Origin: Amphibalanus amphitrite
Lineage: Eukaryota > Arthropoda > Thecostraca > Balanomorpha > Balanidae
Length of the DNA: 64,000 nt
Direction: 5' to 3'
NCBI RefSeq assembly: GCF_019059575.1
Contig: NW_024881851.1
Span: 446,501-510,500, forward strand
Shown: in pieces, positions 1 through 64,000 of the stretch
Layout: every line of letters begins with the position of its first letter
Position numbering within the stretch: the first letter of the stretch is position 1
The notes under the pieces: generated by a model
Database searches by the model: none
What the model saw: only the letters and a program-made list of their open reading frames with translations
What the model was told of the DNA's origin: nothing
Position numbers and translations under genes: made by a program

Positions 1-1540
1 TTTTATCCCCAGTCCTGGTTCGATAACATTGATCTCACTGTCCTCAACCCAAACCGTGGGATAACCGTCATGCCCGATGCCGTGAGGCGTGAACCGTTTT
101 TTTCGTCACAAACTTTGACCGCACAGGCATAGACAAAATACTAACTTGTCTCATACGAGCTTTATCCGATTCAAATTTCAGTAGGTATCATGATATTCGT
201 CTTCCAGCTGAACCGAACCTTCACTAACGAATATTTTAAAACTTAAGAGTTAGGTATCTATTCATCTACAATTCTTGTACTTACGGAATACGGATATCTG
301 TCCCTGCGATCCTGGCCTGGAACGACCGAGCCCGCGCGCTTGACTTTACGGGTTTTCGGGAAACCGGAAATGCCGGAAACCCGCCGGCGGGCGGCGCATG
401 CGCAGGAAATGCCATGATCTTGAAAAACAGCTGACCGTATTTGACTACGCAAAATGCCACGTGGCGTGCGTGTTGTGGCGGACGCGGACGCGGTAAGGGT
501 GATACTACTTTACTAAATTGAGATTACGAGATTGAGATTGAGAGACGAGATTGAGATTGAGACGCAGGAACAATAATATGTCATTGTGAACGCATCCACG
601 CATCCAGACGCATTACACAGGCGGCAGCTCGAGGCCGAGCCTCAAGGTAGGTGCGGAGGTCGAGGAGCTCTTTCTTTTGTCATCATTTAGCTAGTTTTCT
701 TGTTGAGGAACTTTGAATGATCCATGGACCATGTCAATTTTGATATGCGGCTGTGTCATCCTTGGCCTTGTGTCTCGTAAGTCGTAGAACAGCCCAGATC
801 ATCGCAAATAACTTACGAGCGAGGCCGATTCAATCTAGGATTAATAATCCCATTTTCAGCAGTTTTTATTTTGTCGGGACTAGGTACTCAAATCGGGGAA
901 CTTCGAGCTCTGACAGTGACGGGCTTCTAGGGGCCGACGCCATTCGGCATTTGGCGAGTGAACCAACTAACTCCATTATGTAGGAGTTCTCGCTAGAGAA
1001 AGGTCCAGGTGAAGGTAGCGGGAGGGTGTGGCGTGGCGGAAGGGAAGGAATGGAAATCTTTCGGCACTCACACTGCCATTCCAGTCCACTGCCAGTCCTG
1101 GGGCAATAATATAGCTCAACAACTACCGGACTCATAGAGACCATTAGGTATATGACCTTGATCGAGACGAAGTGTCGTTCTTTTCTCAGTATGAGAATGC
1201 ATGAGTCATAAGTCGTTTCAGTTTCAAATATGACCACTCCTTGCAAGAGTCTAGGGCCTCACTTTTGCATTGTTGACCTGGCGTGGCGTTATATATGACG
1301 CCACTACGGTCATCAGAATTTTTCGTCGATAACTCCCGATCAATTGAGCTAGCGGGTCAGATTACCTAATAGGTAATTATTTCAGGAAGACCCGCCCAAT
1401 CGAATGATATCCGACATGACTTCCTTCGACCAGCTTCTTGACCTGATCAGGTCCAGGGGGGCGACACGGCTATTCGCGCAATGTATTCGTTTATGGGCCG
1501 CGCGGGGCCTCGCGATGACGCGGCTGGAGGCAACTGCTCA
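1..1540. other. No gene recognised
   Basis: I see no exon with convincing splice sites and no recognisable protein in either strand. Short reading frames here have no family resemblance. The stretch around 480-560 is a simple GAGATTGAGATT-type low-complexity run. Confidence 0.5.
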
Positions 1541-1544
1541 GCGC

Positions 1545-1862
1545 GCTAGGATACTTCTGGCGGGGCCGGGCGCTGAACGGTGTGCAATGAATGGGTTATG
1601 GTCGGGCAGACAGAGATGAGGCATTGAATTTGAATTGACATCAGCAATCGGGTGGGGAAGGAGAACGTTTCTAATCGAGCTTGGGATGGGGAAAGCCGAA
1701 AATATCACGATCGGCTCATAGCTCCGACAGGGCCGGGTGCTGTACCATGTGTAGTATATTTAGGCGGGCAGACAGAGATGAGTTATTGGATTTAAGTTCA
1801 CCTTACCATCGGTTTCTGGTGAGGTTTGAAGACGTCTTTAGTCAAGCTCGGAGTGGGGCAAC
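1545..1862. repeat. Diverged direct repeat, two units
   Basis: Two related units follow each other. Unit one is near 1560-1700 (GGCGCTGAACGGTGTGCAAT, then GGGCAGACAGAGATGAG and an AATCGAGCTTGGGATGGGG segment). Unit two is near 1728-1862 (GGGTGCTGTACCATGTG, then GGGCAGACAGAGATGAG and a GTCAAGCTCGGAGTGGGG segment). A third diverged fragment with GGCGCTGTACACG and GGTGGACAGACA lies at about 2145-2190, beyond the small element at 1866-2106. No coding function is visible. Confidence 0.5.
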
Positions 1863-1865
1863 GGC

Positions 1866-2106
1866 CACTGGCGGATCCAGGGGAAGGCATTTGGGGCAAA
1901 TGTCTTCTCCAACAACCAGGGCAGCGCCCGAAATCGATTTTCGAGAATAAATGAAAACTTCACAACTTTTCTGAGGAAATGTTGCTTAAGCACACCGCAC
2001 AGCAGTGCGCAAGGAATCGAAATCCGAGTTTTTTAAATTAATTCCGAGAAACCTTTTTGGGGTAAGCCCCCGCAGTGTCCAATACCGCTTCCTGGATCCG
2101 CCAGTT
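1866..2106. mobile_element. Short non-autonomous element with CACTGGCGGATCCAG ends
   Basis: The left end reads CACTGGCGGATCCAGGGG and the right end CCTGGATCCGCCAGT, an inverted pair about 240 bp apart. The same termini bound the larger element at 19138-24388, which carries an 8-bp target duplication typical of hAT transposons. I find no matching target duplication here, so this copy may be old or its right end may be misplaced. It has no coding capacity. Confidence 0.5.
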
Positions 2107-2377
2107 GTGAATAAGTCACGGTCGATACCGAGCTTCGGCGGGACCAGGCGCTGTACACGTTGTTCTTTGAATGAAGAGGTGGACAGACACCTAGCCCCAC
2201 ATCCTACTGCTATGCCCGTGCTTCTGTGGGTGAAGCACTAAAGCATCACGGAATCCCAGAGGACCTGCGAGTCGACGAGGTGGCCGCTTTGGCCGCCGGG
2301 TACTGCAGCTCCCTGGAGTTGCCTGGGACCGATGGCAAAACAACAGCTCCGGCGGTGCCCCTATGGGCCGTAGTAAT

Positions 2378-3559
2378 TACCCAGTAAACATGCCGACGTC
2401 GGCCCGACGTCGGCCGACGTCGGGGTGACGTCGGCAACTCGGCATCAGCATGCCGACGTCGGCTGGATGTCGTATATGCCCGCATGTTCCGACGTCCAGC
2501 CGAGGTCCAGCCGACGTCGGGCCGACGTCGGACCGAGATCAATTGCTGAGGTCCAGCCGACGTCGGGCCGACGTCGGGGCGACGTCGGACCGACATCGGC
2601 CGCTGTTTTGACCGTTAAAATAATATAAAATACATGTTTCATGTTTCATAAAGAGCTTCTGTATTCAAAATATCCTCAGGAAACTCAAATCTTCCTCCAC
2701 GCCGCAACCCCCTGATCCGGACTGGACGGGAAACTTTATCCCATTTGGGATTGCCCGTAAGCCGAGCTCGCCCGTAGCCGGGTGCGGTGAGTGCTTGGGG
2801 GCTGCTCGGCCTATCCTTTGGTCAGGCTCAGCCCCGGCAACTCACCAGGGCCGGGCCCAGTTCATATAGAAAGGCCAGTCGGCAAGTGTCACTTTGCCAA
2901 AGTGCCACTTATCAAAGGGACACTTTGGGAAACGTTGGTGCAGGTGTATAAGAGTGGCTATATGAACCCATTGTGGGGTCGCCCTTTCCAATAAGTGTTA
3001 CGTAACAGCAATGGGACCAGGGACTCTATATGAACTGGACCCAGGGAGCTCGCCAAGAAGACCAATGTCTCCATCCTATGATCTTTCCGGCTCTGAAATG
3101 GTCTTGTCAGACCGAAAGGGCATAACCCAACAAAACAAACCTGATTCGTTAGCTGGCTGCGTGGTGCAGTGGTTAGCGCGCTAACCTCGCGTTCGAATGG
3201 CATGGGGTTCGAATCCCATCCCCGGCTGATGCTTTTGGCGTGTTGTCCCAGTAAACATGCCGACGTCGGCGACTGGGGGGCTCGAATCCCGCCGCCGGTT
3301 GATTTTTTTTTGGCGCGTTGTCCCAATAAACATGCCGACGTCGGCCCCGTCGGTCCAACGACAAACGATCTCGTCAACCTCGGCAAACGATCTCGGCCCA
3401 ACGTCGGCTGGACGTCGGCTGGACTTCGGCTGGACGTCGGAACATGCGGGCATATCCGACGTCCAGCCGATGTCGGGACGAGGTTGAACCGACGTTGGGC
3501 CGACCTCGGGCCGAGCCTCGGCCCGACGTCGGGCCGACGTCGTCATGTTTACTGGGTAG
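2378..3559. mobile_element. Long-inverted-repeat element rich in GACGTCGG palindromes
   Basis: The left end is TACCCAGTAAACATGCC and the right end CATGTTTACTGGGTA, so the element may sit in a TA target. Next to both ends are roughly 150-230-bp clusters of the self-complementary octamer CCGACGTCGG with variants (about 2394-2605 and 3395-3548). The clusters are inverted copies of each other: the segment with TATGCCCGCATGTTCC in the left cluster reappears as GGAACATGCGGGCATA in the right one. The interior holds a tRNA-like sequence and two further copies of the CCCARTAAACATGCCGACG end (near 3249 and 3325). There is no transposase, so this is a non-autonomous element. Confidence 0.6.
3152..3230 (+). 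repeat. tRNA-derived (SINE-like) sequence
   Basis: It has an A-box-like segment (TGGTGCAGTGGTTAGCGC) and a good B box (GGTTCGAATCC). The T arm pairs over five bases (ATGGG with CCCAT). The acceptor stem is poor, with only about five of seven pairs including a wobble, and the spacing to the D stem is too long. It is therefore better read as the tRNA head of a SINE than as a working tRNA. A second T-arm copy (GCTCGAATCCC) follows at about 3280-3300, each copy leading into the same CCCARTAAACATGCC sequence. Confidence 0.5.
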
Positions 3560-6500
3560 TGAATTCCCGTAATGTAGAGATCATATCCTCAATGATCTCC
3601 ATTACCATTTTATATTCCTAAACAATATGACAGACCAATTATGCTTGCCTACGTTCAGGCATTACCTTTGATGGTCATACGCCCAGTACAACATGTGTTG
3701 TCTGTCAAACAACAATCGACGACGGGATCCCTTCTCATCATCTCTTAAACCATCGGTTGTCAATTCACCCACCCCGTTTCCCTAAAAATAGACGGTCAGA
3801 TTCGGCCTGGGTCCTTACGACCCCTCTAAATTCGCCAGAGACGGGATCGGATCGCCGTTATTGCACCCGTCTTAGTGTCTTGAATACTATGACAGCTTCG
3901 ACCACGGACGTCGGACGGGGTGATCGTTCCACGAATGTACGCACCATCCAGGCCTAGGATGCATCGAGGTTTAAAAGGATGCAGTCTGTAGATCAATCAA
4001 CAAACAATGGTGGTATGCAACCACTTTAAAATATCTCCCTGGCGCTCCCGCAACGTTCCAACGCCCCTCCGTTATGCATTCGCCCTGTGTGTCCGCCGAG
4101 CCGGCTTGCCTCCAATGACGTCATCGGCCGGCCGGCGGCGTTCAAGGTCAAACGGCTGGTGTCCTTACCTGGAGTTCTATAGCCTTGATCAGGTCTCTCG
4201 AGAGGCCTTACCCTGACCTTGACTTGAAGTCAGCAGCATATTTACGTCTGGACAACGAGTTGCGGGGAAAAGTGCTGATTTTATCGCAGTTTTAGGAGCC
4301 GGTGATTCGGCTGGATTTTTAGGTTACTTTTTCGTTCCGATTCCTGTATTTCATAGTGTTTAGCTTTTAAATATTTTAGTTCTCTCAGAAAAATATTACT
4401 TGCCTTATAGATTTGGTTAAATTGTTTCATTTTTATAAGCCGACCGCTAGAGTCATAAAACAATACATCAGCACTACAATTATTGTAATCAAACAAATGG
4501 AGCACCGCTTGGCTCTGTTCAAAGCAAGTTCCAAGGCCTTTTTCAAGTTCATCTGGTGTTTTCGTACTCGTGTACGTCGTTTTGTTGGAAGTTTCGGATC
4601 CCTTGTGATTGAATTATATCATACCAAAGAATCATGTTGACTGAAAACAATTCAAAGTATCCAGGAGGCTAAGGCTCCAGAGTCCTATACTCCTGACTCC
4701 TGAGCCCTGAGCAATATTGATATCAAGTTGAATTTAGGAAATGTTGGTTGATAAACGCAAGTTGGTCTGGCTCACTTATCAGCAAGAAAAAGTAAAATTA
4801 AAAGAGCTTATTGGACAAAAACAAGCTATACTATTGCAGGAGATCATGAAGAGCACGCTGAGCAATACCAAGCCAGAAAATGCTGGCTGATGAACGCATA
4901 TTGATGTATTGGTGTGAATATTGAATTATAACTTACAACAGCAAGATTAATTTGTGCTAACTATCAAGTGAAAAAATCTAGAATGAATGAACTCGGGCAG
5001 CTTTACTTTGCAGAAGGGTAATGTCGTAATGTGCATTACTCAGTGTCTGGCAAATGAAACACACAATCATTCCATTGCGGAGGAGACAGCTTGCCGCTTG
5101 GATCACTAAATCAGCTTAATGTTTAATGTGATGTTCATCATTACTTTGCATTTTTTGAAAAAAGGATTTTAGAAGAATTGTCAATGTGACAAATACAATC
5201 CATGCAACAATGTGATCGTATGATGTGTTCATAGTCGTGAGTGATTATTGGTCCAATATACAATAGCAAAGCTGTCGGCATTTCTTTCTGTGGATGGCCA
5301 GAAATGACTCAGAACATAGAAGTATTAGTTTTCTTCACAGGACTTGGATAAAAAGTACTGAGGGTAATCTTCCAGCAAGGAACTTTATAGTTTATTTTGA
5401 CTTGGTATGAGATGTAGGCACAAGTAGGTAGGTACTTCGTCATATAGCTAGTAGTTGTGTAGGTTAGTTGGGTGCTCTTATATTAGGTTGTAGTTTTTAA
5501 ATTGCCTAGTGTCCATAAAAATGTGACCTGAGGGCTGAGCATACCTGACTAACCTGACCTAACCTCAATCATCATTCATCACACATATTTGCAACCTCCC
5601 CAAGACCTGCATAGCAGTAGCACTCAGTTATAGGTAGGTACTTACTCACCCTAGCTCCATCTCACCTGCTAACCTTCAACTTGCCAACAGTTAGCTCACC
5701 TTGCCAAGCCGTATCCAACTATCCAGGGAAACAGTCAAATGAGGAACTGGCTCATTGGGTGGCTGGTGAGAGTCTGTGCATTTAAAGTGTCTCTTCTCTG
5801 AAGCTGCTCAGCACTACAGTGTATGCCATGTTAGATGCTCAGAAAAATGTGGGAAATGATAACTAGGCTACTTTAGTGCTTTGTTCATGCTCAAGACATC
5901 AACAAGTACAAATCCTGTGGGGTAAAGCTATGAGCTGGGTGAGTAATGAGTATGTCAGGTGAGTGTGCTGTTGGACTGTAGTAAATATACAAACAAACAC
6001 AGGGTCACAGTTATATTCAATCTCCACAAAAACATACAACAAAAACGCCCATAGCCTCACTCCGATAGCAAATAGCTAAGCCTTGCAGTCACAAAAACGC
6101 TTTGATTTACAGGATAGGTATACAATATATCCTCTGTCCTTGGGGATCTTCCTGCCAAGTTGAAGTAAGATGACTGAACTTCAGGATTGAACAACCTTTT
6201 CTTCTTAGCCACAGCTTATATACGAGAAAGCTTGGTTGATTAACTGCCTTGAAAATTTTATGATCCATCTTCAATTCTGACATGAAGGCACAAAGAAAAT
6301 AGTTCCCTCTCCTCTTGGAATACCTACACAAAACAAAATATGTAATATTTAATAACTTCTTAGTGGATGGACAAGAGCAATTATCATAGCTTGAGCTTCC
6401 CCTCAAGTAAACCTCTGGCACTGATGAACTTCACTGACACCTCTGATCCAAGATAAACTTGAAATGTGTGAATCCTGGTGTGAATCTGTCTAGTCAATCA

Positions 6501-7856
6501 TGCAACGGATGGAACTTGAGGTCAATATGATACCTATTTTGCGATATACAACGTTACTTTGGGGCTCTGGTATTAACTGGATAATTCGCCAGCTGACGCC
6601 GTATGGTGGCGCTAGTGGAGCAGCACCATATGACGTCAGCAGAAAACACCGTGAGCAGCTATGAAATGGGAGCGAGCACCACGGAAATATCGAAAAGTGA
6701 TGGACATGTACTGACTTTGGTCATTCAAGTACCACCAACACCATACAAAAACCATATAATATCATCAAGACTGATTCTGGAATCGATTCGTTCGGGTATT
6801 TAAAACACATCAAAAATGTTTGTTACCAAATTCTGAAACAGTATAAGGATATTCTTGTTCCTTACTTTTACCTTGTGGAGTACTTTTACAATACCTTTTA
6901 CTTGCTTTCTAGTACGCCCATCACTATCTGAAAATCTGGATTGCAACGCTGTAGGAAAACTTTTTTTCATTTGTCATTTCTTCCACTTTTGAGCAGTGAT
7001 AATTCATTTGGTTTTATACATTAAATAATAAAGACGGCTTCTAACTTTTTAGGGATCTGCGGTGGCCCAGAGAGCAAGATCAGATATTTCCTAGAAACTT
7101 GAGGCCACTATTTTCTTATATGCTAGATAATATACAAATATTGACATGTAAAGAATGATACGGGTGTATAATTCTGCAGAAATATACATTCAAAGTATTC
7201 AACATTTTTCATGAACCTTTTTAAAATCTTCCATAATGACTTCTTTCAATACAAGGTGGAAGCAATTTCAGTTAACAATAAAGCAGCACAAAGCAGTTCC
7301 TACCTTGAGCTGCGATGATCCATAACCAATCGGCACCTGCAATTTGATCTTCGAGATGTACCCTGCCTCTATTCCCTGACTTTCCCTTTTCGTTGTACCG
7401 GGTGAAGTGAATATTCTGTGAATATTCTTCTGACAGTCAGTTTTTAGTCCTACATTATGTTGTCAATCAGATTTAATTGGTTCAAAAACCGTCGTAGTCC
7501 GTCTCATTCGCAGTCTACATCTCCACATGCGCACCCATACATGCTCAAAATTTTCACTACGTATGTACTATGTACCCTGCAGCGTACCCTGATGAAAAAT
7601 GTTTTGTTGAAATCAGAGACACTTCCCAAGGTAGGCCATAGTCCATGCCCCATGGCCATATATTTAAGTCAAAACAGATGAAACAGATAAACACAATTCT
7701 AATCATCAAGTCGACCAGCATCGACAATCTGCACATAAGTTCTAAACCTATTGCAAGACTACTTTGTATTCAAGCTTTGTATTGCAGAAGGGTGGAAGCT
7801 GCATGGAATTATGCGGCCGACAATTTCAGCGTGCATCCACGCTCGAAAGAGCAGGG
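3560..7856. other. AT-rich stretch without a recognisable gene
   Basis: Nothing here looks like a conserved exon. The part from about 5400 to 5760 is rich in TAGGTAGGTA and CTAACCTGACCTAACCT words, common background in arthropod DNA. The segment near 4237-4265 recurs inverted near 12439-12467 (see separate entry). Confidence 0.5.
4237..4265. repeat. Dispersed inverted repeat, copy 1
   Basis: About 29 bases containing TTTACGTCTGGACAACGAGT are found in reverse complement at about 12439-12467, some 8.2 kb away. CAGCAG lies beside both copies, so they are probably remnants of the same interspersed repeat. Confidence 0.55.
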
Positions 7857-9070
7857 TTAATTGTAACAATACCATAACAATAACGTAATTGTAGGTGTTG
7901 TGATTCGGTTGCCGCTTGTCTGTGCTGGCCATTGCGCGGGCGGTCCAGCGACGGAACTCGGCTTCGCCGCCGTGGCGCGCTGGCAGTTGCTTCTTCTTCT
8001 TCTGCATCCCACCGCCAACCCGCTCGGGGGGGGGGGGGGGGGCGGCGGCGCAGGCGGGTTGAGCGGCGGCTCGGTCCGCCCAACATCCTCGATGAAGGTG
8101 ACGACCTTCGTCGCCGGGCCGCCGAGGACGTCGACCAGGCGAGGGTCGACACCCCAGCGGCGGCGGCGGGCCGCCTCATAGGCCGGACAATCGGTCAGTA
8201 GGTGCGCCGCGCTGTCGGGCTCCCCGCACGCGGGGCATTCGTCGTCGGCTGCCAGGCCAATCTTGTGGAGCGTGTCACGGGTCAGCGGTGATGTGCCGGT
8301 CCTCAGCTGGGACAGCGTCACCGACCCCCAGCGCGCCAGGGAGTCGTGGCCAGGCGTGGGGTCCGGGTGCGGGTGGGCAGCGGTTGTCCTCTGTCGCGAC
8401 AGCTCCCGGACATGGCGCGTGACGGCGGCCTGCGCAGTGCGCACTCGACAGGTCGATCGGTGCGCTGTCTTGGTCGCCCGCCGTGGCCTCGCCAGCCAGG
8501 CGGTCGGCGGTTTCGTTGCCGTCCAGCCCGGCGTGGCCTGGCACCCACTGGAGCACCGTCTCGGTGCCGTTCTCGGCGAGGGTGCTCAGCAGCCTCCAGA
8601 CCTCGGCGGCCAGGGCCATGGTCTGGTTAGCTGGGCCGCGGCCGAGTAGTTGGAGCCCAGACCTTGAGTCGGTGAGGAGGCGGACCGACTTGGTCGATGC
8701 CAACTCCCCGTCCTCCAGGCCGGCCACAGCCGCGAACGCCTCGCGCATGGCGGTCAGTTCTGCTCTTAGGCTGGAGCAGACCGCCCCTGCAGGAGCGCGC
8801 ACGGTCTCTTCTCTGTTGAGGTGGTGGAACTGGATCAGCGCGCCTGCGCCGCCCTGTTCCGTCCTGCCGCGAGCCGAGCCGTCCGACCAGATAGTGACGT
8901 CCGGGTGCGGGAGGTCTGCAATGGCTCGCAGGGCAGCTTCCCTGCAGACTGCAGGCGGGTCCGACTGGCGGGTGGCCACGGGCAGGTCCACCCTGAAGGT
9001 GATGCCGCCGCGGTGGCCCAGCCATGGCGGGTCGCAGCTGTAGAACACCGAACCTGTAACACAATAGAAT
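7857..9070 (-). pseudogene. 5'-truncated non-LTR retrotransposon tail (RNase H and zinc knuckle)
   Basis: The minus-strand protein begins abruptly near 9070 and shows a complete type I RNase H signature: first Asp in TIWSDGSARG, Glu in LRAELTAMREAF, second Asp in LLTDSRSGLQLL, and the His/Asp region in WVPGHAGLDGNETADRLA. The frame then shifts near 8440, and the second frame carries the C-terminal zinc knuckle CPACGEPDSAAHLLTDCP typical of RNase H-bearing non-LTR elements. No reverse transcriptase or endonuclease lies upstream, as expected for 5' truncation during target-primed integration. The run of G at 8028-8043 corresponds to a proline tract and is a likely slippage site. The element is dead: truncated and frameshifted. 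The exact clade is not determined. Confidence 0.85.
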
Positions 9071-9084
9071 TGCAATTGTAACAA

Positions 9085-9874
9085 AGACCTGCATGGTCAG
9101 CACACATCTGCAGTGACTGTCATCCCAAGTTGGTATGAGTTGGAACAAAGTTGGGTCATGGTAGCAGACGTAGCACAAGCTGTCGTGATATGCCATACCG
9201 TAGGAGGTCGTAGGTTGTAAATTTTAGGTATGAGGCTATAGGTTGTAGGTCAGGTTAGGTAAGGTTTGGTTAGAAAGACCCATTCTCGTCATCGTGCATA
9301 GGGCAGCTTGTGCTACGTCTACCTTACCAATACCCAATTGAATTCCCAAAATTGATGGCAAACAGGCTTTTTGTATAACAAGTGTGGTTAATTGTTCTAA
9401 TCCTCGCTGCAATGTGAGGGTAACTGCTTTTCTACAATCACAATATTTGAATTCATATAGGTAGGTGTTTACATGTTCAGAAAATGGTACAAAATATGAC
9501 ACAATTATAGCTGCAACTGGATAGTGGATACCAACCTCAACTGAAAATTTCTGCAGCCTTATAACCTAACACATGACTTAATTGCCAAAATGAATCCCTT
9601 AGTACAATAGCTTGACTCTAAAATAACAGAACTTTTGCATGCAGACCCTGGAAACTGGAGGGTTTATGAAAAGTAACAAAAATAAACATTCACTAATATC
9701 AATATTTTGTTATAAATTTCATATGTAGCATAAGCGCCAATACTGCCTTCATTTACAATTTTGCTACTGTTTTCCACTCACAAACGCTGCCCTCCGTGGA
9801 CAGCAGCAGCAGCAGTGAAACGTCACCCGTGGTGTGACATCATCACCCATGACGTAATGGAAATCCAGTTGTTA
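9085..9874. other. No gene recognised
   Basis: AT-rich DNA with GTAGGTCAGGTTAGGTAAGG-like words near 9240-9270. I see no exon or element. Confidence 0.4.
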
Positions 9875-11507
9875 CCAAGGCCCAGGGGCGGCGCCACGGG
9901 TTTTCGATAGGGGGGGACGGGGACCGAAAATCGAAAATCCCAAAAGTAGATACTGATCGTGTATGCAAAAAAAAAAACGAGGCACGTAACGCCGCGAAAC
10001 TTGGCAAGGCCCAAAACACATCGAATGGTGCATCCCGTTTCCAAACTTATCCTAGGACACCTAAGATCGATCACCTTTTCAAGCATACTTGCCTCTAAAT
10101 CAAAATTTGCAGTCTTGCCAACTCAAAGCTGGTTTCCTACAAGCTGCGAATTGCTTAGGTATGAGTAGCAGTGCCAGCTATTCTTACGTTTCGTACTTTC
10201 AAATTTTCAATCTTACGTCTGGTCAGCTTCAGGGCTTCACCATCATATAGTCATGGAGGGAAAGTGGGAATGTCTTCTGCTCTGACAAGTGCGCCAAAAC
10301 TGCAATATAATTTCAGAATCATGACATCACCACCTGATCCATATGCAACGGGCAGGGTGCAGCTAATGGCTAGCCGTCAGTGGTCATGTCATCGGTGGTC
10401 ACTCAAAAGGCCATGCTAGGTCATGGAAGGTCACCAGCCGTTATTTGATCACACTTTCTGATGGATTTTACTTGCCAAGAGCTTCGCGGGAAAAACGAGC
10501 GCATGCACCGTTGAAAAAATTGAGTGAAAGGGTCTCAGCAAGGCCCTAAATACAGGTCCGTCGACTAAATACGGGTCTCAGGTCCGGCGACCTCTGCAGG
10601 TGAAATGCCCCAGGGTAGGATTCCGGTGCTTGTTGATTAACTTCGTCAAAAATGGCAGTAGAGCTGTGATGTCGGCACCATTGTGTTCTCATGATCGAGC
10701 TGGCACGACCTGCATCGTTCTCATATTCACCCTCCAATCGTAACAACTACAGCAGGGATTGGCAAATGGCGGGGCACCCCCTTTGGGAGGTAATGAAGGT
10801 CTCTGGAAACCTCATCCCACATCTCTTTAGCATTAGTGGCTCTCCTTATGGAACAGGTTTCTTGACTGGTCTGTTTCACCCCAGAATTCAAAGACTAGTC
10901 AAGGTAAAACCGAGCGCACCACAGTGAGCACAATTTGATAAGCTGGTGTATCTCAATTTTCATGTAGAACCTTTCACGTACCACGGACCTAAAACCCTTT
11001 CGTGCACTCATGCAAAAGCAACTGCCATGTTTCAACAGCTGGTAATGGCATTTTCACAGCCGCTGACTAAGAAGGGGAGGGATGGGGGCTCGATTAGACC
11101 CCCAGCCGTTCGGCCGCCGACCCAACTTAGTTTTGCAGAAAAAAAACGAGTGCTATCGAACCCCTTGACAGTTGACGAGAGGGAGCCGATGCTATATCCA
11201 ATTATAAGGTCTTGGGCTACTGCGTGCTTTTTTGGTCCTGCCTGTGATCTATCCGAACACTTCTCCCCACAAGTGCTGGGGTTAAATGGCATAGATTTCA
11301 AATGGTTCCTGTGGTAGAACTGCCATGCTTGAATTTGACTAATTAGGAATGGAAAATTTTCATATAGTAACGGAAATCTATGGAATTTCAGTGAACTTGG
11401 TTTTATCGGCAATGGGGTCTGGCAGTGGGGTGGGGAGGTAATAAGTATTAATACATACTTTACGGTGCGTTCACTGGAGATTAACCGTGCGTTAATTCGA
11501 AGGTAGC

Positions 11508-11533
11508 CGTGCACCAATTTAAATTGGTGCACG
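11508..11533. repeat. 26-bp perfect palindrome
   Basis: Perfect dyad centred on CCAATTTAAATTGG inside the hAT-type element. It may be an internal hairpin of the element; no function is evident. Confidence 0.75.
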
Positions 11534-11678
11534 CGCGTGCAGTGATGAATTTCTCGACTGAAGTTTTTCGGAAGGGTCATTGACTTTATTCTAAGAATTC
11601 CCACAAAAGGCCCATTTAGTGTCATGGATTAAGTTTACTTTTGATTTAAATTCGCACCGTTAAGCATGTATTAATTAG

Positions 11679-11842
11679 TTTAACACATGGTTTCCGTGCA
11701 TAAATGGTTTTAACGCACTCGTGGATGGAATGGAGCACTTGTGCGTTAATGCACTCGTTTCACTCGTGCATTAACACACTCGTGCCCCAATCCATCCACG
11801 TCGTGCGTTAAAACCATTTACACACGGGAAACCATGTGTTAA
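11679..11842. repeat. Long imperfect inverted repeat (hairpin)
   Basis: The left arm (about 11679-11730: TTAACACATGGTTTCCGTGC, then AATGGTTTTAACGCACTCGT and GGATGGA) is mirrored by the right arm (about 11791-11842: TCCATCCACG, GTGCGTTAAAACCATTTA, GGAAACCATGTGTTAA). The loop is about 60 bases and itself carries GCACTCGTTTCACTCGTGC-type dyads. It lies within the hAT-type element and can form a hairpin of roughly 50 bp. Confidence 0.75.
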
Positions 11843-12164
11843 TATATAATAACCCTGCCTGGCTCCCCAAAAAGGGGGCACGATCCCCGAGGCCCTGCCG
11901 ATCACCTAATAACTACAGGCATCACAGCTCCACACCTTTTGCAGATGGCCAGGACCCCCTGCGATGCATCCCAACAGCCATCTTTATTCAGAACCTGCCT
12001 TGATTAACCAACGATGCATTAAATGCGACGGATAGCTCTATAATGCATTATTATCAACTATTGAACGGGCCTCGCCGATAGGGGGGTACTGTACCCCCCT
12101 AACTTTCGATAGCGGGGGACCTGTCCCCCCCGTCCCCCGCGGTGGCGCCGCCCATGCCAAGGCC

Positions 12165-13841
12165 CTTACTTTGGAACCTTTTTGCATGTTTGCTTCATAT
12201 TTTGTAACAAACGCGCAAGAACTGCAATATTACAGCACTATATGCTTCTGGACAAAATGCAATGGTAGTGAAAACTTAGCGCTGATGGTATTCATTCTTG
12301 ACCAAACGTAATCACAAAATGTTTTTGTAGTAACTATTAAATTCCAGCCAAAAACAGTGCACGGGTTAAAAAAGAATCATTCCAATGACGGTCCATTCTT
12401 GCGGTCCTGAAATCGCCACTATTTCCGGCCTCTCCAACGCAACTCGTTGTCCAGACGTAAATATGCAAGTCAGCAGCCTACAAATAAATACGTCCTTTCT
12501 TTTTGCAGCCTACAAATGAAAACTATTCGTTCGACGTGCGTGGTTATGACAAACACGGTTATGGCGAAGTTACGGTTCTGTTATCATTCTTTGGCGAAGT
12601 TATTCACTTCAAAGTGAAAATCTAGCCACTTTCGTTCGGTCCCTTGACTTGACCTCAGTGAACGTATTCAATAACAGGGGTAAGTGTAAGGGTAAAGGGT
12701 AAGGGTGAACTGGGGTTTCGGTTATCCTCAACTTAACCTCAAAAAGCTTTACTTGAAAAAGTTGTTCCAGGGTAAGAGTAGAGTTTTTTTGTGAGTTTCA
12801 GATCTGATAAATCAGGCATGTAATCGTATGAGTCGCTGCTTCTCGTAACGCAAGATTACTTTATAAATATCGTAACGGTGCATAAGCTCGTTTTTTTCCT
12901 ACGTACAAGCGGTTACAAGCAAATGCCTGTGATTGGATTACTTTCAAATGCAGCGTAAGAAATGCACTCCCAATCATATAAAACGACATAAAATAAAAGG
13001 AAATGAAAGTCAGCCTGAATAGGTGGGTACTCAACTCATTATTCCTAAAAACGACCAAGCTTCAGCAACGACTGTTCCGATCCAGGCATAAAAAGTACAA
13101 ACACATTCATACAAGTACAAACACACAGGTATATTGCCAAAAATGTTCCCATCTTGCATCTAGGCAATACGGCATGTGCAACGAAAGAACCACGCCATTC
13201 GTTGCGGTAACGGAGAAACAGCGCAACTGTTTCCATGGCACACTGCTCAGAATCCTACAATGCTACAAAATAGTACTCTCGGTCGGTGTGACCGCAGACA
13301 AGTGCGATCGTAGGCCCTGCAAGCACACACAGACAACCATTCTGGGCGGATAATTTCATTGGCGTCGGATAATATCTCTCCGAGGGAACTGCGCCGCCGA
13401 CCGGCGACGCCTCTGATCTCGCCATTCATTTGTACTTTACTGTCGATACCTGATAAGCTATTTGGTACAGTACGGTATAAATGAGCCAGCAATGTGCATC
13501 TTGTGGCGCAACAGTCAACACGAACATCTCAACAGTACAAATAGATGCGGAATACAATGGACATAAAATAGATACTTTGCCAATATTGTCACCAATATAA
13601 TTACAGTGATTGAGCACATGGAACGGCATAGCGAGTCTGCTGGACGGACGAACCCTTCAAAACACACAGGGACGCAAACCACAGCCAGCAAAACGCAGCT
13701 CGATAAAGCAATCTGGAGTGTAGGATAATATTAATAACTATCGAGTGGGTAGCACTCACGGTGCCAGCTGCCAGTCGCAGTGCCGCCGTCGGCAGCGCTG
13801 CTCCGTCCAGTCCGACACACGGATGGGCGCCGGTCGGCGGC
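12165..13841. other. No gene recognised; 3' flank of the minus-strand gene
   Basis: I see no coding exon. The distal part may hold the 3' untranslated region of the gene ending at 13842. No AATAAA signal could be placed with confidence. The segment near 12439-12467 is the inverted partner of 4237-4265. Confidence 0.4.
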
Positions 13842-16800
13842 CTAGTAGTGCGCGGACCGGCGCAGCCGATCGTCCCTGGGGCCCGCGCCGAGGCCGGGGT
13901 GCACCAGGTGGCCGCTGTGGGCCCGGCCCGGCAGCCACTGGCCGTGCTGCTCGGCCCAGGGCGGGCCGCCACCCCAGTCGGCCCGCTGACCGACCGACGG
14001 CCAGCCCGTCGGCGCCGGCCGGACCTGGCCCTGCCGCGGCGGCAGAGGCGGCACGCGCGCCGGCACGTACTCCGGGTACACGTAGCCGTGCGACATCGTC
14101 TCCACCGCCGGCCGAGTCCCGCGCGGCGCTAGCTGCCCGAAGGCGTCCGCCACCGGCGTCCAGCCGGTGCGCTCAGAGCCCGACCTGACCCGGCGCACCG
14201 CCGGCTGCCGCGCGCCCGGCTCGCCACCCGGAGACACGTACCGCCGGCGCAGCCGCTCGGTGCGCGCCGACTCGCGCTCGGCGAACGCCGCCAGCTCGTC
14301 GGTCTCGGCGCCGGCGCGGCCGTCCGTCGACCCGTAGCCGCTGTCGCCGGAGCCGGCCGCGGGCGGGACGGCCGGCGTCGGCTCGGACAGGACATCGTCA
14401 ATATCGTCCAGGGAGTACGAGCTGCGCGAGTCGCGCGACCGCTGCGAGCCCAGCGAGTCCTTGGAGTCGGCGGAGGAGGCCGCCGAGTGGCGCGCTCCGG
14501 CGGCGGTCTGCGGCGAGACGCGGTCCCAGCCGACCATCTCCGGGGTGCTCCAGCGGCTCGGCGGCGCGGCCACCGTCGGACGGGCTGCAGCAGGGCCCCG
14601 CACCGGAGGGAGGCCGGGGTGCGCAGCTTGCAAATACTGCTCGGAGGTCTGTTGGTGGGACTGCTGATACGTGTGCCTATAAGTCTCCTGCGAGGTGTGG
14701 CGGTAGTTGTGCGGTGGGGTATTCTCATAGGTCCTCTGAAGCACGTGCTGAGGAGTTTCTTGATAGGTTTGAGGGGTCTGCTGAAAGCTGTGAGGTGAGA
14801 TTTGCCCATAAGTCTCCTGGAACCGGTGTTGGATAGTCCGCTGAGGAGTCTGCTGAGGGATCTGATGATAGGTCTGCGGAGGAGGCTGATTAGATGCTTG
14901 CTGGAATGTATGTCGAGCTTGCTGAAAGGAATGCTGAAGTTGATGAGTGTGTGCTGCTTGCGGCTGTGACGGCTGGCCTTCTTGTTGTGCACTTTCCCTG
15001 AAGAGCTGCTGAGCAGCGTGAAGTATCCTGGCGTCCGCCACGGCCCCCGGTGAGCGACCGGGCTGCCGTGGCGACTGGCGCGTCCGTGAACTGACGGCCC
15101 CCGACTGCTGCTGTCGGGGAGCTGCCGCCGCACCACCAGGCTGCTGGCTGGACGGCGCACTGCTCAGCCCGTGGACAGGCCGCTGTCGCTCCGGCTCTAT
15201 TTCCAAAGCCCGGGGCGCTGGCACCGGAGCTGGGGCTGCAGACGGTGGTGCGACAGAAGAGGGGGAGAGTGGAGGTACTGACGGCACGGCCGGTGCCCAG
15301 GAGGGTGATGGAATACTAACAGGAGCGGCGTGAGGTACTGAGGCCGGGACAGACGTTAGGAAAGGCGCTGACGCAGAAGCTGGGACTGGTGGAGGGGCTG
15401 AGACAGGAACAGGATGTGACGAAGGCGCTGATACAGGAACTGGGGCTGACTGAGGTCCTGGAACAGGCACAGGAAGTGGTGAAGGTTCCGGGACAGACTC
15501 TGTGACTGATTGGGGCGAAATAACTGGAGGGGGCGTTGGAGGAGGAAACAGCGTCTCACTAATTTTCCACTCACGGACATCACGCGGCACTTCGATATCC
15601 AGAGATGGGAACAGGGAATCCCGGAAGAATGACTGTCGCCCGCAACCTTTCACTGACAACGGAGTCTTATCAAGGTCGCCATCGAACGACTGCCGACCTG
15701 GTGGCGCAACGGAAGCGCCGGTGTGAGGATTAGCTGCCACATCCGCCGCCCCGCCGGCCACCTCACCGGACCTCTTCTCGCTGGCGTGCACTAGACTGCG
15801 GCGCAGAGAGTTCTGCTCGATGGCACGGGCCACGTCCGCACTGGTTCGGCCGAGCGGTGAGCCCAGCGTGAGCTGCGCCAGGGCGCGCTGCTCGCCGGTA
15901 AGCTCGGTCTCGAGCTGTGGCGATGGCCGCGCGCCGCTGCGGGCGACCACCGTCTCCAGCGAGGACAGGCTCGACTCGCCGTCACTTTCGGGAGCGGGCG
16001 GCAGCGGCGGCGGAGGCGGCGGCAGGTGACGAGGGGCCGGCTCCGGGGGCGCGCGCCCCTCAAACCGCACCGATCGGCCGCGGCCGCGGCGCGGCTGACT
16101 GTCGCCACTGTCGTCGGATTCGGCGCCGCGCCCGCCGGCCCACAGCCGTCCGCCCTTCAGGATGCCGCCGAGCACGCCGTGCGCCCGGCTGTCGGCGATC
16201 TCCATCACCCGGTCGTGCTGCTGCACGTTGGCGATGGTGAGCACGGAGCCGGCCGGCGGCGACGGCGGCTGGTCGGCGGCCGCCGCGCGCGCTCCGTCCG
16301 ACACCAGGTCAGGCAGGTTGCGCCAGTCGGGGGCTCGAGGGGGCTGGGCGCTGCACGCCTCCGGCGACGGCGAGCGGGCGTCGGAGCACTCATTGGCGGC
16401 GGGCTCCTGCTGCTCTGGCCGCATGTCCACCGGACTCGGCGAACGTTCTTTCAAATCACACACTAGCTCCGACTCAGCACTCTCACTATTATCGTTGGCG
16501 ATATCGTTTGCTGCCTTTTGCGTACATTCCTGCGTTTCTTTCCCGGCGGCGCCATCCTGCGGGTCGACGGACACGCTCTGCTCAGATGGCTGAGGGTCCA
16601 CCGGCTCTGCCGTGTCGCCAGAGGAGGGTGTGACGTTGCTGACCTCCGGCTCTTCCGCGGGCGGCTCGGCCGGCGTCTCCAGGGTTATGTCGTCGTCGAG
16701 TCGTGCCAGCGGTGCAGGCCCGGCCAGCTCCTCCAACGTCTCCATGCTGCATTCTGAACCTGCGGCACGCATACAGGTACTGTTAGTCGGATCAGGAACA

Positions 16801-17721
16801 AATCAGCCGTTATTTGCTCGCTTGATCGGTATTCGCAAATTGCATTTATTCAACAAACAAATATTGGCTGGTAGTAATCCACAAATTGAAGGTCATTTGA
16901 CTTTTGAGTGCCCTGATGCGACTTGGTTTCATTAGCCTGCTGGGGGTCGGGCAAGTGCCCCTTTGAAAACAGGTCAGGTAGGAATAAGTGAAGATAGTAT
17001 TCGAAATCTTGTCCAATTATTCTAGGAAAAGTAAACAAAAGGAATAGCGTTCGAAATTTCGTGCAGGATATCTAACTTGATTGATTCTGTTCTGGTTACG
17101 ACTCAAGTCAAAATTAACTCCCGATGGGGTCGTTTCAGTCTGCCTACCTTCGGAGTCGTCGACGGGCGTCTCCTGCAGCTGCTCCCCGCCCTCTGCCACT
17201 ATCCGGTCGAAGGCGTCTGCGCCGGCCGTCTGGCAGGTGAGCACCTCGGGCAGGTGCAGGCTGAGCGCGCGCACCAGCAGCGGCGCCGGGCCCGCCTCCT
17301 CCCGCTCCACCGCCGCCTCGCAATAGGTGTTGCGCGACTCGTTGATCACCACCTGGAGACGTCGGCGGGCCGCACCCTTGCGCAGCGCTGACTTCAGGGG
17401 CGGCCGCGCCGCCGGCGTGCCCTGGTCTCGGTCCGGCGAGTCCCGCGACTCACACCGCTCCGCATCTGCGGGCGGTGGCGCGGCGCCGGTGCCGGCCGGA
17501 TCGCCGCCGTCACTCTCATTGGCCGCACTTTCGCTGAGAGCGTCGATGAAGGGGACGTCCGCCAGCGCCGGCGGCGGCGCGACCGCCGGCGACGCCGTCG
17601 TGTCGACACTCGCCATCCCGGTTGTGCGAGAGCGCAGACTTCAGCGGCGATCGGGGCGCCGCGAGCCCGGAGTCGGCTGGGGGGCCTTCATCGTCGCTGT
17701 CCACCGGCTGAGACTGCGTCA
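13842..17721 (-). CDS. Large disordered protein of unknown function, two visible exons
   Basis: I do not recognise this gene. Visible exons run from 17721 to 17148 and from 16759 to 13842 (stop). The donor (GAAG/GTAGGC) and acceptor (CCGCAG/GTTCAG) join in frame, giving DDSE-G-SECSMETLEE. Read from ATG 17616 the product is 1128 residues. The first exon has KSALRKGAARRRLQVVI and NESRNTYCEAA, possibly a short ordered segment. The second holds DRVMEIADSRAHGVLGGILK, then RSVRFEG, a Pro/Ser/Ala region (about 15150-15540), a Gln/Thr/Tyr/His repeat region (about 14630-14960) and a Ser-rich SYSLDDIDD and GDSGYGSTDG part, mostly predicted disorder. The exon opens at an acceptor (17721) in another frame coding PRSPLKSALSHN, so a one-base frameshift sits near 17618. 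More 5' exons probably lie upstream. Confidence 0.75.
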
Positions 17722-19129
17722 CTGAAACACAGGGCAGACAGACACTCATGTATAACAGTCAGGAGTCCCCTGCCTTTCTCATTCGCCCTTGCCTTCCTCA
17801 GGACTAACCCATCCGCATCCTCTCTCGCGCTACTCTTTCCGAGCAGGCGATTACCTTGCTCCACCACACAACTGGTGGTGAGGGCAAATCCACATCAGGA
17901 CTACACTCTCTCCGGGGTTACCGTTTGAATGGCAGCGCGGACTGTCCCAACGGGACGTTCCCGCCTCCGCTGCTCACTGTCGGTGTTCCGCACAGCCCGA
18001 TGTCTACATCTTATCCTCCCAGAGGCCAGAGCTGTGCAATGACCTTTTCAAGCTGAAGTAACTTGCTCCCAGCAAAACAGAGTGTCTTTTGATACTCAGC
18101 TGACGGCTCCGTGTTAGATGACACTTGCTCGCCAATCGCCATCATATGGAGTTAGTTACTTGTGTAACCAACTTGAGCCACCAGTACCACATTCCTTCAA
18201 TTGTTCTGTGCTCCTTAGGAAAATAATTTTAACGGAGTAACAAGAGGATCAAGAGGATAGACCACGCAGGGGCACGCCCGGGAGCCCTTATCCGTTGCTC
18301 AGGCTCAGGCGTGGCCTTGCTCAGGCTCTTCATCACTCATCAGTCACTGCAGGGTATGGGCTGGTGACAAGTGTCGCTTTGCGCCTCCGATTAGTGCGAA
18401 AAGTGAAACGTGAGAAGAATCCGAGAACAGCTGTGGGAACAGAGACTCGGGAGTCGGGAGCTTCCTAATACTTACGATGTCCCAAAATCCAACTCGACTT
18501 GAAAATCTAGCTCGACTTTAATCTCGCATTGGCCTAGTTTTAGCCCTTTTTTCTAATGCTGCTGAAGTTATAGCAGAAAGTCAGGGCTGGCAGTGGCACC
18601 AATGCCCAACCCAATCGGCCGGTGAGGGTCCCTTTCGATGCTTCTTGGCATCAGGAGCTAGTCATGTTTGCCCGTTCACCGTTCGCCAAGGTTACAAATA
18701 GCTGGGTCCCAAAAAAACGGTGAATTTAGGTATATTTTTGTTGACGAGAGGTTGTTGCATTAGGGATCTTTCGTCAAATTCGCCTGCACAGCGCTGACAC
18801 CGCGTGTGAAAGATGGCCTTGCTTTTTATTGTTTCACGCCATTCGACTGTCTCTATTGTGCATTGTGTTTGTTGACAACGATAAGACATTTTACCTCCTG
18901 ATTTCCCATTCATACATGTATGCGAACAGAAAAAAATGGACCTAACGTTTTAGTTAATTTAAAATGTTATGGTATCAAATATTTTTAATTTAAATAGGCG
19001 CAAAGAGGCGCACTCGTTATCCACCGGCTACTATAAAGCCACTGCGGTCATTGTCAGGTAGGCACTTTCTGCAGAACTCGCATGGGCCCTCAAAGACAAT
19101 TGTCGCACTCAGGGCCCCAAGAGTTGTTA
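17722..19129. other. No gene recognised
   Basis: Probably intron or 5' flank of the minus-strand gene. About 17856-18055 resembles about 26250-26465: both have GGTGGTRAGGGCAA, then GGTKACCGTTTGAR and CCCAACGGGAC, and end with GAGCTSTGCAATGWC, so a diverged interspersed repeat occurs twice. Confidence 0.4.
17856..18055 (+). repeat. Interspersed repeat, copy 1 of 2
   Basis: Shares an ordered series of short matches with about 26250-26465 (GGTGGTRAGGGCAA, CCGTTTGA, CCCAACGGGAC, GAGCTSTGCAATG). The copies are diverged and have no coding potential; the family is not identified. Confidence 0.5.
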
Positions 19130-19365
19130 GGCCCCCACACTGGCGGATCCAGGGGGGGCCACGGGGGCCATGCCCCCCCCCCCCCCAAAGGCCTAAAGTG
19201 GCCTGTTTGGCCCCCCCCCCAAACGCCAGAAAAATTGCTAGGAAAATATACCTTGATGGAGGTTTTTAGCCACTTGGTGAAGTAAAGCTTTCCACAGCAT
19301 AATATGGAAGCAATATAGTAGCAGTGAGGGTCAGTCAAAAGTTGCGCGAGCGGAGTCGACCTTAA

Positions 19366-22138
19366 AGGGACCCTCCCACCTTCAAAAAAGTTAATGAATT
19401 GGCATAGGTAAAAGTGATGTAGCGTGAATCACAAAGAGCGAAAATGAACATCTACCAAATTTAACCGGAAAATATTCACCCGTTTTCGAGATATAAGACT
19501 TTTATTTTTGTTTACTTTTTGGGAACTCCGCTGTTTCTATGACGTCACATAAAGGTTTTCTTTACGTCGGCATTTGGAAGCAATAATTTGGTATCAAAGT
19601 GCGACAAATATTGCGCGAATGATGCGTTTATCTTATCAAGGTCAATATATGATGGCCAATGAAGGATTCCAGGACAATTCTTCTTATGGCATTTCTTCGT
19701 ATCGCAATTCTTCGTCTGCAAATCTTCGTCAGGGCATTTATTCGTATCGCATTACTTTGTCTCGCATCAGGGTATATGAAAATCGGCTCGCATTTCTTCT
19801 TCAACGCAAATATATGCAAGAGTAAGCATTGAGGGACAAATAAATGCACCGACGAAGATTTGTAGACGAAGAAATGCGGACGAAAAATTGTGCTACGAAG
19901 AAATGTCATGCGAGGATTTGTTCGGGTACCATGACATTTATGTGATTTCAAAGTCAAGGTTCACAGCTGATTTGCTAAATCAAGCCAAGAATCCAAACTA
20001 TCAAAAAACTATAAATATTTGTTTGTCTGTCACAGAGGTCTCAAGCAATATAAGGTTTACATATGTTGAATCAAAAATCTACTGCCACAACTCACATCTC
20101 CTGCCTTAGTTTATCATTGTTGTTTTAACTTGCTTTCAAGAGAAACGGAAGCCAGTATCTGATATCACTTCAGATGATTGTTTCAAGATCTGAGTTCAAA
20201 TGGAAATAAAAGCAAGATCAAGATGAAACAGGGATTATTGCTGTTAAAGTAGTTTGGCCATGATACAACAAGCACATAAATCATTAGCCAAATCAAATAC
20301 TGGTTGGTTTGTCAAGATGTTTGTTGTCTGTCGTCTGTCGAGCTGCTATGAACACTGAACGCTCTCACTCTTACTTTGAAGAGAGTAGTTCAAGTTGAAT
20401 AGTAGTGAGCTGTAATTAGACAAAGCAGCTATTCAGTGCTCACATCAAGCCAGGCTAGGAAATGGCATCAACTGTGGTGGGAGGAAGCAGGTTCGGCAGC
20501 CCTATATGTTGTAAACTTCTGTTGTGTCTTGTGTTTGATCAACTGATGTTTTCTGCTGTTTTGTGCAGTGATAGTAGCAGGTAACTGCATGCTTGTCAAA
20601 TTATGTGAATAAACGAATTCATAACATTGCATTTTTCTCTCCATGCAAGGAACAAGTAAGATGTTGTAGAAAATGTAATAGAGGGCTGCATTGCTGATTT
20701 TGCACTTTATCAGAGCTGTATTTAGAAATGCTTTCCTGAAAGCTACACACAGGCCACAGTACTGAAATTCACAATGTCATACCTTTTGGCAGAAAAAAAG
20801 AAAAGACTTACCTAGGTAAAATTGGCTGAAAGTATGGCAGAGCAGGTCTTGATGTGTATGCCCATCCGTGTGCTTGCCGAAACCGAACTGACTGCAACAC
20901 ATTAACTCTGACCCACCATGGTGGCTGGCATATCCTGAACTTTCACCACTCTAAACAAGACAACTTTCAGCCCTCAGCATTGTATTAAAACACTGTACAT
21001 GACACTCAAAATTTGTTTCAGTGCCATCCACGGACAACATCAGTCGCCATTCACCAGGCCAGTAAAAACAGAATAGATAATAGCTTCAAACCCATGTAGT
21101 CAGAGTTACTAGGTCTGCACCTCAAAACAAAATCCAGGTGACATTCACCACGCCAGTAAAAAACAGGTACTTAGGTAACGTAACAGCTTCAAATCTGGTA
21201 ACATGTTGGTCGGACTTTACACTACCATATTTACATGGAATAATATGATACCAAACAATAGTGCAACCATTCTGGATAACAAAAGTGTATGATAAAATTA
21301 ATTTAGAAAACTTTGGCAGCATGATTTACGAGCACAGGCAGGTGTTACCTACCAGCCTTCTCAATGCTCGTAAAACCAACATTGTGGTTTTGATTTTACC
21401 TTACATGATAACACACTTGGCTGCAATGGCACATTTAATTTAATACTGTGAAAAGACCAGTTATAACCACTTCACAAGCACAATTGCACCTCATGGCGAC
21501 ATCCTTTTTACCAAAGACAGTCAGCAGCGTCTTTCGTCAAAACTGGATGATCAATCCCCTTTCAACTGTTAACATCAAAAATATTTCTTCATGGTGTGAT
21601 CTCCATATGGAAACCTTGCAGGAAAAGAATTAATGTCAATTGTCAGCTCTTCAAAATTTCTTTGGACTTTAACTTGGAGTACCATATCCAGTTTGCTTTG
21701 ATATTTTGTTTTTTATTCCATGTTGAAGTTGAACACCAAGCTCCAGATATAGCAGGCAGCTTGATCATCTTCGGCCTTGGTATAATATCAGTCCAAGTTC
21801 CAGTGGTGGGTATCTTCTAATATTCAAATTAAAATGAAAAGCAATAGGCTTTCTCAGCGCCGACGACGGATTTCACGTTGATAACAAAGGGAGCTCAAGG
21901 TCAGCAAAACTCGGGTTCAAGGAATGGCGGGCGTTGAAATGACTGCTGACGTCATCAAGAAACCGCTAATGGTTAAGAGATAGGGACTAAGCTGGTCCCA
22001 CCCTGCAAGTAAAGGGAAGAAATTTCTTGAACACCATAAAGCTGCGGGGGTTGCGACCAGGATAAATGGTGGTTTCTGAGCCTGGCCGCAAACTTGGCTA
22101 TCTCAACTCAAAACTAATGTTAAGGTGGGATGGTCCCT
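19366..22138. mobile_element. TTAA-flanked element, AGGGACCCTCCCACCTT family, long copy
   Basis: It is bounded by TTAA at 19362-19365 and 22139-22142. The left end is AGGGACCCTCCCACCTTC and the right end, inverted with one mismatch, AAGGTGGGATGGTCCCT. About 200 bp inside the left end (AAGTTAATGAATTGGCAT onwards) and about 60 bp inside the right end (TTGGCTATCTCAACTCAAA) match the short copy at 23666-24149. The 2.8-kb interior is otherwise unrelated to that copy, so either this is a longer family member or it contains an insertion. The TTAA target site is that of piggyBac transposons. No transposase is visible. Confidence 0.7.
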
Positions 22139-22217
22139 TTAAAAAAAAAAGACTGTTGTTGGCACGTGTTTATGGCGCGGCAGCTGGTAGTTGGCGGTGT
22201 TTCGCGTGGTGTGGCAT

Positions 22218-23202
22218 CACTGGCGGATCTGGAGGGGGAGGGGGGGGGGGCACGGGAGCCTGAGGTGCCCCTGACAGGCCCGTGGTGCCCTTGCTAGGCC
22301 TGTGGTGCCCCTGGACCCTGGCAGGCCTGTGGTACAGTCCACAGCAGAAGTAATGTGGGGTTTCAGTCATGGGTATGTTCTGCTTCTGAAGCTTAGGAAC
22401 GATTAGCCAGACAACAATGAAACTTTGAATGTAGCTTATATGTATCGTCACCCTTGCAGCTGCAACTTTAGCTATTGACATCTTCTTTTCAATCACTTCG
22501 CATTAAACAATCGCCAGTCAAAGCCAACCGTTGAGTTTGGTAAAACCCTACATTACTTTAGCGGTGGGCTGTACCTCTGGCGGGCCTAGGGTGCCCCTGC
22601 TAGGCTGCTGATGCCCCTGGGACCTGACAGGACTGTGGTGCCCCTGACAAGCCTAAAGTGCCCCCAACAGGCCCGTGATGCCCCCGACAGGCCCAAGGTG
22701 CCCCTGCGTGATGCCGTGATGCCTGCGAGACCGGTGGTGCCCCCTGCGAGGCCGGTGGGGCCCCTGACAGGCCCATGGTGCCCCTGCTATACCGGTGGTG
22801 CCCCTGGCAGGCCTGTGGTGCCCCTGCTAGGCCGCTGGTGCCCCTGGGCCATGACAGGACTGTGGTGCCCCTGACAGGCCCAAGGTGCCCCTGCAAGGCC
22901 GGTGGTGCCCCTGTAAGGCCTGTGGTACCCCTGCTAGGCCTCTGGTGTCCCTGACAGGCCCATGGTGCCCCTGCGAGGCCGGCGGCGCCCCTGGCAGGTC
23001 TCTGGTGTCCCTGACAGACCTGGGGTGCCCCTGACAAGCCTGTGGGGCCCCTCACAGGCCCGTGGTGCCCTTGCTAGGCCTGTGGTGCCCCTGACGGGCT
23101 GGTGGTGCCCCTACTAGGCCGGTGGTGCCCCTGACAGGCCTGTGGTGCCCCCGGGCACCAAGGGGGTCATGACCCATGTGGCCCCCCTTGGATCTGCCAC
23201 TG
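22218..23202. mobile_element. CACTGGCGG-ended unit carrying a minisatellite
   Basis: The left end CACTGGCGGATCTGG and the right end GGATCTGCCACTG are inverted. Flanking octamers (TGTGGCAT and ATGCATAA) do not match, so no target duplication supports the pairing. Almost all of the interior is a GC-rich minisatellite. Confidence 0.5.
22255..23160. repeat. GC-rich minisatellite (GGTGCCCCTG...AGGCC)
   Basis: Tandem units of about 20 bases, consensus GGTGCCCCTGACAGGCCTGT with variants, interrupted by single-copy sequence at about 22330-22560. It creates spurious long open frames with collagen-like Gly-Ala-Pro repeats on the minus strand. Confidence 0.8.
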
Positions 23203-23665
23203 ATGCATAATATATTGATTTGTAAAGGCGTTATGGCTTATGCAATATGCAATTGCAGGCACTTGGTATCCCTCACTTATCCCTCATTGGGGCTCTGGCG
23301 GGCTCCTGAGGGCCCACGTCTATCTCCGGGAGCCCATATAGACAGGCTCCTTTGGGTCATTTCAGTACACTATAGCATAAGAGGTCTCCATGCGAGTCCT
23401 ATACATACATCTGAGGGCGTACCCTGATGTCTGAGGTACCCAACTGCAGCTCCAATGGTCTCTTCTTACACTGGCGGATCCAGGGAGGGGGCATTTAGGG
23501 CCATGCCCCCTTCCCAGAGGCCTAAAGTGGCCCGTTTTCCCCCTCCCCCAAACGATAATGAAACATAGTTCAATCAGGGCGTGGCCCAGGAGCCGAGTTA
23601 GACAGGGCTGTTTTACCACCTCCCGGCCCGCAAAGGGACCCAAGCACTGACTCGAAGCGGGTTAA

Positions 23666-24149
23666 AGAGACCCTCCCACCTTCAAAAAAGTTAATGAATT
23701 GGCATGAAAGTGATGTCGCTATAGGTTCAGAAAGGGCGAAAACGAATATCTACCAAATTTTATCGAAAAATATTCACCGGTTTTCAAGAGATTAGACTTT
23801 TATTTTTGTTTACTTTTTGGGATATCCGCTGCTGTTCCTAGCGACTTTATTTGAAAGTGCGGCATTTGTTGCGCGCAAAGCAGCCTATACCACCGCATGA
23901 GCTACCAAACGTTTTAGTAAAATATTAAAAAATCATTAGATCTCCGCTGACGTCACACATTCAGAGGGGTATCCAAAAGCATTAGCCCCTCTGAATCAAA
24001 ATGCTGCAATTTTGAAATTCAATATTTCCGATTTAAGGCATTTCTCGATGTTGTGAGTGCGTGCCGAAACCGGTAATTGTGAGCCATCAGCCAGGGACCC
24101 CATTTTGGCTATCTCAACTCAAATCTAATGTTAAGGTGGGAGGGTCCCT
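23666..24149. mobile_element. TTAA-flanked MITE, AGGGACCCTCCCACCTT family, short copy
   Basis: It is bounded by TTAA at 23662-23665 and 24150-24153. The ends are inverted (AGAGACCCTCCCACCTT and AAGGTGGGAGGGTCCCT). At 484 bp it is non-coding. Its terminal regions match the longer copy at 19366-22138. Confidence 0.8.
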
Positions 24150-26072
24150 TTAACTGGTCGATAAAAACAATGGTAAGTGTTTACAAAGTAATATTAAGGC
24201 ATGGGTCGGGTGGACTACCATTTATATATTTTTCTTTTTAGTTAAAAAAAAAATTCATAGTGTCAGGGCTGTGACGAAAAATAAGTGGCCTAAATCCGAT
24301 GAGAAAACAGGATTTGGGGGTACCCTAGGTTTGGCTCCTGCATGAGTTGCCCCCCCCCCCCCAAAACGCAAGCCTGGATCCGCCAGTGGGCCCCCAGGTC
24401 CCAAGACCGTCTTTGAGAGCTTCTCGTCAGCCTTTGAGGGGTCCCAAGCAGGCCTCTGAAAGCCCGGTTAGTCAAGGACCCAAGTAACTCTCCAGTTCCC
24501 AGCTTGTGATAAATGAAATTCCGAAGTGGCAGGTGGGTAATAATTGAACGCTATCGGTAGCAAAAATTTGAAGACGATGTTGTCATCATGTCTCGTAAAC
24601 GAAAGTAACTTTTCCGAAGGACAAAGTTACTCTCCTAAAAAAGGCTTGCGAACTGCGTTCAAACTTTCTCTATTGATAATGTTTGTCATCTGTTTTCTAA
24701 TGAAACAAGACCCTATTGATTATTGGATTAGCCATTTGGACTATTGAACAATGGACAATACCGTCACCACTTCCGACTCGTTTCATAAACCAGGGGTGCG
24801 ATCACGACAGACCGATATCGGTTCCCTCTGAATGAATGTCTGTCTTCGGTCCCTCTCGTATCAGCTTGGAGTTTGAACAACTTTCGGTTGAGTTGCGCCA
24901 CCGTGGGTCGCAAAAGGGCCGTTTCGATCTGGCTTGGGTGCTGTAATATTCAGGCCCTCTCAGTCATCAGGCGACGGCGGCGTCATCCCTGTCACCGGCG
25001 AGGGGCCTCTCGCACCGGCGCAACGACATGCCCTTTTGGGAATTGGGAGGCCCTCTCAGGTCAGCTGGTAACAGTGAAATAGGAATACTAACTACCCTGT
25101 GCCCTTCTCGGCCGACATACGGCGCTCACAAGCAAATATTACAAACGAATGACGTCCCAAGGCATTACAATACATTTCCATACTGGCGCTAGCGCGTCCG
25201 TGGTCTCGAGCGTCACGGGTCTCTCCTATTTGGCTGCGCACTTGGCCGGCCGCTGTAATACATTGAAGATACACGAGTAACAGGGCGGTGCACTCCCCAG
25301 CTACTACGCAGGTGAAATGTGGTGGCGAGAGATCACAGAATCTGGGGAAAGCTCAGGTTTGCATTATCCTGTTATAACGACAACAAAAACATTAGAGTTT
25401 GAGTTGCACGATAAAACACACAGTCATAATGAGACATAACACACGGCCATCATTCTGTCCCCAGGTCGGTAGCCGCAGCTGGAGACGGGAGAGAGGCCGC
25501 GCGGCCGCCGGGGCCGTGGCCGCCGCGGGCCAGCCACCGCCTCGGCGCTGCCCGCCGTATCGCAGCCACTTTACCGCTGGCGGACGGCCCGATCCGGCGG
25601 CACCACCGACCCCAGCTGGACCCGTCCGCAAAACTCACCTCTTCTAGAAGCTGCTCCTTGAGAAATGTGTACGGACGAGTGAAGAGAGTACGAGCGGAAA
25701 CCGACCAGCCACGAACTGACCACTCACGTATGCGTCGCGTCAACTGACGCCACGGCGCGAAGACGCTGACTGGGTGCGGCCTTGAACGCTGCCCTCCGGC
25801 TACACGGTGAGGCTCGGATCTAGAGGTACGGGGTGACTGCTGTTGGATGCACGTGCACTAAGGGGTGAAAGCGAAAAACTGCATGGGGGCTACACAACTA
25901 CGTACCCGGGGCTGAGTGATTGGGTTTTTCTTGAACAGTGAGGGAGAAAGGGATATAGGCAGGTGGAGGGGGGGGGGAGAGGGAGGGAGCCGGCTTCTTG
26001 TAGGAAAAAAGAGAGAGTTGAAAATTGGGCACTTGACACTATAACTGCTATTGGACCGCCGTTCCATGGCGT

Positions 26073-26121
26073 ACGACCTCTTGACATATGTCAAGAGGTC
26101 GTTGGGGTGATATCACCCCAA
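26073..26121. repeat. Two abutting perfect palindromes (30 bp and 20 bp)
   Basis: 26073-26102 is a perfect 30-bp palindrome centred on GACATATGTC, with arms ACGACCTCTT. 26102-26121 is a perfect 20-bp palindrome (TTGGGGTGATATCACCCCAA). They share one base. No spacer is present in either, so each could extrude as a cruciform. No transposon ends were found next to them. Confidence 0.85.
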
Positions 26122-26249
26122 ACTGACCCTCAATTGCGCGGTAGAAAAGGAGGCCCAGCTTATGCAATTGCATAAACGCCCCATCCCGCATCCGTCCCTC
26201 TTACGCTTCCCGATCTGGGGTGGCGGTCACCCCGGACCCCCCACTGCAG

Positions 26250-26465
26250 GCAACCGGTGGTAAGGGCAATTGCTCATTCGACTACACCTTTTCCAGGGTG
26301 ACCGTTTGAGCGGCACAGCACGTTATCCCAACGGGACACCCCTGTCCCACCGAGACTCTGTCCATGCCGCTGCGGCGCACCGTCCGCGTCGGTGGTCCGA
26401 ATGGTATTGGCTCCAGCCTCCACAATTATTCTACCATGAGCTCTGCAATGTCTTTTCAGACCGGA
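26250..26465 (+). repeat. Interspersed repeat, copy 2 of 2
   Basis: The diverged partner of about 17856-18055 (GGTGGTAAGGGCAA, CCGTTTGAGCGGCA, CCCAACGGGACA, GAGCTCTGCAATGTC). Non-coding. Confidence 0.5.
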
Positions 26466-26828
26466 AGAGCTTATTTCGACAACTGACAAGCAAAGACCCA
26501 TGCGATAATTTTTAATTTTGGGTAGACGGATGGGGTTTTGCAACCGAGGGCCCTGTTTCTGAGCTACGCTCTACTAATCCGGTATTATCCAACCCCTAAG
26601 CTTCTCGTCCCTCCTCCAAGCTCGAGGTGCTCGGCAGCCATCCTGTAGGGCAAGAACTCAACTTACCGATCGAAATTAAAACATCCCCAGCCGATTCGCC
26701 GCTAGCTGCCTATATCATGAACCGTTTTGAATGTGGTGACCTGCCCTCAGGTGACCTCGGCGGTGAGCTTAAAAGTTCGGCTCGGCGATTTCGCTCACAG
26801 TAGCTATCATATGGTTCCGGAGACCGGA

Positions 26829-27829
26829 ACAGGGTGGACCAAAAAGGATGGAAACATTTTAAACTCGTATAAAACATGTATCATTGCATGCACGTGGCTG
26901 GGAATGATACCAAACAAGAGTACATTTCGTGGAAATTCATAATGGCATCACTCTCATATGCTTTCTCTCGTTTTCAGTCTCTCACAGCAGATGTTCGAAA
27001 TCGACCACCTTCGCGAGACAGGCACAGAGCGACCAGCCTGGCGGCTGACACGATAGCCCGCTTGTATGGCTCACACAGCCTTGCTGATCGCTCTCTTCAG
27101 TTCAGAGGCTTTCTGGACCTTCCTTGTAGACCTGGCCCTTGAGATGACCCCACAGTAAAACATCCATAGGGGTCAGGTCGGATGAGCAGGTAGGCCAGTT
27201 CCGACTGGCACCGCGGGATATCAGCCGATCACCGAAGTGGTTTTTGATGCACTTGAGCGTTGTTTTTGCGATGTGAGGAGGCTGTGAGGTCTTGCTGGAA
27301 CCACATAAGGTGTATGATGAGGCTGCCATGCTTCGTTCGGACTCGCTCTCAGAACTTCCTCAGCGCCGCCTGGTATGCGCTGTTGATTGACGGTCACGGT
27401 GTCGCCGCTCCCTTCCTCGAACCAAAGTGGACACACGGTTCATTTTCCGCTGAGAGCACACCATTTCGGTGACCTTGCTGCTGTGCAGTGACTTTTCTAT
27501 CATCTCATCTCAAGGGCCAGGTCTACAAGGAAGGTCTCTGTGACCTGAAGAGAGCGATCACCAAGACTGTGTGAGCCATACCAGCGAACATGTGTCGTCG
27601 GGCTATCGCGTCAGCCACCAGACCGGCCGCTCTGTGCCTGTCTCGCGAAAGTAGTCTCTTCGAACATTTGCTGTGAGAGACTGAAAACGAGAGAAAGCAG
27701 ATGAGAGTGATGCCGTTATGAATTTCTACGAAATGTACTCTCGTTTGGTACCATTTCCAGTTACATGCATACAATAATGCATGTTTTATGCGAGTTCAAA
27801 ATGTTTCCATCCTTTTTGGTCCACCCTGT
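26829..27829. mobile_element. Fold-back element with long inverted arms and a transposase fragment
   Basis: The ends are ACAGGGTGGACCAAAAAGGA and its complement. The arms are long, about 320 bp each (26829-27147 and about 27505-27829), and include AAACATTTT, TCTCTCACAGCA and the segment GGGCCAGGTCTACAAGGAAG in opposite orientation. The centre and left arm encode, on the minus strand (about 27329-27102), a transposase-like piece: HIAKTTLKCIKNHFGDRLIS then TCSSDLTPMDVLLWGHLKGQ, matching the SPDLTPLDFFLWGYLK region near the third catalytic residue of IS630/Tc1/mariner-type DDE transposases. Because transposase C-terminal sequence lies in both arms, this looks like a tail-to-tail duplication rather than simple terminal repeats. 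It is inactive. Confidence 0.75.
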
Positions 27830-30084
27830 ACTTGGCCGATCGTCACGAAAACGCCACCAATTGATTCTCCGTGTGTGTGATTTCATCAGTTGGTATGAAT
27901 ATAAGAGTGACCTCAGGTCACCTTATTCTCAGTAGTGCCGATTTATAGGATTGCAGCCATATCAAGCGGAACCGTCAAGCTGACCTAGGTCATCGAGGTC
28001 ACCTAAGGTCACAATATTGAAGACGGCTGATGAGTTCCCATATGGCGAATCGTCGGGCGGCGTTTTCGTCTCGATCGACCCGTTGTAGTTCCTGAACTGA
28101 GAACTTTAGGCTGTCATATTATAGGCGAAAACGCTCCAATGAAGTGTCAAGTGACGTCCCATGCTCACCATGGGTCACCTGATGGCATTATAATTGAAAT
28201 AGCTGATGCAATGACATGCGGCGAGCCGGCTTGTGGTGTTTTCGTTTCGATCAACCTGCAGTGGTTCCTGAGTTACTGGATGGCTGACCGCAAAATCGTC
28301 AAGCCGGTCACCAAGGTCGCCATATTTGTCACTGCTGGTGGAGTGGCCATTTAGGGCCTTGGAGTGGCCTACCTTGGGCCTACCGTGATTCGGATTGGAA
28401 TATTCTTTTTTGTCTCGATCAGCCCAATGGTTCCTAAGTTGTAGCAAGGCTATAGAGTTGTAGAATGCCTACAAAGGTGGCGACCAAGCCGAGTAGTGTT
28501 GTCCAGTTCGCCTGGTGCTTGCTGTATTATGGCTATTATAGAGCATTGAGGTCGCAAGGTCACCAAAAATTAAAGAACTGATGTCAACATATTCAAAATA
28601 GATCTTAAAATTGTATTCCACGCTCCAATTAACGTCTTCTTATTTTCCAATGTGTCGGTGCCCGGTGGTTTTATGTTCGGCATGGCTGCGAGTGAAGCTG
28701 TGAGGTTGGCAGTAGTATAGTTAGTGTTGTGCTTATTTTCGTCATCCTTGATCGCTCGTTTTGGTTGCCATTTATAGCGCGGTGTTGCGTGATGGTGGCG
28801 CGTTGAGTGACTCGTTTGAGTTTTTTAATTAATTATTATTGTTAATTTTTGTTTTTTAATTTTAAAATCATCCCGAGGTCTAAAATAAATATCTTCATCT
28901 TGTGGCATTCAAATTGAGTTTTTTTTGCCGTTAGTGGCTAACTACATTAGAGGCCAAGGCCTGGAAGAGGCCATTCGATTTATAAATTAAAGGTGTGCAC
29001 CAGCCTCTTCTATTTCTAATATATGTACAGTTAATGCATTCAATTCAATGTAATTTAATTAATTGAATCATTAAGTTTGAAGTGTGAAAACGTGCCCTGT
29101 TGATAATTCTACTGCGTCCTGTTTGATGGCTTACGACCTAAGGTTTTATGCGAGAGGCTTAAGCCCAAAGGCCTGTAGTATCCACTCCAGTCCAGTTTGT
29201 GAGTGACAGTGTTAACTGTTAGGTAGGTACTTTCCATATGGTAGGGCCCGTTGGGGCAGGGTGAAGTGGAGGTGTCTCTAGTGAGACTGATCTTTGTGGA
29301 AAGTGAACGTGATTTGGATTTGGTACCTACTCAGTGCCTTTAACACTGGCCAGCTTGATATAACCTGCACTCAATTTCATTTCTTTGATTCCTATTCATT
29401 TCTATGGTTCATCTCATGCCATATTTAGAATTATTGGTGCACTTGTATGGTTTTGACAGGCATTAAAAAATCAAATTATATCAGGTACCATGATGCTTGA
29501 CATCCATGAACACACAAGTGAAATAATATGCTAACCAGGTAGTTGTGGGTAGCTGCATGCTGTAATGCAAAGTCCTGTCAAATGATTTTGAATGAAACCA
29601 TTTTATTTTATTTATTATGTTGCGTGAATGCTTAGGTACATATTTGATGCCCAACTTCAATTTCATGTAGATTATCTTGCTGAAACATGCTATTCATATT
29701 ATTGATAAGATGCTTTCTGAGTGCTTCTCTCCTTTTGCACCCTTAAAAAAGCATGAAAAGAAAAAAACATCCTTGTAAGTTGTAAGGCTGAAAAGTGAGA
29801 CCACACATTAATGCTTTGGATACATTTTACAGAAAACATAAGTTACACTGAACCACATACTTGGTCAGGTTAGCTCAGGTAAGCTCAGGTAGGGTAAGCT
29901 CAGGTAAGCTTATGTTATGTTAGGTAAGGGTAGGTCAGGCTAGCTGATGTTTTGCTATTTCTGCTTCTATTTTACCTGATTTTTTTTTAGCAGTGCTGCC
30001 TTCTGACCTTTTGTTACTTTACAGAACACAAACAAATATAATTGAGTAATTAATTTATCCATTATTTTGTATCAAGCATAAGGA
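27830..30084. other. No gene recognised; 5' flank of MED4
   Basis: The part 27900-28560 is rich in AGGTCA/TGACCT half-sites, as in the TTAA elements further right. The part 29870-29945 is a degenerate CAGGTTAGCTCAGGTAAG-type run. A promoter of MED4 presumably lies close to 30084, but I cannot mark a specific element. Confidence 0.4.
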
Positions 30085-33000
30085 ATGGCTCATTCTGGCA
30101 TCAGCACTAGAGAGAAGATCCTTGGACTGATTGATGATATTGAACTAATATCAAGGTGAGTTGATGATTTCATAATGAAAGGCTGTATTCAAAGGCAGTG
30201 CCAGATTATAATTAATGATTGGGAATTGGCAATAAACACCCACTGACCTAGGCCTTGTGATTTTGGTACTGATGGTACTGCTCATTAATGTGCCCTTTTC
30301 ATCAAATTTGTTTTAATTGGCACTTTTGCTTTTAAAAGGCAAGTGCAAAGATGAATATGTGACAAAAGTTCCTCCTTATTTGCCTTTCAGGGAAATGCTT
30401 GACAACTGCACTGCTCCCAAACATCAAAAGCTATCGAGTTCTGAGCATCAACTGCTGACAGAACTACTCATCAAAAAGGATGCTGATCTGAAAGCAGCAA
30501 TGAAGGTAGGTGCCTGCTCCCAGATTTCATATGTCTAAGCAAGATCCTTACAGATAGGAACATTCTCTTAGACAGTAGCTAGAGGGCTGCGACTAGTGAG
30601 TAGAATGATTTTCATTGTGATGAAGTTGGCTTATTGAGTATGGGTTTAAAAAATGTGACCCTAGGTTTCAGTTGTACATAGACACATTGCAGATGATGCT
30701 TGGTATACATAGATGGAACAAGAACCTCTGTACACCAAAGGGCTATGTTTAGAGATGTAGTAGAACAGGGTATGGATTGAAATCGAAAACGTCCCTCCCC
30801 CATCTGGACGATGGTTTAAGTAAAATGGCTACGCGACAACCTGTCCCGTTGCTCAGTTGGTAAAGCATTGGACTCACAGCTGTGAGAGCCCGGTTTTCGA
30901 ATCGCTACAGAGCTAGATATATGAGACTCTTGACAAGCATGATCTGTGGTTGGTGGGAGTAGTCGCAACCAGTGGAAGCCAGTTTAGTTGAACAGGTCAT
31001 ATCTGGGTTTGATGGGCACGCAAAGCTTTGACATTTAAATTATCTCGTTTGCCCGGGATCGCGCGAACAAAGGGAAGGCGTCGGCCCTACGCAGTAAGCT
31101 CTGGTTATTGTGGGCTCCGCCTCCGACTCTGTCAATCCGGCCATTTAGACGTTCGATCTGATGAAAATTTAAAGGAATAAATTTGCACACGTTTAGCTTG
31201 TCTGCTTTTGCCCACGACCACGACCATTCGGTATTTTCAGGAGGCAGAAGAGCAACAAGAGATCCAGGTGAAAATGGACCTCCTAAAGGCAGAAGTCGAA
31301 CAGCAAGACATTGAGCTCAGGGCCTTGCAGAAGAACCTCAAGGACGCAGAAATGAGATTGGTAATTTGTCTGTGTTTTGTTCGCTACTGACACTTCAATC
31401 ATTTAACCAGCGCCTTGCTGGTGGTGTCAGTTTTCTGTTTCGTGCTGGAGGGGGGGGGGGGCAGGGGCGTTTTCACGCCTCCCCCGTGTAACTCAGCACC
31501 TGGGCCACGTAGCGAAACGCGGTAAGCGGCATTCGAGAGATCTTCAAAAATAATTAAGAGAACGCCTCGTTCATTTTAATGTCAGGTCGCCAAAGCTCAT
31601 CAAAGGTTAAATTTTGCCGATTTCAACTATTTTCGAAAACCCGGCGCCTAACTCGGGAACCAATAAAGCTACAGCGCCGCGCAAAGCGCATTCGATAGCT
31701 CCTTCAACGCTCTTTTGCTGCCATCGCCTGATATTTGACCTCAGGTCAACGGCTTAGCCTCCAGAGGGCAAAAACTAAAAATAGCCGTTTCTACGATTTT
31801 TTTCTGTAATAACCTTTGACTCAAGAGAGTCACGACATTGCTTTTGCCAGCACCGTGTTCCTTTCTTCGAGACGCGCCGAATGAACTATAATTTGACCCT
31901 TGATTGAAAGGTCATTTTGAAAAGTTGACCTTAGGTCAAGGTCATGACTGGACCGTTAAAGGTCATGTTTTTGATCAGTCGATCGGTATCGTCGAGCTGA
32001 CCACATTTGATGTTTTTTACCGCTGTAGCAAGTAGCATGTCTCTACCAAAAGTCATGGTAAAAAACTGCTGGGGACCTTTCGTGACCTTAGATGAGGGGC
32101 ACAAAGAAGGGTCACGGGTGTAAGTTTCCGATTCATGGTGTCATGTTCACACACAAACTGATGTTTGAGGGCGTTTAGAACGCCGTTCGTCCAAAAGAGG
32201 CGCATTTCAATTTTCCCCCATTGACTTATAATGGAGAAGTCGCAAAATTGACATGACCTTAGGTCACAGCTATCGAAATTCCGAGATAAACATTTCATGC
32301 ACACTGTTAATGTTATCAATCGCTGGAAGTTTCAAAGCGATCGTTCAGTCGGTGTAGCTATAGCGAGCATTGGAGCTTTTTGAGGTAAGGTCTCTTGATG
32401 TGACCTGGTGACCTGACCTTGAACGACCCGGGTCTGAAATTTTCACAAAATGCGCAGCAAAGATGCATAAATAGATGTGTCGAAAACGGCGGCGCGTAGC
32501 TCCGCCAGTTTTCAGATATTCGCCAAAAACTTGAGGGGGACGTTTTCACGCCCCCTCCCCCCAGCACGGCGCGGGTTAACCCTCGCATGTGTAGGGGGGG
32601 GGGGTCGGATGGACCCCCCCCCATGGTTTTTCGCGAATAACTCGCGTAAAAAGCGGCCGATCGCGACGAAACTTTCAGTACCCTCGCATTGATCAATTTT
32701 ACACCTACCCTGAAAATTTCATGACCCTGACCCAAATGACCTTTGACCTGTGACCTCTTTTCCGAGACCATGTTTGGCCGGAATCGCGATTTCGCGTATG
32801 TCGGCTCGCACTAGCCGCGTGTTTGCAAGCTTTTCGTGGTTTCAAACGTTCAAACATGTGATTTGATGTTACTCCCGTGTGTGTCAAGGTCACCTGAGGG
32901 TCAGGTCAGGTCATTGACCTTTGGTGACCTCGGGTGACCTCGGTTCACTTTTTCGAGTTTTACATGTTTCTAGGCTAGTTTTTGGAGCTGAATTCGAATT

Positions 33001-34348
33001 TAGCAACCATTTGAACATTTACGAAGTAGTTTTGGTGACTTCGTAACATGTTACGAAGCTGTCAGAGTCGGTTGACACGTACTACGAATACCCGTCACGA
33101 CGCCTACTGGTTGACCTGACCTGACCTGACCCGACCTGGTCTAAATGCTTCAAGACATCATCTGTGATCAAAACTAACACGATATTCGTGATCAGCACCC
33201 CGAAAAACCCCTTAGCAGCCACACTTTACGACTTTCTAACAGGTCCCGATTTTCCCGACTTTGGGTCATTGACCTGACCTGGAAGGTCAACCAATGACCT
33301 AGGACCTTAAAATTGGGTATCATCGGCTTCCTCTCGTCACGGGCAACACGCTCGTTTTTTCCGCGAAGCTCTAGCTCGATCAGGGGCCAAACGGCAAGGG
33401 GGGGGTCCAACCGACCCCCCCCCCCCCCTACACATTAAAAGCTGGCAAACGCCGCACGCATGCGAGGGTTAAGCATCGCAAGCATCTCAATATTGACGCT
33501 GTAATATTTTCGGTTCAAGGAAAATGAGCAAAACTGCATTTGTTGGAACCTTGAATGAATAACTTTTCCACTGCCAACAATAACTGGTAAATCTGTGATG
33601 TTACAAAGTGTTAATGAAAATTCATGTGTTCTCAGGCCAACGCTATCTACCAGGCCAAGCAGAAGCTCGAGTCTATAGCCAGGGCGGAGAATGGGCCTGT
33701 GAACGCCGACGATCTGATCCGATATGCGCACCGGATCAGTTCGACCAACGCCGTGAGCGCTCCGCTGTCGTGGCAGCAGGGCGACCCACGGCGACCATAT
33801 CCTACCGGTGAGTCGCGCTGGGGTGGCACGCACCCGTACACAGTCGGCCCGCTAGTAAAGCTTCGATACCGTCTAGGGCCTAGTGTGTAATATCTAACTC
33901 ATTTAATACAATATATGCAGGATGCCTGACTGTATGTCTGTAACGTCTCGCCGTCTGTGGCTCAGATATGGAGATGCGCCGCGGCCTGATGGGTCGGCTG
34001 GTGGACCTGCCGATCGGAGGCCAGCAGCTGCTGCAGCCTCTGCTGGAGCAGCAGCAGCAGTCGGTGGCGGCACGCGGCGCCCAGGAGCCGGCGCCGCCGC
34101 CTCCGCCGCCGCCACCGCCGCCGATGCAGCAGCAGTCCAACCAGCTGCCGCCGCCGCCCCCGCCGCCGCCTCCGCCGCCCCCTCCGCCGGCGTCGGCGGG
34201 CGGCCAGTTCCAGTGGCAGCCGTCGGGCGAGATCCACCTGGGCGTGCAGGGCGGCGCCAGCGTGCCGCTGGAGAAGCCGGCCGCCGCCGCGGACGTGGAG
34301 GTGATGTCCACGGACAGCTCGAGCAGCAGCAGCAGCGACTCGCAGTGA
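30085..34348 (+). CDS. MED4: Mediator complex subunit 4
   Basis: MED4 belongs to the middle module of Mediator, which links transcription factors to RNA polymerase II in the nucleus. Five exons join in frame: 30085-30155, 30391-30505, 31241-31360, 33636-33807 and 33966-34348, all with GT-AG ends, giving 286 residues (human 270). The N-terminal half is the helical coiled-coil part ([20 protein letters not shown]). The diagnostic core is [19 protein letters not shown] followed by [17 protein letters not shown], nearly identical to vertebrate MED4. The C-terminus [17 protein letters not shown] also matches. Between them is a lineage-specific insert with Gln runs and two polyproline tracts (about residues 203-212 and 221-234). 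The start ATG is at the beginning of the first conserved exon. The third intron consists largely of two TTAA elements. Confidence 0.95.
30840..30915 (+). repeat. tRNA-like fragment in MED4 intron 2
   Basis: GTTGCTCAGTTGGTAAAGC resembles a D arm with A box, and CCCGGTTTTCGAATCG a B box with one extra T. The T arm does not close, so this is a tRNA-derived repeat, not a gene. Confidence 0.4.
31407..32575. mobile_element. TTAA-flanked element in MED4 intron 3 (first)
   Basis: It is bounded by TTAA at 31403-31406 and 32576-32579. The ends are inverted and imperfect: left CCAGCGCCTTGCTGG, right (other strand) CCCGCGCCGTGCTGG. Just inside lie GGGGCGTTTTCACGCC and its mirrored partner. Non-coding; it contains many TGACCT/AGGTCA words. 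Confidence 0.65.
32580..33468. mobile_element. TTAA-flanked element in MED4 intron 3 (second), CCCTCGCATG family
   Basis: It begins directly after the TTAA that ends the previous element (32576-32579) and is closed by TTAA at 33469-33472. The ends are inverted (left CCCTCGCATGTGTAGGGG; right GCATGCGAGGG), with a poly-G/poly-C block just inside each. The CCC...GGG termini and the TTAA target are as in piggyBac transposons. The 889-bp interior is non-coding and collinear with 44205-45107. Confidence 0.8.
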
Positions 34349-34613
34349 GCGCCGAGCCGACGCGGGCAGTCGCCTCCGCCGTCCGGGGATCCATGCCGGC
34401 CGCATCGCCGGTATCAGGACATGTCAATGGGCGGCAGTTGGGTGCAAAGACAATAGTGGGCGCTGCGCAGCTGTACTGCCGCGATGCTACTCAGGTTGAG
34501 TGAGTTTCCAGCGAGCCATTTGCGTCATCTGCCTGTCACCATTGTTGTAATTCACCTTATCGATCGCTGTTTTTCATATTGTGTGTACAGTGTAAATATG
34601 GATTGTGCTTTGT

Positions 34614-34619
34614 AATAAA
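34614..34619 (+). terminator. MED4 polyadenylation signal
   Basis: A canonical AATAAA lies 266 bases after the MED4 stop codon, the first such hexamer downstream. Confidence 0.75.
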
Positions 34620-34639
34620 AGACGGTTTTAACCATCTCT

Positions 34640-35650
34640 TGCTTGAATTTATGACACCTGACTTTCTTCCACTTGACTACAAATTGATTGGCTGTATATT
34701 TATTGACATTCGTCGTTTGGTCAAGAACATCTGTAATGTACACGAATGAGAACTCTGGGCTACCACAATGCCTCGGTAAAGGTTCAAAGGTCATAACAGA
34801 AGATCGGTAGGTTCATCCTCTCAGGCCACCAATTGCGGCTTGTTACGGGCAGACACGAGCCGCACAATAGTAAAACACGCCCGCTTGCCGCACAGGTCAA
34901 CGAGTCTGAGCGCAGATCATCGAGGTCTCTAAATGGTCAAACGTTCGAGTCATCAACAAATTTGCGTTCAGCAATTCACAGCCAACCATGCGTTTCAGTG
35001 TCTAACTTACGGCTATGCTTTCCTTATTTATCTATGCCGCCGTTCAGCTTGGACGGATTCTTTGTTTTACAAAATAATGCTAACATGAGATTACATGGAA
35101 AACATGCGGGCAGATCCATTGTGCGTTTGTAAGAGGTGACAACTCGTTGCTGATCTCAACTCGGATGTTGAACGACAGCAAAAGTTGTGCGAGAAGGGGA
35201 AGAACGCCAGTGACGAAACACCTGGGCGTCGTTAATGTTATATAAGGGGAAGACACGGGTTTTCTACCATGGGAAATCATGACCTTGGATGCTCACCGGA
35301 CCGGATCTGCCGGTGTATAAAAATATAAAACAAAGCATTCCCACCACAGAGGTCAGCGATATTCACTTATGCAATGTGGATAACAAATGAGCTAATTGGG
35401 CAATGGTTGCAGTGCATTAGGATGGGTGAAGCGCTAACATGTGGTTTCGATAAAAGTGCATGATAACATAACTATACGTGATACTGGATAGTAACAATGC
35501 GTCGCGTACGTAACGTTTTCACACTCATAGGTCAATCATGCAGATCAGGGAACAATCTGATCCTGTCCAAGCAGACAAGCACTTTAGCAGTTTAGCATCC
35601 CCTCGCATAAGTTGATCGCGACACACTCCCTCGTCACCCTTTCGGAATGG
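34640..35650. other. No gene recognised
   Basis: Intergenic DNA between the converging MED4 and the minus-strand membrane-protein gene. I see no exon. Confidence 0.45.
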
Positions 35651-36001
35651 AGAGCGAGGCCGGTTCACATCTCGCCCATGTAGAGCGAGGCCGGTTCACA
35701 TCTCGCCCATTTGTAGCGAAGTCAGCTCACATCTCGCCCATGTAGAGCGAGGCCGGTTCACATCTCGCCCATTTGTAGCGAAGTCAGCTCACATCTCGCC
35801 CATGTAGAGCGAGGCCGGTTCACATCTCGCCCATGTAGAGCGAGGCCGATTCACATCTCGCCCATGTAGATCGACGCCGGTTCACATCTCGCCCATGTAG
35901 ATCGAGGCCGGTTTACATCTCGTCCATGCAGAGCGAGGCCGGTTCACATCTCGCCCATGTAGATCGAGGTCGGTTCACATCTCGCCCATGTAGAGCGAGG
36001 C
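35651..36001. repeat. 31-bp tandem array made from the end of a coding region
   Basis: Eleven units of 31 bp. On the minus strand each reads like CTCTACATGGGCGAGATGTGA plus GAACCGGCCTCG-type linker, which is the last coding stretch (LYMGEM and stop) of the adjacent gene followed by a few bases of 3' sequence. The copy nearest the gene is the authentic C-terminus; the other ten lie downstream of its stop. Two units share a TTTGTAGCGAAGT variant, giving a local two-unit higher-order repeat. Confidence 0.9.
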
Positions 36002-36719
36002 GTGCTCCGAGTCCAGTCGGCGCGTGCTGGGCGAGTAGAAGCCGGCCTGCGATCGGAAGTTGCCGGGCGGCAGCGGCTGGTCCCACAGCGTGCTCCACAC
36101 CATGCGCACTGGGTTTGGACGCTTGGTGGATAGGCTGGGCGGGTGTGTAGGCGCTCTCTCGACCCTGGTTGGTGGCAGAACAGAAAACATTACGTCAGTG
36201 GTGGCAAGTAGCCTTCGACTGCGGAAACTAGCGGGTGCGCAGGTTTCGAAAGCCAATCAGGCGAATCATGGGGCCAAGTCCCGTTGGCCGTTGGATTACA
36301 ATCATGGCCCATTGTCCGTAGCCTGGACTGAACAACTTAGATCGTCGGAGTGGTATGACAGTTCGGTAGTCGGTAAGAGCTACCAAGAGTAGCGCGTATG
36401 CAGTAGAGAGCGTAGTAGAGAGGGGTAAAACTGAATTCACTGAAGTTTCAAGAATTGCTTAGGGGCATAGTCTTGTATGCCGTATGGACTATTGAGCATT
36501 GATAATCGCTACTATATCGATTAATAATTGGAGACCCTCTCACCTGAACAGATTCGCGAAGTACTTGATGAGAACCATCATGAGTCCGACGAACACCACC
36601 AGCAGGACGATGGCGCAGCCGAGGAAGATGAAGTTGCGCCCGTACTCTGAGCGGATGTTGGCGTTCCACTCCTGATCCGGGTAGCCCTGGATCGGCCGGA
36701 AGTCGCGAGGCGCTGACAT
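35975..36719 (-). CDS. Small single-pass membrane protein, two exons, family unknown
   Basis: I do not recognise the family. Exon 1 runs from 36719 (ATG) to 36544 and exon 2 from 36164 to 35975 (TGA). The donor TTCAG/GTGAGA and acceptor ACCAG/GGTCGA join in frame to give 121 residues. The N-terminal part (MSAPRDFRPIQGYP, EWNANIRSEYGRN) is followed by one hydrophobic helix at about residues 30-50 (FIFLGCAIVLLVVFVGLMMV) and a basic edge. The second half is soluble: RPNPVRMVWSTLWDQPLPPG and FRSQAGFYSPSTRRLDSEH, ending LYMGEM. The clean phase, consensus splice sites and composition support a real gene. Its 3' end is the source of a 31-bp tandem array. Most likely a type III or type II single-pass protein; no signal peptide precedes the helix. 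Confidence 0.72.
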
Positions 36720-36763
36720 GACGACCGGCAGTCACTTCCTGCGGCGGAAGAACAGCTCGTCAA

Positions 36764-39700
36764 AATGTCATCGAGTTATGTCATTACGACCGTGCCCTTG
36801 ACGAGTTATTCGCGATTGATCGGAACATTTTGGAGATAAGGAGCTGAAAGCTGGCATACCGTATACCTACGCCCTCAGTGGCGCTGAGTCACTGGCGTCT
36901 GGCACTAGTCACTTAGTCAGTGCCAGGGGAGATGAGATGGAACTTATGGGGCACAGTAACAGCTCCCAAGCCCTCACAACTTGTATATCTCGGGTTTTTC
37001 ATAAAAATCGCAAGAGGTCAGGGGGGTTACGTGATCTAACCATTATGTATGTCAATGGGGAAACATACAAACTGTCATTTTGGCGCTGGCTATCTCAAGC
37101 GCATAGAATTGTGATTTCCTACAATCCATGCAAAGACCGATGCCTAACCTTTGTATTGTTGACCTTGCATAACGTGAGATATGCCGGCCCGTGACTGAGG
37201 TCAAATCGAATAATAAGCGACATGACCTCCTTCGACGAGCGTCGTAATCGGGGCGACTGTGACCTTGCATCAGCTACCTCATGCCTGAGGTCAACACCTT
37301 AAATTGACCTTTCCCAAACAAAAACTATGTTGCTCGACGCATCTCAGCATGACGGGACACCGTGGTGCCAAAATCGCAGCGCTGCAACCGTCTTTGGCAA
37401 AGTTGTTCACGAAAAACCAACCCTCTACCGTCGGGCGTTGGCCTGACCTCAGAGGTTACCGGTTTAACAGCACCGACCACACTTTGGCTTTTTAACTTAC
37501 AGTGGTTGATTTGATGACATGATGTATTTAGCTTATATCTCAGATTCTGTATATCGTGGGACCCTCGGTCAGGTCAAGTTTTTTCAAGATACCTAGGTCA
37601 GGTCAGGTTCGCAGCCTCTCCATTAGGTGGGTGGGTAGGGTACTGGGTAATGGTATAGTTCAATGCGCGAATTAACTGCGCTTTATTCGGGCAAAAGAGG
37701 CGCAATTCATTTCTTACAAATCAAAGTATACTTATACATAGAAATATAAGCGTGTCTTATTTCTACACATTAGCATGATTACCTATTGTTTAGCATGCAA
37801 TTGCAATGAAGCATGAACAAAAGTCAAAACATAACGGGGCGTAAAGCTTCTTCATGCAGTCAGCAGTGCACCTGCGTTACAAAACATTGCAGCTTAGCTC
37901 ATTGTGAATATTATTAGTTTTAACTTATGTAATATAAGTTATAACCATATGTAGGACTATCAGTTAGGCAACACACGCTTCCGTTTCAGTCCAACTCACC
38001 CCCAGTTTGTGTGCAGGCGGTGTCTGTAAGATTCGCCCAAGCAGCGACGCCCCGGCACTCCAACGTACGCCACCCCTCGTTGTCCGTCGCTCCCGCCTGG
38101 CCGGCCCGCTCCTCACCCCCCAGCCGCGCCCCTTACCTGTCCGCCGGCGTGCCCGGCTCAAACTCTCACCTTGACGCCGTACCTGGCGGCCCGTCGCCCG
38201 CCGCCAGCCCGAGCCGGTTGAGCGCCGTCGACCGCTGAGCGCGGCTCAAACTCGCAGCCCAACGCACTGCCATAGTGATTACATGCGCTGTATTATCCCG
38301 TATGTTTTAACTCGTATATCACCCATAAAGCCCATATCTCGCTTAATTTATACCAAGGTTACTTTTTCAATGCCTATAAGGCCTTGTTTTTATTACGCCC
38401 CAAATAGGCAAAACCTGCGAAAGTCGCAACGCAAACTACAAATCCCCGACCGAAGGATGGGGTGATAATACCCCTGACGGGTTTCCGCAACTGCTCGGAG
38501 CGTGTTACAGATAGTGGACTGGAAATTTGGGTGAATAGCCTTTTACTTTATATAGATGTTTACGTACCTACCAGCCGCATTTTCAGGTCAGGTCATGAAA
38601 ATGCCACTACATCGCAACACTTATGTCGGGGAGTCTTTTCCAGCCACTAGGAAGATGGAGCTTGCAGGAAGAAGCAAGCCCCCGAGTCCTTTCAAATTTG
38701 TTGATCATGGACTTTTATAAGGTCCACCTGAGGTCAGATCGGTCACGTGATCTTTCATTATGGTCCTCCCCGTGGCCTTAGATAGAGGAAGACGGAGTCG
38801 GAGAAGGCCCCCACTGAATTCAGAATGAGGTGCCGAATCGATTGATGTGTAACATGCTCTCAATCATCTAGCCTTTTTACCCCATCACTCTATGACCTGA
38901 CCTTGACCTGAGGCGGTTCTTACCTAAACAGAAAGCATATCAATCGACTCGGCTTGACACTCCAAACGCGATGGCACAAAACCGTTACTCTGTGTCTATG
39001 TAATGTATATCACGCACCTACCCTTTCTGTGGGTTGTTTATATAAACTAGAACCTGTTGACCCAAGACTTGAAAATTGGATAGGCACCATACGCATTTCA
39101 CTTAAGCCCGTTTGACATTCAGACTCTTGACCTTTGATGACCTTTGTTGATCCTTGTTCTTCTGGTAAAACAAACATTAATCGGAAGAAAAATTAATTAA
39201 ATGTTCGCTTGGTCATTCATGCCAAGAAAACGTGGAGATGTAGCTTAAAACAATTAAAGCGCTCGTATAACTACACAATAGCCGTTGTCACGACGGCCAT
39301 CTGGTAGGTACAAATTTGTTGCAGATTAGGTGCAATTTGGTGCTAATTTGGTCAAATTAGGTGCATTCACCAGGTAGCCCGTCGTGAAAACGGCTAATAG
39401 CTACACGCATGTACTATATCTAATTATTTAGGTGTGAAGCCGTTTATTGAGACGTTTACAGATGCAGTTCTGTGCTGGAAAATAACGACCCTTTCAAGAA
39501 AATGTTGTATCCAGCGGAGAGAAAGGAAGATCGGTGCGCACTGGCGATGCATGGAAACTGCATCGAAGTGAAATGGATCGAATGAGACGGTATGTATAGC
39601 ATGTAACATCTAGCATTTACACATCTAGCTTTTACCAATAATAAATTTATCAATAATAAATAGGATAAAATACCAATAATACCAATAATACCGTTTACCA

Positions 39701-40130
39701 ATATTAAATAGGAACTATGGCTACTGGCTAGGGCTAGGCAGTATGTTAGTTGACATTGTATGGTATTGATGTCACTTTAACGTTTACTTTAAAATGTTTC
39801 TTTATGAGTTTCGGCATAGACAGGTAGCCATAGAGTTGATGTAAGAAATAGGATAAAGTAAGAAATAACCGGTACTTTTCGCTTTATTTGCCCGACCAGT
39901 AGGCGCTCATAGGATGAGGATTAGACCGTCAGGGCATGCGACCGCAGTGGGGTCGTCCGATGATGGATGGGCTGAGTGGTGGGGAGGGTGGATGGCCTGG
40001 GGAGAGGTGGGGGCGGGGGAGGGGTGATGACCGGCCGGTCGGCCGGCTGGGCCGCGCGGTGATGTCACCGACCGCCGCTCGGCCGCGCCAGTCGCGCTGC
40101 CGGTCCAGGGCCGTCCGGAGGTGATACGGT
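36764..40130. other. No certain gene; GC-rich patch at 37970-38250
   Basis: The CpG-rich patch could be an untranslated exon or promoter of the plus-strand TNF gene, but has no recognisable coding content. The remainder is AT-rich with scattered AGGTCA words (37560-37610, 38700-38910). The last 200 bases before 40137 are very GC-rich and may be the TNF promoter and 5' leader. Confidence 0.4.
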
Positions 40131-40136
40131 GGCGAG

Positions 40137-42264
40137 ATGGCGGCGGAGGGGAGGAGCGCCGCCGGCGGCTGGTGGCCGGCCGTCTGCGTGCTGCTGTGCC
40201 TGGCGCTGGCGGCGCTGGAGGTGTTCCACCTGCAGCAGACGGCGGAGCTGCGCCACCAGCTGCTCAGACACCGCGGCCGGCTGGACGCCCTGGAGCAGGC
40301 GCTCACCGACACACTGGTGAGTACACATTGTTCGCCGGAACAGCACACACCCAGCGCCCAGACATACACGTCACACACGCAGTCTGTCTGTTTACAAATG
40401 AAACGACAGCTATATTCTCGTCGAGGCATTCAGGAAATGAAAATGAGGCATTCGTCAGACACCGACGGATCAGCTGATTTTGCTTCGGGTCAGGTCACGA
40501 TCAAATAGGGATCAGGACCTTGTTGACATTTTGAACTTTATTAAAATCAAATGTTTCTATAGAACATTATCTTTAAATAAAAAGCTTTTGACTTGCTCGA
40601 TGTTGCTCCGTGCCCGGCTCATTTCGCAAAGTCAGGGGTCTTTCCAGCATCTACCTTACCTACAAGGTCAAGATCAAAGACATTTAAAAACTCCGGCCAG
40701 CAGAACCGTTTCATAATTCCCGGATATTTATGAAAACAGATGCCTGTCGGGGGCATCGACATAGCGGCAATGTTTATCAAAATGAGCTGTCACCATGGAG
40801 CCCGAACCTGATGAAACGACAAATGTGGGGTCGCGAAATAAACTGTGACAAAAGGGATGAAAACGGAATGCCTGCGGATTTTGTGATTGCAGAGGTGTGC
40901 ACCGTGCAGTATGCACAAAAGGATGTTGTCACACCGAGAGCATTTAAGTGTAGGGGAGAGTGGGGCAAAGCGGCCACCCTAACGTTTCTAACGATGCCGA
41001 CGCTTGATTTTTAAACTTGGAAAGATTCTTTCTATACCAATGTGATCCCTATTAAATTGTCTTTTATTCCAACTGCGTTTCATTTCCAAAGGCGTTCACA
41101 TATGGGAGATATTGACAAAACTTTAAACCTATAGCATATTGGCCACTTTGCCCCATCCCTGAGGCAAAGCGGCCACTGGCGACTTCTCAAGTCCCGATAT
41201 GAGAAACAGAATAGTTGCCTCATGCACGACTAGGGTATTTGATGGTGACAAGGTTTAAGGGAAGATGGATGTTTACTTTGTTATCTTCCCATCTATTGCT
41301 AAACAAAGAAAGAATTTTCTTGGAAAAACATTTAATTGCATAATTTGGTAACTCATGTAACCGAAAAGTGGCCAAGATGAATGCATGACGACACATTTGA
41401 ATATAAATAATGTTTTTATCCAGATGGAAACAACTTATGGCCAATTGGGGGCTGGCCACTTTGCCCCGGCCGCTTTGCCCCGCGCATACCGTCCGAGACA
41501 AAAATATTCCAGCTCAGCTATTAGTGGGGTAAAAAGCATTAAAATTGGTAGAAGGCATGTACGATAACCACGCAATGCATGGACAAAAACGCTTATAAAA
41601 ATTACAAACGGTTATGGAATAAAATAACATTTAAAAATTGTAGACATAATTGGTAACCTGGCAAGAAATGCTTTTCCGTGTTTCACAGAACAATGGCGAT
41701 GGGCCTGAAACCCCGGTCTGGCTCATTCGAACGACCGCAAAGAGAAGTATAATTGGAAATCATAAATTGGAACTGACGCCAGCTGTGGAGGGCTAAAACG
41801 ATGGATGGCCGCTTTGCCCCGGGTGGCCGCTTTGCCCCACTCTCCCCTACCTAAGTATTGAGAGGTGTTTGTCATACAGAGGAGCACGGTGCGCCGGCGC
41901 ACCGTGGCCACTCTGCCGCCTGCGGTGGGTGGCTCCTCGAGCCGCCTCTGACCGAGATCCCACCACCGTCAGCTCGTGTTTTCCTGGCTGGACCTTCCTC
42001 GGACGTTTCCTGGACGAAACCCGTGTAGGAAACCGTCGAACCCATGTGTGTATGTGTGTGAATGGCGACACGCTTATGCTTCCTCCGATCTGTATGCTCC
42101 GGGTCTTGTGGAGATTCTGCTGTTACCGTATTATGACATGGCATTACGTTTAGCTAGCCACTTGCAGTAGCGGCGGAACACTTTCAATTAAGGGGGGGGG
42201 GGGGGGGGCACTGCCGACTTTTGGTCCCATTCTTTCCATTCAACGCCCATCTCTCTCCCTCTCT

Positions 42265-42353
<89 letters not shown>

Positions 42354-45300
42354 TCCAATAGTTATAGCGTGGGCGGTGATCGTCGCGAGACGGACGGGAA
42401 GCGTCGCGTCGCTGTCGCCGCGGCAGCCGAGAGTCGGAGACGCCGACGCCTTTGTGCGACACGGGCGGTGACGCGGCAGTGCGTATTGGGAGACGTGACG
42501 CAGCAGCGTTTCCTGAATCCTGCGGCCATCTGGACCGGATGGCGGGTCGGACTTTACCGCCGGCCCTGCCGATCTGCTCACAGCCACTGGGGAACTTATA
42601 ACAGCTCAGTCTCAATTCCGTCAACTCGGCCCATATTCAGTCCCACGTTCAGTCGGCCGGATGTCTATCCACTATATAAACTATTCTTGTCGGTAGCCTG
42701 TTGCCTACACGGCCTCGGAGGGGAAACGGCATCCAGTCCGAGTCCCGACAGTCACATACCTTATCCGCAAGTACAGTAGTTGTAGTTGGGGATAGATTTG
42801 AAAACTGTCATGGTGTCATGTAAGTTGTAACGCCGACCTACGACCTACGTGATGCTATCACGCTCATCATCGGCCATCGGGCCTGTTCAAATCAAATGAC
42901 GTTGAACTCCTTGGACGGTCACCCTTGCCCAGCCTTATGAAAGGCGTCAATAATTGCTTTGGAGTTTGGACTGGGTTGTTCATAAGATGCTGTATGTATG
43001 TATCAGACTCACTGCTCTGCGCTGCGTTTTCTACATATGTAGGTACGCTCCGGCCGCCCCCCCCCCCCCCACCCGTTTCGCCCCTAATGAGCTAGATAGA
43101 GCCTCGTGGAAAAAACGAGCGTGTGCGCTGTGCACCGTTGCGAGACGCAGTGATTGGGACCCGATTAACCCGCGCACCGACGGGGGGGGGGGGGCGGATA
43201 TCCGCCCCCCCCCCCCTGAGGTTTTTCGCGAATAGCGGGAAAACCGCGGCGCTACCGCCGCAAAATTTGGTATGACTATAACCTCATCAATTTTACACAT
43301 GGTGTGCAAGTTTGAACCTCTTATCTTTCAAGGTCAGGTCACCAGGTCACTTTGAATGACCCAACCTCAAGTCACTTTTTTGCAACTTTGTCACCGTGCC
43401 AGAGCTACAGTAGATGTCGGAGGCCTTTGAAAGTCGCAGGATGTTATTAGGTCATTAGTAGCTACAATTTGTATATCTCGGAATTTTGATATCGGTGACC
43501 TAAGGTCAGGTCAATTTCGCGACCTTCCCATGATAAGTCAATGGGGGAAAAATCAACTCCCTGTTTTTACCACTAAAACGGGTCGGAATGGCCCCATATC
43601 CCCATACATGACTTCATATACGACCAACCTTCACTACCTTGAGGTCTGTTTTGCTGTTGGGTAGCTGTGAGGTCATGTGACGTCATCAAAGGTCACCAAA
43701 GGTTTTTGGCCAATAACTCCGTACAGGAACAAGATACAGCCGCGTGGATGGTCTCATTGTGTTCAGCTCGTCAAGACACATCGAATGATATACATGATGA
43801 CCTCGAGGTCACGTGACCTGAGGTCAACCTTTGACCTTGACCTTTCGAGGTCAACATATATATCATTCGATGAGGATTGACGAGAGGATCACGATGATGC
43901 CCTTAGTTTGTCCCTATCTTGACTAATTCGAAAGTTATTCGAGAAAAACTCTCTCCATATCTAGCGCCGCCATTTTGACTTTTTCGACCCCTGTGACGTC
44001 ATCTTTGACCTGACCTGAAAATGACCTTAGTAAAAATTGTAGATCTTGACCGTGCGTATCCGATGCCGTTTACCGCTTGTCGCTATCTTGCTTCGTTCTC
44101 GAGATCTCAGGGGGGGGGGCGGTCATCCGCCCCCCCCCCCCGTCGCGGGTGCGAAGTTGGCGCAGACCCCCGTCGGTGCGCGGGTTAAAGGGACCCTCCC
44201 ACCTCGCATGTGTGTCGCATGTGTAGAAGGGCGGGGGTCGGATGGACCCCCCATGGTTTTTCGCGAATAACTCGCGCAAAAAGCGGCCGATCGCGACGAA
44301 ACTTTCAGTACCCTCGAGTTGATCAATTTTACACCTACTCTGAAAATTTCATGACCCGGACCCAAGTGACCTTTGACCTGTGACCTATTTCTCGAGGCCA
44401 TGTTTGGCCGGAATCGCGATTCGGCGTATGTCGGCTCGCATTAGCCGCGCGTTTGCAAGCTTCTCGTGGTTTCAAACGTTCAAACATGAGATTTGATGTT
44501 GCTCCCATGCATTTGGGTGGATGTCAAGGTCACCTGAAGGTCAGGTCAGGTCATTGACCTTTGGTGACTTCGGTTCACTTTTTCGAGCTGCACATGTTTC
44601 TAGGCTAGTTTTTGGAGCTGAATTCGAATTTAGCAACCATTTGAACATTTACGAAGAAGTTCTGGTGCCTTCGTAACATTTTACGAAGCTGTCAGAGGCA
44701 GTTGACACATACTACGAAGTCCCGTCACGACCCCTTACTGGTTGATCTGACCTGACCTGACCCGACCTGGTCTAAATGCATGAAGACAACATCTATGATC
44801 AAAACTAACACGATATTCGTGATCAGCACCCCGAAAAACCCCTTAGCAGCCATACTCTACGACTTTCTAACAGGTCCCTCCCGATTTTCCCGACTTTGGG
44901 TCATTGACCTGACCTGGAAGGTCAACCAATGACCTAGGACCTTAAAATTGGGTATCATTCATCGGCTTCCTCTCGTCACGGGCAACACGCTTGTTTTTTC
45001 CGCGAAGCTCTAGCTCGATCAGGGGCCAAACGGCAAGGGGGGGGGGGGTCCAACCGACCCCCCCCCCTACACATTTGAAGCTGGCAAACGTCGCACACAT
45101 GTGAGGGTTAAGGTCTCAGGTGAACCGGTGACCACTGAGGTCAGGTCAAGTGGCCCACGGCACGGATTCTGTTTTTGCTAAATAACATCGCCAAAAATGG
45201 TCGCAGAGCCGCGAAAATGATACCATCGTGTTTGTATTGCTCAGGCGCGTCGGATGGTATACTTTTTCTTCGATTTAGCCCAACTTGAGGTGCTGACCTC

Positions 45301-48300
45301 GGGTCTAGGTCAGGTCAGAGCCCCTCAGATCACCTGTCACCAAGCTGATCAATGGTTGTTTGATCAGCTGGAGGTCAATTGGTGGAGGTCATATTGCATA
45401 TCATTCGATTCGGCAGGTCTTCCCGAGTCCATTGGTGACTTTCGCAACTCGCTAGCTAATTGGATCGGGAGATACTGACGAACCTATGACCTCATTGACG
45501 TTATAAATGACTCACGCAAGGTCAACGATGCACAACTACAAGCAAAGCGTTACATCTTGCAAGACGCAAGTAGTGCATGGAATTACGATCCCATGTACAT
45601 GAGCTGATAGGTTTAGAGTTAAGATCATTTCCGGCGCCAAAATAACTATTCCTATATATCCCAATTGACTTATGATGGTGAGGTCACGTGAGTGTTTTGA
45701 CCTCATGTGACCTTTAGGTAAAATCCGAGATAGGTACAGGGTGTAAGACCTCTGCTGGAGGATACTAGTAGTTTCCTGTGACCATTGCCCATTCCAGAAC
45801 TGAAGTATCAAGTATGATTTTGTTCTATATCTCCAGTGGGGTTGTGATTCCGCGCCGTCTCTTCAGTCTCCATTGAAGGACGTGCTTCTGCTCCGTCCCT
45901 CCGCTGAAAGCTGTAATTATGTAACGTATTTGACCCGAGAGTTGTGATTCGGTACCGTATTTTCCCCGGGAATCGTGGTTCTGCACCGTATTTCCCCGAG
46001 AGTTTCACAACTCCAGATTATTCTCAGATACCTACCTATTCTGTACCTATAGCAACCCCCCCCCCCCCGAGAGTTGTGCTTCTATATAGGTATACCGCAT
46101 TTTCATCGTCAGTTGTGATTCTGTGCCGCATTTCCGCCGAGAGTTGTGATTCTGTACCGGACTTCCACTGTCAGTTGTGATTCTGTGCCGTATTTCCACC
46201 GTCAGTTGCGATTCCGTGCCGTATTTCCGCCGAGGGTTGTGATTCTGTACCGTTCAGCTCCGCTGACAGTCGTGATTCTGTGCCGTGTCTGCTGAGTGTG
46301 TAGTTGAAGTGCTGTATTACGCTGTACCGTTCTGGTGCCGGCCCTGACGTTCTCCGCCTGCCGCAGATGGAGTCGGTCGCCGCGGTGCGTCTGCGGCGGT
46401 CGGTGGCCGCCGCGCAGACCAGTCCGGCGGGAATCCCGATCGTGAGCCGGCCGTACGGCCACCGACCGGCCGACCGGCCCACCCAGGCGCCCGTGATGCG
46501 CGTGTACGATACGTTCGGCGCTTCCACCGACCGGCCCGGCGACGGCCGGTCTCTGCTGCCCCACCACAGGTCAGCCGGCGACAGCTCTGACCGGGCGACC
46601 GGGGCGGACCATACGAGTACCGCTGACCGGGGACCGGGTGTGGGCACCGACCGCCACAGAGCGACCGGGGGCGAGACGGGCCGGGCCACACCCCTGACCC
46701 GTAATGGGGGCTGCGGAAAGTTGTGTGTTTGAATTAATCCAATGTAATGACACGTCATAACAATGAACCGTAGATAGTTATGTTTAAATGAAGATTATCC
46801 TCATCTTTTTATACCAGAGTCGTTGGGAATCTCATCACCTCGCATGCTTTGCGGCTTCGAGTGGAAGCGATGCGAGCTGAACTATTGGCACCTGTTCCAA
46901 ATCTTCCGTAAGGTCTTGAATGAGTGACATTATCAAGTCGTGTATGAATGTGGCAACTTATGGGTATTTTGCGTCTGTTTGACATTCCACCCTTGATGTT
47001 TGTTGTTTCATCCTCGGTACTATGCCCCAGAATGCCAACCTCTATTCAACATAATTTATGATTATAAACCATAATGTCTTACTCCAAAGTAGGTCACTCG
47101 CTATCGCAATCCTGCATATAACCGTCCTGCTGTATAAACTGTGCTAAGAGCACGTGCTGACCGCACTAAAAGAGGTTAATGGTTCTCGTGGCGCCAGCAG
47201 CTACGTATCATATCTGGCAGAGGACAGAGGGTGACGGCGCGATATTGCGATGCGGACTGGAGTGTCGCTTTGAGCTCCCGTTTTGTAGAGATATGGTTCT
47301 CCGCAGTGCCCTGGCTGGGCGCCGTTCGCTGACCTTCCGTGCCCCTCCCTGCTGTCAGGAGCAGCGCTGCGTTCCAGGGCAGCCGGCTGGGCCGGGTGAA
47401 CGTGGAGCGACGGCCGGAACCGCGGCCGACAGAGGCCCAGGCGCTCCACCACCGAAAGTCGCGAGTCAAAGAGGCCGACACAGGGGCTAAGAAGGAGCGT
47501 CGCGCGAGGCCTCAGGGCGAGCGGCGCCGGTCGAAGCCAACTGAGCTCAAGCGGCTCGACGCCAAACGAACCAAACTGCGCCGGATGAAGGTGAGCGCGG
47601 TCACTGGGAGCTCGGCTGCAATGGTGCAGTCGGAGTTCTCAGATTTGTGGCGAAGTCTTCTTCGTTTTTTTTTTGCGCAAGAAATGATACTTTTAGTATG
47701 ATAAATCGTTATATTTTTGGACAGTGGACGCATTTAGATGTTGTGTGATGCTGAAGCAAATATTATCGTTTACTCGTCGGCATCGGCTGATATTATGGTG
47801 AGTCGATGTCTCTCTTCCCCTGTCGTTCGACTGCAGTCCGAGTGCCGGTGAGGCCCTCCACCTCTGAAAAGATCCGACGACACCGCCCACCTCTGTAACA
47901 GACCGTCTTTCCCGCAGGCTCGGCGGCTGGAGGAAGCCCGCGGTGCCCCGGTCGGCTTCTCACCCGGGCCCTCCAGTCTGCGCGCCTCGCCAGCCTGGCC
48001 TTCTCGGGAGTGGGGCGCTCCGCGGGTGAGCCCGAGTGGCGCCCGTGACCCGTACCCGGATCCGGAACAGGATACCGACCCGGACCCGGAGCCGGCGGGG
48101 TCCGGCGGCGGCCAGGGACACCGCGGCGGCAGCGGCGGCCCCAGGCGCGGCCGGCGGATGCAGCGAATGATGGAGGAGCTACGACAGGCACTGGGGACCA
48201 CGGCCGCGCATCTCGAGGGCCACACCACCGAGTACGCGCTGGGACACCCACATTACAACGGTGAGCGCCCTGGGACACCCACATTACAACGGTGAGCGCC

Positions 48301-50587
48301 CTGGGACGCCCACATTACAACGGTGAGCGCCCTGGGACACCCACATTACAACGGTGAGCGCCCTGAGACACCCACATTACAACGGTGAGCGCCCTGAGAC
48401 ACCCACATTACAACGGTGAGCGCCCTGGGATGCCCACATTACAACGGTGAGCGCTCTGGGATGCCCACATTACAACGGTGAGCGCAGCCGGGTACACGCA
48501 TTACAACGGTGAGCGCAGCCGCGTACTCGCTGGGACAACCGCATTACAACGGTGAGCGCCGTGGGATGCCCGCATTACAACAGTGAGCGCCGCTGAATGC
48601 GTGTTAGGTAACAGGGAGGGTGTCGAACATTACATTACGGTGGGCGCCGCCGCATCCCTCCTGATACTGAGACGAGAAGATCCGGAGTCCCTTTCCGTTT
48701 CCGGTCGACTTTCGACTGTTAACTGTTTCCAGACCGGTGTTTTATTTTTATTTTTAGAACACATTAAGTTCCTAAAAGATGCGAAGGGGGCGGAAGAAAG
48801 CCCCATTCATTCGCGTCTTCGCAGTACAGTCTCGAAGAGCTTACATTAATTGTTTACCGCAAGCAGTGCATCTCGTGCCTGGCCTAATAATGCGACTGAC
48901 CCGCGGTATTTACACCAGGGAACGGCATACTGCGTAACGCCCAGCCGGACTCGCGGTTCGCTGACTGGCGGTTCGCGCCCTGGGTGTACACGCTCGGCTA
49001 CAGCAACGACTTCACCCTGCACGGCGGGGAGATCACCGTCAAGAGGCCCGGCGTCTACTACCTCTACGCCCAGGTGGGTGCCGAGCCGCTCACCGACCGG
49101 CCTCACAGGGCCGCGGCGAGTGTCCAAAGTACAGTGCCTGAGAGCGGTATGTCATATGTGTATGCCCTTTTCGTCTTATTTGATATGCAAACTGTCCGTC
49201 TGGTGGCGTTTAATGTACATTTGACATTTTATATAAGAAACGTTTATAAAATGTCAAAACATGACGCAGTTAACACGTCATTTTCGGCAAACCCATGGTA
49301 AAAGACGGAAATTCCTTCACAGTATATGTATGTAATAATTACTATCTGGACTCCAAGATTCGAGATGACATCAGTGCTTTATCAGATGAAATATCGCAAG
49401 AATATGAGGACTTTAAATCGCCCGTACCCTTACTCCCGCCCCGATAAGTCGCTGGCTGAGAATGACCGACATTCGGCCGCTATTTCAGATAAATTACCTG
49501 GACCCGGGTGACATAAACGGTTTCGAGCTGCTCGTCTCGGGCCGCTCGTTCGCCAAGTGCCTGACAATGGAGTCGACCAACCACCGCCAGAAGGTCAACA
49601 CGTGCCACACCAGCGGCGTCACCTACCTGGATGTCGGTAAGATTGGCGATGTCAACCGTCATGTTATCTTAGCGTCACCTACATCGACGTCGGTAAGATT
49701 GGCGATGTCACCCGTCATGTAATCTTAGCGTCACCTACCTCGACGTCGGTAAGATTCGCGGTATCACCCGTCAAGTCAGCTAACTCAGCGTAGCGTTACC
49801 TACCTCGACGTCGGTAAGATTCGCGGTGTCACCCGTCATGTTATCTTAGCGTCACCTAACCGGACGTTGGTAAGATTCGAGGCGTCACCCGGCATGTAAT
49901 CTTAGCGTCACCCACCTCGACGTCGGTAAGATTCGCGGCATCACCCGTCAAGTAAGCTAACTCAGCGTAGCGTCACCTACCTCGACGTCGGTAAGATTCG
50001 CGGTGTCACCACTCACCCGTCATGTAATCTTATTGACTAGCGTCACCTACCTGGACGTTGGTAAGATTCGCAATTATATCACCTGTCAAATAAATCGTAG
50101 CGTCCTGGGCCTGGACGTCTGTAAGATTTGCGGCGCCTCTAACGACCCACGTCCTAGACAAGGTAACTGGTTAGGTAAACGGCGTCACTTATCTGGTCTT
50201 GGCCAGGCGGACCCAAGTGACCGCTGATGTATGAATGTACGTACTATCATGCTACCTAACTTGCCGGTTTATTCGGGCCGAACCCTGAGAATCAGTGGAC
50301 TGCGTAGTGCGTATGTGCTCGAACAGTTCCATGTGTCAGCGCTCAGCCATCAGCACATTTGCCCGACGCTCGTACCGTGGTCATTCACCGGCCGTTTCGC
50401 GGCTGTGACACGCCTGTCCTTCACTGCAGGTGACTCGATCAGCGTCCGGGACATTGAGAGGATGCGCATCTCGATGCTCTTACCCGACCGCAGCTTCTTC
50501 GGCCTGGTGCGACTGGCTGGCACGGGTGGTGGGGACGCCGGGCGGCGGCGGCGGCGGTCCGGGCCGAGCACGGGCGGCAGCGGGTGA
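40137..50587 (+). CDS. TNF-superfamily ligand, Eiger/ectodysplasin-like
   Basis: A type II membrane ligand that would signal through TNF receptors at the cell surface. Seven exons join in frame: 40137-40316, 46367-46569, 47359-47590, 47918-48260, 48919-49073, 49489-49636, 50430-50587; 472 residues. Residues 1-11 are cytoplasmic, about 12-30 form the membrane anchor (WWPAVCVLLCLALAALEVF), and 31-60 look coiled-coil. A long Arg/Pro-rich stalk has basic clusters (GERRRSK, GPRRGRRM) that could be furin sites. The TNF homology domain fills the last three exons: GGEITVKRPGVYYLYAQ, then YLDPGDINGFELLV, a Cys pair (395, 410) placed as in ectodysplasin, and SFFGLVRL as the last strand. Odd: 23 extra residues (450-472), Gly/Arg-rich, follow that strand. 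Intron 1 is full of transposons; introns 4 and 6 begin with donor-site arrays. The first exon is assigned by phase and position. Confidence 0.88.
40950..41850. mobile_element. DNA transposon remnant with 30-bp perfect inverted ends
   Basis: The two ends are perfect inverted repeats of 30 bp, beginning GTAGGGGAGAGTGGGGC. The related words GGCAAAGCGGCCAC and GGCCACTTTGCCCC recur inside (about 41140-41180 and 41455-41485) as subterminal repeats. TTAAGT and CTAAGT flank the ends, a possible imperfect short target duplication. The 900-bp interior has no transposase. It sits in TNF intron 1. Confidence 0.75.
42193..42357. repeat. Poly-G run and (CT)n microsatellite
   Basis: A poly-G run at about 42192-42208 and a nearly pure CT dinucleotide tract at about 42243-42352. 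The long Arg-Glu repeat frame on the minus strand is an artefact of this tract. Confidence 0.95.
43169..44184. mobile_element. TTAA-flanked element, CCCGCGCACCGACGGGG family
   Basis: It is bounded by TTAA at 43165-43168 and 44185-44188. The terminal inverted repeats are perfect over at least 17 bp (CCCGCGCACCGACGGGG), then a poly-G/poly-C dyad lies inside each end. The CCC...GGG ends and TTAA target are piggyBac-like. The 1016-bp interior is non-coding and dense in TGACCT/AGGTCA half-sites. Confidence 0.85.
44189..45107. mobile_element. TTAA-flanked element, CCCTCGCATG family, with a chimeric left end
   Basis: It starts straight after the TTAA of the previous element and ends before TTAA at 45108-45111. 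The right end (GAGGG preceded by CGCACACATGT) and nearly the whole interior match the element at 32580-33468. The left end differs: it starts with AGGGACCCTCCCACCT, the terminus of the other family seen at 19366 and 23666, then passes into CGCATGTGTG...CGCATGTGTAG of its own family. So a foreign terminal repeat is joined to this copy. Confidence 0.75.
45836..46320. repeat. Degenerate ~32-bp tandem repeat before TNF exon 2
   Basis: Repeated units around GAGAGTTGTGATTCTGTACC and TATTTCCRCCG, about 30-34 bp, clearest between 46100 and 46290. The array ends about 50-70 bases before the acceptor of TNF exon 2 (46367). The last degenerate units (CTGTACCGTTCTGGTGCCGG) run towards the exon. Confidence 0.7.
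48239..48600. repeat. Tandem array of TNF exon 4 end plus splice donor (11 donors)
   Basis: The unit is 31 bp, consensus CTGGGACACCCACATTACAAC followed by G/GTGAGCGCC, starting with the authentic end of exon 4 (48260/48261). The exon-end/donor word occurs eleven times: ten as ACAACGGTGAGCG and once as ACAACAGTGAGCG. The tenth unit is longer and also contains TACTCGCTGGGACAAC, matching exon sequence further upstream, so it records a larger original duplication. Only the first donor keeps the reading frame: read-through meets TGA after 12 codons. Confidence 0.92.
49615..50150. repeat. Tandem array of TNF exon 6 end plus splice donor (9 donors)
   Basis: The unit is about 56-65 bp: AGCGTCACCTACCTCGACGT, then CG/GTAAGATTCGCGGTGTCA, then CCCGTCATGTAATCTT. 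The first copy is the true exon 6 end and donor at 49636/49637; eight further copies follow. Units three and six carry the variant tail TCAAGTMAGCTAACTCAGCG, so a three-unit higher-order repeat of about 180 bp is present. The last units are more diverged. Confidence 0.92.
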
Positions 50588-52859
50588 ACGGGGCGGCGGC
50601 GGCGGCTCTGTCTGGCGAGCAGGTGCGTCGCCGGGGCAGAGACAATGTGACAAGCCTTCAATAGACCTCTGAGACCACCCAGAGTGGGTCGGTACACTCG
50701 CAGGGGTAGTACTGTGGACTGTGGAGAAGGAACTCAATGCGGCACGGGCTGGACCCCGCTGTGCCGTACCGGAGTACCGCGAGCCTGCGACCGCGCAGGG
50801 GAGACAGCGGTGGTCTAAACCGCCTCTAGTACCGGCGGGCGCTCAGTGCGTTGGGGCGTTCGCCGAGACGTTTGCTAGGTGCGTGCCATTCTATGTACTC
50901 ATCAAACGTCATTGGCCATGGGGCTGGTTAGTCCTGCCGCGTTGCCAGTCACTGCATACCTAGTTAGTTCCTGCCGTGTTGAAATGCGTAAGGACACATA
51001 TTACATACATATGCATGTGGCCATGAATTTTATAGGCATGCTTCCATATATACCGTGTTTTTGCCGTCATAATAGGGCGTTCTGTCCGTATGTTGCATCA
51101 CAAGCAAGTGAGCAAGTGGTGGTTTTTCATCCTAACCCGTGAACGCGATCAGACAATCAGCTGACGCACCCCGTGGTGTGGATAGCTGTGACATTTACCA
51201 AGAGAATTGTCCGTGCCAAGCAGGTGATCCATGACACTTGTGCCATTACATGACCGTGTGACGAATATGCCAAAAACCTGTACCTATCCCACTTGTGCAG
51301 CACTAATATTGAAGCACCATGCTTCACATGAATTGAGATTTGCGGTGGCATCACGGTATATTGACGATTATCCTTTTTCATAAACATATTTAATCGCCAC
51401 TTAAGCGTAATGTGTCATTGCCTTGAAAATGTTCTAGGGAATAAACAAAATGAAAGACATGTAATGTTCAGCAATGAAGCCGTGCGTATGCGTTCGATCT
51501 TCGATCATGTAATAAGAGATAAGCTTCATACGAATAAGGGGCTGAAAATAAAATAACCAAGCGATCAAAATCATGGTCACTCCACATGCGGATCAGGCTG
51601 GGTTAGGTTCCCATGAATTAACAAATGGTTTGCCGACATGTCAAAGCCTTGATCTCATTTCGCCATGTATTCATGTAGTCAGCTCATCACAAGCGCTCGC
51701 CACATAGCACGGCACAATTGGTAGATTTCTGTACACGGTCCCGATTCGGGGCCTGGGATACGTCCCTGATTCGGCAACGCCACCCTCACAGCAGGGTGGG
51801 GATGCCGTCTAACCCGCAATCTATCAATCATTCGGTATAGCCATGTCCGACTTCCGAGGTACCAACCACAGCGTAACACATCTGACTTAAAGTCGAGCAG
51901 CACAAGTTGAATCAGTTTTGATGCGGATCACACGGACATCTCGCCTCTACAATCCGTTCGACCGTTTGTACGCCGGCTACAGCTGAGCGTTTCATACGGG
52001 GTCAGCGACGCAGCACACACTGAGGGGAAGGGACTGGGTCTCGAGCGACATCTGTGTAACACAGCACACGTCCACGGTCGGCACATCACACAACCGGACA
52101 CTGAGGGACACAGGACGGTAAATGGCTACAGTCTACCTGAATACCAAGCAGCGCCAGTTGTATTCCGGTAAGGAGCCGTCTCATTTGTAGTTTTGAGATA
52201 ATGTTCAATACAAAAGGAGACACGTTTTTGACAGGTTAGGGTGCAAGTGGGGATCCATGAACGCTACTTCTAAGGTTGCGAATCAATATCGATTACTGAG
52301 TTTACTTTTATCCTTACCGAAACTTTCCAGTTTATTGTCTCAAGAGCTCGCGCTTGATGTCCCCTCGTACAAACCTAATCCTTCGGCGATATCAACATCG
52401 TGTTTATGGCTATCCCTTCAGCAGGGATAGGGATAAAACTTGAACTAGGTACGAGCAGGGACGAGTAATACATATGCTGACAATGCATACTTTTGCATCG
52501 TTGCACATTGCTTATCTTTGAATACCTAGAATTAAGCTCAAACGGTTATGTGCAATTCCTTATTTTACTACCGCAGTTACGCGACATGCATAAAAATGTG
52601 TATTAAGTAAATAAGACTATTTTTCATGAACGTTTCAATTATAGTTTGTTGAAAACGGAAATGTTCCGTGTTCCGATTCACCCTAACATACTGTGGCACG
52701 TCAATTAACATTCCCATAAAACACATAATTTATTAAACTAACGTGCCCGCAATCACAAAGACCCGGATCGTACCTGTCTACCATAAGCGTTTGGACAGAG
52801 CATCTACCAAGTAGACTAGCCAAGCCGTGTTCATTTTCTAGCTCTAGCGTCCACCAGCA
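50588..52859. other. 3' flank of TNF gene; no other gene seen
   Basis: It contains the TNF 3' untranslated region, of unknown length. An AATAAA at 51440-51445 is a candidate polyadenylation signal about 850 bases after the stop; another lies near 51547. An AATAAA on the minus strand at 52729-52734 suits COQ10. No further exon was recognised. Confidence 0.4.
52729..52734 (-). terminator. Candidate COQ10 polyadenylation signal
   Basis: AATAAA on the minus strand about 125 bases downstream of the COQ10 stop codon. Confidence 0.55.
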
Positions 52860-53631
52860 TCAACTAGCGGCCAGCACCTTGGGCTTTTGACTGCGTATAC
52901 TCTCCTGACCGTAGCGTCGCTGAGCCTCTCGGAGGAACGCCTTCACCATATGCCGCACCACCTCGTCGAAGAACATGTTGGCCAACTTAGAGTGAAGAGC
53001 CGAACGGAACTCGAAGGAGACGGAAAAGTCCAGCGTACAGGTGCGCGGGTTGGAGGACAGGCCGGGCGCGAACTTCCACTCGGTCAGCAGGTGGTTGAAC
53101 ATGCGGCCCTCGGTGCAGACGGCCTTGACGAGGTGCGGCCGGGCCAGAGTGACGCTGGAGACGTACGACTCGCGCACGGGGCCGAACCCGATGGCCATGC
53201 GGGCCTTCAGGAAGCTGGGCCGCCGGGACAATACGGTGCACTCGGTGCAGTAGGGCACGAACGTGGTGTAGTCCTCCACCCGCGAGACGATGTCGTACAT
53301 CTGGTCCATCGAGTACCTGCGCGTAGACGACACACACAGCGGGCATTACTTCGACGGCAGAGCCGGTAGAGGGAATCTGGATCGCATCATACATATTGCA
53401 AAACAAACTGGTGCAACAAGAGATTCATACCAACATTGAAACTGATAAATGCATGCAAACATCAAACAAATGACCCACAATTTCACATATTCCGATCATC
53501 TCAACATACCCGAGAAGGCGTCTCTCCGAGTACTCTCGCTTCTTGTTGTCGGCGCCGGGCAGAGTGAAGACTGAGCGGGTCTGACACGGCCTGAAGGCGT
53601 ACTCGGCTGCTGAGCAGTGGGACCCTCTCAT
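52860..53631 (-). CDS. COQ10: Coenzyme Q-binding protein COQ10, mitochondrial
   Basis: COQ10 is a START/polyketide-cyclase-fold protein of the inner mitochondrial membrane that binds coenzyme Q and is needed for its use in respiration. Exons at 53631-53510 and 53316-52860 join in frame (CTCGG/GTATG donor, CGCAG/GTACTC acceptor) to give 192 residues from ATG 53631. Hallmarks: [79 protein letters not shown] and [10 protein letters not shown], collinear with human COQ10A/B throughout. The N-terminus ([18 protein letters not shown]) is basic and serine-bearing, as for a presequence. The same frame is open upstream to an acceptor-like site at about 53659, so a further 5' exon is possible and the start is uncertain. 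Confidence 0.93.
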
Positions 53632-53786
53632 ACGGCCCGCAAACAGTTGTGGTGTTCGTCTGGTAAGCACATTTTATGTTAAGGTCACGACACTTAGAAT
53701 GCAATAGAAAAGCGAATTCAATAGAATGCGTGCATTTTACGTACACTCATGGTATGAATGTAGTGAGATTTCACCTAACCAATTCA

Positions 53787-53955
53787 CCTGGGCCCAGTTT
53801 CACCGGTGATAGCAGCACGCTGCTATTACACGTGTCAAATTGGGTTTCCATGGAGACGTCAACAAGCCTATTCCTCCAACACTACCAGAAGTGTGATGTC
53901 AGCTCGCGAAATGGAATAGCAGCGTGATGCTATCAACGGTGAAACAGGGCCCTGG
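53787..53955. mobile_element. 169-bp MITE with inverted ends
   Basis: The ends CCTGGGCCCAGTTTCACC and (other strand) CCAGGGCCCTGTTTCACC are inverted and continue inward as GGTGATAGCAGCACGCTGCT and its mirrored partner for about 40 bp. Non-coding; it would fold into one hairpin. Target duplication unclear. Confidence 0.7.
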
Positions 53956-54929
53956 TTGGTTTGCCATTTTCGTTCTGAGCCCAAAACATGGTAGGTAAGG
54001 AAATCGAGAAGGATATTTAGGAACCCTGATCAAAAGATGCACCAGCCCAGTTAGAAACCCAGCTCACAAGGTAATAACAATGCATATTATGACTGGACTT
54101 TGGCATCTTCAATGAGCATGACCATACCAATACTATGATCTTATCGACAGCACCACATATCATTATTATTTATCATTGGTAGCTCCGCAATGAGGCATGA
54201 CTGGCATGAGCGTATGTCTAGAAAACTATACAACCACCAGTCAAATGTATGACAGAAGTTTCTGATATATTGAATTGACATCCTTACTTGAATACTTGAA
54301 AAGATAAATATACACCTACCTCCATTTATCCGCAAGTGTATTGCAACAGACACGGACATCCTCCCTTGATAATAAGCCGATATTCCTCACTGTTGAATGC
54401 CGAAACAACGAAAATCGATGCATCCAGACGATTAGGAAGATGTGAAAAATGAAGTAGCAATTCAAATATTAATCAAAATTCTCACAGACGTCTCCAATTC
54501 ACGAATGCACAAAGATGACCCACTAAGGCAAGGCCAGGCAAGGCTATATAAACCAGGTAGAACGCTCCCGAAGAAAAAGTGGTGACAAGCAGTATTTAGT
54601 TGCCGCGACCCTCACTTGTTCAAGACTATATCCGCAAGCAGCATTTACAAGCTAGCGGAAATCGACCAATTGGCGTTCGGCAATACTCAACGCTGATTGG
54701 CCCGATGCTCGTGACGAAATTGCGGGGGACTGCAGCTATTCCCCTATGGCGTTTCATTGGCTTATGACTTTTGAAGGGGATTTGTATCAGTTTTTGTTGG
54801 GTTTGAGGCCATTTTTGAGCTTGGGTATTCTTTTCGTGACCTTTGACTATATAATAACGACATTTAATCATGGATTTCTATATACTACCGGTGTCACATC
54901 GGCCAAAAAGACCGTAAGTACATGGGATA

Positions 54930-55480
54930 GACGGACCACTGCTGATGGGGCCACACATGCCGGCGTGTGGTCATCGGAGGCCCATGAGGGCTCGACATGG
55001 GCCCTTTATGGGCCGGTATTGGCCCAGTGGGTCCAGTGCAGGCCTACCAGGGGCCGGTGGCATATAATGTAAGGCTGTCTAGGGACGTTGAGGGCTCATG
55101 GGGGCCATATAGGACCATTAGGGACCACATAAGCTAATCAGGGGTCCATTTAGGCCAATAAAGGCGCTTCAGGGACTTGAAGAGGCCATTCAAGAGCCGT
55201 GGTGGGCCCATGAGGGGACGGCATTGGTCCATCAGGTGCAGTCAGGGGATGTTGTACCGTGTACGGGTTTCTCAGTGGCCCATTTGGGCATATCAATGAT
55301 CAATTTAGACCCAGCAGGGGGCTTGTAGACCTATCAGGGCCGCTGGTGATGGTTTATCAGGGGCCAGCATTAGTCCATCGGGGCACGGCATATGCCCATC
55401 AGAGGTAATTGCGGGCCCACGCTGAACAATGATGGCCCTTCAACGGCCCCTAATGGATCTAGATTGATCCCCATGTTCCA
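54930..55480. repeat. Decayed GC-rich short repeat
   Basis: Many variants of CATCAGGGGCC, GGCCCAT and AGGGGAC occur at irregular spacing. No clean unit can be drawn; it may be an old minisatellite. Confidence 0.4.
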
Positions 55481-56708
55481 TGATGTGTCATGTATGCCCC
55501 TATGGCAGGCCTACTCAGACCCTTGATGGACGTTCCCGGCCTCTGATGACCCTATACTGAATCCTGGTGGGGCTCTTAAGAGTCTCCAATAATCCTTCGT
55601 CAGCCCATTATTACCATACGCTGGCACTAGAGGCCCCACATCAGCCGCAGGGCAGTCCGTGCCAAGACGGCATGTCTTTTCGGCCGATATTACATCGGTA
55701 ATATTAATTAAAATCATGATTTTATGGTGCCATTATATAGCTAACAGTCATAAGAAATATATTTCAACTCGAAAACAGCTCGAAACAGCATATAATCTTA
55801 AAGAAACCCTTCCGAAATCCAAAAGCCTATTCGGGTCCATAGAGAATAACTGCGGTCCCCCGCAATTACGTCACGAGCGTCGGGCCAATCAGCGTCGAGC
55901 TTTGCCGAGCGCTGATTGGTGGATTTTCCGCTAGCGCGTGAGTGCTGCTCGCGGAACAAGAGTTCGTCGACAATCCTCCACAAACGTCTGTCACCACTTT
56001 TCGTAATGCTAAACAGCCGGAGCGTACCCCCCTGCACTAAGGACAGAATATGCGCCTACAAATAAACAAACCAGTCAGCTGGTTTGTTCCCGTCGACATT
56101 TTTATAAATGTCGACATGAACTTGTAGCTCACTAGTGATATTCTAATAGCTCTCTAGATTTTTGCTTTCGTGGCTCATCCTGAAAATATTTACATTTTTT
56201 AGATAAGAGCTAACGATTGAAAATAGATTATTCACTTTCGCTCTCTATTTCAAATCAAACATAACATGCCTATTTTGTAGAAACAGCCATTTAAAATCTA
56301 AAATTTCAAGAAAACGCAAAACAGGAAAATCGGAAATAGAGATGTTATAGGAAATGTCTCTAGGTTGATGCCATTTTCTGACATTTTCAGTTGACATTTA
56401 AAAATCCCGCTCCAATTAGCTCTATATTGGCTCGCTGTTACAGATACTGCTTACAGATATTAGATATACGCGCCCGTGCGGTCACTCAATATACCCTGCC
56501 CGTGCGCGCCTGTTCGCCCGTTTAGCTCATGGTTTGGTTAAAAATATACACTGTGTTAAAAACTATATAAGAACACTTGTTCATCGAGGAACAGGCGCAG
56601 AACACACAGTGATCATTGTAATATGCTTCTTTGAATGACTCATGATTCATGAATGACTGGCACCTATGAATTCTTTGGGTCAGGGCAGTGGGTCAGGGTA
56701 GATCATAG

Positions 56709-59700
56709 ATGAGGTGTAAGATGAAGATATTTGGAGTGGTATTGTTATTATTTGATCATATTTTGTCGGGCACAAGTCAAGAATCCTTTGAAGTTCAGCA
56801 TATCGAGGACTGTCATTTGACACAGTTTTTCAGCACCACTACATACCAATGTACGGAATGTGGCAAGTTTCAAGTTCATTCAAAAGATGGTGAGATGCTT
56901 ATATTTTTTTTTTTGATAAGATTGTGTCCTGCATCACTCATTTGGAATATGATATGTATGCATATTAGGTTATTTGAAAGTGATTTATAGATATATTTTC
57001 CTATTCTTACAAAGATCCTGCATTATTTCCAAGTCACATTTTTACCCTGAGCCTTGAGTATAAAATAGATCAATCAAGCATGGCTAAGACATATTTATGA
57101 CTAGGCATGACTGTGTCCCTCAGGACTTGAGTGTGTCTGTGAGCCTGGCTACTGGCAGACATACGAGTCAGTCTCTGGCCAACTGTCATGTGTTGGTTGC
57201 CCTCCTGAGCATGTCACCTCCAAAGATGGCCTGGACTGCATTCGTTGTGAGTCCCCGCTGGCCTATGATGCCACCACCAAGACCTGCACACCATGCCCAA
57301 ATGGCACAGTGCAAGGTGAGTAACTACTAGTGAAATGGTCATGTTATTTGCTTTAATTGGTGCCATTTGGTTGTAGGCAGCCCAATCTTGTATGACTTTG
57401 ATTTTCTATTGGTACATCATGTAGAAGTTGCCAGTTGCAGACAGGCTTGCTGTATCAGCTTCTGTGGCCATGTCAGGGCACCTCAATCTGCCTCATTAAT
57501 CTCTGTAGCTAAGCAGGAGTACAAATGGCAGGGAACTTCCCTTCATCTATTCACACAGATATGGATCTTTAAGACCAGCTGATCATCCCAATGAATAGTA
57601 GCTGTCTCTGGTCCAATTGGGTAATGGTCACTGGATTTTACTAGTATTTTAAGCTCAGGAGATGGGTCCAGGCTCCAGTGACTCATAGTGTTGGCAGTGA
57701 TCCTACTCCTGACAAAATTTTCTTACATATTTATTTCCTGTCATGATATTGCATTATCCTGGTGCTGATCGGACCAGTGCGGTGCCTGGCCGCCGACCTG
57801 ACGGCGTGTGTCGCTTGTCCCCAGTGGAGCTGACGCCCAACGGGACGCGGCGCACGCGCGGCTGCCTGCGCTGCGGCGCCGAGGCGGAGCCGGCCGCCGA
57901 CGGTTCCGCGCAGTGCCACCGGTGCGACCGCTCGCTGCTGGCGGCGTCCGGCTCGTGCCGCTGTCCGGACTCACACCTGCTGCTGTCGGGCGTGTGCCTG
58001 AGCTCCTCCCAGCTCAACCAGGTAATACACGGGCACAGAGCCCTCGGGAACGGGTACGAGTGTCGTGTGAGTGCGATATGAGCGATATACAGCCGCGTTA
58101 CCGGTAACCTGAGGACGACCAGCACTGGCATCTCATACCAGTGTGGTGTGACCGACGATTCGATATAAGTTGGGTGGTTGCATGATATCAGCTGTCCATC
58201 ATGTGTCTTGACATTGCTCTGAATGTATCCATGTACTCGGTAGTTCCGTGAGCCTGTCTTATCAACATGTCTTACAGGATTCCGCCGAGACCTCTCTGTA
58301 CGCTATCGGTCAGCGTTTATGTCTGTGTGTACCGACTGTACTGTGTTGCTGCAGGTCATCATGTCTGTATCCTCGGTTTCAGGTGCCCGCTGAGGCCTCC
58401 ATGTACACCATCGACTTCGAGGACGGCACGACCATCGACTCTGCGTTTTTCCGCCGCCACAGTCGCGCCGCCGCCTTCCTATGTCGGGTGAGCCTCCGCC
58501 AGTGTAGCTCCCGACCTTTTCTGTCAGCAGAGCATCGCAGTTTACCGCAATTCTTATCGTACGTCATTTCTACATACCCTAGAAATTTTAACCTCGGGTC
58601 TTTCAGGAAAACAGTAAGTGCTGTAATTGGAAACACCAACTTAACATTTGTTTTAAATTTTTAATTATATTTTATGAGAATGTTGGAAGTTTACTTATAA
58701 TGTTAAATCGTTTTTCACACGTGACCTGGGGTCTGCACTTCCCGCAGTTTCGTCACAACATATCGGCGTGCCACCTGCTGGCCAACCTGTGCGCGATCAC
58801 CATGTACTCGGAGCGGTCGGCGGCGGCGCCGTGTGGTCAGCTGCGCCAGCTGGCCTCGGGCCGCCAGCGGCCGCCGGCTCCACACCTGCCCTGGCTGTTC
58901 TACGAGGAGGACGAGGCGCCGACGGTGCTGAGCCGCAGCCGTATCTCCCAGGAGTACACCGTGCAGCGGGACCGACAGGTGGGAACCCAGGAGTATACTG
59001 TGCAGCGGGACCGACAGGTGGGACCCCAGGAGTACACTGTGCAGAGAGACTGTCCCAGGAGTACACCGTGCAGCGGGACCGACAGGTGGGACCCCAGGAG
59101 TACACTGTGCAGAGAGACTGTCCCAGGAGTATACTGTGCAGCGGGACCGACAGGTGGGACCCCAGGAGTACACTGTGCAGAGAGACTGTCCCAGGAGTAC
59201 ACCGTGCAGCGGGACCGACAGGTGGGACCCCAGGAGTACACTGTGCAGAGAGACTGTCCCAGGAGTACACCGTGCAGCGGGACCGACAGGTGGGACCCCA
59301 GGAGTACACTGTGCAGAGAGACTGTCCCAGGAGTACACCGTGCAGCGGGACCGACAGGTGGGACCCACAGCAGCTCCCTTACCTGTGAGCCTCCCAGGAG
59401 TATATACACGGTGCAGTGAGATCGCCAGGTAACTGGGACCCGCAGCTGCCGCGGAGACGACGAACGAGGCTATGGGTTTTCGCCCGGGCGATGGTTCATC
59501 TCTGCATGTGTGTAGCACGGGAGGTGCCGTCTGTGCTGCCGGGTGATAAAAGTAGGAATATGGCATCTGTAGGAGAGAGCGGTGTGTGTTCTAGGCAGGG
59601 CAAGGCGGAAGCTGGGAGGGTGATTTTCAAACGGTCGAAAAGGCATCCACTCGTATGCCTGTGGGGCACCGAGTCTAACCGTCCCCACCCGTTCCCAGAG

Positions 59701-60661
59701 CTCGTACCTGAACCTGACGGTGGCCCGGTTCAGCGCGGACGGCCGACTGCTATAATGGTTTTAACTTTTAAATTTCCCCCTGTTTACAGGGCTCTTACTT
59801 CAACTTGACGTTAGCCCGGTTCAACACCGAATATAGCTGGGGTTTAAACGTCTCCAACCCGTCCCCAGAGCTCTTACTTCAACTTGACATTAGCCCGGTT
59901 CAGCACCGATAGCTGTGTTTTTGACTTCCCCCACCTGTTTCACAGAGCTCGTACCTGAACCTGACGGTGGCCTGGCTCAGCTCTGACGGCCGACTGCTAT
60001 TGTTCTAACTGTCCCCCTGTTTCGCAGAGCTCGTACCTGAACCTGACGGTGGCGCGGTTCAGCGCCGACGGCCGACTGCTGGGCCGGACACCGCTGGACT
60101 CTGTACGCTCCAGCGTCTGTCCGCAGCTGTCGGCGGCTCTGCGCAGCGCCACCAGGTATGGGGATGCCACCAGTCGTGGTCTGCCGTCCGAGCGGGACTG
60201 ATTACCGTACATCGGCAATGGTGTGAACTGTGACATTCTTCCGTCTGTTACGAGCTCAGCTGGTCGTCAGCAATGTTTTGTGTTATACGACCAAAAGTAC
60301 TGATGGTGCAGTGCTAACCGTGTTATTCCTTTGTGCTGTGTAGTCAGCGATACTGACTGTGCTGCCTGCTGGTTGGCCTGGTGACTGCTGTTTATGTCTG
60401 ACCTCTGTCAGCTGTGCGTTTGTGCCGTTTGCCGCGTATCTGTCCCGTGCGCTGTAGTTTAACTCAGCCGTGTGCTCTTTGGCCAGGTTCGGCTCCCGGT
60501 TCGAGCACACCTGTACACTGACCGGCCGTGACCTGCTGGAAGCCGGTCCGCCCGAGTTCTTCGAGCTCTACCTGCAGTACCAAGCCGACGAGGCGGAATG
60601 GCTGTACGCCATCCCTGTACGCGTGCTCAACTACCGCAGAAACGGACGGTATGTCAACCAG
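56709..60661 (+). CDS. TMEM67: Meckelin (TMEM67), N-terminal exons
   Basis: Meckelin is a multi-pass membrane receptor-like protein of the ciliary transition zone. Seven exons join in frame: 56709-56889, 57124-57315, 57825-58021, 58383-58487, 58748-58978, 60028-60155, 60487-60661 (403 codons). They cover a signal peptide (KIFGVVLLLFDHILSG), the Cys-rich repeats (LECVCEPGYWQ, SCVGCPPEHVTSKDGLDCIR, CTPCPNGT, CRCPDSHLLLSGVC) and the extracellular middle domain (YTIDFEDGTTIDSAFF, CHLLANLCAITMYS, SYLNLTVARFSADGRLLG, PEFFELYLQYQADEAEWLY). Human meckelin is 995 residues, so the membrane helices and C-terminus must lie beyond the window, or the gene is broken: a hAT-derived gene follows directly. The intron between exons 5 and 6 has duplicated splice sites at both ends. 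ATG 56709 or the in-frame ATG 56721 could be the start. Confidence 0.92.
58945..59375. repeat. Tandem array of TMEM67 exon 5 end plus splice donor (7 donors)
   Basis: The true donor is at 58979 (CCGACAG/GTGGGA). The exon tail CAGGAGTACACYGTGCAGCG and GGACCGACAG/GTGGGACC recurs with donors at 59018, 59086, 59154, 59222, 59290 and 59358. The first step is 39 bp, all the rest exactly 68 bp, so a 39-bp duplication came first and a 68-bp dimer (one half ending GACCGACAG, the other GAGAGACTGT) was then amplified. The exon frame stays open through the whole array, and use of donor two would add 13 in-frame residues copying QEYTVQRDRQ. Confidence 0.93.
59688..60085. repeat. Tandem array of TMEM67 exon 6 acceptor plus exon start (5 copies)
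   Basis: The word CAG/AGCTCGTACCTGAACCTG and the following exon bases (ACGGTGGCCCGGTTCAGC) occur five times, with exon-like starts at 59699, 59790, 59869, 59946 and 60028. Each is preceded by its own pyrimidine tract and AG. Only the last continues into the full exon; the others break off after about 50 bases (often at CGACTGCTAT) and have stop codons or no donor. Spacing is 77-91 bp. Confidence 0.92.
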
Positions 60662-60745
60662 GTGAGTGTCGCTGTTGTTCGTAATTTTATGATGGACCTG
60701 GTCATGCGACTTAAAGGGAGATAATGACCTTTTTCCACAAAATCC

Positions 60746-60840
60746 AGGGGCGTCGCCGACGGGGGGGTCGGGGGGGTCACGACCCCCCCACTTCTCAAGA
60801 CCGGGGGGGTCGACCCCCCCACTTTTTGCGACGTGAAATA
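60746..60840. repeat. G-rich/C-rich inverted block, possible transposon end
   Basis: CCAGGGGCGTCGCCGACGGGG is followed by alternating poly-G and poly-C (GGGGGGGTCACGACCCCCCC, then GGGGGGGTCGACCCCCCC). It resembles the subterminal blocks of the elements elsewhere in the window, but no partner end was found. Confidence 0.4.
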
Positions 60841-61176
60841 GTTTTTTTTGTTCAATAGCAAAAAAAAAACATTTACCACTTACGGCTACCACTAAAGCCA
60901 AGACTGTACATACTCAATCTTTGCTTGCCCTCTCGTTCGAAGGTAAAAATCTACCATATCCATGAATTTTATGTAATTTGGCAGCATTAGAAATGCGACA
61001 ATAACAGAGCTCCCGTCACATTTGAAACGCACTTCTGCTCGGGGTTAGGATTTAGGAAAGTGTTTATGAGTTGGCCATTACAGTCAGAGGGGTAGACTTG
61101 AGCAGTGTTTAGTTTTACATTATTTTTTATTCATATTTTGACTCAAGACTCGGGACTGCAGAGGAACCCGAGCGAC

Positions 61177-64000
61177 ATGGACATCAGGTCTTTTTTTAAG
61201 AAAAAGGTAAAGTTGATAAATGGCCATTTCGAGTGGCACTGGTATCATCAATTTAAAATTTTGCACTGTCCTTGGCACTGTCTCTCCTCTAAGACTGGTG
61301 GAATGATACTGACTGGTGAAAAGATCGAGCATTAAACAAACTGGGAAGTCATGTACTCCCCACAATTACCTATTATTTATAATTGAAGTAGATGGCAGAA
61401 ACTTTTTTTTTGCTTGGGTAGTGGGTACTTATTTCAATTTTGGCTCTCACTCTCACAAGAACTACCTATTTTTACCTATAGAAATATTGGTTTTTACCAT
61501 GTTTGATTTGAGGTGGTGTCCAAAGGATAGGTTTAGTTTATTCTTTGAAATCGAATGAATATGTGACTTTTGCATTTCAATTCATATTTGTATTTTATTT
61601 TCAGGGTCCTGGTCCTGATCCAAAGCCCAGCAGCGAACCTGGCACCACAACTGTCCAGCTCCATGATCCTCCTGCACCAGCCTCCTCTAGTGGGCCATCA
61701 GCTCCCACTCAACATGTGCCAGCATCAAGAGGTAAGTTAATACCATGTCCTAGGAGGAATAGAAGTCACATTTTGTGGTAAAGAAGGTTGTATGGTGTTT
61801 TGTTGAGTTTGGTTTGCAACCATGAACCAAATTGAAATAACATTTCATCTTTTTAGTTTTCTGAACCTAGGCTTAAATATTTGTGAATGGCTCATTTGAT
61901 TCCATTCGATGTTTTTGTATAGCCTGAGCCCAAAAATGATACTCATCAACAACTATCATGATAATCCATTGAGGTGAGGTTTCCTTGACCTGACCCAACT
62001 TGATATGACCCAACCTAGCCTCACATTCTGCCAGAGGTAGGTGTATGGTGTTAATTAGATTGTAGGTTAATAATAAAGCTTGGTCAGTTAATTTCCCCTC
62101 AATCATCATTGGATTATCATGATGTTTGCTGCACCAGTGAGCATCATTTTTAGATTCAGAAAATGGAAAAACAAAGAATGAAACTTACCATTGAAATCCA
62201 TTTAGATCTCAGCTCGAGTTTTACTTTTAACAGTTTGACTTTTAAAGTTTTTTATCATTTTTCTTGCATGAAACGCGGATAACTCAAAGTCTAATCGCTT
62301 TTAAGTGCATCAGCCCATCAAGTTTACAGCCCGACAAAGAAAATGAATTGGCTAGGCCCGTGTAATACAGTACACTTTGACGGCGAGACCCCTATCAGCA
62401 GCTGTCACCTATCATCGAACGCCTCAAAATGTGAATTATAGATGTCGCCACAAGTGCCAACGAGTCTAGAGGTCGCACACTTAGCGCATTATGTAGCTTT
62501 CGTGGTGCTTGTCTTGAGTCGAAGAAACGCTCCACTTGACCTCTTCGCCTAGGCTTGTATATTCATGCTGATTGTTTCATTCCTGTATCCTGCACTCAGC
62601 TGTCCCATTCAATTGGCTGTTCCATTGCATGTTTGGTCTGTAGCTTAAAGCAACACTATGGATTGTTTTTCTTCGTTGCGAATAGCAGTTTTTCATGCAT
62701 GAGCAGATGCATTTTCCTACAGTGAAGTGATGATGTGATAGCACAGGCTAGAGAATTGCAACGGTACCTATTGCGATACGTCGTACATTATGTTTTGTCG
62801 TGCAGCATTTTGATCGCCTGGCTATGAAATATTCGATCTGAAAAACGAACTGAGACACAACGGGTAGGAACGGGACTTTTAATGTTAAAAAGACATTAGC
62901 AAACCAAAAGAATGAAAGGACAGCCAACCCCTAAAAAATGTGGAGACTAGGAGATAATGTATTGCTATGTATGTATGGTATATAGGTACCGCACTGGCAC
63001 TGGAGTAACGGATGGCTTGTGTTTAATTGCCGAAAACGCTATCAAGTACCTATTTTTTTCTGTTAAAAAAACCTGCATCGTGCGGATAAGGAACAGTTTA
63101 ACAAAAGCTGCCTGTCTAGTGCCTGAGATCATCATGTGTTGTTATCCTGAAAGTTCCTGCATCTTTTACGCTGCCTTAAGCCATTACTTCCTATAATTGT
63201 CCTCATTCCGTCTTTTTCCAGATCCTTCTCCTGGCTCCTCTTCCTCCGACGCTTCGATCAGCTACCCGTGGAACATTACGGAGCTAGATGCCCCGAACCA
63301 GCCGCCCGCAAACACCATTCCAAAGCTGGACTCTAACGGCAAACGCCTGAGCTTCATGGACTCCTGGTACGCAAAATTCCCATGGATCCACTACTGTCCC
63401 GAACGCCAAGGCGTTCTGTGTTTCCACTGCGCCAAGGCGCACGAGCTGGGAAAGGGGCCGAGAGACCACCAGGAGGCCGCCTTCACCTCTGCGGGCATGA
63501 AGAATTGGAAGAAGGCTCTTCAGAAGTTTCATAAACATGCCCGCTCCAAACACCACCAGGACCATCTCACGGCCGCGGACCTCGGCTGCAGTCCCATCAG
63601 CACGGTGGTTAAGTCGGCAGAGAAATCTTCTCAAGAAGTTGCCAGGAAAAACCTGCGGAGGCTCATCACCTCGGTCAAATTCCTGGCACAGGAAGGTCTG
63701 GCGTTCCGGGGCCATGCATCCTCCGAAGGCCACTACAAGGAGCTACTTCGTCTCCGTGCTGAGGACAGCCCCGAGCTCCTTGAGTGGCTCAAGAGAAAAG
63801 AAAACTTCACCCACCATGACGTGCAGAATGAAATGATGAAACTCATCAGTCATGAGGTGATCCGCGAACTGGTGGAAGAGCTTCGCTCCGATGGGCAGCC
63901 GAGGTACTATTCAGTCATTGTGGACGGCACCCAAGACGTGAATGGACTGGAGCAGGAGTCGGTGTGCGTGCGGTATGTGGGTGATGATTTTCAGGTTCGC
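61177..64000 (+). CDS. hAT-derived ZMYM1-like (TTF-type zinc finger/DUF4371) protein, partial
   Basis: A domesticated or recent hAT transposase-type protein. Exons 61177-61206, 61605-61731 and 63222 to the window edge join in frame with GT-AG sites: MDIRSFFKKK, a Pro/Ser linker (about residues 11-70), then a TTF-type zinc finger region (SWYAKFPWIHYCPERQGVLC, FHCAKAHELG, KHHQDHL) and the start of the DUF4371 RNase-H-like transposase domain (RRLITSVKFLAQEGLAFRGH, HEVIRELVEELR, YYSVIVDGTQDVNGLEQESV; the Asp in VDGTQD is the expected first catalytic residue). About 312 residues are visible; the family is usually 600-900. No frameshift or stop interrupts it. It lies on the TMEM67 strand right after exon 7 and may be nested in a TMEM67 intron. 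Confidence 0.85.
61740..63221. other. Intron of the ZMYM1-like gene
   Basis: The 1.5-kb intron between exons two and three is AT-rich. I see no other exon or element in it. A CTTGACCTGACCCAACTTGA-type run lies at about 61985-62015. Confidence 0.6.

What the first reader, a model, noticed from the sequence alone, without database searches (positions are those of the whole stretch)
35651..60085. Exon-edge minisatellites as a genome habit
Five arrays in three genes within 25 kb start precisely at exon boundaries (three donors, one acceptor, one stop), plus a degenerate array ending just before TNF exon 2. Intergenic minisatellites exist too (22255-23160), but the coincidence with gene edges is striking. 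Inference: a duplication process (slippage, break repair or transcription-linked damage) prefers exon edges, or purifying selection tolerates duplication only where one intact copy remains, filtering arrays to the intron side. This is my best candidate for an undescribed phenomenon in the window.
Basis: inference. Interest (0 to 1): 0.9.

Follow-up and report, generated by a model that had tools for sequence, protein, structure and literature searches.

The report
Repeated exon edges in an arthropod
In this arthropod-like genome short pieces of DNA that straddle the end of an exon are often copied in a row beside it, leaving strings of look-alike splice sites; such arrays were known from a few lancelet genes, and here they recur in many unrelated genes.

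Summary
Five arrays in three genes (small membrane protein, TNF/Eiger-like, TMEM67) carry an exon edge: three donors, one acceptor, one stop. They do not start at the boundary; each straddles it, with the exon end as terminal copy. Five of 7 minisatellites do this; random or purged placement gives 0.15-0.38. The array before TNF exon 2 is not of this kind. All five recur on a second haplotype contig; three differ clearly in copy number. In 56 kinase and myosin exon loci chosen before their sequence was seen, 18 of 20 local duplications hold a splice junction (read by eye, one borderline). Genome-wide, AGGTGAG in triplicate has 4,360 matches against 707-864 for permutations, but AGGTAAG and CCGCAGG show no excess. 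The kind is known: amphioxus 'mirages' (PMC3087553). New are the lineage, the scale and a stop-codon case. Most likely short tandem duplications arise preferentially in exon DNA, and selection keeps those that leave one intact exon with its splice site. The mechanism is inferred.

The parts
35649..36001 (-). Stop-edge array: 11 full units of 31 bp and a partial one, each full unit holding the last ~24 coding bases and the stop codon of a small membrane-protein gene (stop at 35975-35977)
   Evidence: second haplotype also 11 full units with different sequence
35975..36164 (-). Last exon of the small membrane-protein gene (first exon 36544-36719)
47918..48260 (+). TNF/Eiger-like exon 4
48239..48592 (+). 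Donor array: 11 units (31 bp, one spacing of 43), each with ~22 exon bases and donor GTGAGCG (the ninth unit is the most diverged)
49489..49636 (+). TNF/Eiger-like exon 6
49617..50130 (+). Donor array: 9 units spaced 56-70 bp with donor GTAAGATT; a further degenerate copy near 50181
58748..58978 (+). TMEM67 (meckelin) exon 5
58947..59366 (+). Donor array: 7 units of 39 bp with donor GTGGGA and 5 units of 29 bp without it; degenerate copy near 59393
   Evidence: second haplotype 3-5 of the donor-bearing units
59697..60087 (+). Acceptor array: 5 copies of polypyrimidine tract + AG + start of TMEM67 exon 6; the last is the real exon start (60028)
   Evidence: second haplotype 2 copies
60028..60155 (+). 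TMEM67 exon 6
45906..46318 (+). Intronic 31-bp array before TNF exon 2: NOT an exon-edge array

Best explanation
These are 'mirage'-type arrays: tandem DNA duplications whose unit straddles an exon end (donor, acceptor or stop). Short segments (units of about 28-122 bp in what I read) are duplicated at DNA level, because the units carry intron or 3' flank as well as exon. The duplications arise preferentially in or next to exon DNA. Those inside an exon mostly break the frame and are lost; those that straddle an end leave an intact exon with its own splice site and survive. They then grow and shrink as ordinary minisatellites. They are tolerated because splicing uses the site nearest the exon, although the decoy sites are nearly identical. 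Shown: anatomy, two haplotypes, recurrence in other genes, motif excess for one donor word. Inferred: exon bias at origin, filtering by selection, choice of the proximal site.
For: Unit anatomy. Placement nulls, including one with arrays purged from exons and one GC-matched, fail (expected 0.15-0.38, observed 5). Units of different arrays are unrelated, so the events are separate (six units compared, 14 of 15 pairs p >= 0.3). Three arrays differ clearly in unit number between haplotypes (11 and 8, 7 and 3-5, 5 and 2) while 18 of 18 exons compared keep their length and splice sites. 56 exon loci: 18 of 20 arrays hold a junction; 9 of 148 tested exon ends against 1.6-3.0 expected, P 6e-5 to 0.004, after dropping one locus of each of three allele-like pairs. 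AGGTGAG x3: 4,360 against 707, 739 and 864. Exons are GC-rich, 0.656 against 0.487. 26 of 29 decoy sites would bring a premature stop, yet 24 of 24 decoy donors in the fixed-register units keep GT.
Against: No excess for AGGTAAG (226 against 267) or for the acceptor word CCGCAGG (909 against 873). In the short exon loci the placement null is itself high (6.2 of 20 expected, 11 seen, P 0.011). The 18-of-20 reading was by eye, by me, not blind, and one case (L069) is borderline. Two arrays, stop and TNF exon 6, have about equal unit numbers on both haplotypes. No RNA data. GC-rich DNA as the cause is not shown: GC-matched placement still fails, and units show no excess hairpin.
Confidence: 0.6

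Rival explanations
1. Selection filter alone: duplications arise evenly everywhere, and only those outside exons or straddling an edge survive.
For: None of the 13 duplication loci of the window scan lies inside one of the exons I listed.
Against: That null predicts 0.15-0.38 edge arrays where 5 are seen, and in the exon loci 6.2 of 20 at the tested ends where 11 are seen (18 of 20 with the other exons, by eye).
Confidence: 0.12
2. A process aimed at the boundary itself (transcription- or splicing-linked damage, R-loops, nucleosome edges) duplicates exon-intron junctions.
For: Donors and acceptors are hit alike in the 56 loci (8 and 10 by my reading); AGGTGAG is in 5-6-fold excess.
Against: One array sits at a stop codon with no splice site; AGGTAAG and CCGCAGG show no excess.
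Confidence: 0.15
3. Persistence bias: the exon copy is held by selection, so old duplications at edges stay recognisable for longer and can be re-homogenised from the exon copy.
For: Outer copies are more degraded than inner ones in TNF exons 4 and 6; several two-copy cases are diverged.
Against: Some arrays are nearly uniform (TNF exon 4, TMEM67 exon 5; L037); in the TMEM67 acceptor array the farthest copy is the closest to the exon; and slower decay should give about a factor of two (inference), not ten or more.
Confidence: 0.1
4. The arrays are useful, for example as splicing regulators or as buffers of the splice site.
For: Decoy donors mostly keep GT (53 of 64 in a loose search; 24 of 24 in fixed register).
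Against: Unit number differs between haplotypes in three of five arrays; GT retention is near what drift predicts at the substitution rate of 0.125 per base seen (about 49 of 64, my arithmetic).
Confidence: 0.02
5. Assembly artefact.
For: Only one assembly was seen; the two contigs share a near-identical block of about 10 kb, so haplotype handling may be imperfect.
Against: The arrays occur in both contigs with different units, and similar ones in other contigs.
Confidence: 0.01

Closest known systems
Amphioxus 'mirages' (globin genes and, as cited there, Adh3 and others: PMC3087553; PGBD5 and, as cited there, TnC: PMC3902484; passages read. The original Adh paper, Nucl Acids Res 2002, is not held)
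   Same: Minisatellite-like tandem units spanning exon-intron boundaries, on the donor or acceptor side, with unit number differing between haplotypes (6 and 3 in one globin gene) and AG/GT kept in many units
   Different: There a handful of genes in a chordate; here an arthropod-like genome, 9 of 148 tested exon ends, and one array at a stop codon. No RNA test here
Internal tandem repeats at exon-intron boundaries of human genes in segmental duplications (PMC2812944, passages read)
   Same: Units of about 30 bp at boundaries that can change splicing
   Different: There recent human paralogs, with repeats varying between paralogs; here unrelated genes with two haplotypes compared
Intron gain by tandem genomic duplication (PMC4974935, listing and start of abstract only; Rogers model as cited in PMC3087553)
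   Same: Tandem duplication of exon DNA that carries splice signals
   Different: No gained intron is shown here; the copies lie on one side of an existing boundary
Earthworm metallothionein genes with duplicated fourth exons absent from transcripts and a minisatellite-filled intron (PMC12783039, passages read)
   Same: Extra exon copies that the transcript does not use
   Different: One gene family; whether the copies straddle boundaries was not stated in the passages seen
Introners (recalled)
   Same: Mass occurrence at introns
   Different: Introners share one sequence family; the units compared here are unrelated

Membership tests
Mirages | Tandem units that span an exon-intron boundary | tested here: met
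   4 arrays in the window; 18 arrays in other loci, one (L069) borderline. The stop array is outside this definition
Mirages | Length differences between haplotypes | tested here: met
TNF exon 6 (8-9 and 8) does not differ clearly
Mirages | Donor or acceptor side both possible | tested here: met
Mirages | Splicing of the mRNA undisturbed | not testable with these tools
   No RNA data; only predicted outcomes
Mirages | Somatic instability | not testable with these tools
   No reads or tissues
Intron gain by tandem duplication | A new intron absent from relatives, flanked by both copies | not tested
   No relative genome was available
Introners | One sequence family at many introns | tested here: not met
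   six units compared, 14 of 15 pairs unrelated, one at p 0.03; the acceptor array and the loci outside the window were not in that comparison

The most novel reading that the evidence does not exclude
Exon-intron junctions are the main birthplace of minisatellites in the genic DNA of this animal: a junction- or exon-directed duplication process has put boundary arrays on several percent of all exon ends, thousands of loci. Each offers a natural contest between near-identical splice sites, and introns grow largely from copies of their own ends, as TMEM67 intron 5 already shows.
Probability: 0.3. Interest if true: 0.85.

Novelty: new member of a known kind. Interest (0 to 1): 0.6.

Why it matters
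If the rate seen here holds, a ten-exon gene of this animal would carry about one array of repeated splice sites. That would give many natural experiments on how the spliceosome chooses among near-identical sites, a ready source of intron growth and perhaps intron gain, and a way to study how minisatellites are born. It would also mislead gene prediction and read mapping. It suggests that amphioxus 'mirages' are not a chordate oddity.

Tried and rejected
Rejected: the array before TNF exon 2 as an exon-edge case (no similarity). Rejected: the 22255-23160 array as relevant; it sits between inverted CACTGGCGGATC-like ends that recur in the window, so it looks like part of a mobile element (read). 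Rejected: a shared mobile unit. Not supported: hairpin-driven slippage (four arrays: z -0.04, -1.21, 0.02, 1.29). Dropped: the claim that the stop array changes faster than its flanks, because the near-identical block between the contigs begins at its edge; for the same reason the equal unit number of the pre-exon-2 array (11 and 11) says nothing. Dropped on rechecking: unit-number differences for the stop array (its twelfth window unit is partial; 11 full units on both) and for TNF exon 6, and an earlier figure of 10 of 146 exon ends, now 9 of 148. Inconclusive: codon-position differences among TMEM67 exon-6 copies (18/3/19), as the copies are not independent.

Results against: AGGTAAG x3 gave 226 matches, its reverse 267; by contig C205 I count 14 distinct loci for AGGTAAG and 25 for the reverse. 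CCGCAGG x3 909, reverse 873. The sequences behind the AGGTGAG loci could not be read, so it is not shown that they are exon edges; in contig C1 plus the first 1.49 Mb of C2, as far as the capped list goes, I count 15 loci, against 2 and 2 for two permutations. Single AGGTGAG words: 9 against 17 for the reverse in the 90 kb of other contigs, but 26 against 13 in the C52 stretch and 13 against 8 in the window. One query (CGGTGAG x3) did not complete.

Led nowhere: protein search with TMEM67 (no hit), Rfam (no match). Species not settled: the best single-domain matches of the TNF domain are 'Protein eiger' (6zt0) and SFRICE_029225 (6i50), ahead of ectodysplasin (that these are insect proteins is recalled); a three-domain APRIL/BAFF-type fusion (4zch) scores highest in sum. 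The size of 807.55 Mb reminds me of a barnacle draft (recalled; searches did not settle it).

Full report
What is there. The window is animal DNA. On the + strand it holds a TNF/Eiger-like gene (seven exons, 40137-50587; Pfam TNF, E 1.5e-10) and the first part of TMEM67 (seven exons, 56721-60661; Pfam Meckelin, E 8.7e-49); on the - strand a small membrane-protein gene (36719-35975) with no Pfam hit. Five arrays carry an edge of these genes. In each, the unit straddles the edge and the genuine exon end is the terminal copy.

Chance. Forty edges were listed from five gene models, three of them partial. Five have a copy of their own junction within 700 bp (score 57-75); the other 35 score 24 or less. 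About 1-3% of 3000 random window positions score as high, because the arrays themselves cover ground, so about one edge in forty is expected. Seen from the arrays the excess is larger: of seven minisatellites five have an edge in the terminal unit, while uniform placement, placement purged from exons, the gene interval alone (six arrays) and a GC-matched version predict 0.15-0.38, with P from 5e-8 to 4e-6 computed from the simulated rates. A scan that uses no annotation finds 13 local duplications, five of which hold an edge. A MED4-like gene (about 30086-34349, read, named from memory) was not in the edge list; the scan finds nothing at its edges as I read them, only a GCC-rich stretch (34078-34199) inside its last coding exon. 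It would lower the share. The test is post hoc for this window.

Are the arrays real? The genome (807.55 Mb, 2644 contigs) has a second copy of much of the window on contig C52, collinear in pieces, most of them 90-96% identical, with large stretches of the window unmatched (for example about 1.3-12.5 and 19-24.5 kb); I take it as the other haplotype. All five arrays are there. TNF intron 4 is 658 and 516 bp, TMEM67 intron 5 1049 and 702 bp. All 18 exons compared keep their length and splice sites (in TMEM67 exon 4 the last base differs and the GT follows it). From about 36.0 to 46.6 kb the two contigs are nearly identical, so the pre-exon-2 array cannot be compared.

Elsewhere in the genome. 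From 140 kinase and 100 myosin-head matches I fetched 56 loci holding 77 of these 240 matches, before seeing their sequence, favouring matches to part of the domain and, where I could tell, one of each haplotype pair. The scan finds 20 local duplications in their 87,576 bp; first-order Markov versions of the same loci give none in five replicates, and nine 10-kb stretches from other contigs give 10 in 90 kb. Eleven duplications touch a tested exon end; in such short loci random placement gives 6.2 (P 0.011). Against the array density of the other contigs or of the window, and after dropping one locus of each of three allele-like pairs, 9 of 148 ends compares with 1.6 or 3.0 expected (P 6e-5 and 0.004; the 100-bp catchment per end is my choice). 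Read by eye, 18 of the 20 hold a splice junction, some at exons the family model did not cover; 15 of 17 after dropping the pairs. L069 is borderline, as its array only abuts the acceptor. If half of the arrays in such loci would touch an edge anyway, 15 of 17 has P 0.001. In L030 and L076 both ends of one exon are duplicated. About 19 kb past the window a further two-copy acceptor duplication lies in L013. In one of the random stretches two arrays lie in a long open frame, with units of 24 and 33 bp, both multiples of three (L020), as expected if only frame-neutral duplications survive inside coding DNA; that the frame is a gene was not tested.

A motif test over the whole genome. AGGTGAG three times with gaps of 14-60 has 4,360 matches; three permutations of the same letters have 707, 739 and 864. 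Single AGGTGAG words are not commoner than the reverse in the 90 kb of other contigs (9 and 17), though they are in the window and its C52 copy (13 and 8, 26 and 13). AGGTAAG and the acceptor word CCGCAGG show no excess. Of 13 donors in my window list 7 are GTGAG and 1 is GTAAG, which may explain part of the difference; the acceptor result stays unexplained.

How it probably works. The units contain flank as well as exon, so DNA or unspliced RNA was the template, not mRNA (inference). Units of different window arrays are unrelated, so these are separate births. Selection alone does not place them. I favour duplication that prefers exon DNA, which is GC-rich here (0.656 against 0.487), followed by loss of what disturbs the exon interior. 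A junction-directed process is the main rival; the stop-codon array speaks against it. Of 29 decoy sites in TNF and TMEM67, 26 would bring a premature stop, two would add 13 or 81 residues in frame, and one shifts the frame without a stop in the part modelled. Decoy donors nevertheless keep GT (24 of 24 in fixed register; 53 of 64 in a looser search). So either the site nearest the exon wins almost always or the failures are destroyed; RNA would tell.

What is known. [quoted passage not shown] Human repeats at boundaries in segmental duplications are known too (PMC2812944, passages). The rows listed by searches showed no report of such arrays in an arthropod; the lists of 31 (25 of 84) and 40 (12 of 122) were capped, and the library holds open-licence papers only. 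A Daphnia tandem-repeat survey has no word beginning with 'splice' or 'exon-intron' (PMC3152781, term search). A prawn lectin paper reports 30- and 33-bp repeats in coding sequence, not at boundaries in what I saw (PMC7536079, start of abstract and passages).

Noticed in passing
58979-60027: TMEM67 intron 5 consists largely of copies of its own two ends (donor array about 390 bp, acceptor array about 330 bp of 1049 bp).
   Followed up: partly
35649-36001, 45906-46318, 48239-48592; L069 1-391: Four arrays have a 31-bp unit; the three window units are unrelated in sequence, L069 was not compared.
   Followed up: partly
36010-46600: The two haplotype contigs are nearly identical here (no difference over several kb) and 3-8% different just before, with the change at the edge of the stop array: collapsed haplotype or conversion tract.
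   Followed up: partly
22224-23195; also 1869-2105, 19141, 23465, 24376: Recurrent CACTGGCGGATCCAG-like ends in both orientations, as of a DNA transposon; the 20-bp minisatellite at 22255-23160 lies between such ends.
   Followed up: no
L013 8641-8851: Two-copy duplication (108 bp) of an acceptor and exon start in what looks like an NSUN6-type PUA exon (name recalled), about 19 kb past the window.
   Followed up: partly
59697-60087: Differences between the TMEM67 exon-6 copies avoid second codon positions (18/3/19), as if old copies recorded past changes of the exon.
   Followed up: partly
49617-49636: The exon copy differs from most array units at two synonymous sites in the window haplotype but equals the common unit in the other: possible conversion between array and exon.
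   Followed up: no
L020 7083-7199 and 7380-7553: Tandem repeats of 24 and 33 bp, multiples of three, in a long open frame.
   Followed up: no
63221-64000: Open frame with a weak DUF4371 match (below Pfam cut-off), transposase-like, beside TMEM67.
   Followed up: no
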